Source of the DNA: Ulota crispa
Taxonomy: Eukaryota > Streptophyta > Bryopsida > Orthotrichales > Orthotrichaceae
Direction: 5' to 3'
Length of the DNA: 64,000 nucleotides
Assembly (NCBI GenBank): GCA_963920765.1
Contig: OY987242.1
Coordinates: forward strand, 26,126,002-26,190,001
A model generated the notes under the pieces. The model saw only the letters and a list, made by a program, of their open reading frames with translations, had not been told where the DNA came from and made no database searches. The translations under genes and the position numbers were made by a program. This document shows positions 1 to 64,000 of this stretch, piece by piece (position 1 is the first letter of the stretch; each line of letters begins with the position of its first letter).

Positions 1-591
1 ATTCAATACAAAAAGTCAAAATTCAATTTTTGATAAATGTTTTTGTGTCAAAATTATGGTTTTACATAAAAATTGATTGAAAAACATTAGAGATGAAGTT
101 TTGAGATTTGATTGCTTGGATATGTAGGAAACATCCATATGCACATCTTCCATGCTAAAAAACCTCTTTAAGTAACAAAATTTTGATTTTCAAAAGGTCT
201 TAATGTAACTTGAGATATGTTCAAATTTTGCAAAATATGTGTTTTTATTTTTTAGCTAGATTTTCACCAAATAACAGAACGCCATGTTCAAAAATTCAAA
301 CTTAGTCACAATAAATGAGTCAAGTAGCAAAAATCCATTATCACACAAAAAAATGTATTTTGCAAAATTTGAGCATATTTCAAGTTACATTAAGACCTTT
401 TGAAAATCAAAATTTTGTTACTAAAGAGGTTTTTTAGCATGGAAGATGTGCATATGGATGTTTCCTACATATCCAAGCAATCAAATCTCAAAAATTCATC
501 TCTAATGTTTTTCAATCAATTTTTGTGTAAAACCATAATTTTGACACAAAAGCATTTATTAAAAATTGAATTTTGACTTTTTGTATTGAAT
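1..591. repeat. Foldback (inverted-repeat) element, arms about 1-245 and 350-591
   Basis: The first bases of the window reappear as their reverse complement at 578-591, and matching continues inwards for about 240 bp (for example the CATATGGATGTTTCC motif of one arm). The unpaired centre is about 100 bp. The same sequence words recur in the larger foldback at 21957-22831, so this is a dispersed family. The left end may continue beyond the window. No coding capacity is seen. Confidence 0.8.
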
Positions 592-1533
592 CTTGGTACG
601 CTTGATTGGGATTGGGGATAAGCATTAAATACAAAAAACTACCAGATAAAAACATGCTAACTGACCCCAATCAACTTGCTAATTTTTTTTGACTGATATA
701 CGGGTGGACGATTCCTTGTTGCCGGGTACTGTACTGTTTGCTCAAATATGAGTGATATGAACACTACCGTCCCCGTGTTCCATTTAAATTGCATCCATAA
801 AGAGTACTGAAATAAATATCACAAGATCTTAGAATGGTGCGTTTGTTGAAGAAAGGCATAATGGATAACATACAAGCAAACTTACATGCTTATAAAAATA
901 TAATCGAAGAAACAAGTACAATGTATTGACAAATTTGAAGTGTTGCATTAAAGTTGCCTGAGGTATGTTTAAAGAATAATGCCATGAATAAGTGTTGGCA
1001 AGCCATTGTGGTGGAAGTCACATTTTTAAAATAATGCTTCAATTTAAGGAGAACTCTAATATACACAAACCTCAATAAAAGCTACTACTACAACTGGTGA
1101 CAGAAAAAGAGGAGAATCCTGCAATAGAAATACATGGAGAGTATGGCTTGCGTCACACAACAGAACTCTTGATTACTAACAAATGTTTACACAATTGTAG
1201 GATGAAACGGTAGATTGTTAATAAAATGAGAAAACCTAAAACTGCCGTGTTATACATCAGTGCAAGGAAGAGCAATTAAAATCATTCCACCCATTAAAAC
1301 TGTAACCTAATCAAGCATATGTTGATTAAACAAAGTAGATTACAAGGCTGCAGTCACAAGTAAAAATCGAAGCTCCAATATCTAGAGAGAGAAAAATGAA
1401 ATATGGAAGTACAAAAACGAAATCATCGGTAACTCAAAAGCTTGGTTGCTAGAGTTAGAAAAATCGAGTAGATGAATTCAACTAACTGGGTTTCAAGCAC
1501 ATGTTGTGGTGCAAGTGCTTGCACTAGCAGCTA
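592..1533. other. No gene recognised; downstream flank of cofactor B
   Basis: AT-rich sequence between the foldback element and the stop codon of the minus-strand cofactor B gene. It should contain that gene's 3' untranslated region and polyadenylation site, but I cannot place them. No repeat family of the window was recognised here. Confidence 0.5.
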
Positions 1534-4500
1534 TTAGATTTCTTCTAACTCGTCATCAAAAGGATCGCGCTCTGGAAAGTCTCCAATCTGTAGAAGGACC
1601 CAAAAATTATCACGAACACTTAGCAAAAAAGATGCCATAATCATCATTATACTAATGCTCTCATGATAACAAATCCTTCAGCTACATTTCTAGCTTGGTA
1701 TAAATAGATTTGAAACAGTTAAAACCAGTGATTCTTATTGTGATTTTCATAATTACCTCAAGTGGCTAAAAACACGAGTAAAAATGCTAAATAGTCAGAT
1801 ATAATGTTGTGAAATTCGCATATTTTGTAGCTATAGAATAAGTTTGGTGGAAGTTTTGCTAAATTTAGCAACATTTAAGAACACTGCATTGAATGGTAGA
1901 GTTCAACCGGCTCTCTTAACTCACAAGAGTTTATAAAAGAGACAAACTCTGTACTGTATAGCAATATACTAATAGACTTTTCTTTGTTAAGATATGAAAT
2001 ATATTTAACCTTCAGGAAGGAGTGCTCTATAATTCTGACACTGGACCTAATTAAGCCAAATGTACCCAAGAAGTACATCTAAAAAGAAAAGATACGCACA
2101 CAATTTTAAGTGAGGAACAGTAAGTGGATGTGCTGCCTAATTAGATTTTTGTCCTAAAACGTAATCCTTGACTAATGGAATTAAGGACAAAGGCAGAATT
2201 AGAGCACCCGACCTTGCTGAGAAGTATACTAATTATCTCTAAACTCTTTGCACTTCCCTACAATTTTAAAAGGATTAAAAAAAAAAGTTTTATCAGTAAG
2301 AAATACAAGCCATGATTACCTTGACTAGAGCAGGTCGAAGCATAGAGCCATGGCCTGGTGGACAAGTGAAGAACCTCTTTCCCTTCACTCTGCAAATACA
2401 CCAACAATTTTGCAAAAAAAATCAAGTTGGATACAGGTTTAAAAACTATATGGATTTACGTTGGTTTTTGCCATATTCAAACCAAGATTGCAAATCGAAA
2501 CAATGAAAGCAGAGCTTATGAGTTAAGAGGGCATACACGCCATCATGCTTGCCAACAGGTTCATCATATTGCACTCCAACCCAGTAGCCAGCAGCAAGAG
2601 TTTCAACTTTCCCAACAAATTTCACTTCTCCTCGCTTGCCTCCCGGGTCAATCTCACAGCGATCACCAACCTAAAACAGGAGAGGCATTAGACGTGAGAA
2701 AATCCCAGAATCCTAAATCCGAAACCCTAAACCCTAAACCTTCTCCAGTATAGCCAACTCACTCTTCGCATGAATTCAGCGCATGTAAATTCGAGGATCA
2801 GTAGCTACAAGAACAAAAATGACTAACCTTGATACTGGCAGCCAAATCAGCCATATAATCGTCTGTTACCTACCAATAAAAACCCACAAATAACAGGAAC
2901 ACTATCAGAAATATATCCTACATTTTGAATGAGGTACTACAAATAAAATACATTCAACGTGAATCATTAAAAATCACGAAGGCAAACAAATCAAACGGAA
3001 GTATACTATCATAAGGTATAAAATGCAATCGAGTAGAGAGATGAAAAAAAGACCTGTTCAGGTGCAACGTAGGGTTCACCCTTGCGAATAGCAATCTCCT
3101 GTACCAACATACATGTAAACCAATTGAGACAATTTGCTTTTCTTATAAACAAAACCCTAAACTAAAATCTTATTAATCACGATTCCAAAGTTATCACAAT
3201 CAAACTGCAGGTATTGCACAGCTCACAAGTTTCAGAAGAAAAATGCACGAAGAGAAAGTCTCATAACATCACCTTCGCCATAGTCCAAGTTGGATCTTGC
3301 GCAACTTTTTTTTCACGGTACTTTCTAAAAGTATCTGCAAAGAGAAGTTACAATAAAAAAGATCAACGACCACATCCTCATGGTTCTCAGAAATAACATA
3401 TTAATCTGCATCTCGTCTCCCAGAGATTTTTACAAAAGACATCCCATCTGAAGCTCTTTAGATGGTATGTGTTCTTTCAAATACGGCTACTCATTTAAAA
3501 GCCTCAGCATGATTCAACTACTGACTAACCTTCACGCTGGTTATAAGCCGCCTCGGATATATTGTACTTCTCCACTAAGGAAGTGTCTTCTAACCACCCG
3601 CCTGCGGATAAAGATGTGGGATTCTTGTCAACAATGTGAATGCGATACCTGCAAACGCAAGAGTGACGTACACACCATATCATTCCAGCACTATTTTGTA
3701 TGGAGGAAACTGATATACTCATTCAAAACAAAATCCCAAGCGCATAACACTCAATTACAGTAAATATTTAAACAGTTGCTAATCTTCTGAACAGAAATAA
3801 AAAAACGTGGCAATGTTTGAAAGAATGCATTTCTTTGATGAGGCTGCAAAATTAGCCTGCCGTTCCTCACCTATATAATAAATGAAGTTAAAAACAAATC
3901 TTTAAGTAAAGCAAATCCGTCCAAAAGAGAAGGAAAAACTGGAATAAAAATGGAAACATTTCACAGGAATAGTTGTACATATCCATACCCGTCAAGAGGG
4001 GAATAGTAACCAAACGGCCGAGAGTCCTCACGCAAGTCACAGATTTTATTGTCATTATCGTCATAAAGCTGCAAGTGCATCGACTCTACAGCAGTACCAC
4101 TTCGATCACGTAACCTTTCCTTCAACCCTTCAATTGTAGTCTGAATCAGAAAAAATCACAAAAGGATTGTCAAACGTAAGGTAGCAGCACCCATAACCAT
4201 CAAATTAAGGGTTTTAAACATGATGATTCTTCATAAACATTTAGCAAATTATAGGATCCTATTAGGAAGAGAAAAATGATGAGTTTGCACTTTCGAATGT
4301 ATTATTTGGATAATGTGAGAGTAAGTTGTGAATTTTAAAGAGCCGACTGCAATTGCAGCTAATATCAAATATCAACGCTAAGGTTTCATGTTCACATGTT
4401 GTACATCCTTGTAATTACATCTATTCATTTCCACAGATTTTCCAAGATTTTAAAGGTGATGGTTATGGGTACACTAACGCTTAGCTGGGTGTTGCTACCT

Positions 4501-4798
4501 TAACCCTAGGAAATCAAAGAAGAGAAAGGCACTCTGAAACTATTCTGGAACTAAAATCAGTACGGATATCATTCAATAAAACCTTAGGTAGAACGGCATG
4601 CATACAAAAGTTGCCATAAGAAAACAAAAGAAATAGAATTAGGGAAGAAAATATTATTACATGGAGATCAACGCGAATCTCAATAAAACGTTGCTTGAGA
4701 TTGGAGTGCGTCACTTGAAGACAGACCGTGTCCTCAGCCTGGTTCTGCCCCGTCGGCTGCCGGACAAAGTCCTTCAACGCATTCAGCATGACAGACAT
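1534..4798 (-). CDS. TFCB: Tubulin-folding cofactor B (CAP-Gly protein)
   Basis: Nine coding exons on minus, in order: 4661-4798, 3989-4140, 3530-3648, 3273-3334, 3054-3098, 2828-2869, 2537-2670, 2320-2389, 1534-1587. All introns are GT-AG and the phases agree, giving 271 residues; plant homologues are about 240-250. The N-terminal third matches the ubiquitin-like domain, including the GGWLEDTSLVEKYNIS block that I know from plant cofactor B. A charged linker follows, then a CAP-Gly domain (about 187-250) with GYWVGVQYDEPVGKHDG, and the tail ends in DDELEEI. The acidic Glu-Glu-Ile end is typical of the family and is thought to mimic or contact tubulin tails. In the family the protein binds alpha-tubulin and, with cofactor E, helps form the alpha/beta dimer in the cytosol. 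ATG at 4798 is chosen because it opens exon 1 in frame just after a leader-intron acceptor. Confidence 0.95.
2711..2740. repeat. Telobox-like AAACCCTAAACCCTAAACC stretch in a cofactor B intron
   Basis: Two and a half near-perfect copies of the plant telomere heptamer CCCTAAA, with degenerate neighbours, lie between the CAP-Gly exon and the exon before it. Such short tracts are common in plant genes and can bind telobox factors; here it may be no more than a chance intronic tract. Confidence 0.6.
4177..4502. repeat. TAAGGTAG-family MITE-like element, copy 1 (cofactor B intron 1)
   Basis: Begins TAAGGTAGCAGCACCCATAA and ends with the inverse GGGTGTTGCTACCTTA. About 320 bp, closely similar to 7311-7628, 9594-9901, 38999-39315 and 57639-57957. 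It lies wholly within the first coding intron and carries no ORF of note. Non-autonomous DNA element by structure (terminal inverted repeats, uniform size, several copies). Confidence 0.85.
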
Positions 4799-4909
4799 GA
4801 CTCCTCTCCTCTTGATACTTAATACATAAAATGCACCTGCACAAATAACAAAATAACAAAATCACAGATTACTTGGAGAAAAAACAAGAATCAGAAACCG
4901 GTACGATCC

Positions 4910-5523
4910 TAAGGTGGCAGCACCCATAAGCGTCAAACTAAGGATTTTGGAGTAGGAAAATCAATTGATGAACTTTGAAATAATATTGTCAATGGCATCA
5001 ATTTCAAAGTTTCAATTGCAAGCATTTGTTCACAAAGATTTTTCTAAGTCCAAAATCATTAAAAATTGTATGGTTGTGTGTAAGAGGTGCTAAAAACAAT
5101 GCTTAATGGTTCTTAACCCTTAAACAACCAAAAGGACCTTTGTAACCAATACAATACGGGGTATTTTTCTTGTATTTGGAATGGATCCACACCTCTACTA
5201 CATTTAAGATCAACAAAAAAGTTGGAGAATAGATCAATGCGATTCTAGTGAGCTACTTGAGATCCCAAATTACAATTTCTTATTGATAGCAAATGGCAAT
5301 TATAAGTCAACGTATATACTATGCCCTATGGTTGCTTCAGGGTTAAATGGTGAGATGGGGCACTTAAAATCATCATTTTAGTCACCCAAAATCACCACTT
5401 TGTCACCCATAACCATCACTTCATCACCCATAGCCGTAACTCGATCACCCACAACCATCACTTTGTCACCCATAACCATTTGATCAGGTGACGCCCATGA
5501 CGGAGATGGGTGTTGCTACCTTA
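4910..5523. repeat. TAAGGTGG...CTACCTTA element in the cofactor B leader intron, with a nested TTAA element
   Basis: Starts with CTAAGGTGGCAGCACCCATAAGC and ends with TGGGTGTTGCTACCTTA, the same terminal words as the 320-bp family. It is nearly twice as long because a TTAA-flanked element (5117-5342) sits inside it. Its right half (about 5370-5480) is a degenerate tandem repeat of a roughly 21-24 bp unit resembling TCACCCATAACCATCAC, apparently expanded from the element end. Confidence 0.6.
5117..5342. mobile_element. TTAA-flanked short element, 226-bp family, copy 1
   Basis: Bounded by TTAA at 5113-5116 and 5343-5346. It starts CCCTTAAACAACC and ends CAGGG. The interior matches the copies at 32303-32528 (opposite orientation, same 226-bp length) and 41348-41579. 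TTAA duplication with CCC-starting ends is the hallmark of piggyBac transposition; no transposase is encoded. Confidence 0.85.
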
Positions 5524-6350
5524 AACCCTAAAAAGAAAACCTTGCAACTTCGTACAACGATTCAAATTTTTCCAGTTATCACCGGCAATATCACAATACA
5601 CAATGTCCTCTAACAAAATTACACAATGCAGTGCACTCCATCCGTACCTCTATGTATCCACTCGAAACAAACAACACGTTTAACCGTCACCGAACTCTCA
5701 CATTGTGTTACAATATTTAACAACAGTTCCTGTACACGAGCATTCCGGATTTAAAACAGACTTATATGTTGTGAAGTTGAACATATAAGCAACTCTATGT
5801 TCTGTGTGAAAACCCTGAGAAGCTGGCATTTGCAGAATCTCGCTTAAACCCTATATAAATAGAAGTAGTCTAACAGAATAGTTAAAGAAGGCAACGTGAC
5901 CAAATCGATTGTGTGATCGATAACTACTTTAGTATCACAGTCTCTTACCTAAGTTCAAAGTTTGTTGAGCGTACTCTGGTTTCGACCAGGTAAGTTTGAT
6001 TCCTAGAGTTCTGAGTCGACTAAGCTTTTGAAGAGAAGAGAATTGGATGACAAAATGTGAAAATGCGGAGAAAAGCGATCGTAGTAGACGAAGAGGTTTC
6101 GACAAAAATTGACAAGGTAGATCAGTGGTGGACTGGGACGAGGAAGAGGACGAGGGAGGAGGTTCAAGTGCAGGAGAAGACGGTTGTAGGGCTGCGGTGA
6201 TGGGACCTGCGGCGACGGGGCCTGCGGCGACAGGGCGGGTGTTAGCAGTTGGGCATGGCCCAGGTAATAGCCTAATAGGGTACGAGCATCTCCACCGGTT
6301 GGTGCTCTTGCAAAGTTCTTCTTCTGTTTGGATCAGCCCTCAACCCTTAA

Positions 6351-7309
6351 CCCCTAAATGCCCAAGGCACCAGATTTCGGTGTCCAAAAAATGTCCAAAA
6401 AATTTCAAGAAATTTTGAAACCCTGTTGAAGCTACAGATTTTATTGTTTTGAGGTTTTTTTCTGTGAAAAAGTTGTGCGTTGAAGTTAGCTACGCTTTTC
6501 AAATTCAACTTCCTCCATATCTTATTCCATTTATTTTTGGTGGAAGGTTAACTACAAGCATACATTTTCTATCATGAATAGTGTCGTGAATAGTTTCATG
6601 AATAGTGTCGTGAATATTGTCATGAATAGTGTTGTGAATAGTGTCACACAACCTATGAGAAGTTGCCACATTGAAAAGACGGGCATCAAGTTGAGCAAAA
6701 GGTGAAGATTTCCCTTAGGCACTCCCTTGGGCAATAAGGGCCTTTTTACTGAAATTTTGACATCTAACAAAATCTAAAAGTGCTTTTAGACTAATTTCAC
6801 TTGGAATGTCTTTGTTATAGAAATTAGGATCCTTTCACAATTGAATTTTCTTTCATTCATAATGATTTTTGGTCAATAATTGAAGTTGAAAATTTCTTTG
6901 TATAAGACGGTTGTGTTTTGACAATTGCATTGCAGGCTCATTTGTGAAATTGTGGTTGTGGATTTGGAAGAGGGGCCATTGGTTTTGAAGTAACAACAAT
7001 AAACACTAAGGCATTCTAAGTGGTTGTCTCCCAATTTTGTATCTAAAGGTTGCCAATTTGCATTAGAAGTTTCGGGCAACTCAAAAAAAAAACAAAAATT
7101 CCATAGTCATCATCATTCAATCACAAATATTTTAAAATCCGCGCGGCCATTTTGGATTCTTTTTGGATAGTGCCATCTAGAAACCTTGAAGTTCAAGATC
7201 CAACGGTTACAATTTTATTTTGATGTTTAATAATGATCTTACGAAGATAATTCAAAAACTTCAAAACTATCTTCTGAAAACAAGAAAAACACCCTTGGGC
7301 ATTTAGGGG
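6351..7309. mobile_element. TTAA-flanked element, 959 bp
   Basis: TTAA at 6347-6350 and 7310-7313 bracket a 959-bp segment whose ends are a perfect 17-bp inverted repeat, CCCCTAAATGCCCAAGG. No long ORF. The interior contains a small repeat of GTGAATAGTGTC-like words (6575-6650). Non-autonomous piggyBac-like element by its ends. Confidence 0.85.
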
Positions 7310-7310
7310 T

Positions 7311-7628
7311 TAAGGTAGGAGCACTCATAAATGTCAAACTAAGGGTTTTGTATATGATGACTATTAATAAACAACTAGCAAGTTATAGGGTCCTATTAGG
7401 ATCAGAAAAAAAATAAGTTTGCACTTTTGGATGTATTATTTGGATACCGTGAGAATGAGTTGTGAATTTTTAAAGAGTAAACTGCCATTGCACCCCTAAC
7501 CACTTCTAAGATTTCATGTTCACATGTTGAACATCCTTGTCATTACATCTATTCACTTCCACAGATTTTTCAAGATTTCAGAGGTGACGCTTATGGGGAC
7601 ACTGACTCTTATGGGTGTTCCTACCTTA
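7311..7628. repeat. TAAGGTAG-family MITE-like element, copy 2
   Basis: Begins directly at the TTAA that closes the preceding 959-bp element (TTAAGGTAGGAGC) and ends GGGTGTTCCTACCTTA. The interior is the same 320-bp family as the copy in the first cofactor B intron. Confidence 0.85.
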
Positions 7629-7659
7629 AGCACCGGGGCCTATTGTCGTGAATACATTG

Positions 7660-7709
7660 GCTAAGTGTATTTGCCAGGGACGTTTTTTGTCCCTGTCGGC
7701 ATTTAAGGG
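7660..7709. mobile_element. Solo terminus of the 345-bp TTAA family
   Basis: Sequence ending GTCGGCATTTAAGGG followed by TTAA (7710-7713), preceded by GGACGTTTTTTGTCC. This is the inverse of the left end of the elements at 11536 and 19844. Only this terminus is recognisable, so the rest has been deleted. Confidence 0.55.
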
Positions 7710-7713
7710 TTAA

Positions 7714-8258
7714 GGTCCTTTGATCTCCACCCATGCTTTTCAAAAAGGTGTCCTTGCACTCCAACGTGTCCCATAAATAATCAATTGATCACTTATCAAA
7801 GAAAGTAGAGGATAAAATTCATTAAACTTAGGTTAAATAGTGTCTTGAAGGGCCCTTGCTAGACACAGTCAAGATCTATCTTTTGTATTTTTGATGGTAG
7901 AGTGACACGCACCCTAAGATTTAAGCACGTAAGGAAAATTTGGATAGAACTAGATAGAATATATGACGGGTGCACGTTCATCCATAAAGTCTACTTATAT
8001 TAGCAAACTTCATCCAAAAATTGGCAAACTTGGTGCTTAGCTGGATAAAATTTGGGCAATATCATCCATTTTTTCACCAAAATCTTCTAGTGTTATAATT
8101 GCCAATTGAAGTTTGAGATAAGATTTAAGAGAATTTTTGTCAAGAAAATTTACCCTACACTTGGTAGGACAGAGTGTCTTGAGAGGGTTTTGAGAGGGGC
8201 CTCAACACTTTTCATCCACTTTGAGTGTGTTTAAGCCACCAATGGAGATACCCTAAGG
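7714..8258. repeat. Repeat of the 52.1-kb family interrupted by a GGTAGAGTGACACGCACC element (about 7867-8160)
   Basis: The outer parts (GATCTCCAC...CTTGCTAGACAC and GGTAGGACAGAGTGTCTTGAG...GCCACCAATGGAGAT) match the element at 52093-52700, where the two parts are contiguous. The intervening roughly 290 bp match the dispersed repeat at 34950-35205 and 50865-51112. ACAC flanks both junctions and may be its target duplication. Confidence 0.7.
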
Positions 8259-9593
8259 TAGTATGCTCAAAAATTGCCACTTTGAGAGCTGGTTTGCCTT
8301 TTCAAGGACTTTATGAGACATGAAGATGATTTATCTAGTTTTCAAACAAATAGAAAAGTATGCCAAATGTAACACAAATTTTTCCATGTTTTTTGAAGCT
8401 TTGTTGATTTTTCAAAGTATTCCATAATAGGCGCCTAGGCGCCTATTTGTGACTCTAGGTCTCCCATAAATAGTTTTCTTGCAATTTGTAAAGAGATGAG
8501 GTAAAACAAAGGAAAATCATTGGCTCTTGTAATAAAATATACCTTTATTTCCATGACTTAAAGAGATCTATTCAAGAATCACTTCATAATGAAGCTAGGT
8601 ATTTTTTGGGCCTTATGGGGCTAGACTCAAAGTTGCTTGATTTGATTTTAGCCAATGCACCTACCTCCCTCAAAAAACTATTCATACTTGGGAGGGCATG
8701 TAGGCTCTTGACAATATACATTACCAAAAAAAAGCACTACTTCATGGGTGATTGCCACAAGAATGACATGTACTACATTTTGTCCCCCTCACCTTGTGCG
8801 GCTTGTTTTTGACTTATAACTTTTGCAAAAGAAGTCACATTGACTTGTCCTTTTAGAACAATGTGAGCATGCAAATTATTGACATTTAGTGATTTTTTGG
8901 TGTTTTTTATTTTTAAGCAGCCTCCAAATGGGTGTCTACCTTGGCCATTTTGGGGGTTTTTAGTACTATTTTGGGCCCAAAAAAAGCTTTTCTGGGGCTG
9001 TAAATCAAGGATGTTGTTTATGGAGCATGCTTACACGCATTTCTAGAAGGGTTTTGCGAAATTACAAATTCCATGGCATCTACATTGTCTCAAAGTGGGC
9101 ATCCTATCTCCCTTTGTTGGCAAAATATGAAGAAATTCCTTAGCAAAGCAATTGTACCATGTGAATGTGTTTAATGGGTTCTCAAGTGGCCAATTTTTAT
9201 TTTATTTTTTTGAAGTATTTTACCATTTTCTAAAAAACAAGAAAGAAATTGGCTTTTTGTTGGTGATTTTGTTTTGTGCATAACTTTTAGAATAAAAAAT
9301 TTCTAGGTCTGAATTTTCATAGGTTTGCTATTTTAAGTGCTTTACAAATTTCCCATATTTTATTTTATTTTTTAAAAAACTATTCCAAAAGCTCGGTAGT
9401 ATTGTTAGTACTACCAGTACTAAGGGTGTTTGAGACAAAATAGAGAGGTCATTCTTGCAACTACCCTCATATCCATTCCTAAGCTACCTATGGGATGCTT
9501 TATGTGAGAGGGTTGCAATTTGAGGTAGCTACCTACCTTACTGCACATAGGTACACACTAGTTTCTTGACATTTTACAATATGTAAGGTAGAA
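8259..9593. other. AT-rich stretch, no gene recognised
   Basis: The only open frame of note is 8606-8812 on plus (68 codons, Cys-rich C-terminus). It has no recognisable domain, and the nearest upstream sequence is repeat. A short palindrome of GTAGTACTAC type lies near 9410. I see no supportable gene. Confidence 0.4.
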
Positions 9594-9901
9594 GCACCCA
9601 TAAGCATTAGTGTCTCCATAACTATCACCTCTGGAATCTTGGAAAATTTGTGGAAGTGAATAGATGTAATTACAAGGATGTACAACATGTGAACATGAAA
9701 TCTTGAAAGTGGTTATGGATGCAATGAAAATTTGCTCTTTAAAAATTCACAACTTATTCTCATGGTATCCAAATGATACATTCGAAAGTGTAAACTTATT
9801 TTTTTTCTATTCCTAATAGGACCCTATAACTTGCTAATTGTTTATTTATAGTCATCATGTTCAAAACCCTTAGTTTGATGTTTATGGATGCTCCTACCTT
9901 A
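9594..9901. repeat. TAAGGTAG-family MITE-like element, copy 3 (opposite orientation)
   Basis: Starts TAAGGTAGAAGCACCC and ends GGATGCTCCTACCTTA. The interior is the reverse complement of the copy at 7311-7628. Confidence 0.85.
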
Positions 9902-9944
9902 AATGCTTATGGATTCTACAATAAATCTCTTTAATAATTATTAT

Positions 9945-10376
9945 AGGGAATTGATATATGCACACTGGGGGTTGATATTTGCACACCCCCCCCCCTCAAG
10001 GTAAGTTTTAGATTTCTACCATCAGAAAGCTGAATTTGAGAATTTTGAATATAGATTTGGACTTAGAGAGCATAATATAGTCTAGAACTATAAAAAAAAG
10101 TTGCAATTCAACAACACCCAATGAAAAAGTTTAGCTAGGGGGAAAGCATTACTTTTATTTTTGTTTATAAAAAAAGATAAGCTTTTTCATTGGGTGTTAA
10201 TGAATTGCAACTTTTTTTATGGTTCTAGACTAAATCATGATCTCTAAGACTAAGTCCAAATCTGAATTCATTCTCAAATCTAGCTTTATGAGGGTAGAAA
10301 TCTAAAATTCACCCTAGGGGGTGTGCAAATATCAACCCCTTGGAGTGCATATATATCAATTCCCTTATTATAATAA
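9945..10376. repeat. Foldback element, arms about 190 bp
   Basis: AATTATTATAGGGAATTGATATA on the left is answered by TATATCAATTCCCTTATTATAAT on the right. Pairing continues through the GGTTGATATTTGCACACCCC motifs to an inner loop near 10140-10165. A run of nine C lies at about 9988. No coding capacity. Confidence 0.8.
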
Positions 10377-10651
10377 ATCCTTTCTGGGCTTGGCAACAAC
10401 AACAAAATTGCCAAAATACAAACTAGTGGTGTCTAAGTCATAAATTATGTGAAATCCTAGTACATAGAGAGTTGCATGCACCTTAAATGACCAAGTGATG
10501 AGTCATGAGGTAATATTCTAGGGTAAGGCAACCTAATTGTTAAGCAACCTAAATGCAATATTGATGTACGTTTTTTGGCATGGGAAATATCAAAGCTTTT
10601 CCACCCTGGCCCCTCAAACACGTATATGCAAGAAACTGAGCCAGGCCAATG

Positions 10652-10958
10652 TAAGGTAGGGTGCTCTAAAAGCGACCCGGTTCTAAAAGCAACCTCTAAA
10701 ACAGAGATACATTTTGTTTTTTCCAATATACCTAGGATGTACATTCTAGGAGGGGGTTGCTTTTAGTGACCACTGGGTTTCAACTTGAAAAATTCATAAC
10801 TAATTCCACAAAGGTTCAAAAAATATGAAACGACTTGGGTTAGATGCCAATTCCATTGTTCTTCCTATCAAAATTTACTAAAAATTGTTTCAAGGAGTTT
10901 AACTTTTTCCCAAATGCAATCAGCTCTTAAAGTGACGCTTTTTGAGCCTCCTACCTTA
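10652..10958. repeat. TAAGGTAGGG...CTACCTTA element of a third interior type, copy 1
   Basis: Begins TAAGGTAGGGTGCTCTAAAAG and ends GAGCCTCCTACCTTA. The interior (AAATTCATAACTAATTCC, TGAAACGACTTGGGTTAGATG) recurs at about 12040-12360 and 46620-46940. It shares terminal words with the 320-bp family but not its interior. Confidence 0.75.
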
Positions 10959-11017
10959 TCCAATTTGCTGGCACAACTCAGCTGGAAATCTTAAAACCGA
11001 ATCATCTCTGACACGAC

Positions 11018-14000
11018 CTACAAGAGCTCCTTTTCAGTCTGAACAGGAAGAAGCTTCACATAAGCCATTTGAGTGTACCCGTTGAAAGCAAGTTCAGGAA
11101 CACCCTCCAGACCAAGTTCCTCAAAAAGTGTCCTCTCTTGCACGAGAGGAAGCACAGTGCGTGCAGGGTCATACCGAGTCTGATGTGTGAGAAGAGGGGT
11201 AGCAACAGGGGGAACCTCCCAATACACGTCAAGGCTCTTGCCAACGAATCGTCCGTTCTCGAAGTGTTGAGAGTGCGGGATTCGTCTGCTGATGTGGCCG
11301 AAGTTATCACGGGCGTAGCCTCGCACACCCCACCAGTCGTTCTCCTCACCACAAAGCTCACTCATGTTGGTGGCTTTCTCCCAGCGCCCTTGTCGTTCGT
11401 TCCGGATTTCGGCTTCTTTTCCTTGCTCTGAACAATCGTGGCCTCCACCTAGTCATCAAAAAGCAATAGAAAAGTTAAGTTCCAGTGTCTCTTTGTATCC
11501 ATAGCCTGAGAGTTGCAACTGATTAGCCACATTAACCCCTAAACATCGGCACAAACGAAAAACGTCTATTGCCTCCAAAAAAAACTTCATATCCCAGAAA
11601 AAGATCAATCTGATTTTTTTCAGAAGTGATCATAAAAGCATAGTGCATCGTGGAAGGCAAAAATTTACCTCTTGAGATACATTCATTTTGTTTTGTAACC
11701 CAAATTGTGATACATGGTGTTAGCTCCAAAGCTGCCCTTCTTGCAATTTTCATGAGGGCACCATGCACTGTTGACTTTTCCAACTTTTTGAAGCAATACT
11801 ATTGGTGCACATGTGCAAAACACTGTAGAATGCTACAGGCAAGGCAAGCCACGGTGATCCATCCATCCTTTAAGAGTTAACCCCTACAGGATGTTGCCTA
11901 CCAAAAGAGTTGACTGTAATCATATGAGAATCATTTAATACTCAAAGAAATGACTTGATGATAAATGCCAAAGTTTCCCCAAAATCCTAGTTGACTAGTA
12001 GTATGTCTGCAACTTAAAATTTACAGCTCCAGTAAGGAAGTCTGCTCATATTCCGCTTAGGCAATAAAACTGCTAACCACCAAATGTACTCTACTGGTAC
12101 ATGTTGTTTTTCATAACCTTTCAACAATGTACAATTGATGTACATTTGAGGAGGTCGGTAGTTTTAGAGACCTATGGCCTTTTCACTTGAAAATTTCATA
12201 ACTAATTCCAGAAAGCTCCAAAAATATGAAACAACTTGGGTTAGATGTCAATTCTTCTTGTCTTTCAAGGAAAATTTACTGAAAAAAAGTTCAAGAAGTT
12301 TCACCTCCCCAAAATTCAGTTTCAGCCCTTAGATGGACGGTTTATGAGCACACTACCTTAGGACTCATGTGCTATTCAAACACCCCCATCCGTATACAAC
12401 ACAAGAGAGCGTATACAACATAACAACATCCTTTAGGGGTTAAAACATCTCCAATGGTGCGGATTTTTGAAGACAGCAATGGAAACCTCCCACGGGCATG
12501 TGATTTTGCCAAGCTCTGTTTCCCTGTAGCTACTGCAGTGATCCGGGAAATGCAGTACCACAAGCAATAGTGAAATTTGTCAAGCGTTATTTCCTCACAA
12601 GGTTGTGCTTATTGGACCTTATTCATCTAAATCCAAATCCGCAAGTAGGCAAGGCTAAATAGTACCCAATTGTACCCGTCAAAACATAATTCTCGACAAT
12701 TGTAAATCTTAGGAAACTTATCCCAGAATTTTGTCAAGGAAGATGCAGCATTGTTGCAGGACTGTTTTTTCCCCACATTTTCCGCAGTTTGGCAGTTTGG
12801 AAGATTGGGGCCTTATTTAGCTGGAGATGTTCTTAGCCCTACTTGATGTCGTGTCTGAAGTTTTATTCGATGTAGTCGAACACAATAGACAACCTCTTTA
12901 AACATTACAGAAAATTCCTGGATAGTCTTGAGTATTCTAGGACAATGCTTGAGTGATAGACAAGGAGATCGGGTAGATGTTGTGTCAAACATATTAGATG
13001 TCGCATTTGATTACCTAGGAGGACTACCCTGGCATACATACACTTTTCATGACAATGTTTATGTTGCAGAGCATTTCCACTGATGGGAAGCGGAGAAACG
13101 AATAACCACCACATTCAGAGCAAAATATTGTACTCACCAGAAACATGATACTGATCGCAGATTTGGCGCATGGAATAGTGGTCACCTGTGCCTGTGTCAT
13201 AATTGTCTTCAAATACGAGGTGTTGGAAGCCAAACTCCTGTGCAGCTTCAATCCTGCACTTCACACTAGCACATATTATTTCAGATGACTTGACACTAAT
13301 ATTTCTATCAAACCTGATGCTAACTAGTACATTTGCTGTATATTACACATTCAGCTCCATAGATCGAAGGTTAAAGTACCAAGAGTAACCCTCAGCAATC
13401 AACATCAGAAGCAATTCCAAAGTCATTTGGTCCCCAAGACACTTCGTTCCCTGTATTCGCAACATTAGTTCACAACTTAAGATAGATATATCATGAAACA
13501 AAATGCCTTGATAGCAGATTTTGAACTTTGAAGCTTGGCAAGGGAATGAATTTTACCACACAGATGATAAATTACTGGGCAACTGACTGAACGGAACTCA
13601 TGGACCATATTTGCAAAGCTTTCTTTTAGGGAAAATTTCATGGATACCCCTGACAGTTTGCAATATTTTCATAGATACCATTGCTTTTCAGAAATATCAC
13701 AAATACCCTTGGACCAAAAAATTTAGGCGTTTGTTTTGTTGTGCATGCCACTTTCCTTCTTCCTTTGTGCGCACGCACAACAAGAAAGAAGTAGTGTGCG
13801 CACAAAAGAAGAAGGGAAGTGGCATGCACAACAAAAAACGCTTGAAAATTTTGGTCCAAGGGTATCCGTAAAATTTCAGAAAAAGCAGGGGTATCTATGA
13901 AATTATTACAAACTTCAGGGGAATCCATGAAATTTTCCCTTATTTTAAAGACCCTTATTGGGATCTAAACCCCAAACCATACGCATGACTGTAGCCTCAG

Positions 14001-15509
14001 CTCTGTAACAAACTAATTATGAGAATTCAAAAGGCTTGTAGTCAGTTGACACACCTCCTCAGCTGGTTCTGGTGATCGTCAAAGAAGACGAGCACGGTGG
14101 CGGGATCTTTGACCTTCTGCTTCGCTAATACCGAGAACCAACTGATTTGCCCAAAATCGGTGAACTTCTTTCCGGTGAAGTACTGGCAATTAGAGTCGAC
14201 GTATGCTGAACCCTTTTTGGCGTAACGTCCTGGGTGGTGAGGGCTCACTGCCACGATGGGCACATCCGGTAATGCTTGTCGAAGCACCCACGTCGAGTGA
14301 CCCTTGAAGACTCCGCTCTCAATTGCGAGCTCAGGCTGCAGCTGACGCGCAATGAACCATAGCCCAAACGAGTGGTCGAAGCCCATGCCATTCACGTTGT
14401 TGACGATGGGCCGAGTTTTGTAGACGTCGACAAATGTCGCCAGTTCTCGAAGAAGGTCAGCCCTCGTCCAATTCACAGTGTTGTTTGTCCTCGTCCTGCG
14501 GTGCGAATCAAAAAAATCACACTGGTTTCAGAAACAAGATACTTCAAATAAAGGTCTAGGAAGATGCTATAATCATCTCATTTCTTATTTTAACCAATTC
14601 ATACTATCAACAGCAATTTAGTTTCTCTACCAAAAACAATTAAATAACCTTCACGTGATGCAAGCAAATGGCTACTGCTCTTTGAAAGAAAATGAGGTTT
14701 TTCATAATCACTCCAGTGGTCCACAGCCACCCTCCGACTTTGAATTTGCAAGGGAAAGTCATGGAAATTTTTATCTCAACAAGTTCTGCTCTTGTTCTCA
14801 AAGTGAACTCTCCAGAGCTCTATATACTGATCTCCCCATGAAAGGACACTCCTGCATATGGTTATAATGCTTATAGTCGCAAATAGCATACTCTCATCTG
14901 CACATCAATATAGTTTTTCAAAATAAGCTCAAGTTAGGAAGATTATGGCCTAGTTACAACACCTGGAAAATGAAACTTATAGTGATCGTTGAGAGAGACT
15001 ACCGGCACCATGGGACTCCAAGACTGCCAAACCCCATTGCATCATCATCTGCCTCATCCTGCTTCAACGTTGCACTGACGTAGGCGTAATTAGCGACACT
15101 CATAACCTCTGTCCATTTTAGAGTGAGGAGGCTCACGAGCGCCACCGCCACAATTGATGTGCCTACATTTGTACTGATCGGTACAAAACAATACAATACA
15201 ATTCATACAGAGTCAGCTTGAATAACCTGTTTCGATCAACATTTCCTTGTCCTCTCTAAAATTGCATTGAACCGTTACTATTGAGGCAAATGTTATGTAC
15301 ATTAAGCTAACCTAATTAAGAGCTTACATTGAAAGATCACACTCAAGCACCAGCTTATAATGACCCTAATTAACTCAAGAACACCTACGATTAAATCCAG
15401 ATTTCAGTTTAAGCAGATGTGCTTGAGATTTATACCTTCGAAGGCGTTTGTAGTTCATCGACTTGTAATAGCGGCTTTGAGCAGACGAGACTTCTTTCCC
15501 TATCTCCAT
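11018..15509 (-). CDS. Predicted type II membrane protein with a methyltransferase-like domain
   Basis: Minus-strand exons 15436-15509, 15003-15173, 14055-14495, 13138-13253 and 11018-11448 join with GT-AG introns and consistent phases into 410 residues. Residues 1-28 are rich in Lys/Arg and are followed by one hydrophobic segment (about 30-45, TSIVAVALVSLLTLKW), so a signal anchor with the main domain in the secretory lumen is likely. The main domain has ESGVFKGHST (about 141-150), like a glycine loop of Rossmann methyltransferases, then VFFDDHQNQ (about 218-226) and VFEDNYDTGTGD (from 242). The order recalls class I SAM-dependent methyltransferases of the cephalosporin-hydroxylase (CmcI) type, but the glycine loop is poor and activity is unproven. 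The C-terminal 140 residues (ENDWWGVRGYARDNFGH) are unrecognised. Introns carry several repeats. Two further copies of the first coding exon lie upstream. Confidence 0.75.
11536..11876. mobile_element. TTAA-flanked element, 345-bp family, copy 1
   Basis: TTAA at 11532-11535 and 11877-11880; ends CCCCTAAACATCGGCAC and CATCCTTTAAGAG. Same interior and orientation as 19844-20193. It lies in the last intron of the membrane methyltransferase-like gene. Confidence 0.85.
12030..12360. repeat. Third-interior-type CTACCTTA element, copy 2
   Basis: Interior TTCATAACTAATTCCAGAAAG and TGAAACAACTTGGGTTAGATG match the elements at 10652 and 46620; the right end is ATGAGCACACTACCTTA. The left end is too decayed to place exactly. 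Intronic. Confidence 0.65.
12431..12443. mobile_element. Solo terminus CTTTAGGGG plus TTAA
   Basis: A single right-end motif followed by TTAA (12440-12443), with no recognisable left end nearby. Probably a truncated TTAA-family element. Confidence 0.35.
13629..13939. repeat. GGGAAAATTT foldback MITE, copy 1 (intronic)
   Basis: About 310 bp, near-palindromic: GGGAAAATTTCATGGAT at the left and ATCCATGAAATTTTCCC at the right. The centre carries paired TGTGCATGCCACTT and AAGTGGCATGCACA motifs. The same element occurs at 21067-21393 and, interrupted, at 27638-28488. The shadow ORFs on both strands are a product of the palindrome. Confidence 0.9.
14839..14999. repeat. Segment duplicated at 21031-21533 (uninterrupted copy)
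   Basis: GAAAGGACACTCCTGCATATGG through GATCGTTGAGAGAGAC is repeated at 21031-21533. There the same sequence is split by a GGGAAAATTT foldback element at ATGCTTA. This copy is the end of an intron next to the donor of the membrane-anchor exon; the match stops within 2-3 bases of the exon border. Confidence 0.85.
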
Positions 15510-15824
15510 ACATTTAGCACGAAGATTTCGCTCAACTATCTCACCTCACCATATATACCAGCTTACCAGGGCTTCCCTTTCAATGCCATCGCTGCATCTC
15601 CACGTTATAAGTAAGCTAAAGCACAGTTTTCTTAAATGATCCTCCCTCAAATTGCATTGAACCATTACTATTAATGCAAGTGATATGTACATTCAGCTGA
15701 CCTAATTAAGAGCTTACATTGAAAGATCACACTCAGGCACCAGCTTAGAATGACCTAATTAACTCAAGAACACCTACGATTGAATCCAAATTTCAGTTTA
15801 TGCAGAGGTGCTTGAGATACATAC

Positions 15825-15898
15825 CTTCGAAGGCGTTTGTTGTTCATCGACTTATAATAGCGGCTTTGAGCAGATGATACTTCTTTCCCTATCTCCAT
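15825..15898 (-). CDS. Alternative first coding exon 2 of the membrane methyltransferase-like gene
   Basis: Same 74-bp coding length, the same start and the same donor context (CTTCGAAG then GTATG) as the exon at 15436-15509. It differs at one residue (Asn for Tyr before Lys-Arg-Leu-Arg). Joining it to 15003-15173 keeps the frame. A conserved GATGCAG acceptor lies upstream of each copy, and serial inclusion of two copies would bring a stop codon, so use must be mutually exclusive. Whether it is transcribed is unknown. Confidence 0.5.
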
Positions 15899-16110
15899 AC
15901 ATTTAGCACAAGATTTCGCACAACAATCACCTCACCATATACCGGTATACCAGCTTATCAGGGCTTCCCTTTCGATGCCAGCGCTGCATCTCCTCGTCAT
16001 AAGTAATCTATGCTCAGATACCATACATGCAAGCTTATAACAACCTACTTCAAAAATAATCATGTTATAATCTGGATGTCGTTTATAGCAACGGCCATTG
16101 AGATCTGCAC

Positions 16111-16184
16111 CTTCGAAGGCGGTTGTAGAACATCCACTTGTGACGACAGCATTGAGCAGACGGAACTTCTTTCCCTTTCTCCAT
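16111..16184 (-). CDS. Alternative first coding exon 3 of the membrane methyltransferase-like gene
   Basis: The most diverged of the three copies: 24 codons (start MEKGKEVPSAQ, end RLR) and a donor CTTCGAAG then GTGCAG. It keeps the 74-bp coding length and phase but replaces several residues, including two Cys. It is farthest upstream and so closest to the likely promoter near 16.3-16.5 kb. Confidence 0.45.
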
Positions 16185-16275
16185 AAATTTAGCAAAATAA
16201 CTCCCTCAAACATTCACATCATAAGGAGCAGCTCACGAGAGCTTCCGTTTCAAAAGCTTCGCTGCATCTACTCGT

Positions 16276-16520
16276 CATAATTATGCTAAAAATAAATTGT
16301 ACAAAGAAAGAAAGTGTACAATTGCGCAACAAGAACGCTTCTCGGAGGTAGAGGTTGTGTTGGTTTCTGATACCGGGAATGAAGTTGATATACAGTTCGA
16401 TTGGTAGCTGAAGTTTATCTTGCTCGTTTGGAAACCCTAGCCGGCATCGAGAATTTTTTTTGAAGACTTGCATCGGGAAATTTGGAAAAATTGGTGCAAT
16501 GCGGAAGAAGAAGAGAAGCA
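16276..16520 (-). promoter_or_regulatory. Probable 5' leader/promoter side of the membrane methyltransferase-like gene
   Basis: Sequence upstream of the third first-exon copy on minus. No TATA-like motif stands out. A 60-80 codon ORF reads through 16219-16473 on minus, but it has no recognisable domain and no clear link to the downstream exons. Placement is by position only. Confidence 0.3.
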
Positions 16521-16673
16521 GACGTTTAAAAGAAATAAGCTTAAGCTTAGCAGTTTTTGCGATGAAGAAGCTCTGGAGTCTGGCACTGCAAGAGTTTCCT
16601 ACCTTGTGATTATCAACTGAGGTACCTACAGAATGTTCATACCTACTGGTTATCGACAGGGTTTCGAACCTCC

Positions 16674-16766
16674 TGGTTATTTTACTTTTATTTGAATGAA
16701 TCTTTTACTTTTATTTGAATGAATCTTTTACTTTTATTTGAATGAATTTTTTACTTTTCTTTGAAT
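16674..16766. repeat. 23-bp tandem repeat
   Basis: Three to four near-identical units of TTTACTTTTATTTGAATGAATC. Related words (GAATGAATCTTTTACTTTT) recur near 19690 and 28690-28770 at the left ends of the two copies of the ORF-bearing repeat. Confidence 0.8.
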
Positions 16767-16897
16767 TCGAGGATCATACCATCAGACGGGTCACAAGTGC
16801 ACACAATCGTCGCATACCCCCGTTAGATCGCCCTCCGGCCATCAACTAATCGATGACGTCCATCTAGCAATCTGTCCCCAACCTCTAGAGAAGGGGG

Positions 16898-17307
16898 TAA
16901 GGTAGGCACACCCATACCCGACCATTTAAGGTTTTGGGGCACCTCAAGGTCTTGGAAAATTTTGGAAAAAAATTATAAGGGTTAGCTTTTCAACAAGTTA
17001 TTAAGGAACGTAATTTTTGTGAAAAAAAGTATTGTAGAATGTTTTATATTAAATGGCAAAGTTGCAACTCAAAGGATCCCATAGGTAACTCTAGACTACC
17101 CTTGGAAGTGCATGAGTGTGTTCCTATAAATGCACAGGATGGTCCCAATCCCAACTGCCTCAAAGCAACTTAGCAACTAACAAGTAACAAGATTTGCTTG
17201 TGCAAGTGGCATTTAGTGCTCCACTTTAGGTTCAACAGTGGGTGGAGAACAATCAAAAACTAAAGTGCGGTATTGGGAGGTGGTCGCTGATGGGTGTACC
17301 TACCTTA
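16898..17307. repeat. TAAGGTAG element, 410-bp type
   Basis: Starts TAAGGTAGGCACACCCATAC and ends TGGGTGTACCTACCTTA. The interior (TTGGAAAATTTTGG, AAGGGTTAGC) corresponds in reverse to 52941-53352. No ORF. Confidence 0.75.
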
Positions 17308-18851
17308 CACTCCAAAATATTTCAGCTAGTTGACCGTGATGAAGGTCGCATCACAGATCAGATATACGCACTGTAGAACAGGTCTTGTTCAAGTACATTT
17401 TGTGTAGATTTTTTATTAGTCAAGTTTTTGCTATAGTCATTCCTCGTTTTGATACTAGCTACCTTAATACTCTATCTTTGAGTGGAAGAGTGGATAAAAT
17501 AGCCAACCCCTCAAAAAGAAACATTATATTTGGATGAAAGTTACTAATAATAGCTGCTTTATGGATGAACACATCCGCATGGATGGTTACTATGATTGAC
17601 CAATGAAATAACAAAAATAGGAAATAACAAATTATTACACTAAAAAATTGGATGAGCTGTGGTGAAACTTAATTGTAGTTTTTGTAATATCCATTTATGT
17701 TTTATTTAAATTTAGAAAAAAATAATTCTGAAAGTTTGTTACATATTCTTATATATAATATCAATGAAGTTCTAAAAAACACAGAGAATAATGCTCAATT
17801 CTCACTTGCTATTTGTAATGAGCGCTGCCGTGTTTTAAAATTCAACAATGTATGCGTGTTAAGTAGCTTTAGGGGGTTTAGAAGGATAGATGGCATTTTG
17901 TAAAAATTAAAAGATGTTTAGAATAAGAGTGTTCTCATCTACGGTCGTCCTTGATTTAGGTGATATTGACTTATCTGCTACATTCTCAAATTTCATGATT
18001 AAAAGTTTAGGTGTTCCCACCATGGTGAAAAAGTTAAATAATCTTAAAATTTTTAAAGCTCAAATGCACAATAAATATTTTATTAGCAAATCAAAATGCA
18101 TTTTTTGTAATTATTTAAAATAAATGTGCAATTTATATAGAAAAGGTTTGTAACAATGTAATTGTAAATGCATTGTACTTTTGTGGTTGCAATATATAGA
18201 TTTTTTTTAGAATACACACGTAATAAATGAAAACTACTAAAACTTGTGACACCACAAAGGTTAATCTTGTGGTTATTGATTTATCTGTTTTTTATAAATA
18301 TAAATTTATCAATAAATTTCTATTAAAAAATGTGTTCATATCACATACATAGAATGTATATAAAAAAAAATTAAAAAAATGAGTGAACAAATAATTCTAT
18401 TCAAGAATTTGGAACAAACACTTTAATCATTATTTACAATAAATTCACATAAATAATTTTAAACAAATAATTTCATTATATGTTAAAATAAATGCAAATT
18501 TTAGTATCAAAAATACAGATAAGACTTACAATTTTAGTATTGCAAAACATATATATGACAAATAATAAATGGTTAAAATAAAAATTAAATATTGTAGTAT
18601 GTTTTGAAACACAAAATTGGACACACAAACTTTGATATATTTAAATGATAAACTTTAAATTGTAATCATCCTTATCAATATATGAGCAATAATCATAAAT
18701 TTTTAATATAAAAAAACTTGTATTTAAATCTTTCAATTGAAACCAAAATTTCTTTTAATTTTTCAATTAATTGAATGTCTTTCACTTCTTAAAAAGTTTA
18801 GAACAATTAAACCTTAATATGTATAATATAAATACTGCAAACTTGGTCGCA

Positions 18852-18883
<32 letters not shown>

Positions 18884-19231
18884 CATCTAAAACATAAACA
18901 TAAATTTATTATATTTAAATAAATACATATACCACTTATGTAATATTTCAAAATAAACATTTGTGTAATTAATAAAAAAACAAACAAATAACATGTTTGA
19001 CTTATTACAACAAGTTTATTTTATGTTCAATGAGTATTTTTTTTTAAATTACAATTTGTTAAAAAATGAATAAAATAATTATGTGTTGTAACTTTTTTCA
19101 CAATTGTAATAAATAAATTACATTTATTTATGATCAAATTCTAAAAGAATTTAATTGAGGAGTGAATGTATTTTTGACATAAAATTTTTTACTTTAAAGT
19201 TTTATGAGTATTTCTTAGATGACACCTACAG
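17308..19231. other. Very AT-rich stretch, no gene recognised
   Basis: Visibly richer in A and T than its surroundings, with many short AT runs. Open frames at 17697-17903 and 17914-18123 are low-complexity and unsupported. A (TA)n microsatellite lies at 18858-18883. Confidence 0.5.
18858..18883. repeat. (TA)n microsatellite
   Basis: About 13 TA dinucleotides in an AT-rich setting. Confidence 0.95.
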
Positions 19232-19484
19232 TGCCATATTCATTAAATTGGGAAAAAGCTTACAAAGTGGGACTTTTGAAGGATTAAGGTGGTCATCTTA
19301 AGCCGAGCTCCGACATTTATTTTGGTACACATGCCCTCACCTAAGAGGAAGAATTTGCAATGGAAAAAATCTTAGTGGCTCATACTGAATTTGATACCTT
19401 CAAATCTAGTTTAAGGTGGCTATTTTGTATTAAGGTGAGGTACAAAATGGTACCCACTGTTTTCCCAATTTACTGAATATGGCG
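19232..19484. repeat. ATTCGTTAAATTGGGAAAA-type MITE, copy 1
   Basis: Ends TGCCATATTCATTAAATTGGG and CCCAATTTACTGAATATGGC form an inverted repeat. About 250 bp; the interior (GTACACATGCCCTCACC, GGTACAAAATGGTACC) matches 50341-50595, 51805-52072 and 56000-56258. Confidence 0.85.
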
Positions 19485-19843
19485 TTTTACACAAACATGA
19501 AACTTTTATTTGATTATTATGTTTGCATTTTTAACAAGATAATGATGATACAAAATAAAAAAAACGATAAAATGATACTTATAGTAAGATTCTGATTTTT
19601 TAATACTATGGATGAACATGAGTTTCAAGAATATCAAAAATCCATTCTTTCTTTAATAGCTATGTAGTTTGAAAGATGAATCACTTACTTTTCTTTGATT
19701 AAATCTTTTACTTTTTGCATTTTTTTCCCTTTTCATCCTCAATATCTCTTACATTTGAAACGAGTATAAAAGAAAGAATAACAACCAAAAAAACTATCAT
19801 TTTTTCATTATGATATCACACTTTCTTTTTCACCTTCATTTAA

Positions 19844-20193
19844 CCCCTAAATGTCGGCACGGACAAAAAACGTCCGTTGCCTTTGAAAAAAAACCCTATA
19901 TCCCAAAAAAAGATTGATTTTGATCTAATTTTTTTTCCAAAAGTGATCATAAAAGCATAGTGCATCATGCAAGGCAAAAATTTACCTCTTGAGATCTATT
20001 CATTTTATTTTGTAACACAAATCGTGATACATGGTGTTAGCTCCCGAGCTGCCCTTCTTGCAATTTTCATGAGGGCATCATGCACTATTGACTTTTCCAA
20101 CTTTTTGAAGCAATACTAGTGGTGCCCATGTGCAAAATATTGTAGAATGCTACAAGCAGGGCAAGCCACGGTGATCCATCCGTCCTTTAAGGG
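19844..20193. mobile_element. TTAA-flanked element, 345-bp family, copy 2, with readable empty site
   Basis: TTAA at 19840-19843 and 20194-20197; ends CCCCTAAATGTCGGCAC and CGTCCTTTAAGGG. The host repeat reads TTCAT-TTAA-[element]-TTAA-ATATATTA, while its sibling at 28891-28906 reads TTCATTCAAATATATTA. Removing the element with one TTAA restores exactly the sibling length. Confidence 0.9.
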
Positions 20194-20277
20194 TTAAATA
20201 TATTAGATATTATCTAAACGGTAGTTGGAATTCATTTTATATTATCAAATTTCTCATCTCTAATCTAGTTCAAAAAG

Positions 20278-20560
20278 ATGGCCGATCATTATGCTTTGCA
20301 AAATCTCTATAAATTCTTGAGCTGCCAAAATGTTGTACCAACTACAATACTAGAAGATGAGCCATTTCAACAACAAAATCACCACTAAAGATTTCACTAC
20401 CAAAAATTTTACCACCAAAGATTTCACAACAAGAAATTTCACAACATTCAAAGGGAGCTCTACATACAATAACCAAAGTAGTGCCAAACAACGTCATGAA
20501 GCAAGACCATCAATCAACCTCAATCAAGGCCGACATTACAAGTTTTGCACTTCTATTTGA
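20278..20560 (+). pseudogene. Frame-shifted copy of the 95-codon ORF
   Basis: Starts MADHYALQNLYKFLSCQNV, nearly identical to the ORF at 28985. A one-base loss in the run before ATCACC ends the frame after 36 codons; the rest of the homologous sequence continues in another frame. No domain is recognised. Confidence 0.65.
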
Positions 20561-21030
20561 TATTTTTGGCAACTTTTAGATAGTACAAAGAATGAAAAGC
20601 ACATTTTTGATGTAATTGGTAAAGACATGTTTTTGGATTTCTACGGGAATCCCTTCAATGTGATATACATAAATTTGGTTGTACAACCCCTTGAGTTTTG
20701 TATTTTATTATTTGTGAACTATTTATGTACTCATAAAATTTCTTTGTCTCAAAAGATCACAAAATTTCTCAATGTTTAGCATGAATCTCTCTATGCTTTG
20801 CAAACCAAAGTAACCAAGTTTGTTTTGAGGCTATTCTTTATAAAATTTGAAGAATCTACAATTAGTTAGATACAAGCCAAGGACCACCTCTAGGGACCGA
20901 CTCCCTAGTCCCTAGATTGATCTTGGACCCAAGTGTAAAGTAGCACTTGGCATAGCCAGTAATTCTTGAATGTCACATGACTCACACCACCTTGTGCTCC
21001 TAGCTTGTTCAAAGCTCGCTCCGGTATCAA

Positions 21031-21533
21031 ATGAAACGACACTCTTGCATATGGTTATAATGCTTAGGGAAAATTTTGTGGATACCCCTAAAGTTTGCAA
21101 TATTTACATAGTACCCCTACTTTTTTAGGAATTACACATAAACCCTTGGATCAAAATTTTGAGGCATTTGTTTTGTTATGCATGCCACTTCCCTTCTTCC
21201 TTTGTGCGCATGTTGCTTCTTTTTTGTTTCATTACATTCTCTTCTTTATTCAACATTGGTAATGAAGAAAGTACAAGCACAACAAATAAATGCCTAAAAT
21301 TTATGGTCCAAGTAGATCTTTGTGTAATTTCTGAAAAAGCAAGGGTATCTTTGTAAATATTGCAAACTTCAAGGATATCCATGAAAATTTCCCTTATGCT
21401 TATAGTTGCAAATCGTATACCCTTACCTGCATATCACTATAGTTTTCGAAAATAAGCTCAAGTTAGGAAGGTTATGGCCTAATTACAACATTTGAAAAAT
21501 GAAACTTGTAGTGATTGTTGAGAGAGACATAAT
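21031..21533. repeat. Duplicate of 14839-14999, split by a foldback MITE
   Basis: GAAACGACACTCTTGCATATGG and TTATAGTTGCAAATCG...GATTGTTGAGAGAGAC match the intron segment at 14839-14999. The element at 21067-21393 lies between, flanked by ATGCTTA on each side (21060-21066 and 21396-21402), where the uninterrupted copy has ATGCTTA once (14867-14873). Confidence 0.85.
21067..21393. mobile_element. GGGAAAATTT foldback MITE, copy 2
   Basis: GGGAAAATTTTGTGGAT at the left, ATCCATGAAAATTTCCC at the right, the same family as 13629-13939. The flanking ATGCTTA repeat, single in the sibling sequence, suggests a target duplication of about 7 bp. Confidence 0.85.
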
Positions 21534-21956
21534 GTATGAGTCAAATAGCAAAATTTAATTACCATAAAGAATGATCTATTTTACTAAATTTGGTCATGAT
21601 CACTCCAACATTTGAACCTCTATCAACTAAATTTTGAACTTTTTGAAAATGTTTGTTAAAAGGAAAGATGTGTGTTTGGATGTCTCCTACCTATCCGTGC
21701 TATCAAATCTTAAAAATTCATCACCAGTGTGTTTTGATCAACTTTCTTGTAAAACTGTGATTTTGACACAAAATAACGTACTAAAAATAGAATTTTGATT
21801 TTGATTAACCAAGATTTGGTATGGTCAATTGAGATTGCATGAGAATTAGATACCAAAAATATGAGATTAAAATGACCTTTACATTTTTTGTTATATAAAC
21901 TTCTTTGGAATACCAAAACAAGTTCTACCTATCAATACTAACTGGTACTGTACAGT

Positions 21957-22831
21957 GCCCAAAAGAAAGAGTACATAACACCCTTTTATGGCATCCAAAT
22001 AAGTATGTATAATTATGTATAACAAAGAATGTAACTCACATTTCATTCTCACATTTTTAATATGCAATCCTCATGCAATTTTGATCAAGTATACCAAATT
22101 TCAGTTACTAGAACCCAAAATCCTATTTTTGGTAAATGGTTTTGTCAAAATCATGGGTTTACAAGAAAGTTGATTAATAAATAGTGGTGATGAATTTTTG
22201 AGATTTGATTGCATGGATATGTAGGAAAAATCCATATGTACATCTTCATTTCAAACAAACATTTTCAAAAAAAGTAAATATTCCTTACATAGAGATATTA
22301 ATGTCAGAGCAATTATGACCAAATTTAGTGAACTACATATTTCTTTATGGAAATTAGTTTTTGTTATTTGACTCATACATTGTGATTAAGTTTGTACCTT
22401 TAAACATGATGATATGTTTTTTTTGCCAAAAACTAATTTCCATGAAGAAATATGTATTTCACTAAATTTGGTCATAATCGCTCTGACATTAAAATCTCTA
22501 CATAAGGAATATTGATTTTTTTGAAAATGTTTGTTTGAAAGGAAGATGTGCGTGTGGATGTCTCCTACATATCCATGCCATCAAATCTCAAAAATTCATC
22601 ACCACTATTTATTAATCAACTTTCTTGGAAAACCATGATTTTGACACATAACCATTTACCAAAAATAGGATTTTGGGTTTTAGTATCTGAAATTTGATGT
22701 GCTTGATCAAGATTGCATGAGGATTGTATGTTAAAAATGTGAGAATGAAATGTGAGTTATATTCTTTGTTATACATACTTCTTTGGATGCCACAAAAGGG
22801 TGTTATGTACTCTTTCTTTTGGGTACTATAC
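21957..22831. repeat. Large foldback element, arms about 400 bp
   Basis: Left arm 21957-22356 (AAAAGAAAGAGTACATAACACCC...) is the diverged reverse complement of 22431-22831 (...GGGTGTTATGTACTCTTTC). The adjacent 21534-21956 is a further half copy. It shares words such as CTCCTACATATCCATG with the element at 1-591. Confidence 0.8.
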
Positions 22832-23949
22832 AATGGGTGCATCAAACAACCACAAGGGCCCATCATATTGTAATTTTGCTTATTCTATTGTGCTTTGATG
22901 CAAATTGGCACAAAAATCGACAAGATTTACCTTGTTAGCACTATATGAAGGACATATTATGTAATTGCTAATAAAAAAGTTACTCATTTATCATATGGGG
23001 ACATAACATTGTTTACCAGGTCATATTTCTTCCCCCCGCTAGAAGGGTATTTGCCCCTGGATGCTTGGGCTCGAGTTTAGTTAAAGATCTCCACTAGTGT
23101 TGGCCTAGAGCTCATGAATGGTATTGGTTGGGGGGATCCTCATACTAGGGGAACAAAAGGGAACCCCCCAGTAAAGGTTAACAATGTTATGGAATTGAGC
23201 ATGTAAATCCAATATTCTATTAAAAGCTTGATGTAAGACTTTTGAAGCTCAAACTTAATAACAGGGTTAGAAACGTGGTTGTTGTATTTAGTTCAAGAAT
23301 TTTAGCTATAAATTGCTGCCTTCACTTTATAATAGAAAAAAACAAAACCACATCAAATACAAAGCAATTAATCATAATACCAAAATCACAGTGGCCTCTT
23401 TAAGCCCTAAACGTCAAGGAGGTAATTTTTTTGTCCTACCACTAGAAGAAAACGTGCAAAATAAGACTCTATAAACGATTCATTTTTGAGTCGTTTAAGA
23501 TACAAACAACTCTTTTACGACTATACAACTATGCAATCATGTCCCAATTTTGGAAAACCTATTGTTTAGGACATTCCACTGATACAATGGTTCTCATCCG
23601 TCTGATATAAATGACACAGTATTAACTTCTCTCTGTCAAATTTTTTCCGGTAGATCATCAAGTAAGTGCCTGGATAAATACTAGATTCTCTACTCACATT
23701 TGACTATTCATGGGTACGGTTACAACTGCAATACAACTTGTAGTAGGGTCCACTTTCTTCCAATTGTTCTATTCATATTTGCTGAGAGCAACTTTATGGA
23801 CATTTATTAACAATTATTTTGTGACTAAATTACATAATGTTCAAATGATTGTGCTAATGATAGTTATAGTTGAGTTGCGGGTTAGTCACATTTCAGTTCT
23901 ATAAGTCATTTATGGGAGTACTTTGAATTGTATTAGTGTAATTCTATAG
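22832..23949. other. No gene recognised; one solo TTAA-family end
   Basis: At 23400-23415 the motif TTAAGCCCTAAACGTC looks like a lone left terminus. The rest has no supportable ORF; the frame at 23710-23904 is hydrophobic low-complexity sequence. Confidence 0.4.
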
Positions 23950-24155
23950 TGGTTATTGAGTTGTAGTTGAGTTGTAATTGAGAGGCCATTGAGTTGTGGT
24001 TGAGTTGTAATTGAGTCATAGTTGAGTCGTGGTTGAGTCATGGTTGAGTCGTGGTTGAGTTGTGGTTGAATTGTGGTTGAGTTGTGGTTGAGTCGTAGTT
24101 GAGTCATAGTTGAGTTGTAGTTGAATTGTGGTTGAGTTGTAGTTGAGTTGTAGCT
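23950..24155. repeat. 11-bp minisatellite (GTGGTTGAGTT)n
   Basis: About eighteen units of an 11-bp word, GT(A/G)GTTGAGT(C/T). Because 11 is not a multiple of three, the minus-strand frame repeats every 33 bp and gives a false Gln/Asn-rich ORF. Degenerate versions of the word continue to about 24690 and again near 26040-26220. Confidence 0.9.
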
Positions 24156-24894
24156 TACTGGTTACTAAATCATCATATAGTCGTATAGTAGTTCTTGTTC
24201 AATCATGACATAGGGATAATCTAGTGTCCACAAAGTCATAGCATACATAGTGCTATCATAGTTTAGTCATTAATTAAATACTGCAAAGTCATATAGTGAT
24301 GATCAATGGATCATGCTATAGTACTATCTTTGTGGCCATTGAGTCATGCTAGAGTCACATTTTATTGGCCACTAAGTAATAACAAAATCATAATTCATTG
24401 GATAAGAAATGATTTTGTAGTCACAAATTCATGGCATAGTAGTAACACAATGAACATTGAGTAATATGAGAGTTGTGCAGTTGTACTAGTTATTGAGTTA
24501 CAAAATAATAAGATCCTATTTGCTACAAACATATCTTAGTTGCCATTGAGTCCTACTAGAGTCGTATCTTTCTAGTATTTGAGTTCAATCACACTTCACA
24601 TGAAATCTAGGAGTTGCCACCTAGTTGCCACCTAGTTGTCACCTAGTCGTCACTTACTCCATAATTGATACACATAGTTACTTCAAAGTATATATCAATT
24701 GTATACACCATATTAAAAAGCTTCATGTATATTAGAAACTCATCTCAAAACTCATACTGCATCCACTACTTATTAAGCAATCACATATTATAATACATTG
24801 CATTTTGTATCCACTCAACATCATGTGCACACGCTTGCAATTCTATATACACAATGAAAGCAAAACATTAAACTTAGTTACAATGTGGTATTGC

Positions 24895-25165
24895 TCGGAG
24901 CTAAAAAACCTTGATAAGTGTGCGGAACAAACAAACTTGCAAAGAGCACGGAGCCAACAAACTTTGACAAGTGCGCGGTGCAAGCAAATATGAGAAGAGC
25001 GTAGAGAACGTAAACTTGAGAAAAGCGTAGAGCGAACAAATTTAAAACAATTGCAGTACAAACAAACTTCAGCAGAGTAAACAAATATGAGAAGAATACA
25101 AGCCAACAAACTTTGACAAGTGCACATCGTCAACAAATCCTCAGAAGAGCACGGAGCCAGCAGAC
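24895..25165. repeat. Degenerate tandem repeat of about 30 bp
   Basis: Repeated words ACAAACTT-GA-AAG-GCG-GGAGC and AACAAATATGAGAAGA follow one another about nine times. The overlapping minus ORFs (24843-25136 and 24878-25084) are products of the repeat. Confidence 0.75.
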
Positions 25166-25605
25166 CAAGTCTGCGGGGCTAAACCCTAAACTCAAAGGTA
25201 GCAGCCGTATCTTCATCCTACAAATTACCAACCCTAATCTCAAAATGAAGGGTTTAAATTGACTCTAAAAGTACAACTTGATTTTAAGGGGTAATTGCTA
25301 TTAAAACTTAAATAATTTGTTTTTGGCAAATTTAACTTCAATAATGTGTCTAAAACACATATCTATCTCAAAATGGACTATTTACATGCTAAAATCCAAA
25401 TTGTAAAGCATTTGTAACAAGTTTTTTGCAAATTTTAAAATTCTAACTTCTAATATTTGAATGTATTAATTTTCTCTTTTAAAACAAATTATATCTTTTT
25501 TATTTCTATCTATCTTTAAACAAAATTATGAAAAAATTATTATTATTATGAAACATACAATTTTAAGCTTTCAAAGAGCTTTAATTGTAGCTTTTTAATT
25601 GTTGT

Positions 25606-25630
25606 TAATAATAATAATAATAATAATAAT
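25606..25630. repeat. (TAA)n microsatellite
   Basis: About eight TAA/ATA trinucleotides. Confidence 0.9.
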
Positions 25631-26813
25631 TGAATTTATGACTCAAATACAACTAAGCTACAACTAGAACATGCTTGGAGAATATTATAATGATCTCACC
25701 ATGACTCATATAAACCTAAAATACAACTAAAGTTTTGTTAAACCTATGGTTTAATAAGCTAGCCAAAATACACCCCTTTTAAATAGTCAGTTGAAATTAG
25801 AGTAGGAAGAGCATGACATTTCTTGTTTTATAAATATTCTCTTGTAGGTGCTATTGAATTGTCCGCCAAAGAGGACTTATTAGCATGTCCAAGGTATTAG
25901 TAAACATTTGGTTATTGGCACTCTATGTAATGCACTCATTGCTAACATTGATGAGATGAGCTAGTTCAGATATTTTAAACAACTCAAAAGAATGGGTTAA
26001 GAAGAAGAACAAACAATAAATGACTGGATTAGAACAACTACATAAAAAGTACATAATAATTGTAGGAGTAATTGAGTCAATTTGTAGTTGCTTAGGAGTC
26101 GGTGTATAGTCTTGTAGTTGTTGTTTAGTCAATGTAAAGTTGGAGCTTAGTCTTTTAGTTGTTGTATAATTGATATCAAGTCAATTTACAATCGAGTAGT
26201 TGTTTAGCAATGGCAATGATCTAGTTGTTTTCATGACCAAATTTGAAGATAAAATCTCCAAAATGTATCACAAGTGGCAAAATAGTTCAATTGAGAAGAA
26301 GAAATGCACGGCATCTACAATACAACCGCATTAGTATAGTCCCTAATTAGATGTAGCACTCTAGCACTAATCAACGACTATGAAACAACTAGGAAACCAC
26401 TCATTAATGTGCACATCTTCCAACCAAAATAAGAATGGTATTGGGAGCTGCAACTTGGATAGCCTAAATATGAATTTTATTAATTAGTTAATTTAATTCT
26501 ATCAAGAGTTGTTTTACAGTTGTTCTATAGTAGTACTCTAGTAGTAAAGAAGAAGGGTCATTTATTCATACAACTCGCATACAACTCTAAGTTAAAGATG
26601 TCAGATTGCTCTGACAACAGCAAAGATTTCATCTAATCATGGACCCAAAATTGTTCATCCCAAAATGTACACAATAGACCTCATCCCCCAAGTCAAATGA
26701 ACAACTGCACTACAACTGCTACAACTTCAACCATGACTAGAGTGGCTTTGTTGTCGTTGTGCAGTCATTTAGGACAGTAAGTTGTTTACTATCAGTCAAA
26801 TTTACCAATGTTT
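25631..26813. other. No gene recognised
   Basis: AT-rich, with scattered AGTTGT/CAACTA words resembling the nearby minisatellite. No ORF with recognisable content. Confidence 0.4.
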
Positions 26814-27162
26814 TCTTCTAGTGTACGGCTCCAAAAAAATATTTTGGATCATAAAAGAAAGACATTTTTCCATTGATTTTTTTAGGAGTGATCATAAACT
26901 CATGGTCCATCATGGAAGGCAACTAATTACCTCATTGGATGCATTTATATTTTTAGGTTATCAATATTATGAGAAGATTAAGAGACATGGAGTTAGGTCC
27001 CAAGTTGTCCTTCTTGCAATTTTCATGAAAATATCATGCATTGTTGATATTTGCAACTTTAGGAAATAATATTATAATTGCTAGGAGCTTGTGAATATTC
27101 TACAAAACATAATAGACTATTGTAGCCAGGTTGGTCACAATTACTAGCTCAGCATTTAAGGA
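26814..27162. mobile_element. TTAA element, 345-bp family, copy 3 (old)
   Basis: The interior (CTTCTTGCAATTTTCATGA, GTGATCATAAA) matches 11536-11876 and 19844-20193 with many substitutions. The right end is GCATTTAAGGA followed by TTAA (27163-27166); the left end has lost its CCC motif. Confidence 0.65.
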
Positions 27163-27163
27163 T

Positions 27164-27500
27164 TAATATAACACATGACATCTGTAATATCACATCTTCA
27201 ATCTTTGTAATATTATGGAAATTGAGGAGATAGATGTTGAAGTTGAGGTGATATTAGAGAGGCTACATAGAGTGATATTAAAGAGGTCGCAATTTTATTA
27301 CTTCTTATTGTTTCACAATTCATTGCTTTTCAAAAATTTGTGATTTTCAAAAGCTTTGGACTTTCATAACTTCACTTTTCTATTGCTATTGCCATATGAT
27401 TTGAAACACTTGTTACATTGAAGCACTTTTGAACTTCACAATAATTCCAATGATAAATACATAGCATACCAAGCGCCAACCGTTAGTATAATTCAAAATA
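27164..27500. repeat. GCGCCAACCG(T/C)TAGT repeat, copy 1
   Basis: ATCTGTAATATCACATCTTCA near its left and CAAGCGCCAACCGTTAGTATAAT at its right recur at 38650-38960. The body consists of degenerate repeats of TGACCTCTTTAATATCACATC. Confidence 0.6.
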
Positions 27501-27637
27501 AATAATTTAGATTATTAATTGATGAAATCAACATGTAGCTTGGAGAGCAATATATGGTTTAAGAATGTAGAACACTATATAATAGAGATATATGTATTGG
27601 TGTATAAAATTTTCATTGAAATCACATTATATGAAGA

Positions 27638-28488
27638 GGAAATTTCATGGATATTCTTGAAATTTGTAATATTTTCATATATACCCTTGCTTTTCAGAAA
27701 TATCACAAAAACCCTTAACCCCTAAGCACTCAATTGACCATTTTCTGGTTGTTGCCCGTTTTTCACGGGCTGCCCAAGATGAAAAAAAAAATCTTTAAAA
27801 AAAAACTTTTTTTTGTCATAGGAAATTAAGTTTACTTTCCAACCCAACTTGAATCATGTCAATCCAAGTTAGACTCCATCAAGGAGAATTTTTCAAAAAC
27901 AAACACTTCAATATTTGCTAGTGTTGTAAAATTTACTATTTCGGGAAACTAATGATGTTCTCTCCTTTGAAAAGATTGCATTTTCAAAGTTTACAATAGA
28001 TTGTCTGTTTTTAACCAATCATACCAAATTTTAAAATCTATGCATAAAATTTGTAATTTTGGTGAATATTAAATGGTTAATGCTTCTAAATTCATTAAAT
28101 AAAAATCTGAAACTTTTTATGAACATTTGACTACATGGATAATTACTAAACATCGTGATTCTTGTTTTCTCTTTTGAAGCAAACTTCATCAAAGTTACAT
28201 AAGTATTATTTTAAAATACATCTATGTTTTGCCCTTACCCCCTTGGGTGTTTAGGGGTTAAACTAAAAAAATTGGGTATTTGTTTTGTTGTGCATGCCAT
28301 TTCTCTTCTTCCTTTGCATACGCATAACAAGAAAGATGTAGTGTGCGCACAAAGGGTGAAGGAAGTGACATGCACAACAAAACAAATGCCTAAACTTTTT
28401 TGGTCCAAGGGTATTTGTGATATTTCTAAAAAAGCAAGGGTATCTATGAAAATACTGCAAACCTCAAGGGTATACATGAAATTTTCCC
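27638..28488. repeat. GGGAAAATTT foldback MITE, copy 3, split by a TTAA element
   Basis: The left part 27638-27714 and right part 28262-28488 together make the same element as 13629-13939. The break is at ACCC-TTAA, where the intact copy reads ACCCTTGGACCAAAAAA and this copy, after removing 27719-28257 and one TTAA, reads ACCCTTAAACTAAAAAA. The two are equal in length. Confidence 0.9.
27719..28257. mobile_element. TTAA-flanked element, 539 bp, with readable empty site
   Basis: TTAA at 27715-27718 and 28258-28261; ends CCCCTAAGCACTC and TTGGGTGTTTAGGGG. It lies inside an older foldback MITE, which dates it as the younger insertion. No transposase ORF. Confidence 0.9.
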
Positions 28489-28659
28489 TTCTATAAATGT
28501 ACTTAAGTTTTTCTTAAACATTTTTGTATTAAAGGGTACATGACCCAAGTTTTATTTTAAAAAATTGGAAATGTGATTTGTGATTTTTTTACAACAAAGT
28601 GTCACCACATTGAACTATAAGTTCCACAACATTTCATTTAAATTAGCATTACAACTATA

Positions 28660-29490
28660 GTCCTTTCTCATTTCATCCTCAAACTTTTACTTTTTTTGAA
28701 TGAATCTTTTACTTTTTACATTTTTTCTTCTCATTCTCAAATTTTTATTTTTTGGAATGAATCTTTTACTTTTACATTTATTTACTTTTCATAAACAATA
28801 TCTTTTACATTTGAAACGAGTATATAAAGAAGAAAAATAACCAAAAACATTATCATTCTATCATTTCCATATCACACTTTCTTTTTCACCTTCATTCAAA
28901 TATATTAAATATCATCTAAACAATAGTTGGATTTCATTTTATTCTTATTAGATTTCTCATCTCTAATCTACTGTAGTTAAAAAGATGGCCGATCATTATG
29001 CTTTGCAAAGTATTTATAAATTCTTAAGCTGCCAAAATGTTATACCAACTACGGTGCTAGAAGATGAGGCCTTTCAACGACAAAAATCACCACCAAAGAC
29101 TTCACCACCAAAGATTTCACAAGAAATTGTGCAACAATCAAAGGAAGCTCATACAACAACCAAAGAGGTGCCAAACAACGTCATGAAGCAAGAACATCAA
29201 TCAACCTCATCCTCAGTCAAGGCTGATATTACAAGTTTTGTACTTCTATTTGATATTTTGAGCAATTTTTAGATAGTACAAAGAATGTAAAAATATATTT
29301 TTTGTATGATTGATAAAGACATGTTTTTGGATTTCTAAGGAAGTCCCTTTTATGTGATACACATAAATAAATTTGGTTATACAACCTTGAGTTTTGTATC
29401 TAATTGTTTGTGAACTAGTGTCTACTATCTACCTTAGTCTGAATTGGGCCAAATTGCAAGGACCACCTCCAGGGACCGACTCCCTAGCAG
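28660..29490. repeat. ORF-bearing repeat, copy 2 (intact)
   Basis: Same order as 19679-20940 without the internal insertion: pyrimidine-rich left part, TATATAAA at 28821-28828, ORF 28985-29272, and the GGACCACCTCCAGGGACCG block at 29461. Confidence 0.75.
28985..29272 (+). CDS. Hypothetical 95-residue protein in a duplicated repeat
   Basis: ORF beginning MADHYALQSIYKFLSCQNV; the middle is rich in Ser, Thr, Lys and Gln (KTSPPKISQEI...), and the end is hydrophobic (FVLLFDILSNF). A TATATAAA motif lies about 160 bp upstream. I recognise no domain. The second copy at 20278 is frame-shifted, which argues against strong constraint. It may be a captured gene fragment carried by a mobile element rather than a working gene. 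Confidence 0.4.
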   Translation: MADHYALQSIYKFLSCQNVIPTTVLEDEAFQRQKSPPKTSPPKISQEIVQQSKEAHTTTKEVPNNVMKQEHQSTSSSVKADITSFVLLFDILSNF

Positions 29491-30021
29491 TGTGTGTGTT
29501 TTTTTTTTGGCTATTTACCCAAAAAAATAGAAGCAAGGGTTGCAAGAGAAAGAACAGATAGTTTAGTAGCAGTGGAGGATTGCGATTCATACAAAACATT
29601 CTCAGTCTTTTTCTACTCACCCTCGCCATACATTTTCTGCTTTTGTTTCACTCTCTCTTCTCCTTCAGAATTGTCCTTTGAGCATATCTGCATGTTCCAT
29701 AACAACAGCAACAGCAGCTCCGCCATGTGCATCCGTTTCTGTCACAAGCTCTCTCGATTCTTGTATACTAAGCTTACTTCCCCGGATTTTTGAATGAACG
29801 ACTTGCATACGGTCAGATTTTTGCTCCTCAATTTGTGCAACATTGTCCATGCGATCAGATTTTTCTTCTCAATTGGTGCGACATTGTCCATGCGAAGTCC
29901 GTGTTCAAATTAGACTTCGTCAATGGCGACGACCTGGTGTTCCGTTCTGCCATCGTTTCTCTGCATCGTTGTGTGTCCGCGGCGTTGTTGATTTGATTAA
30001 ACGGCGACAGCGTATGCCTCT
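29491..30021 (+). promoter_or_regulatory. Upstream region of the phosphatase gene
   Basis: Between the repeat copy and the ATG. It has a T-rich tract at 29501-29510 and CT-rich sequence near 29640-29660. No TATA motif stands out, so promoter position is unknown. Confidence 0.3.
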
Positions 30022-31017
30022 ATGGCACCGGTGTTGCAAATGTCACTCTGTAGCTCGTCGGTACATAGCCATAGCCATAGCCATAGCCGTGCCGTAGTTA
30101 GGAACGTTGGAGGTTTGAATACGGAACTTAATTTGAGGCGTTCTGTGAATATCGCGATATGTACGTTGAGAGCGAAAACCTTGTCTAGGGTTAGGGTTTC
30201 GTGCAATGCGTCAATGCCGGCGATGAGCGACGCGGAGCAAGCAGGCTGGGAGCAACGGCAGAAAGAAGCCGTGGAGGTCAAGCAGACCTCGGATCCGTTC
30301 CAGTGGCGGTGGACGTTGAACTGGGACGCCATAACCAGCAACATCGTCGTCGGCTCGTGCCCTCGCAGTCCGGAACACATCGACGTCCTCGTGGACGAGG
30401 CCGGCATTGACGCGGTGCTGAACTTGCAGAGCGGCCTCTGCTTCGACGCGCTCAAAATCCCGTTCGACGCCATCCGAAAACGCGCGGTGGAGCGCGGCGT
30501 TCGCTTGGAGCGAGTGGAGATTCGGGACTTCGACCATGCGGATCAGTCTTTGATGCTTCCCGTTGCAGTCCGGGTGTTGAATTCGCTGCTTTCTCGTGGG
30601 ATGAAGGTTTATGTTCATTGCACCGCGGGGATCAACCGCGCAACCTTGACAACCGTCGGTTATTTGACCTTCGTCCAGCAAATGGATCTCGAGGATGCTG
30701 TGGCGATGGTAAAATCCGCTCGTCCTGTGGCGCATCCTTACATCGATTGCTGGACCGAAGTGCGACGCAGGTTGCTCGATGGACGACGAGATGAACTCAC
30801 CCGAATTTCTGAAGAGATGTACCAAACAAGGTTGTTGAATGACACTGACGGCACCAAGCTCTCCGATTGGTTTGTTGCGGAGAAACGTTTGATTTCGCAG
30901 ACGTTTCAAAGGTATCTCGATACTGACCTCGCCATGCTCGACATGGAAACGGCGTGGTTGAAACGAAGGTTTGAGCTCGAGCACAAAAACACTGGCAGTG
31001 GCTCTGCCCTACACTGA
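30022..31017 (+). CDS. Plastid-type dual-specificity phosphatase, laforin/SEX4/LSF2-like
   Basis: A single uninterrupted frame of 331 residues. Residues 1 to about 65 are Ser/Arg-rich with few acidic residues and end VRVSCNAS, a plausible chloroplast transit peptide. From about 96, WDAITSNIVVGSCPRSPEHIDVL and AVLNLQ resemble the start of the plant glucan-phosphatase dual-specificity domain (LSF2, SEX4). Asp171 or a neighbour in RDFDHAD is the likely general acid. The catalytic loop is HCTAGINRA, with Cys200 and Arg206 of the HCX5R motif both present, so the protein should be active. The C-terminal quarter is an unrecognised helical extension. LSF2 and SEX4 remove phosphate from starch glucans in the plastid; that role here is inference. 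The loop differs from the HC(S/T)AG(L/M)GRAP of LSF2/SEX4, so it may be a separate branch. Noticeably more GC-rich than its flanks. Confidence 0.85.
   Translation: MAPVLQMSLCSSSVHSHSHSHSRAVVRNVGGLNTELNLRRSVNIAICTLRAKTLSRVRVSCNASMPAMSDAEQAGWEQRQKEAVEVKQTSDPFQWRWTLNWDAITSNIVVGSCPRSPEHIDVLVDEAGIDAVLNLQSGLCFDALKIPFDAIRKRAVERGVRLERVEIRDFDHADQSLMLPVAVRVLNSLLSRGMKVYVHCTAGINRATLTTVGYLTFVQQMDLEDAVAMVKSARPVAHPYIDCWTEVRRRLLDGRRDELTRISEEMYQTRLLNDTDGTKLSDWFVAEKRLISQTFQRYLDTDLAMLDMETAWLKRRFELEHKNTGSGSALH
30064..30091. repeat. CATAGC hexamer repeat coding a His-Ser run
   Basis: Four to five CATAGC units inside the predicted transit peptide, translated as alternating His and Ser (residues about 15-22). In-frame length changes would be tolerated here. 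Confidence 0.85.
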
Positions 31018-32302
31018 CCTTGATACATCGTGTGCATTATTCAAGGTATTCAAGCTTTACTGCAATTCCTTCATCAATTCCAGAATTTTTCTTTCTTCTC
31101 TGGAAAGTATAGCATGTTTAGGTTAATCATACGAAACTTAGTTCTAGGATCCTGTACTACCATTACAAAAATAATGTTAGTATGTCATCAAGGAGATGAG
31201 TCGATGGAGGTTTTTTCTTATTTCCCTTCATACAAATTTTGTAATGTGGAGTGCCCCCATGAATTCCAAAGAATGGTAGAAATTTTGCTGCAAACCAGCC
31301 ACAATTGTGAACACTGGTTTCCATACTAGGCAGCTAATCTTTTTTTCTTGTAGCTACGAGCGACGTGAATATGACAGTTTTGAATTTCAAGGTTCAGCAT
31401 GTTTCGCAGTGTTTATTAGCCAGTTGAGCTACTTGTGAAAATCGCGTTTGAAGGATCTTTGGTGGGGAACTCAATTTCTTAAGAAGTCTTGCGTTTCTAC
31501 TTGAAAGGGGAAAAGGTCACTTGGGTATTAGAATATGAGGATTTTGAATTTGTGAAGTTTAGTCTCTTGTTTATTGAGTCAAATGAGGTTTGTAGATATT
31601 GTAGTATAATGTTAGGAGGGTTTTTATGTGTGAGAGTTTGAGTAAAGAAACGCGGGTTTTACAACCTGAAATTGTTGAACAAATTGGTGGCCATGTTTGA
31701 TAAATGATGACTTTTTGGGAAGTGAAGACGAATATTCTGTTTTCAAAGGATAATTCCTATCTTGCATTTTATACCATTTGAACAGGAATATTCATTGAGT
31801 ATTAAAATGTAAGGCTTAGCATTCATGAAGTCCAGTTGGTTATTTGTCGGATGTGCAATGCTGTGACTTTTGTGTGGACGCCAGGTCGTTTGTGAGGGAG
31901 ATGAAGTTCATACTGAGAGGGTATGGGAGAGTTTTATCATTATAAGGATCAGAATGTACCTCCAACTTTGCTGGCAGTAAGAATGTTCCCAGACGTACGT
32001 AATGCATGGTTTTCAACTCTATATTTAAAAAAGCACAATGCATCTGAAAAGGCAATGATGGAGAGTTCATTGGACTACTTTGGATTTGCTCCTACTTTTC
32101 CAAGTGCCACAAGTTCAGTAACCCAAACTTGACATAATCAAAAGATATCTATTGTAGTTTTATGCCAATCATCAAAGATCGATAGAAAGACCAACAACCT
32201 CAAATCTGTATTGCGGTTACATTACCCACCAAAGACATGAAAAGATTAGCAAGCTTAAAGAGTTATTAAAATCAATGGTAACAGTTGATATCAAAACCTT
32301 AA
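31018..32302. other. Downstream of the phosphatase; no gene confirmed
   Basis: Presumably starts with the phosphatase 3' untranslated region. A plus frame at 31923-32132 (FPDVRNAWFSTLYLKKHN...) has fairly protein-like composition and follows a CAG acceptor-like site near 31886. It lacks a start in context and I recognise no domain. Confidence 0.35.
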
Positions 32303-32528
32303 CCCTTAAATGACCATAGGGCATACTATATATGTTGACATATAATTGTCATTTGCTACCAATAAGAAATTTTAATTTGGGATTTCAAGTAGCTCACTAT
32401 AACTGCATTGATTTATTCTCAAATTTTTTTGTTGATCTCAAATGTAGTAGAGGTGTGGATCCATTCCAAATACAAGAATAATACCCCATATTGTATTGAT
32501 CGCAAAGGGCTTTTTGATCATTTAAGGG
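32303..32528. mobile_element. TTAA-flanked short element, 226-bp family, copy 2
   Basis: TTAA at 32299-32302 and 32529-32532; ends CCCTTAAATGACC and GATCATTTAAGGG. Reverse orientation relative to 5117-5342 and the same 226-bp length. Confidence 0.9.
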
Positions 32529-32532
32529 TTAA

Positions 32533-33834
32533 ACCAATGAGATTCAATACACTCTACCCTACACATGCCTTTGTGCCAAGGTGTGCAAAACTTCAAACTC
32601 TAACATTCTCAATCATTCAACCCAAGTTCTTCACTAATTTCTAGGAAAAAGTATGTCTCCAGCACTTCAACAAATCTAACATTGCATACAAATGCCTAAG
32701 TTCATAGTAGTCTCTTGATCAACCACTGATGCACAATAAACTTAGCAAACTTAGTCTATGCAAATATAGGAGTCCGCCACTAGAGCTAGCACATGCCAAA
32801 TCATGGGGCCCTTTGCTATGAACATAAATATAATTCACATCGGAATGTACCATAATTCAATGCAAGAGAAGGGATGTGGAACTCATGGAGAGGTGAGAAG
32901 CCCCACAAATAAAAAACAAAAAGGCACAACCTTGACCTATCACCAACAATTAATCAAAAAGATGGAAAATGAAAATAAGGGGTTGGAAGATCCAGACATA
33001 AGTGCTAGTATTCCTCTTACAAAAGATCAGGATCCATTTTCTAAAGAATGCATGTTCAAGCTCCATGGTCAAGGTTCATGTAAGTTTCTTGTGGTCTTGA
33101 TACCCTAAATCATAAACCCACGCCCTTTCCTCTAATTACGGTTCCCCCTTTAAAATCTTCCCAAAAATCTAATGCCATATTAACTAGATCACAAATCTTG
33201 GAACAAGTTCCTATTCAGTGTCATAAATCCCCAACAACCCTTGTTGCTAGCTCATGGAGGGCTGGCAAGTTGAACTTGCAAAAACTTTGAGAGTTGGGTA
33301 TGAGGAATTAAAAAAACTCTTATTTTTGTCACGTTGCCAATAGACACAAGATGCAAGCCATGGGAAGGATATATAGAGCCTCGAAAATGCAGGGGATCAT
33401 TAACCATAAAATTGAGGCAAGCTGTTAATTACAAACAAGGACTCCACCCCTGTATATATATTGACACAGTACGGCAATGGAGGCTCTCAAATTGAGAAAC
33501 AAAATAAATAGTCTTGTCAGAAAGAAAAGATATGAAGTTGGAAAAAAATATCTACCAACACAAATAGCAATTATCCATTGGATAATAACAATAAAGGTAA
33601 CACTACAAGAGCGTCCCAAACAATGATTCCGAATGTGATTTTCATAATTATCTCAAAGTGGCTAAAAACAATGGTAAATGTTCAAAAAATTTCAAATTTA
33701 ACACTGGGGTTCCACTTTTACTTGTTTTATCAAAGCAAACTAATTTAAATAATTGGTAAAAAGGTTTGCAAAACTTAGCCACATTTTTGTGAACACCGGC
33801 CCCAAAGGGGGTAGGACGTCCAAAAATCCAGCTA
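32533..33834. other. No gene recognised
   Basis: Intergenic sequence up to the reductase stop codon. An ORF at 32803-33108 is unsupported. The last few hundred bases should include the reductase 3' untranslated region. Confidence 0.4.
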
Positions 33835-36800
33835 CTAGGAAAGCTCTTCTCCTCGCTTTGCTCCTGCCACGACAGCGTTTATAAGAGCAGACCGGAAGCC
33901 CTTGTTCTCTAATTCACGGATCCCAGCAATTGTTGTTCCTGTGCAAGCACCAAGTTCTACTCATTAGAACATGAAAAAAAACCAGAAAAAAACCCCTAAT
34001 CCTTGAGAATGCCAATATCCGGATTACAAACTTGTTTCCATTGTTGTTGTGTTGACTGAATGTCATTCATCCAAATGTCATGATAAAGTTGCTACTTTTT
34101 GAGTACTACAATGATGCTTAGATAAGGTCAACCTTTGTAAGTAAAATTTTTGGATAGTGGGTCAAGGTCCCACTTTTATTTTTTGTGTTTAGGGCCTAAT
34201 TATATTGAGTGTTTGTTTATGATCAATGCTTGGATATGGTCCAACTTTTTTGTCTTGCCCAAGGCATTGACTTTCCCCAAGCTCAAAAATGTCCACTTCT
34301 CTAAACACACGATGCAAATTGTTTTTTGTACGAGGTTAAAAATTAGTTCTTCTTGCAATTGGAGCCGGTAATGAAGAATTTGAAAATTTAAAGAAAACTA
34401 CTTGTCCAAATTCTTTACAAGCCCAGATTACATTATATTTTGCCTCAAAAGCTCTAGATTTACACCCTCCCTCCTGTCACACTCTTCGGGGTAAAATATA
34501 AAAAAAGTGAAAAATGGTTTTGCAATAATTTAGGATTAGGGTGTTACTCTGTATCGACGCCTGAGTATATTATCAGTTTATAATGAAAAAAGACAGGCAA
34601 ACCATTGAAAATCTATCAATGTTCTAGATTTTGTGGTTGCCGAGATTGTTACCTGCAGGTGACGTCACCATATCTTTCAATTCTCCGGGATGCTTCTTGG
34701 TTTCCAACACCATTTTTGCAGCCCCAAACACCTGCAATAAAGGTTTCATCAGCAAAACAAAAAAAAAAATTGTTGCAAGCACTCAAAGCAAGCGCCAAAT
34801 TTTACGGGCACAATTCCAAAGTAATTACAAAGAGAGGCACAACCACAATATTGTTGCAATCCTATTATTTGACAACTTGATTGACCAAAAAGAAGTTTAA
34901 AAATTGCAATAGCTAATCACTTTGGATGCATGGTTTACTTTTTTAATATTTGCTGGTAGAGCAACACGCACCCCACAATGCAAGCAGATAAGGAAAATTT
35001 GGACAAAATTGGATAGAATTAACGACAAGTTCTCGTTCATTCACAAAATATACTAATATAAGTAGCTTTCATCCAAAATTTGGTAAAAACCTACTGCTAG
35101 CGAGGGGAGGGGTTTAGCAATTTCATCCATTCTTCACTGAATTCTTAGTGTTATGGTTGCCAGTCAGGTTTTGAGGTAAGGTTTAAGCAAATTTTTGCCA
35201 CGAAATCTTTTCCTGCTTGAAAATATCAAAAGTCGGGAGATGAACGTCCAACAATTGACAACAAGCACAAAAGCACATACTTCTGGGTGAGCCCTGCCCC
35301 TAGTGTAACTACTTTCCAAACTATGGTCCTATTTGTAGATATTCTGAGATGTCAAGCCCTCATTTGTATATTCCCTAAATTTGAAGTACCTAACATCTCA
35401 AACGTTCTTTGAAAAACCAAATATATTGCCACATCATCCAAACAAAAGTTAACTCTTAAAATAAAATAAACACTATCGTGCATGATACTTATGACCAACA
35501 ACTATTGCTGCAACAAGAAATACTGAAGCAGAACACATGTACCCATTAGCTCAAAAGCAATTCCACCAATAAGAACAAAACCTAGGCTTCATCCTAGTGA
35601 TCTCTGATTTTCTTATAGCTTTTTTTTATTGATAGAGCATTAGACTAGCAGCTCAAATTTGGGAGTTGTTGGTTAAAAGTATCGTGCACCGTAAAAAAAG
35701 GAATTATTTTTCAAGACTCTAGTATATGAAGTTGCAAATCAAAGAATTTTACAGCAAGTCACCCAACTTACCGTTTGAGCAGCGAGAGACATGGCAACAT
35801 CACGGGGAAGACCAGCAGCTACACCACCATCAGCCAAGGCTTCAATAGCCATGAAAACATACGCAGGACCGCTAGCACTGAAACAAAAGCAGACCCCAGT
35901 CAAATACAAAATCACTATTAAAAATTCATACAAAAACCAGAAAAGTCATACAAAAGGTAAAAGATCCATACATGCAAAAGCAAAAGTCAAGATTTGAGAA
36001 AACAAGGACATACCTGATTCCAGTAACTGCATTCAAAAGCTTTTCCTCTACAACGTGGATTTTGCCTACTGATTCGAACATTGTTGTTACAAGCTCTGAG
36101 TCTGCCGGAGTTGCTGTTGCCCCCAAGCACATTCCTGCAATAATAAAATTCACTGAACTTGTCAAAAGAAAAAAAATATAAAAAACAGGTCTGAAACTCA
36201 TGTAGGTCAGCTTGCAAATAAAGAAAAATACATAAAACTACTAACAACACCTGAGTATACTCTTTGTTTCTATTAGTTGATTTCTGGACGTTAGTATCAT
36301 ATTCTTTTGATAAGTATTGGACCACTTGAACTCAGGAAGTTTTGCACTAAAATTATAACTAAAACTTCCAATAGCTGAAGGGGACTTCGTAAAGTTTAAA
36401 GCTTAGATTTTCATACATTTGTGTCTTAGATTTTTATTTTAAAGGCACACGCGTTTGTAATACAAATAAAGGGATAACAAGAGAGGTTTAGAGTTTGGGG
36501 TTCAAGTACAAAAAGATATGCACCTGCAGCTGTTTCGCCAACCATGCAAGCAACGTTGGGCATCACCCTCACTACTCTTGCTTTACCAGCCCAATTCTGC
36601 AAGTACAAAGTGACAAGTTAAGCAAAACAGACAGTTAATTTTAAGAGCACATAATCCCAAATTAATTTATAAAGTAAGGGCACAATTCAAATGAAATAAA
36701 GATAACAAAAAGGGGTATAATCACAATACTGTTTGTGCCCTATTATTTGGCATGTAGACAAACCAAAGAAGTTCGCTTCCAAAGCAGGCAATCAAATAAA

Positions 36801-39414
36801 CTCAGCACTAAAAAAATGTCAAGCTCTTGGTGAGGAATTCTTTGGAGTATCAAAAGGCTGTATAATGAGCAACTAACAATTGTTGATATTTATTTGCACC
36901 AAGCAATGAAACAAAGGAAACAACAAAATTGTGGGTGTGCCCTCATTTGTAATTACCTTCAGACTAGCCATTGTTGGTAGTTATTAAGTAATCTCATGCC
37001 CTTGTTTATAATCCTCGCCTAATCTTTACCATAATGAACCTCAAGCGAGGAGGAAAACTAGCATACAATAGGGTTCCTTCGTAACATAAGACACAGCACG
37101 GTTCAATAGACATATACAAAAGCAAGCTAATAAAATATGAAGTATTTCAGTATCAACTCATTCAAAAATCAAGAAATCCTCCCCTTAAAATTCGAAGAAA
37201 AGTACAATATTTCAAATAGAAAATCCACCTGTAACTTCTCGATGGGTATTCCTGCAGCTATCGACACCAGAAGATGATCCTTTGTTAAGGCGGGCTTCAT
37301 CTCAGTAACAACCTTCTCCGCTGCACAAACGCAAATTTTCCAGAAGGCAATCAAAAATCACGGTAAAAACAAGACAATCATCCTGATTACCATAAAAAAT
37401 ATATATCATGGTGTAGTAACATTTCCAAAGTTGCAAATTGCGTTCAAATTTGTACTATTACAAACAAGAGATTTGATGTTTGGTAAACTACAAACAAAGA
37501 CCACAGCGAGTACAAAAGAAAAGCTTAGGAAATTGAACAATACCTACTTGAGGTTTCACTGCAAGGATGAGCACGTTACTTAACTCTGCAAGCTGCAATT
37601 CCCAGTAAATCATGTTTCCGGATTAATTGCTGAAACCAAAGGGGTAACATTAAAAGCAGACTACAAAGTTCATGAACTGCTAACCTCATGATAAGTACTT
37701 TCAATGAATAGTAGAACTTGTCTAATTAAATGGAATTAGGATTGGGATAGTATATGCCCTTAATAGAGAGGTTTGGCATTAATCATTCATAAACCCCAAG
37801 GCTTTTGGTCAAATTGAAGAACAACGTATTTTTTTAGAGCTTTTTCCTATTCTACATTATTTACATGCTGATTGAGGGTTTGCTGGAAAGATCGGACAAT
37901 ACAATTCTATGTGCCATAGGGTAAATTATGATGCAATCACAAAGATAGGCTGCTTCTGCCATTTGAACTTTGCAAATTTGTTGGATTATCAAATGGATAT
38001 TTGTTTAGGGTGGAAGCTAATCATTAAATACACAAATAGGGGCCCAAGAGTGAGAGGATCACTTTTCCCCCATTTCTAAAGAGAGCCTTTGCAAACTATG
38101 TCACTAGAGAATAGAAAATTGGTCACTGCTTGTGCACATAGGTGAACATCTTTCCAAAACTAGAATAGCTAAAATATCCCAAATAGAACTTTGTGTAACC
38201 ACATCTTTCTTGGATATAAGCCAAATGATCCAAAAACAAATGCAGCAACATACTAGTGTGAAACACAAGACACCTCTATAAAATTCCTCCCACTTAAGGT
38301 TTGGTTAGTACAAAGGAAATTGCGTAGAAATTAACCACAAAGTGGTCAAACAAACCTTAACTTGTTGATAGAAACCTCAAGTTGTTTATAGAGGTCAATT
38401 TTAAATGTAGTAAAACCTATTCTACTTGAACACACCAAAGTAGGATATGCATTTAGAGACAGGTCATTCATCAATTAATCAATAATAGAGACCAATTCTA
38501 TGTCCACTAGAACCAGACCTGAGTAAATCAATAACACCTATGACATGGATAGGATACAACTAGGACCAGGGGTACAATATGCACTTGAAATACAATAAAA
38601 AGTCAACCAGATGAAATGACAAAAAACCATTTAAACTTCGAATTTACTGGAAAACAACCGGACATGATTTTAAAAGATACAATCATACTACTACAATCAC
38701 ATTGACCCTCTCTAATATCGCATTTGACCTCTTTGATGTCACATCTCCACTCTCTGTGATATTATAAATACAATTACATTGACCTCTGTAACACAACATC
38801 TTTAGTCTCTGTCATACTATCATAATACTAAAATCACAATGACCTCTTTAACATCACATCTGATCTTTGCAATATCACATCTTCAGTCTCAGTAAACCAC
38901 AGTCAAACCCTAAACCTTGGGTAGTGTAGCAGGCGCCAACCGCTAGTTATAATATAAATACAAACAGCATCCAGTGCATGCGTGTGAAAAATTGATTGTA
39001 AGGTAGCAGCACCCATAACCGTCAAATTAAGGGTTTTGAACATGATGATTATTAATAAACATCTAGCAAATTATGGGATCCTATTAGCAAGAGAAAAATG
39101 ATAAGTTTGCACTTTCAAATGTATTATTTGGATACTGTGAGAGTAAGTTCTGAATTTTTAAAGAGCTCACTGCAATTGCACCTAATACCAACACTAAGGT
39201 TTCATGTTCATATGTTGTACATCCTTGTAATTACATCTATTCACTCCATAGATGTTTCAAGAATTTCGAGGTGATGGTTATGGGTACAGTGATGGTTATG
39301 GGTGTTGCTATCTTAAATGGGGAATGCTAGAGAAGCTCAATATTTTCCAGGACACTGTCTTAAACCGGTTATTCATCAACAGAGGTCAACTTTGATAAAA
39401 GGACCAAGAAGTTG

Positions 39415-39453
<39 letters not shown>

Positions 39454-39808
39454 TAAAGTTGAGAATTTGGAAATCAGCAATAGAAGGGTGGGGGTGGGGG
39501 TGTGGTAAGGATACCTTGGTATTGGAAGTGCAAACTGAAGTGCCGATGGATTCAAACACTTTGGTGCGGCCGACGTTGACGTCGGACGCGCTCATCATGT
39601 TGGCAGGCACCACGCCGGACTTGTCCAACCCCCGCGCTATGGACTCCGCCATCATGCCCGCCCCGATGAACCCCACCCGCGTGTTGCCCGTCATAAGCTC
39701 CGTCATCGCTGTTGCCGTTGCCGTTGCCGCGCTCGCCAACCGACTCGACTGGCGACGCCAAGTGCAGAGGCTCTGCATACCTCTCAACAACACTGTCAAT
39801 CCCGCCAT
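33835..39808 (-). CDS. P5CR: Delta-1-pyrroline-5-carboxylate reductase
   Basis: Eight coding exons on minus: 39515-39808, 37544-37592, 37229-37320, 36524-36596, 36014-36134, 35772-35877, 34653-34731, 33835-33938. All junctions are GT-AG with matching phases, giving 305 residues (plant enzymes are about 275-280). Residues 46-56, [11 protein letters not shown], form the Rossmann loop for NAD(P)[16 protein letters not shown] and [18 protein letters not shown] follow as in the family, and [18 protein letters not shown] matches the P5CR signature. The enzyme reduces pyrroline-5-carboxylate to proline, the last step of proline synthesis. About 45 residues precede the Rossmann loop; they are rich in Arg, Ser and Ala and may target an organelle, unlike the short start of the cytosolic Arabidopsis enzyme. 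ATG 39808 is the first in frame, 8 bases after an acceptor. Confidence 0.95.
34950..35205. repeat. GGTAGAGCAACACGCACCCC repeat in reductase intron
   Basis: The left end GGTAGAGCAACACGCACCCC and the interior (AAGGAAAATTTGGACAAAATT, TTCATCCAAAATTTGG) match 7880-8160, 50098-50643 (reverse) and 50865-51112 (reverse). About 250-290 bp. No clear terminal inverted repeat. Confidence 0.7.
35617..35692 (+). pseudogene. Degenerate tRNA-like sequence
   Basis: AGC...TTGATAGAGC resembles a tRNA D-arm and AGTTGTTGGTTAAAAG resembles a T-arm. The anticodon stem (TTAGA/CTCAA) does not pair well and the GTTC of the T loop is lost. It is either an old tRNA pseudogene or the head of a tRNA-derived SINE in a reductase intron. 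Not a working tRNA gene. Confidence 0.3.
38650..38960. repeat. GCGCCAACCGCTAGT repeat, copy 2 (reductase intron 1)
   Basis: Repeats of the ATCACATTGACCTCT / ATCACATCT word type, ending GCAGGCGCCAACCGCTAGT, as at 27164-27500. Confidence 0.6.
38999..39315. repeat. TAAGGTAG-family MITE-like element, copy 4 (reductase intron 1)
   Basis: Starts TAAGGTAGCAGCACCCATAA and ends GGTGTTGCTATCTTA. Nearly the same sequence as the copy in the first cofactor B intron (4177-4502). Confidence 0.9.
39417..39450. repeat. (AT)n microsatellite near the first donor of the reductase gene
   Basis: About 17 AT units, 65 bp inside intron 1 from its donor. Likely polymorphic in length. Confidence 0.95.
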
Positions 39809-39815
39809 GTCCACT

Positions 39816-40113
39816 ACTGAAACTCAGCAGTCGCACACAACACACGACAAAAAAGGCAAACAAGGCACACAAAAAAACTAACAACAAAACAAAGCATGGT
39901 TGAAGAATGCGCAATAATGGAGCAGAAAGAAGGGTAGAGCAGTCGAAGAACATGGCAATTCAGAAGGCAGCACTTGGAATACTAAAACTCAGCGGTCGCA
40001 CACAACACGACGAAAAGAAACAAGGCAAACAGAAACTACAGCAAAGAAAAACAACAACAAAACAAAGCATGGTTGAAGAATGCGCAATAATGGAGCAGAA
40101 AGAAGGGTAGACG
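39816..40113. repeat. 165-bp tandem duplication just upstream of the reductase start
   Basis: AAGCATGGTTGAAGAATGCG and AATAATGGAGCAGAAAGAAG occur twice, 165 bp apart. On minus the first unit ends with the acceptor (GAGTTTCAG) used just before the start codon, and the second unit has the matching GAGTTTTAG. The start exon may thus have two competing upstream acceptors. Confidence 0.85.
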
Positions 40114-40230
40114 GCAATTCAGAAGTGGCACTTGGAAAAGGTGTTAATGTGAGAAGGGAGAAATACGGCATCTGGATGGAGGCAGAGGAATTGAATTTGA
40201 CAAGGTATGGGGAATGTGATGAGAGGTGAG

Positions 40231-40356
40231 TTGAGAGTTGACCTAATGGTGTGTTGTCGGAACGGGCGGAGAAGGCGTGTAGATGAAGAAGTGAGCCTGC
40301 AATGGAGAGGATGCCTTTGATGCTGGAGCGAGAGGAGAGTTCCAAGCTGCAAGTCG
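40231..40356 (-). repeat. Downstream copy of a putative reductase leader exon
   Basis: GGAACTC-CCTCTCGCTCCAGCAT and TTCTCCGCCCGTTCCGACAAC on minus match 40841-40946. It lacks the clean GAGAG-GTGAGG donor of the other copy. Confidence 0.6.
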
Positions 40357-40826
40357 TCGTAGCGAAATAATAACCAAAGAAACCAGAAAAATCATAACAT
40401 CATTTCACAGTAAGGATTCTCAAAGTAAAGATCAAATCGTCGAACCTAGACTAAAACTCAAATACTTCAGAAAAACTGCCCTACACTACCACATCCTACG
40501 GCCAAAAAAAGACTCGAAGCTCACAGTACATTACATCAGACATTCGCACCAGTGATCTCAAACATGATTTTCACTTTTAGCTCAAGTGGCTAAAAACACT
40601 GCTAAAAAGCTAAAATTTTAAAATTTAACACTGTAATTTCACAAGATTTTGCTCCAGAAAAGCGGCGGAAGCGAGAAGCGTAGAAATGGAGGCAAGAATT
40701 GCGCTGGAAATGATCGAACAAAAGAACAATTACAAAAGACAATACCGATTGACCTAAACAGAGTATTGTATTCCTCCAAAAAATGCAAACCCTAAGCCAT
40801 ACTCATCCGAGCACAAGCAACCTCAC

Positions 40827-41120
40827 CTCTCCAAACTCCTAATGGTGTTGTTGTCGGAATGGGCGGAGAAAGCGAGGCGATGAAGAAGTAGGCCTGCAAT
40901 GCTGGAGCGAGAGGGGAGTTCCAAGCTGTGAGTCGGCGTCGTCGTCGTCGTCGTGGCCGGCGCGTCGGGGGTTCGCTCGAGCTCCCGCGTCTCACGACGC
41001 CGGCGTCTGCTTGGTCGCGAGGGCGCGAGGGCTGTGAGGAATGCGAGCAAGGGCAGGGGTTTAAGGAGACGGCTGGGCGGAGGAGGGCAAGGCAGGCGTG
41101 ATAAGGGTTTTAGATTTAAG
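40827..41120 (-). promoter_or_regulatory. P5CR: Putative 5' leader exon of the reductase gene
   Basis: GC-rich minus sequence ending in a strong donor (GAGAG then GTGAGG, border 40827/40826). No ATG opens the long frames through it, so an untranslated leader spliced to the acceptor at 39817 fits. Untested; it could instead be the first exon of another transcript. Confidence 0.35.
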
Positions 41121-41347
41121 TTAGTCACACTATTCCTTCGTCTCGTACAGTCGTACTAGTAAGTACTTTGCTTTCCTTCTTCATGGTTTGTAACGCTACG
41201 GTGGCAGTTCACACTATGTCCCAAGAGTCCCACTTCATTGCATTTTTGTTTACATGGTACACTGAATATTGTATTTCGGTTGTCTTGAAAACTCTGATAA
41301 ATATTGTCTTTCGGTTGTCTTCACAACTCTAATGAATATTGCATTAA
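41121..41347. other. Upstream flank of the reductase leader
   Basis: No promoter motif can be picked with confidence. Confidence 0.3.
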
Positions 41348-41579
41348 CCCTTAAAGGACCGAGGAGCCCTTTGCGGCCAATACAATATTTAGTATTTTCT
41401 TGTATTTGGAATGCATCCACACCTTTACTATATTTGTGATCAACAAAGAAGTTAGAATACAGATCAATGCAGTTCTAGTGAGCTAGTTAAAATCTCAAAT
41501 TAAAAAATTTTATTGGTAGTAAATGCTAGTTATACGGCAGCATATTTACTACGTAATACGTAGAGCGGTCCTTTAAGGG
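41348..41579. mobile_element. TTAA-flanked short element, 226-232-bp family, copy 3
   Basis: TTAA at 41344-41347 and 41580-41583; ends CCCTTAAAGGACCG and CGGTCCTTTAAGGG are a 13-14-bp inverted repeat. The cleanest member of this family. Confidence 0.9.
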
Positions 41580-41583
41580 TTAA

Positions 41584-42637
41584 AATCTTTTCTTGTAGTG
41601 ATTTTTTATGAAAGTTATTTTAGCACAAATAAATCTTTAGAGAGTGTAAAATGTCAAATTAGTGTGGGACAACCTACATGCAATTTTCATGTGTAGGTTG
41701 CCTTACCCTAGAAAGTTACGTCACTACTCATTGTTTGGCCATTTGGAGGCGCATGCAACTATCTAGATTTTAGGACTTTACATGGTTTTATGACATAAAT
41801 GTCACTAATTTGGTTTTAAGCAACATTACTGTTGTTACCAAGGACCTTTAAAAATTGCATATTGCATGGATTGTTGATGAAAATTGTTGTAAAAGCAAAA
41901 ACATATTTATAGCGTAAAATGTCAAAAAATTAGTGTGGGGCAACCTAAATCAAGCTTCTTTAATTTACATTTTCTAAAAGTAAATGCATAAATTAACAAA
42001 TTAACTCTTTACAATGGGCACAAATTAAGCTCATGGGTTCCTTATAAAAAATATTTGCACTTGGCATATGCCACATGGTCACTATGCAACTTTTATGGTG
42101 GCAAAACCACCGTGTTCCTTAGCATGGCCAAAGTTGAATTTGAATTCTCTATTCTTAAACTCTCTAAAGATGAGTATTATGAAATTGTTGACTAACCTCT
42201 CACTTGAGAGGGTGTCGAAGTGTAAGCAATTTCATGCTTTGTCATATTTAATATGATATCAAATATGCAAATATAAAAACTAAATTTGTTAATTTATAAC
42301 AATACACAAATTAACTTTCATGATGTGCATAAATTAGGCTAATTTGTTAATTTATGAAAAAATGTAAATTAAAGAGGCCTGACCTAAATGCAGTACTTAG
42401 TGTAGTGTTTATTTTGTAAGTGTTGGCACCAAAGAAGATAAGACTTTAGTTAAAGTTTGGGTTGACCATTTTGCTAAATCCAACTTTGAGACCAAGTTCC
42501 ACTAACATTTTTCATAAAATGTTTATGGTTTTCATTAGTACTCCTTTATGCTCTTAGTAATGCAACAAAGCTAAGATTTAGCATTGAGGCTAGACTTGCA
42601 CAGATGGGATGTGGGATGTAGTGTGAACTACCCTTAA
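41584..42637. other. No gene recognised
   Basis: AT-rich; the words ATTAGTGTGGG(A/G)CAACCTA occur twice (41658, 41930), suggesting a further decayed repeat. No supportable ORF. Confidence 0.4.
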
Positions 42638-43556
42638 CCCCTAAATCCTTGGGGCCTTTATTTTGTCAAAAGACACTCAAAACTGCCATTTCTATTGCAA
42701 AGAGTAAAAAATTTAAAAATTGGTCTTTTTGCATGTCCAACCGTAGGATCTTGTACTAGACTAGTATAAGAATGTCAAAACAAAAATTCAAAAGCTTTGA
42801 TTGCACAGATTGCAAGATATTTGCATTCAAAGTGTAAAAAACATACTTTTTTGCACCTTGCATGACTAGACTATTTGACTGAACTTTTTTAACTTAGAAA
42901 TTTTGCACCACAGAGTTTTGAGGTTTATTTTTGTATGGTGGGAAATTGAGTTGAGAATCTTTGGAAAAAAACCAAAACAAAAAATACTTAATTTTCATAC
43001 TTAAAAAAACATTAGGTAGAAGAAGGTATGAGATTGAACAAATACTTAAATTGTTAATAACCTTGCAATGGAATTGAAACACAATAATCCCAATGGTGAG
43101 ATTGTTCTAGCAAGCAAACTTCACTCTCTCCAACAATTTTTTTTGAAAAAATGTTAAAATTGCATTCAAAAATGAAGTTTATAAGTTATTTTTTCAAGAA
43201 GATACTTGAGTTGCCCAAAAAATAAGATTGTCCATAACTTTCTTATAACTAGTCCAAATGGAATGGATCAAAGCTTTAGCTTTAAACAGAACTATAACCT
43301 ATGAGAAAATAAACAAAAATTAAAAAAATTCAAGTTTTTGTAAAAATTTTTTACTACCCAATTTGCATAAATTTTTGCTTATTGAGGCATAACTTTTGCT
43401 TTTGGGCATTGATTGGAATAAAAATTATATTCCCCAAAAGCTAATGTGTTTTCCTATTTTCAAAAAAGTTTCAAAAAACCAAAACAAAAATTGAAGCTGT
43501 AGGTACCTGCCCAAAATCCCATTTGTCCTCCGAGGGGACACTCAAAGATTTAGGGA
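42638..43556. mobile_element. TTAA-flanked element, 920-bp family, copy 1
   Basis: TTAA at 42634-42637 and 43557-43560; ends CCCCTAAATCCTTGGGGCC and AAGATTTAGGGA. Inverted relative to 44223-45143, with which it pairs along its whole length. Confidence 0.9.
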
Positions 43557-43560
43557 TTAA

Positions 43561-44218
43561 CCATCTTTGTTTTTTATTTAATTTTTAATTTTTAATCCTC
43601 TCTCTTTCATGATGTTTCTTCCTATTCCCATGTAAGGGGGTGCTTCATGTTATGCTCCACACCTCCTTGATTTCTTAAATTTTTGATTTGGTGGGGAGGT
43701 TGAAAATTGGGGTTTAATGATTGTTCAAATTGTGTCTTTAAACTAGAAGTCTAGGTTCATTTATAAATGCTTGTAAGGTAGCATTATTCAAAAAAATTGT
43801 ATTCAAGGGAATGGGATTTTGTTTCAAGAATCGCGTTCAGCATTTAGACAACTAATGTGCATAAAAACCATGTACCCCTTTGAGGTATTGTTTTTGTTCA
43901 TTCATTGCTCAAGCGGCATGCATCTCAAAATGCCTGCAAGAAAGGAAAAAAGAAAAATCATCCAAGCGAGCACGTTCAACGATAAATTGGCTTTTATTTG
44001 TGCCATTCATCCAAAAGTGGCAAAGCTAATTTATCATTGTAAGGAGTTTGGCAATTCCGCCCATTTTTAAACGATTTTTTTGTATTGTTAACATAGCCAA
44101 TGTCAAAAGAAGGAAACATTATAGCAAAAAAAATTGCCCCAAGAAGAAAGTAATATGGCTTGATACATTAAACACCATACAAAGACCGCAAGTTTTATAC
44201 AAAAAAAACTTTCAGAAG
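43561..44218. other. 660-bp spacer between two inverted 920-bp elements
   Basis: Frames at 43819-44070 and 44048-44260 (plus) have no recognisable domain. No transposase motif is seen, so the pair does not form a composite element that I can support. Confidence 0.4.
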
Positions 44219-44222
44219 TTAA

Positions 44223-45143
44223 CCCCTAAATCCTTGAGTGTCTCCTCGGGGGACAAATGAGATTTCGGGCAGGTATTTATAGCCTTAATTTTTGTTTTCA
44301 TTTTTTGAAACTTTTTTTGAAGATAGGAAAACACATTAGCTTTTGGGGAATATAATTTTTATTCCAATTCATGCCCAAAAGCAAAAATTATGCCTAGATA
44401 AGCAAAAATTTATGAAGATCGAGCAGCAAAAAAAAATCACAAAAATTTGAATTTTTTTGTAAATTTTTTTCTTCTCATAGGCTATAGTTTTGTATACATC
44501 TGAAGCTTTTATTCATTCCATTTGGATTAGTTATGAGACAGTTATGGACAATCTTATTTTTTGGGCAACTCAAGTATCTTCTTGAAAAAATAACTTATAA
44601 ACATCATTTTTGAATGCAATTTTAACATTTTTTCAAAAAAAATTGTTGGAGAGAGTGAAGTTTGCTTGCTAGAACAATCTCACCATTGGGATTATTGTGT
44701 TTCAATTCCATTGCAAGATTATTAACAATTTAAGTATTTGTTCAATCTCATACCTTCATCCACCTAATGATTTTTTTAAGAATGAAAATTAGGTATATTT
44801 GGTTTTTGTTTTTTTGAAGATTCTTAGCTCAATTTCCCACCATCAAAAAATAAACCTCAAAACTTTGCAGTGCAAAAAATTTAAGTTAAAAAAGCTCAAA
44901 GTCAAATAATCTAGTCATGCAAGGTGCAAAGAAGCTTGCTTTTTACAATTCAATTGCAAATATCTTGCAACTTATGCGGTCAAAGTTTATGGATTTTTGT
45001 GTGCACATTCTTATACGAGTCTAATACAAGATCCTACGGTTAGATATACAAAAAGACCAATTTTCGAACTTTTTTACTCTTTGTAACAAAAATGACAGTT
45101 TAGAGTGTCTTTTGACAAAATAAGGGCCCCAGGGATTTAGGGC
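44223..45143. mobile_element. TTAA-flanked element, 920-bp family, copy 2
   Basis: TTAA at 44219-44222 and 45144-45147; starts CCCCTAAATCCTTGAGTG and ends CCCAGGGATTTAGGGC. Diverged inverted copy of 42638-43556. Together they make a 2.5-kb palindrome. Confidence 0.9.
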
Positions 45144-45384
45144 TTAAATAGTGTAACTGTTGAAAATTAGTTTTCAGACGTCCAGTTGTTTTTTCCTTAA
45201 AACGAAAACAATGGGTTTTGCGGAAAAATCATAGTGGTAAACTTAATGTTTATAAAAGAGTTGATTATTGGTCTTGAGATATGGCATAAGTGCTGTTCAA
45301 GACTTTGCTGCACCTCATAATGTTGTATAATAAACTGCATGCATTTCACGCAAAATGGGCTTTTACATGAAAAAAGGAATTGAA

Positions 45385-46317
45385 CCCCTAAAGGACCAGG
45401 GGTGTTTTTTGAGAAAAAATCTCAGAAACTGTCAAACTTTTGGTGCATTGCCCAAAATTTAAAATAAAAACCTTTTTTCTCGATTTCAACCTTATAGATA
45501 AATTAATGTGTGCAAAAAAATTCAGCCCATTTGACCACGCGCATTTGAAGTGAGAAAAATAGCTTTTTTTCATTCCTGCAAAACAAGGTCAGCAGACTTT
45601 GACCCTTTCTAGAGTAAATTTTTTGCTCTACACAAATTTGAGCTTTTTTACCACTCACAAGTATATGATGTTGGGTTTACTCATGAAATTTTCCAAATGC
45701 AAATATAGAGTTTAGCTTATTCTGAATCTCCCTCAAATGCAAAGAGGTTTAGTGAGTTGGCAATACATTAGTCATTCTTTCATGATTTCTTGTGCAATGT
45801 GGAAGTCTTTTATTTGAAATTTGGAAGGTGAAAATTTGGAGACAAGCATTTGGAATATGTGAAAAAAAGTTTCAAGAGCTTTAGATTTATAGATTGAAAG
45901 ATAACATGGCTTGAAGTTAGAGGATTTTTTTTTTCTTGAAGCTGCCCAAACATAGTTAACAAAATTTGACTCCCTTTAGAATGTGATGTGAGTCCTCAAT
46001 TTGTTTATTTTTTTGACAATTGTACACCATGTCTTTTTAGTTACATACTTGCCAAATTTCAAAAGTTAATGAGAGTATTAGCATAAGATTCTCCAAAGAT
46101 GCTCAAGCTGCCTAAACTACCCAATTTCTTTTGGGCAACATAACTTTTGAACCGAGCATCCAATTGGGAAAAAATTAGATTTTTACTTGGGAGATACATA
46201 CTTGCACCTTTTGTAACAATTTTGAGAACATCTAATAAAAATTAACTCTATATGACCCTACCCGAGTTCTCAAGTGGCTGTTGAATAGCCACTTGGTCCT
46301 TTAGGGGTTAAAAATTT
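45385..46317. mobile_element. TTAA-type element, 933 bp
   Basis: Ends CCCCTAAAGGACCAGGGG and TTGGTCCTTTAGGGG. The right flank is TTAA (46318-46321); the left flank has mutated to TGAA. No coding capacity. Confidence 0.8.
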
Positions 46318-46619
46318 GGTTTTAAGAAAAATTGAGTTCATGTTTAGTAAACATTGCATTAAGTCTACCCCATAGGTAGTCTAGAGAAGTATAAAATACT
46401 CAATATTTGTAAGAAAATTTTTTTTACTTGTTTACAATCCAAGTTTTGTTAACCCATTTTTGGGGAGTTTTTCATTTTATTAGATTTTACCATTATAACT
46501 CTAATTCGAAATATAGCCACTACATTGTTTTTGTGGTGGTCACTTGAGAGATAGTCTAGAACAAGGTGTAAAAAGAGCATGCCAATGTGCTGAAAAAATT
46601 GGGGACTAAGTTAGTGTGC

Positions 46620-46940
46620 TTGTAATCCGTTCATCTAAGGGCTGAAACTGAATTTTGGGAGGTGAAACTTTTTGAAATAATTTTCATAAAATTTTCCTGG
46701 AAAGACAAGAGGAATTGGCATGCATCTATCCCAAGTGTTTTCATATTTTATGGAGCTTTGTAGAATTAGTTATGAAATTTTGAAGTGGAAAGGTCATAGG
46801 TGCTCTAAAACCGCCCACCTCTCAAATATTTGTCCCATGTACATTGTTGAAAGGTTATAAATAAGACATGTATCAATAGGGTACATTTGGGGAGGTGAGC
46901 AGGATTAGAGCATGAGCAAAATATGAGTAGACTACCTTAG
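46620..46940. repeat. Third-interior-type CTACCTTA element, copy 3
   Basis: The reverse complement of the right half of 12030-12360 is seen from CATCTAAGGGCTGAAACTG onward. Its far end is AGTAGACTACCTTAG. Confidence 0.65.
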
Positions 46941-47660
46941 TTCAAAGTTAGCTGGTGGAAGTGGAATTGGGAAAAAGTTTGTTACCTTTCCAAATATTTG
47001 GCAAAAATTACTGGTTAGATTTTATAAAAAAATCCAAATACAATATATTATTATGTAAAATTAGAAACTCATCCGGCCTAGAGCAGCAAAAAAAAACCAG
47101 TTGAATACGAATTAAGAATGCAAGATTTTAGCTGGTGAAGCCCAAAAAAATCCCAATCTATGAACAGGGAGTTAGTTTAATGTTAGCTAGTTAAAATGCA
47201 AAGTTTTAGTCAAACTTTGAAATTACAAAAAATAACAGACCAAATTGTATAAAAAAGTGTATGACTAAAACATAAATACAGCAGGTAACATTTGATGTAC
47301 GCTCATGGAAACCTAGTTGCGACCCTGGTTTTTCCCTAAGGGGTTTTTTTTTCCGAAAATGGAAAATGTCATATGTTCGCAAGTGAAGCTTAAAAATTAT
47401 CCCTAGCATTGGTCTAGAGTCACATTCTTGACAATCTCAGATAAAGAAGTTTTGACAATTATTGCATTCAAATTTGATTGAGCAGGACTATAGGGACAAA
47501 ACCATTAAGGTTATTTTACTCAAACTTCCAAGCCTATTTTAGAGCCCAAGAAGGTCCTAGTTCTAACTTCAGCTTTCAGATATTGAAAGTTTAAAAATCA
47601 ATCCAAGGACCATTACACTTGTTGTCACAATCAAGAATTTGATTTTTTGGATGCTTTATT

Positions 47661-48598
47661 CCCTAAATGCTCAAAACTATCTCCTTGGGGGACAAATGAA
47701 TTTTGCTCATGTACCACCAGTTAAACTATTGTGTGTGATTTTTAGAAACTTGTATGGAAGGTGGGGAAATTTAAAGACCTATGTGGGTATCTAATTTTTT
47801 CTTGATTCTAATATTTGACAAAGAAATTATCAAGAGTTTTTTGAAACTAAGGGAAAAAGGGCAGTTTAGATAGGGCATCTCCATTGTAAGTGGGTGTTGA
47901 CTCCAAAGAGGGTCAGCTCTTATGGGCACAAGGTGTGGACACTTGGACAAAGGGGAGTGGAGCGGAAGGAACCTATCTTGGGAGACTCCCAACCCTTCAT
48001 TCTTTTTGCCCCTTGTAACATTTAGTACTCGAGTTGGTACTTTAACTTTTTGAGCAAATTGTGTACTTGTTTTTTTATTGTTTTTTATCTAAAATGTATG
48101 AGGCTAAGATTCCTTAATTTTTATCATTTGGATAAAAGTAATTCAAATTTCTAAAATTTATATAAAGCCTCCTTTTCTACCTAGTGTATTTGCAAATTTC
48201 ATGACCTTCCAGCATTCAAAAAGTTTTTGAAGTATGTTTTACACTTCCAATTCACTTAAGTATTTTTCCACACATACCTAACAGTTTTCTACATGGAGTA
48301 ATTAAACCTTGAATTTGTGTAGAGCATTTTATTTGCTACGAGAGTGGTCAAAAGCTTCTAAAATTATGGGCAAGAAGAAAAAAAAGTTTTTTTTGGGTTA
48401 GTAGTGAATATATCACCCCTCTAGTCCACTTTATTTGAAATGAGCTGAATTTTTTCCCTCATGTACCTTTTGTAGTTTGGGGCAAGATTCTACTAGTTGG
48501 ATTTCCAAAAGAATTTTTTTTATATCTTTCTTTTTATTCCCCTAAAAGTGGCAGTTTTCAATAACTTTTACAAAAAGAAGGGCTTGGGCCTTTAGGGG
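47661..48598. mobile_element. TTAA-type element, 938 bp
   Basis: Left end CCCTAAATGCTC with a decayed flank (TTATT); right end TTGGGCCTTTAGGGG followed by TTAA (48599-48602). Contains a GGGCATCTCCATTG motif near 47874. Confidence 0.7.
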
Positions 48599-48602
48599 TT
48601 AA

Positions 48603-50097
48603 AGACAAGATTAGGCACAATCTTAGTTTTAAAGATTGTGTACTCCAATAAAACAAAATGTTGACATATAATATTTCTATTGTGATAAAAAGGTACAAAT
48701 ATACACATGCACATGCACATACATATATAATCATGTATATATACATATATTTATGTGTGTATGCACATGTGTTTGTGTGTGCTCATATCAAAAATCTTAT
48801 AAGATGAACTTTATATCTCAACAACTCTATTTGATCTCCTTCTCCATTCCTTTTTATATAAAGAAATTGAGGCTTGTCATTGTAATCTCCAATTTTTGAC
48901 CTTATAACCAATCCATTTTAATTTCTTAATGTTTTTGTAGGAAATATGTTAAAAAGGAAAAACACAATTATATAACCCTTTCTCACTTATCTAGGGGTTT
49001 TACCTACAAACTAGTCAAGCTTTCAAGAATAAATTATAACCCATGCAAGGTAGATGTAGGTTTTAATAGCCTTTAGAGCATGTCTTGTCATGCGCTTCTC
49101 AACATTATGCTAGATGAGCTTACAAGAGGAGGGTGTTGTGAACCATCATCAAGTGGCAAGGTAGGGCTTGAAACTCTCTTGTAGTTTGAAAGGTTTAAGA
49201 TCTAGATATTGCAACTTCTACATCACGCAATTGAAAGTCATTGACCAAACTTGTATGTGACAACAAGGACAAGGTCACAAGGGGCCTTGAAGGTCCTCAA
49301 CATAAATCCAAAATTTGACATGGCTATAGCTGATTGTGGAGGCCTTGTGCTTGTATGTTAGCAACTACTTTTTTGTTGGAGACTTGAAAAATATGCAGGT
49401 CATTACAAGTACATAGAATATTAGTTGGTTGGGCTCCCAAGATGAGCAACAAGAGATACTCCTAGGCTTGATTTAGACTAGTAATTGGATGAAATTATTT
49501 CGAACGTCATTGATTTAAATATCAAATTTGTTCAACGAAGTGTTCACACCTAGGGTTTGTTTAGCACTTCAACTTGCCAAGTCACAAACCAATATAGCCA
49601 AGTCAAAGGACAAGATAATAAAGTTTTGGGGCCTACAATTAGAGTGGCATGGCTCCAAACTTGTCCAGTAGATGAACACTCTTGCTTTGATGTAGCGTTC
49701 TTTTCCAACACTCTTTAATAATGTGAAAGTGCTTTGGAAGATGAAAGATCAAATAATGAGCCATTTTCTGTGTTTTGTTTGATTGCTAGTATGAATCAGG
49801 GTTTTAATTTTGACATTGTTCATGGACAGTCCCGAGCCTATGTGTCAGCACGAGTATGGAAAATATTGAGAGGGAAGCAAAAATATTGGTAGAAATCGAA
49901 TAAAGTGAAATCGAATCTGGTTGCAAGAAGCCAGAAAAAAAAGACCCTGATCTGAACCGAGCCTTACACAGTTTGGCATGTCTCCAAGTCCCACATATCG
50001 GTATACTGTTTCCTACTAAATTATTTTAGACCCAAAAAAAGTTGGGATCATCTGTGAGCAGTTTCGTTGCATGGGGTGTGGGTCATAATGTGAACCA
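48603..50097. other. No gene recognised
   Basis: A cluster of alternating purine/pyrimidine words (ACACATGCACATGCACATAC, TATATATACATATAT, TGTGTGTATGCACATGTG) at 48700-48785 is a degenerate microsatellite. The rest is AT-rich with no supportable frame. Confidence 0.4.
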
Positions 50098-50643
50098 ACG
50101 AAAATTTTCTTGGCAAAAATTTGCCTAAGTCTTACCTCAAAACTCGCATGACGACTACAACACTAGTAAAATAAAAATCTTGTTAAAAAAAATGGATGAA
50201 TTTGCCAAATCTCTCTCCAAGTTTGCACCAGAGTAGTCATATTTTGGATGAAAGGTACTAATAGTAGTAGATTTATGGATGAACGTGTAGACGTGGTTGA
50301 CTTTATCCAATTCTGTCCAAACTTCAAAGTTTCCTTACAACGCGTTATTCGTTAAATTGGAAAAATTATTACATTTTGGGATTTTTGAAGGTTTCAGGTG
50401 ACCACTTGAAACCAAGCTCACAGCTATTTTTTGGTACGCGTGCCATTGCTTGAGAGTAAAAATTTGTGAGGGAAAAAATCTTAGTAGCTCAAACTAATTT
50501 ATTTAATACCTTCAAATCTAGTTTAAGGTGACTTTTTGGGTTCAAGGTGGAGTACAAAATGGTACCTCCGTTTTTCCCAATTTAACTAATAACGCGATTT
50601 ACCGCGATTTACCTGCTCGCATGCTGGGGTGCGTGTCGCTCTA
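50098..50643. repeat. GTGTCGCTCTACC repeat (reverse), split by an ATTCGTTAAATTGG MITE at 50341-50595
   Basis: The outer parts match 50865-51112, which reads straight through TTTTCCTTACCTGCTCGCATG. Here CCTTAC and CTGCTCGCATG are separated by the MITE (ends CGCGTTATTCGTTAAATTGG and AATTTAACTAATAACGCG). Confidence 0.8.
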
Positions 50644-51419
50644 CCAGCGAAATGACAAAAAAGTAAACGCTCGCGCGAACAGCCCTTGAGAAGAAAACAC
50701 TCCAAAGATACTCGCACGTTGCAGCTGGTTGTCGGTACTGTAGAAGTAAACTTAGTCCACGACAAACTCCACGCAACTCGCAACTCACATTCGCAGTTGG
50801 TGGTCCAACATCGCCAGAACCATGGCACAACACAAATCCGGATGCAGAAGATCAGAGCAGCGTAAATTTTCTTGGCGAATAGTCGCCTAAATCTTACCTT
50901 GAAACCGGCCAGGCGAACACAAAACTAAAAAAAATGTCTGGGAAAAATGGATGAATTCGCCGGACCCCTCCGGAGGTTTGCAGGAGATTCGCCAGATTTT
51001 GGATGAAAGTTATTAAAATTAGTAGATTTATGGATGAACAAGCAGACGTCGATGAATTTGTCTAAATTTTCCTTACCTGCTCGCATGGTGGGGTGCGTGT
51101 CGCTCTACCTAGCGAAAATCCAAAAAAAATAGGCTGGATCAGAGTACCCCCTCTCTCTCTCTTTTCTCTGCACTGCGACGACACCGTCTCTTTCTTCTCC
51201 GGATCAATCATGCTGACAGTCCGGCTTTCATTTCTGCAACTTTGAGCATACACGCACTCGCACCAGTTCTTTCAGAATCCTATGAATCCATTTCACGTCC
51301 ACCGGTAACCTCATTTCGAAGTGCAAGGCGAAGAAGACAGACGAGAGTATCGATCTGTACACAAACCACTCGAAGTCGGACATTGTTGTGGTTGTTGTTG
51401 TTGCTGCGGAGAGCGAGCA
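50644..51419 (+). promoter_or_regulatory. 5' region of the plus-strand membrane protein gene
   Basis: The parts 50720-50830 and 51200-51419 are the diverged inverse of the region upstream of the minus-strand copy (60386-60950), showing that the duplication took in both promoters. The segment 50865-51112 between them is a later repeat insertion. The leader contains a GTTGTTGTTG run (51384-51406). Confidence 0.55.
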
Positions 51420-54400
51420 ATGAAGCCTGCCGACATGGGCAACTGGGGCTTACTCCAGGTTGTGAGAGAGGGTGGCAGGCTGTTGCGTCACCATTTCGGT
51501 GACTTCATGCCCGCCATCGTCAAGGGCATCCTGCCCGCCTGCTTCATCAACGAGGTGAACGCTCAAATCAGGCACAAGGTTTTCGTTTCACCTCCGAGGG
51601 TCGATACTCAGGTCTCTCTCTCCTCTCCCTTTGCATGACTGAATTTGTGCCTTCGCCTGCGTGGATCCTTCAAAACATGACTAAATTGCAAGCGATAGGC
51701 ACTTTACAGCAATTCGAAACCCCTGATCTACAGTTCTCCTAGTGTCGAGCGCTTTGTGCCATTAGAGCATCTCCACCGGTCCTGGCACGTCCCAAGGTTT
51801 TCAAACGCGATATTCGTTAATTTGGGAAAACGGTACATTTTGGGACTTTCAGAAAGCGAGACAGGAAGTTTGAGGTGATCTCCTCAAAACCAAGCTCAGC
51901 GTTTTTTTTGTACACGTGCCCTCACTTGAGAGGAGGGATTTCCAAGGGAAAAAATCTTAGTGGCTCAGTTTGAATCTGATACCTTTGAATATGGTTTAAA
52001 GTAACTTTTTGGGTTTGAGGTGGAGTACAAAATGGTACCTTTGTTTTTTCCAAATTAACAAATATTGTGATTTCATCTATTTCTAAAGGGGCCTCATGTT
52101 CCTTGATCTCCACTCATGCTCTATAAAAAGGTGGCTTCAGTTGGCACTTCATAGAAATGTCTTTTTGGGCTTGGTGGGGCTATGTCCCCAGACTTGCCAG
52201 AGGCGGTTTTGTTAATAAGAAAAATTGGTGAAACAATGGGGTGGGGAGTAGTGGAGTTGGCACTTCAACATGTCCCGTAAATAAGCATTTGACCATTTAT
52301 CAAGGATAGTAGAAGAGAAAGCCCACCAATAATGATGAATAGTGTCTTGAAGGGCGCTTGCTAGACATGGTAGGACAAAGTGTCTTGAGAATCTCAAGAC
52401 AATTTGTCCTACCGTGTTTAGCAAGGGCCCTTCAAGACACTATTCATACTAAGTTTAGTGAATTTTATCCTCTACTTTCCTTGATAAGTGGTCAAATGAT
52501 TGTTTATGGAACATGTTGAAGTGCAAGGTCACCCTTTTGAAGAGCATGGGTGAAGATGAAGGGGCTTGAGAGCCAGCCAAAACATATGAAAAACTATGAA
52601 AGAGCCTGAATAGATGGAGGTGCTCTAAGAGGGACCTCAAAATGCTTTTCATACACTTTGAGCGTGTTTGAGCCACCAGTGGAGATGCCCTTAATATGTT
52701 GCTAGCTTTCGAGGTTAGGATGTTCAGAGAGAACAAGATGTTTCATCTTACTCCATTTCGTATTTCTGGGTTGGAATTACCCTAAACCAGAGGTTTATCT
52801 TGCCTTTCTGTAGTAGCTCTTGTCCAAGCTCTTAGTACACGTGCAGACAAAGATTGAAGAACTTGCTTGAACTAGAAATCCGAAATTAAGGAAGAAACAC
52901 GGTATCACGCCATGGGACGATATATTTGCAAGAGATCAGGTAAAGTAACAGCACCCATACATGAGCAGTCCCCAAAGTGGAGCCATACTTTTGAGGTGTT
53001 CATCATTCATTGTGAACTTAAAGTGGAGCAGTGCATGTCCCTTGCACAAGAAAATCTTATCACATGTCAATTGCTAAATTGTTGTGAGATGACTGGGATT
53101 GGGTCCGTCAAGCACATGTATAGAAACACATCAAAGCAATTTCAAGGGTAGTGTAGAGTTGCTAATAGGGACTTATGAGCTGTAGCTTTGCCCTTTAATA
53201 TAAAATAATATATATTACTTTTTTCCACAAAAAATACGTTCCATAATAGCTTATTAAAAGGCTAACCCTTCAAAAAAATTCCTGAATTTTCCGAGACTCT
53301 GAAGGACCCTAAACCCTTAAACGCCCTTAAACGCTCAGGTATGGGTGCGGTTACCTTATTCGGAATGGAAATGATATTGGTGGGTTTCAAGAGACTCTAT
53401 TAGAAGCACACCATTGGACAAATTACTTTTTTGCAAAAGGCCAGCTAAGGTAGAAATACCATAAACAATTACTGCTTGATAATGGCAGAGTAGAGTGTCC
53501 TCAAACCAACACGAGCTGGCTTTGAAAGAGATTTCAGAAAGATGCTCTTTCCTTGCATTTGATTGGTTCAAATTTATTTTGGAATAAGGTTTTAGAGGTA
53601 ACCATTTAACCCCTAAATGCCCAAGCCCTCTCTGAGCTTCTTAGACTTTCCATGAAACTAAACAATCAATCAACCTCTTCATGAATTCCATCAAGTTTTT
53701 TTCAATTGTAACCATACAAGCTTAAATTAAACACGTTAGAGATTACATGGAAAAAGAAAACACAACAATATCATTTGTAGTTTGAAAGATTATAATGTTT
53801 GAACATGAGGGTGTTAAAACTGCAAAAGTGACTTAAAGTCTTCCAATCCTTGTTTCACATGTCAAATCCAAAAAGTTAGTCACCTTAAAAATATGAGGTT
53901 TAAGGTCATTACATGCCTAACTCAAATCAATTTACGGTTTTGAAAATCTACTCCTACATTACTTTTAAAAGGATTTCTAATGTGGATTTTTCTCCAAGCT
54001 CTAGTGTATTTGAGGCTCATTTTCAAGATCTTCCAACACTAAAAAACTCAAGATTGCAGTGGACACCCTTGTACAAAATCTCAAGTAGAAAAATCCTCAA
54101 CTTTCATTTTCAAAATCAGATTTTTGATATTGAAAGTAGATTTCAAAACAAACTTATATTGAATATAAAAAATTGAAAATAATAATTTGATGAGGTTTTA
54201 TCCATCTTCAAAGTTTCCCCGTGACCCAAATCTGGTCGCTTGAGCATTTAGGGGTTAAGGTGCACCTATGGATCCAAACCCTAAATCCACATTTATATTA
54301 CATAAAAAATTCATTTTTGAGTTTTTTTTTTTTTTTTTTTTTTTTCACAATCCCATATCCTTGTTTCTCCACAGATTGAGCTTAATTTCTCAAGAAATTC

Positions 54401-57400
54401 CCCATATCTTCAGGCTAAACTTCCTTATTTTAACCGTTTATGGTATTTCTACCACCTTAGGGTTTGTGCAAGGGGGGGGGGTTGAGTGATTGCAAAATTG
54501 AAGCGTTGCAAACTGGTCAATCAGGGGTCGACGGAGGAGACGGCGTGGAGATTCCAGTAAGCAGACCTGATTCTGCAGATGCTGGTGATGGCGGTGGCGA
54601 ATCTCTTCATTCTGGTGGGCGGTCTGGTGATGTTCGACAAGCTGACGAACGTTGTGTACAGCGACGGGGATGTCGAAACAACAACAACGAGGCAAACGGA
54701 ATCGCTGATCGACTCCATGAAACTCGCTTTGGTCGAGAAGGACGTCGAGACAGGTGAGCCTGGTGAGGTGGCCTCGTTCTTCACTTCCAGTGTTTGGAGG
54801 AAACCGGTAGAACCGGTAGCCGGTGGAAATGGCCAAAAAAAGAACCAGTTGAACTTTGGAATTGTAAGATAAAAACTGTGCCAGATTTTTCTAGAGAGTG
54901 TCAAATTGTACGTTAAGTATAAATATGGGTTTTTTTTGGTATAAGGTAAGAGATCCATAAATCGATCATTTAAAGTCAACCTAACTCATCAATGATAGTA
55001 ATAATTATTTGAAAGAACATGCTTTTCATTCTTAAATAGGAAACACTTTTGGAACATGGTTAGTTTATGGACCTCCTATCTTACTAACTTGAAAAATTGG
55101 TTGAAAATGTGAAAGGAAGGATATGAGCCATTGAAGCTCAGTAATCTCCTCAAATTGTACACATATATTAACCTTTGAAATCCTTGAGCAATTGTTACAA
55201 TCTAGATTGTATGATTAATTTATGTACAATTTTGCAATTTGAGGATAAAAGTTGGTTAATTTGGGAAAAACCTTGATTTTGGTAATTATGAATTTTTCAT
55301 TTTTAAGAGTCTTTAGGTGATTTAGAGTGAATTTTATGATGATTTTACCAAGACATTACATCAATGATGAGATACCTTGAAGGAATTATAAAAAAACTCA
55401 CTTTAAGTCACCAAAATATTCTCAAAAATGCAAAATTTAGTTTGCCAAAATCCATTTTGGGAATAGAATATTGTGTTTTGGATGCATTTGATTTTGTTTA
55501 TTAGGTTATTGTTTGCAACTATAGTTGCTTGATTGGTTCTCTTGTGTTCTTTTGGTGTCCAACTATGATGAGGTACATAGGGCAATAATTATTGCATAAG
55601 AAAAGATTGAGTAGTTTGTGCAAAGAAAATGTTGAAATATGACTCCCTTTCTGGGTTTTTGATTAATTGTCAACCTAATTCTTGGATTGAAGCTCCTCAA
55701 TTTTGATACCAAAATATCCAAAAAAAAATTTGTAAGGCATTTTTATGTAAATTAGATTCATATTGCGAACACCACTGCTAACATCAAGTGAGGACCTGCT
55801 CTAAGTGCCTCTTAAGTCCATATTCTAGAAGATAAACAAAGTGCTTGTAGGTGTTTGTTTGATTTGTTTCTTGAACTCATCCAAACTGATGCTAAAATCT
55901 TTAAATACAATTGATTCCATGAAACGGAAATGAATAGTATGTTGTGGAAAGGCTCAAAATACAAAGTATGCTAAAAGCAATTGAAACAAAATGTTTAAAA
56001 CACTATATTCGTTAAATTGGGAAAAATGGAGGCACCCTTTTTTTACTCCACCATAAACTTAAAAAGTTACCTTAAACCAAATTGGAAGGAACCAGATTCA
56101 ATTTGAGGCACTAAGATTTTTTCCTTCAAAAATCCTTCCTCTCAAGTGAGAGCACATGTACCAAAAAAAACGTTGTGAGCTCAGTTTTAGGTGGCCACCT
56201 AAATTCTTTGAAAGTCCCAAAATGTACTCTTTTTCCCAATTTAACGAATATGGTGTTTTAAGAAGTCAAAATTATCAAGTGATATGGATCAAGTGAAGGC
56301 ACTCAAGCAATATGACAATGAAAAACAATCTTGGAAGTAATATCAACAAAGCCACCTTGAAACAACATACGTGTAGTTACGAGATTCCAAATAGATTTTT
56401 AGAACTAAGGCTTGAAGAGTTCTTGTTGGAGCTTTTGTCAACGCAAATGGTTGTTGTAACTCACAATCAAAAGTTGCTCTTTCCAGTACTTGAATTTTGG
56501 CCTCTAAACTGATCTCAAAGATAACATGTCTCAATTTAACAAGTGATGTCAAGCGTTTGCTTGTTTCTTTGCTTTATCTCAACCTCAATTTACTTTGCTC
56601 CTTTTTGCACAAAAAGAATTGTGAAAAACCACTACAGTTTGAGAGTCTTTTTTCTCTTTTGTGGAACAATAAGCCCCTTTTTTTCTCCTTGCTTTCAGTG
56701 AGAATGTTTGGAGGAATTTTGATCCTTGCTTTAAGTGAGAATGGTTGAAGCAATTTTGATCGCGTTGATCCAAATCCGTCAAAAGTCACAAAATCCTGTC
56801 AAAAAATTTGGAAAGAAAATAACATTGGGTGGTGTGAAAGCTCCTTATTTGTTGATCTCTTATCTTTTGTGTAAGTTTCCAATACGAATGAGCGTGTGGA
56901 ACACGTTTCTACACCTTCAAATATGCAAGAACACTTTTGAAATTTTTTGTGACAAAATGCTACTTTGTATGAGAAAATTCAAGTTGCTCCTTTTGCAAGG
57001 GAAGAACAACTTGAGAGGATTTGGCTTTTTCTTGAACTTCAAAATTTTCCCCTTTCCCTAAATGCATGAGACACCAAATTCTAATGTAAAAATCACCAAA
57101 ATTTAGTGCTTCAGACATTTAGGGTTTAATCATGAAATTTTTTGGTGTCTCAAACATTTAGGGGTTAATTGCTGTATGATTTTTTTAAAATGTTTGCAGC
57201 AAATCCTGTTCTGCGGACCAGAACAACGGAGAGGTCGTTGTACCATCAATTCTTGAGGACGTCCAAGGGAAAGAAGCTCAAAGCGTTTGTTGCAATCATT
57301 GCATTGTTGATGCTTTACACCACAGGCAACGTAGTTGGTGAGAGCTTCTCGCCTAAGGCAATGGCAACAATGGGACTGCTGTCGTGGATGGCTATCTTGG

Positions 57401-57597
57401 TCACCTTGCCCCTCACCTTGTTGGTGACTCTCTGGACGAGCTACTTGATTTTGGTGTACCTAGTGATATTTGTTTGGTTGTGCTCACCGTCATTGGAATC
57501 ATGCAAGCCAAAGATTGGTTTTTGTGAGGGTGACAAGCATGCTGCTTTTAAGCTTGCTGCTTCCTCTGACTCCCATGACAAGGAGGAAGAGATCTGA
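51420..57597 (+). CDS. Multi-pass membrane protein of unknown function (copy A)
   Basis: Three exons on plus: 51420-51611, 54579-54753, 57200-57597; GT-AG borders, consistent phases, 254 residues. Exon 1 (64 residues) holds WGLLQVVREGGRLLRHHFGDFMPAIVKGILPA, an amphipathic helix then a hydrophobic one. Exon 2 gives a membrane helix (MLVMAVANLFILVGGLVMF) and DKLTNVVYSDG. Exon 3 gives a basic loop and two or three further helices, with an acidic tail (KEEEI). I do not recognise the family. The minus-strand paralogue conserves exons 1 and 2. In that copy exon 2 begins 18 bases earlier; here the same acceptor would put TAA first, so the next AG must be used, costing six residues. Intron 1 (2967 bp against 911 bp in the paralogue) is swollen by at least four repeat elements. 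Confidence 0.7.
51805..52072. repeat. ATTCGTTAAATTGGGAAAA-type MITE, copy 3 (intron 1 of copy A)
   Basis: Ends ACGCGATATTCGTTAATTTGGG and CCAAATTAACAAATATTGTG; interior as at 50341-50595. Confidence 0.85.
52093..52700. repeat. Foldback-centred repeat in intron 1 of copy A
   Basis: The centre is a near-perfect inverted repeat: GTGTCTTGAAGGGC...GGTAGGACAAAGTGTCTTGAG against CTCAAGACAATTTGTCCTACC...GCCCTTCAAGACAC (arms about 90 bp, 52300-52500). The outer parts match 7714-8258. Ends near a CCAGTGGAGATGCCC motif, a terminal word common in plant MITEs. Confidence 0.75.
52941..53352. repeat. 410-bp type CACCCATA element (reverse copy) in intron 1
   Basis: Starts AAAGTAACAGCACCCATAC and ends GGTATGGGTGCGGTTACCTTA; diverged reverse of 16898-17307. 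Confidence 0.6.
53610..54254. mobile_element. TTAA-flanked element, 645 bp (intron 1 of copy A)
   Basis: TTAA at 53606-53609 and 54255-54258; ends CCCCTAAATGCCCAAGC and GCTTGAGCATTTAGGGG. No coding capacity. Confidence 0.9.
54322..54345. repeat. T24 homopolymer
   Basis: Uninterrupted T run; a G10 run follows at 54472-54481, just before exon 2 of copy A. Both are prone to sequencing and assembly error. Confidence 0.9.
56000..56258. repeat. ATTCGTTAAATTGGGAAAA-type MITE, copy 4 (intron 2 of copy A)
   Basis: ACACTATATTCGTTAAATTGGG and CCCAATTTAACGAATATGGTGT are an inverted repeat of about 20 bp. Opposite orientation to copies 1-3. Confidence 0.85.
57056..57164. mobile_element. Short TTAA-family remnant
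   Basis: Starts CCCTAAATGCATGAGACACC and ends TCAAACATTTAGGGG followed by TTAA (57165-57168), 30 bp before exon 3 of copy A. The left TTAA is lost; an internal CATTTAGGGTTTAA suggests two overlapping ends. Confidence 0.5.
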
Positions 57598-57637
57598 CCT
57601 CTGTGTGAAGGTCAAGCCACACCAAACAAGACTGTTG

Positions 57638-57957
57638 TTAAGGTAGGAACACCCATCTTCGTGAGGGTCCCCATAAACCATCACCTCTGAAATTTTGAAA
57701 AATGTGTGGAAGTGAATAGATGTAATGACAAGGATGTACAACTTATGAACATGAACTCTTAAAAATGGTTATGGGTGCAATGGCAATTTGCTCTTTAAAA
57801 ATTCACAACTTATTTTCACAATATCCAAATTTTACATTCAAAAGTGCAAATTCATGATTTTTCTATTGCTAATAGGATCCTATAATTTGCTAGATGTTTA
57901 AAAATAATCATCATATTCAAAACCTTTAAATTAACGCTTATGGGTGTTCCTACCTTA
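57638..57957. repeat. TAAGGTAG-family MITE-like element, copy 5 (opposite orientation)
   Basis: TTAAGGTAGGAACACCC to GGGTGTTCCTACCTTA, starting 41 bp after the stop codon of copy A, so it may lie in that gene's 3' untranslated region. Confidence 0.85.
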
Positions 57958-59089
57958 CAAGACGGCTTTTGTACAAAATAAGTGGTGGCACTAACTAAGG
58001 TAAGTCCTTTGAGTTTTTATTTTCTCTAGTTTAACTATGCTGCAATTACTGTGTGACATAGTCCCACAGGAGTGGCAAGTCTTAGCATTTGGGGCTTGAA
58101 AATATGAAATAAAAATTAGTACTTGTGGGAATTAGAGGCACTTGGTCTGAAGGCTAGTAAGTCATATGTGGCCTATGTCAGTTGCCATTACCAACGTGTT
58201 CTTCTATTGTTTTTTTTGTCTCATTTTATATAAATCATTGTCTTTTACTTTCATTTACAACAAAGTTTGGAAGGGAAGATACTCTTGTAGTCCTTGCTCT
58301 TTTCATGTTCATGAAGCATGTGATTGTTGGTGCAAAACTTAAAGTATATTAATAAAACATTGGATTGGTGATGATGGCCATTTTTTTATTCATGAAAGAG
58401 GTAGAATTTTCTTGAGAATGATAATTTGGCAAATTTCAAGCATTTTGGTGGTTTTGTTACAACGAGGTTAGTGTCTCTAGGACGATAGGACCTAAATCCA
58501 AGTGTAGTTGTCATAGGTCCAAAAATGGATCCAATGTGAAAAAAATGGAGAGGCCAAAAACACAAAGCAAACAAATTGGGTAGCCCCATAGAATTGCACA
58601 AAATTATCATGCTTTATTTGAGTTGAATCGGACCCATGATAGGAAATTAGTTTCACAAAATTGGTGCTCTCGTTTGAATTTCTTGATACCATGCTAGGAT
58701 CTAAAGATTTCCCTCCAAATTTGTGCTGCTAAGGTGCCATGTCAATTCAACTTGTTTTGGACCCAACCTTAGTATAACACCTTGGGCCTAATTCCCACTT
58801 GACCATGCGTGCTTGATCTTGAAGTTTCTTGGACTTGAACCTTTGTCTAAACCTGATCTTAATTGTAGTTGTTTTGGTACGAGTTTTTCTATTCAAATTC
58901 ACGCAAATCAGTTGTTGTCCTTGTTTGCAACATTTAATTCTTCTATATCTGCTTGCATTATACGCGTATGAAATTTGAAGGATCATTTTATTCTAGCCCA
59001 AGATCCAACTAATTCCCCATGTGTTTAATTTTTTATTGTGATCCCTCGAACACTGGAGTGACTGGACATGAGGAACAAGGGCACCTCAC
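57958..59089. other. No gene recognised; contains the breakpoint of the inverted duplication
   Basis: Homology between copies A and B stops just past the exon 2 donor of B (near 59.0-59.09 kb). No third exon for B is found on minus in this interval. Short ORFs have no recognisable domains. Confidence 0.45.
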
Positions 59090-59384
59090 CTGTCTCGACG
59101 TCCTTCCCAGCCAAAGCGAGTTTTATGGAATAACCCAGCATTTCCGTGTGCCTCGTTGTTGTTCCCACCGCCCCGTCGCTGTACACCACGTTCGTCAGCT
59201 CGTCGAACATAGAATTCGTGCCCAGCAGATTGAAGAGCTTCGGCAACGCAAGCACCAGCGTCACCACAGACGGGTCCACATACTGGAATGTCCACGCCGT
59301 TTCCTCCGCAGACCCCTGATTTGACCAGTTTGCATGCAACGCTTCAATTTGCAATCAATCAATCCCCCTTGCACAAACCCTAGC

Positions 59385-59990
59385 TGATCTTTTGCAAAAT
59401 GTCCTTTGTCTAATGACGTGCTTTAAACAGAGTAGCTTGAAACCGGCAAGATACCATTTCTATTCCGTTTTCTCGCAATCCTAGTTCAAGTACATTCTTC
59501 AATTACAAGGAGATTATTTGGGTTTACTAGGTAGTAAACTCACTACCATCAAATCGGTACAATTACTACTTGGTAGTGAGTTTACTACCTAGTAAACCCA
59601 AATAATTTCCTTGCAATCTTTGCCTGCACGTGTACTTAAAGCTTGCATAAGAGCTACAGAATGGCAAGGGAAACCCCCTGTTTAGGGTAATTCAAAACGC
59701 AAGTACGAGATGGAGCAAGATGAACGATGGCGCGCATCAGCTACAAATCAACCCACCTTACACAAACCCTAACTAGTTGATCTCTTGCAAATAAAGCATC
59801 CGATGACGTATTTCAAATAGAGTCACTTGAAACCCGCACGATACCATTTTCATTCCGTTTTCTCGGATTTCTAGTTCGGCAACAATATCAATCCTTGTAT
59901 GCATGTGTACTAGAATAAGAGCGACGCTGTGTAAGAACCAAACCGAAAGGATGATGGATAAATTCACACGCGATTGCGAAATGGAGCAAC
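59385..59990. repeat. Tandem duplication inside intron 1 of copy B
   Basis: AACCCTAGCTGATCTTTTGC...ATTCCGTTTTCTCG (from about 59385) is repeated from about 59765 with substitutions. The first unit contains the 108-nt hairpin; the second does not. The corresponding intron of copy A (reverse at about 52750-52890) also lacks it. Confidence 0.75.
59506..59613. mobile_element. 108-bp hairpin element in intron 1 of copy B
   Basis: Arms 59506-59548 and 59571-59613 pair over 43 bp with one mismatch (inner ends CACTACCA/TGGTAGTG), loop 22 nt. CAAT flanks both sides. The homologous site in copy A (ATTG at 52853-52856 on plus) and in the tandem sibling has CAAT once, so the hairpin is an insertion. Confidence 0.8.
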
Positions 59991-60587
59991 ATGAAAGATA
60001 CTGTTTTCTTTGATCGCCGAAAGCGAGTCACACAAGTGCACAAAGTGCTTGAGACTAAGACCACTATAGATCGGGGGGTTCGAACAGGCCGTGCATTAAG
60101 GTACCGATTTCTCACAATGTAGTCATATTTTAAACGATCCACACACGCGAAGACAGAAGTTGGAGTCATGCACGGGGAGAGGAAAAGAGAGACCTGAGTA
60201 TCGAAGCTCGGAGGTGAAACGAAGAACCTAGGGCTACATTGAGCGCTCACCACGGTGATGAGGGAGGCGGGGAGAATGTCCGTGACAATGGCGGGCAAAA
60301 AGTTACGGAAATGTTGACGCCACAGTCTGCCACCCTCTTGCACAACCTGGAGCAATCCCCAGCTGCCAATGTCGGCGGGCCTCATAACTCGCTCACAACA
60401 ACAACAACAACCACAACGATGTCCCGACTTCGCGTGATTTGTGTACAGATCGACACTCTCGTCTGTCTTCTTCACTTGCACTCCTAAAGTACGTTACCGG
60501 TGGACGTGGAACGGATTCATACAACTCTAAATGAACTGCTGCGACTGCGTGGATGCTCAAAGTTGCAGAAAGCAAAGCGAGACAGTC

Positions 60588-60712
60588 CACAGGAAAACTT
60601 ACTTCGATTCCCGGTGATGTGAGTCCGGAGATTCCCGGTGTTCACGTCACACCTGAAATCACCGGTAATCTTCTGACTCACATCACCGGGAATCGAAATA
60701 AGTTTTCCTGTG
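60588..60712. mobile_element. 125-bp hairpin MITE with CACAGG ends and 3-bp flanking repeat
   Basis: Starts CACAGGAAAACTTA and ends TAAGTTTTCCTGTG. About 54 bp of each arm pair with four mismatches around a loop of about 19 nt. GTC flanks both ends (60585-60587, 60713-60715). The homologous sequence upstream of copy A (about 51212-51222) lacks it. CACNG ends with 3-bp duplication fit the CACTA (En/Spm) superfamily. It lies about 200 bp upstream of the B start codon. Confidence 0.85.
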
Positions 60713-61200
60713 GTCGGCAGTACCGATCCGGAGAAGAAAGACATGGTGTCGTTGCTGACTTGCAGTCCACAGAAGAGATGGTAACTTACTTTGATCTTCC
60801 CTGTCCGCTTTTGTGTTATTCCTTGATTCTCGGGATCTTCGCCAACCAAATGCGAGTTGCGAGTTGCGAGCTCCTCATGGATTTCTTCTTCTACCGACAA
60901 CCAGTTGCGAGTGGCGAGTTTCTGTACGAGTTCGTCATCTTAAGATAGCATCTCCAGCGTTGCACTGTACACGGGCAAATACAGGGCCCTGCCTCGAAAC
61001 GACGTCTAACGGGCGACTTGCCATCTTCAATTCTTTTTGTGGAAACCTAGCGAGTCTCATCCTCCTCTTGCTCCAGCGCGCCGTTTTTTTGATCAACATT
61101 TACAGTTGTGTTACAGCAGGGGCACGGTTTGGGGTGTGAGGGTGCGGGAGGGTTTAGAGAGGAGTCTGCCGACGACATCTAAACGGGGATTGTAGTGAAC

Positions 61201-62229
61201 ATGGAGAGAGGAGATGACGGCGGATTCCACAACGCGAAGCTCGGTGGCCAGAGAATCGAGCTCGGTGGTAGCCAACCGAGGGGCCAATTCGGCATTCCGA
61301 GGGTTGGCGAGGGTTACGGCGAAGTAAAAATGGCGCGGGTTGAGTTCGGAGCGCGCGACGAGGTCTTCAGCGACACGGCGCGCGATTTCGGGAGCGAGTA
61401 TGAGCCGAGGCAGGGATTCATGCGGCGGCCGCTCCGAAGCGACATCGATGGTGAAGCGGGAGGCCAGTTGAACAGGTCGAACGGTGCGAGAGGCGGCTTC
61501 AACAATGGAGCGGGAGCGGGACTCGTCCGGCAGAGGCCGAACAACATCGGAGCAGGAGGGAGTAGCGGCGGCTTTGACAACGGAGCGGGAGGCCAGTTCG
61601 GTAGCGAACGACGCAGCGGCAGCCAACGCTACATCAGCAAGCAACGAGCGGGCAATCCATCACGCTTTGTTGAAGAGGAGGAGGAGCAGCCTTACACACG
61701 CGAAGAGGAGCTACAATTGACTCGAAGCGTGTTGGCAATCATGGAAGAAGATGCAATCGCCGGGAATCAACAAAATGCTGGTGCCCTAACCCTAGCACCA
61801 TCAAAACGGAAGACTCTGGAGTCAGAATTTAGCCCTTCGTACGAGATTAGCGGTTCGTACGTCGGACCTGTTAGTGAGTATACGGAGAGGGAGACGAAGA
61901 GCAACCTAGGGTTGTATGACCGCTCCATTCACCCGAAGAAGAAGACAAAAGCCGACGTGTGCGAGGCACGAGTGAATACGCTCAATGCACAAGCTGCAGC
62001 TGCCAAGGCCATGGCGGAGGCTATGGTGAGGCAGGTTGCCCTACTTAAAGAACGGAATGTCTTGCTTCTAATGACCTCACGTGCACACAGCCCTGCTGGC
62101 AAGGAGTATATACGCTTGCGTCAGGCTGAGGAGCTTGAAAAGTACAAGGAGCTCTTGGCAGAGGAAGCGCTGCGAGAGCAGGAGGTGATGGAGGCGGCTG
62201 CAGAGTCCGACATCGGAGAAGAGGCCTAG
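61201..62229 (+). CDS. Hypothetical Gly-rich / coiled-coil nuclear-type protein
   Basis: One uninterrupted frame of 342 residues from ATG 61201. Residues 1-155 are rich in Gly, Arg, Asn and Gln with RGGF/GGFNNGAG/GGFDNGAG repeats, a low-complexity domain of the kind found in RNA-binding proteins. An acidic run EEEEE (158-162) follows. HPKKKTK (244-250) is a plausible nuclear localisation signal. Residues 253-333 have heptad-like Leu/Ala/Met spacing (LNAQAAAAKAMAEAMVRQVA, ELEKYKELLAEEALREQEV), a likely coiled coil. The end is acidic (ESDIGEEA). No catalytic motif or known family is recognised. More GC-rich than its flanks, as expected of a real exon. The open minus frame at 61111-61644 is a composition shadow. 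Confidence 0.7.
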   Translation: MERGDDGGFHNAKLGGQRIELGGSQPRGQFGIPRVGEGYGEVKMARVEFGARDEVFSDTARDFGSEYEPRQGFMRRPLRSDIDGEAGGQLNRSNGARGGFNNGAGAGLVRQRPNNIGAGGSSGGFDNGAGGQFGSERRSGSQRYISKQRAGNPSRFVEEEEEQPYTREEELQLTRSVLAIMEEDAIAGNQQNAGALTLAPSKRKTLESEFSPSYEISGSYVGPVSEYTERETKSNLGLYDRSIHPKKKTKADVCEARVNTLNAQAAAAKAMAEAMVRQVALLKERNVLLLMTSRAHSPAGKEYIRLRQAEELEKYKELLAEEALREQEVMEAAAESDIGEEA

Positions 62230-62360
62230 GAAGATGATGACCTAAACCTCGGCGAGGGCGAAGAGTTTGGCGTACTTAACCACGATTGCACAAAAGCCGG
62301 CAATGGAGGGAGACTGAACATCGACACACCGGGGAGCAATTCCTTCGGAGATCTTACCTT

Positions 62361-63115
62361 GCTCTGTTTGAGGGTTTCGTTTCCATGCAGTGAACAGGAA
62401 TGTTGGAAGTAGGAGATTGTCATACTACCTCGAAAGAACTGACATTGCGTTCATCGTCCCTGGTTAGAATTCTTAGACCTAAATGATGTACTGCAGTTCT
62501 ATCTCATCCGGAGGTTTTGCTGGATGTCAAGGTAGCCAATTTGTGTTTTATTTTTATTAAGTTTGTATAGTTTAGTAGTGGCCGAGGCGACGTTTACAGG
62601 CTTTGCGTTCAACCTCTTGTTTTGATATCTTTTACCGTATGTAAAGCTTCTTGGCGCATCGTTGGTGTGAAAATTTGATTAGTCACGTCCACTCATGCTG
62701 CAAGCCTAGCTGGAGGATTGTCTTTTGTTCACTTGCTCTGTTTTTAGGGTGCCATTTTCATGCAGTGAAGAGGAATGTTGAAAATAGGAGATTGTCATGC
62801 TGATCTAGAGAGAGAGAGCACGGATCCAATCCACATTGCGTTCATCGTCCCTGGTCAGAATTCTTAGACCTAAATGATGTACTGCAGTTCTACCTCATCC
62901 GGAGGTTTTGCTGGATGTCGAGGTAGCCGATTCGTGTTTTATTTGTATAAAGTTTGTATAGTTTAGTAGTGGCCGAGGCGACGTTTACGAGCGTTTGGCC
63001 TCTTGTTTTGATATATTTTACCGAATGTAAAAGCTTCCTGGCGCATCGTTGGTGTGAATTGATTGGTCACGTCCACTGATGCTGCAAGCTTAGCTGGAAG
63101 ATTGTGTTTTGTTGT
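62361..63115. repeat. 374-bp direct repeat downstream of the coiled-coil gene
   Basis: Two consecutive units (about 62361-62734 and 62735-63115) with about 90 percent identity by eye, sharing GAATTCTTAGACCTAAATG, GGCCGAGGCGACGTTTAC and GGCGCATCGTTGGTGTGA. It probably includes the gene's 3' untranslated region, so the polyadenylation signal may also be duplicated. Confidence 0.9.
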
Positions 63116-64000
63116 AATTATTTTCATGAGCAATGCAATCAGCTGGTGCTTTGCAGAATGGATTGGACAGGGGCATGACTTCAGAATATTTGAAGCTAAT
63201 GGGAAGTCTGGGAATTCTCTTTGAGGATTTATTAATTTTTTGTTGCTATACTCTAGAAGAGGTATGATGCTTAGTATCGCTTAGGTAGTTGCAAAAGCGC
63301 TATATTTAGGGTTTGGGGTTTTGGGATATTTAGGGTTTTGGGAGGATAGGCGAAGCATGGTTACAAAGAAACAAGGTTAAGGTTGATCAGCTTAACGTGT
63401 GACTGGCAAAGTTATTGGAATGCGCGATACGGAGGAGTTCATGGATAGAGGGTGATTTCAAGTAATCAAATCATGGCAGCAAATTTGGTCGGAGCGCTTG
63501 AATGTGATAACCCTGCCACTTCTTCTTCCTTGTGTCTTTTTCCACAGCTTTTAAGCATTCCTAAAGTCACGCTATTGCTTTGATGGCTCTTGATGTACTG
63601 CACTTATCGTAACCGTGTGTTTTTTCAAGTATCAAGTATGGAGAAGCTGAAAGTTTCCTGGGAATCAACTCATTACATAAACAGGCAGAGGTAGTATAGT
63701 GAAGTCTAAAGCGCTAGGTTGATGTAGTTGGGGTGGACCTACTGTTGGTTGATACATCAGTTCTATCAAAACTTTGACTGTTTTGGAATATATAGATCCT
63801 GTGTATTTTCATTTCCGAACAGAAACCGTCCTTTTCTTTTTACTTATTGTCTATCAGAAAGCACCTTAACATTTCACCGAACTGGTGCAACTTGCTTCAA
63901 AAGTATCTTTTTTACTAATCAACGTAAAAATATTTACTAATTACGAAATCACTCGATATAGAGAGCACTGCATGAGCCTAACTCTCTTGAGAGTTCCTCT
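63116..64000. other. No gene recognised; telomere-like words near 63303-63342
   Basis: TTTAGGGTTTGGGG and TTTAGGGTTTTGGG occur at 63305-63340. The remaining sequence has no recognisable ORF; the frame at 63728-63940 has no start context or domain. Confidence 0.4.

Follow-up and report, generated by a model that had tools for sequence, protein, structure and literature searches.

What system of transposition produced the many short segments that begin with CCC(C/T)TAAA, end with the inverse of this motif and lie between TTAA tetranucleotides in the 64,000-nucleotide stretch of plant DNA analysed here (the window)? They are almost certainly non-autonomous piggyBac transposons of a plant nuclear genome, most likely that of a moss, presumably moved by the DDD transposase of larger elements in the same genome. 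A preliminary description of the window had reported at least fourteen such segments, normally between TTAA tetranucleotides. The segments were confirmed, and ten of the thirteen full ones have TTAA on both sides; the left TTAA is missing at 26814, the element at 45385 has TGAA and that at 47661 has TATT. The list itself was amended: the element starting at 45385 ends at 46307 and not at 46317, the element at 11881 to 12439 and a lone right end at 7709 were added, and what had been taken for a remnant at 57056 is a 109-bp element. The features of the window are given below with the identity of their terminal inverted repeats (TIR) over 14 bp; no strand is assigned to any of them.

5117 to 5342: transposase-less element of 226 bp, TTAA on both sides, TIR 12/14, of one family with 32303 and 41348
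6351 to 7309: element of 959 bp, internal-deletion derivative of the L055/L061 transposase type, TIR 14/14, TTAA on both sides
7678 to 7709: lone right end of 32 bp, 87.5% identical to the 19844 family, before TTAA
11536 to 11876: element of 341 bp, TTAA on both sides, decayed TIR 8/14, 87% identical to 19844 to 20193
11881 to 12439: element of 559 bp, TIR 13/14, back to back with 11536 to 11876 with one TTAA between both
13641 to 13783: paralogous empty site of insertion 27719 to 28257, reads TTGG, 118/139 bases identical
19844 to 20193: element of 350 bp, TIR 11/14, TTAA on both sides, with a paralogous empty site at 28829 to 28968
26814 to 27162: decayed relative of 11536/19844, right TTAA only, placed only by homology (70 to 73% over about 200 bp)
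27719 to 28257: element of 539 bp, TIR 12/14, TTAA on both sides; the transposase-bearing L057 element is inserted in one of its relatives
28829 to 28968: paralogous empty site of insertion 19844 to 20193, reads TCAA, 120/138 aligned bases identical
32303 to 32528: element of 226 bp, TIR 13/14, TTAA on both sides, 89% identical to 5117 to 5342
41348 to 41579: element of 232 bp, TIR 14/14, TTAA on both sides
42638 to 43556: element of 919 bp, TIR 12/14, TTAA on both sides, 88% identical to 44223 to 45143 in inverse orientation
44223 to 45143: element of 921 bp, TIR 12/14, TTAA on both sides
45385 to 46307: element of 923 bp, TIR 14/14 CCCCTAAAGGACCA as in the L059+L069 element, left flank TGAA, right flank TTAA
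47661 to 48598: element of 938 bp, derivative of the L059+L069 element type, left flank decayed (TATT)
53610 to 54254: element of 645 bp, TIR 13/14, TTAA on both sides
57056 to 57164: element of 109 bp, inverted ends of about 23 bp (91%), right TTAA present, left flank decayed

The thirteen tabulated elements occupy 7,778 bases (12.2% of the window) and have a terminal identity of 8 to 14 over 14 bp. Three families were recognised, 5117/32303/41348 (78 to 89% mutual identity), 11536/19844/26814 (70 to 87%) and 42638/44223 (88% over 924 columns), and the remaining elements are singletons. The window contains 20 exact TTAACCCYTAAA ends; 100 dinucleotide shuffles had 0.04 on average and never more than 1. 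A looser scan, which paired outward ends beside TTAA when 9 or more of their 14 terminal bases matched, returned 12 raw pairs, or 9 once each end was used once (one of the nine, 11536 to 12439, being two neighbouring elements wrongly joined). The reversed window gave no such pair, and 50 Markov shuffles gave 1 in total.

The same ends are abundant throughout the genome (274.8 Mb), where 39,919 exact TTAACCCYTAAA ends (19,961 and 19,958 on the two strands) were counted versus 792 for the reversed pattern (397 and 395), a mean of one exact end per 6.9 kb. A genome search with 6351 to 7309 gave 41 matches, namely itself and 40 others of 75 to 91% identity (40 scored of 1,975 first-look candidates), with 34 of the 40 others spanning positions 1 to 959 exactly, and a search with 5117 to 5342 gave 45 matches (40 scored of 4,166 candidates), a second copy lying about 20 bases or less from the first in five places; both copy numbers are lower bounds. 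The assembly has 264.8 of its 274.8 Mb on ten contigs, and C11 measures at least 5.8 Mb. Judged from its sequence, the genome is that of a land plant and probably of a moss. The genome contains 16 dynein heavy-chain matches, which point to flagellated cells and hence to a non-flowering plant, and its LEAFY matches lie in a single place on C4, in two exons, and read GLDYLFDLYEQC, with an Asp at the position where this residue is presumably the moss form.

Matches to the piggyBac transposase domain PF13843 number at least 120 in this genome (116 of 528 candidates scored), the best having an E value of 1.3e-73. Most of them carry stop codons, and 10 of the 120 have none in the matched stretch. 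Wider DNA was taken for 15 transposase loci, picked by high score or few stops, and two of these were extended. The transposase-bearing elements that were measured are 5 to 8.5 kb long. The transposase of L055 lies in an element of 5.7 kb whose ends, CCCCTAAATGCCTA, match at 14/14 and are flanked by TTAA at left and right. The L059+L069 element measures 8.5 kb; its CCCCTAAAGGACCA ends also match at 14/14, and its flanks read TCAA (left) and TTAA (right). These two are bounded by the same CCCCTAAA repeats as the window elements and are the only two firm cases of exact CCCYTAAA ends flanking a transposase on both sides. Related ends were found at L057 and L058 (CCCCTTGAGGACTA kind), at L049 (CCCCTCATCGCC/CCCTTCATTGCC) and, weaker at 10/14, at L063. 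A DDE_Tnp_1_7 transposase lies between the ends at L055, L059+L069, L057, L058 and L049. The borders are also visible by comparison of relatives, as the likeness between L057 and L058 (89 to 93% identical) breaks exactly at TTAA at both edges, and that between L018 and L049 (90%) ends within one base of the right TTAA. Eight of the 15 transposase loci lack an own end pair of at least 10/14, and the pair at L060+L068 may be due to chance, its right end also pairing with a nearer left end. The expectation in the preliminary description that an autonomous partner exists elsewhere in the genome was borne out as far as transposase-bearing elements with the same CCCCTAAA ends are concerned; no intact one was seen among them.

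The 363-residue open frame at L054 matches PF13843 with an E value of 3.2e-44 and aligns with the solved piggyBac transposase 6x67 (E 1.8e-17) and with piggyBat 9c0f (E 1.2e-11). Asp residues of this frame are aligned with positions 268, 346, 447 and 450 of 6x67, which we take to be its catalytic residues. PiggyBac transposases characteristically have a C-terminal cysteine-rich domain; in the L054 frame a Cys/His-rich tail is visible, and a domain search of this tail returned no family match. The PF13843 matches, the transposase elements with CCCCTAAA ends and the aligned Asp residues together support the piggyBac-type TTAA transposition that had been proposed for the window.

In the mechanism envisaged here, the DDD transposase encoded by the larger (5 to 8.5 kb) elements of the same genome would recognise CCCY-type terminal repeats, and elements would be excised and inserted at TTAA, with TTAA left on both sides. 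By analogy with the known piggyBac mechanism, excision would pass through four-base hairpin intermediates and both excision and repair would be seamless, and the short elements would be moved in trans. Amplification of this kind would have left the tens of thousands of ends now present. For piggyBac itself, footprint-free excision through a TTAA hairpin, insertion into TTAA and seamless repair are described in PMC7351741.

Two short elements of the window can be connected directly to transposase-bearing ones. The element 6351 to 7309 matches the L055 element over its right 550 bp (84%) and its left 120 bp (69%), and L061 over 583 bp (83%). The element 47661 to 48598 is 74% and 71% identical to the two end regions of L059+L069. 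Because each matches both ends of a transposase-bearing element, the two are interpreted as internal-deletion derivatives. Over its right 757 bp, 45385 to 46307 is 84% identical to the left end next to the transposase of L060; L060 was rejected as the parent of this element, its right end being unclear, and L054 was set aside as well, since it shows no clear left end that belongs to it but carries an adjacent relative of about 925 bp. Several other window families have weak or partial matches only among the 15 transposase loci, and no transposase kin of the 5117 and 11536 families was found among them; a relative of the 11536 family in L053 lies outside the transposase match. The link between short elements and transposase rests on these individual elements and not on the end-pair statistic. 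Own end pairs of at least 12/14 were present at 6 of 15 loci, L060+L068 with its doubtful pair among them, versus 12 of 206 cross pairs (Fisher 4e-4, at a threshold chosen after seeing the data), and the scripted threshold of 10/14 gave 7 of 15 versus 64 of 206 (p = 0.17) and no discrimination. The 206 cross pairs omit four that were set aside beforehand (L057/L058 and L055/L061, both directions).

The target site was examined at both ends of the 20 best-scoring among the 40 other copies of 6351 to 7309. An exact TTAA adjoins the aligned end in 18 of the 20 left flanks and in the same number of right flanks (genome orientation). The four misses comprise one TCAA, one TTTA and two cases in which the end is altered and TTAA is displaced by 1 to 2 bases. 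In these 20 copies all four TTAA positions are near-invariant, and no clear base preference was observed outside them. Four of the 40 flanks run directly into another CCCY end, so that the neighbours share one TTAA, like 11536 to 11876 and 11881 to 12439 in the window.

Empty sites were sought by comparing the flanks of 12 window insertions (11536 to 12439 counted as one) with the available DNA. Empty TTAA sites, whose absence had been named beforehand as speaking against piggyBac-type transposition, were found in paralogous form for three window elements (5117, 19844 and 27719) and for one transposase-bearing element (L057). The joined flanks of 5117 to 5342 align with L052 (107/138), the only empty copy to keep an exact TTAA, and those of 27719 to 28257 align with L041 (109/136) and L064 (108/140) in addition to the site in the window. 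The other empty copies (28829 to 28968, 13641 to 13783, L041 and L064) read TCAA, TTGG, TTAC and TTAG, which is read as later divergence. The L057 transposase-bearing element is nested in a relative of 27719 to 28257, and its joined flanks are 84% identical to the window copy, which reads TTAG, over 467 columns. Each empty copy has space for one tetranucleotide at the junction, without a second copy. The other window insertions gave no match or one-sided matches to the available DNA, except for 53610, which matched on both sides with alignments ending far from the junction. The L058 element was considered as a high-copy host for nested insertions and rejected, as its use as query in a genome search returned only itself and the L057 copy.

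Judged by TTAA flanks alone, a TTAA duplication looks the same as a duplication of TA or TTA by elements with A...T ends. The segments might then be PIF/Harbinger (Tourist-like) elements that duplicate 3 bp (TTA/TAA) and sit in TTAA by chance, and this genome does contain at least 150 Harbinger transposase matches, while a TTA duplication would be indistinguishable if the target were strictly TTAA. This origin is nevertheless considered very unlikely, since the transposases that lie between CCCYTAAA-type ends are those of piggyBac. Exact CCCYTAAA ends were found once in 104 kb around 30 of the Harbinger matches versus 12 times in 143 kb around the piggyBac transposase loci (the flank lengths differ), and neither set of loci is enriched in exact ends over the genome mean. 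A looser scan of the 30 Harbinger loci yielded 3 single ends in 3 loci and zero outward pairs, and a DDE_Tnp_4 transposase between such ends was found at 0 of 30 loci within 1.5 kb on each side.

Tc1/mariner (Stowaway-like) elements duplicate TA and have ACCCC...GGGGT ends; by the same reasoning they would be inseparable by sequence if they had a strict TTAA target. An element duplicating TA is expected to have free outer bases, whereas all four positions are nearly fixed in the 20 copies and the bases next to them look random. The ends, moreover, enclose a piggyBac transposase, and this reading is extremely improbable. Kolobok and Sola3 are other superfamilies that duplicate TTAA and would share this feature with the window elements; hardly any weight is given to them, as the transposases in elements with the same ends match PF13843 and the L054 frame aligns with the solved piggyBac enzyme. 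Chance or telomere-like sequence, suggested by the 7-mer CCCTAAA that the ends have in common with the plant telomere unit, is negligible as an explanation in view of the single units beside TTAA, the inverted end pairs, the copies with fixed ends and the empty sites.

The window segments are best compared with piggyBac, a workhorse of animal genetics that is best known from animals. TTAA on both sides, CCC ends and the aligned catalytic Asp are common to the present elements and to the piggyBac of Trichoplusia ni (6x67/6x68) and piggyBat (9c0f), and the ends of the window elements, of L055, of L059+L069 and of the genomic copies begin with CCY, as piggyBac ends do. Animal piggyBac copies are reported to duplicate TTAA as a rule, and their best conserved terminal motif to be CCCTT (PMC10813416). 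The present elements differ in that the host is a land plant, the ends are, in our own reading, roughly CCCYTNANNGNCC, the measured elements with a transposase have lengths of 5 to 8.5 kb, and the ends outnumber the transposase matches found, a count that is a lower bound, by hundreds to one. PiggyBac-type MITEs of animals and angiosperms are likewise short, transposase-less and flanked by TTAA, and PiggyBac is one of seven superfamilies into which angiosperm MITEs are sorted by their ends and duplications (PMC10004981); in contrast to such MITEs, two window elements share long terminal stretches with transposase elements of the same genome.

Plants are named among piggyBac hosts in general terms by reviews (PMC8086355, PMC10813416, PMC10794571), the repeat table for C-Fern gives 1,230 piggyBac copies amounting to 0.00% (PMC6890710), that for Stipa gives 1 copy of 75 bp (PMC8319324), and the insect piggyBac has been transferred to plants for use as a tool (PMC10905368). 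In part of the open-licence literature, judged by titles and the starts of abstracts, no paper was recognised as dealing with native moss piggyBac. The elements had been put forward as an undescribed system; the mechanism and the superfamily are known, and it is the host and the scale in a land plant, probably a moss, that are unusual. An undescribed superfamily of DNA transposons, 'Lanisha', has reportedly been found in the moss Ceratodon. It is possible that the present elements were described before under that name.

It is tentatively proposed, as a possibility somewhat short of probable, that short elements derived from piggyBac make up a major part of moss genomes (about 12% in this window) and have been filed under other TIR classes. 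Such filing would arise because EDTA, the usual plant annotation pipeline, has to our knowledge no piggyBac class. In another moss, annotated with EDTA and RepeatModeler2, TIR elements were reported to make up 29.13%, with CACTA as the largest share (PMC11704416), and part of this 29.13% may be piggyBac-derived. A recheck of moss repeat annotation for TTAA elements is suggested. With at least 120 native transposase matches and about 40,000 ends, this genome offers a natural plant case for the study of piggyBac and a setting for testing how short elements outgrow the elements they come from.

The piggyBac transposase (PF13843) matches at C1:1180709-1181995 (locus L053) and C8:19570986-19572215 are free of stop codons, and each is in two parts separated by a short, intron-like gap. 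A search for a matching end pair around the transposase at L053 found none. Both transposases are candidates for host-adopted genes. Immediately inward of the left terminal repeat at L057, L058 and L063, also loci with transposase matches, lie short palindromes (e.g. GAGGACACATTGTGTCCTC) that resemble subterminal binding sites.

A second repeat of about 319 bp, unrelated to the piggyBac-type elements and with ends close to TAAGGTAGSARCACCCATAA, is present in five copies in the window:

4177-4502, repeat copy
7311-7628, repeat copy, reference for identities
9584-9902, repeat copy
38999-39316, repeat copy
57639-57957, repeat copy

The other four copies are 81-88% identical to the 7311 copy, which is abutted exactly at its edge by the transposase-less element 6351-7309. 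A dual-specificity phosphatase domain (PF00782, E 1.5e-14) is encoded by a 331-residue open frame at 30022-31017 of the window.

Several copies of the short-element family represented by 5117-5342 lie beside or inside the genes at L065, L066 and L067, which represent one dynein locus and the LEAFY locus. Three exact CCCYTAAA ends were counted in the 10 kb of L064-L066, compared with 1 in 104 kb of the sampled Harbinger transposase loci, and on the basis of this small sample the short elements may therefore favour gene-rich DNA.
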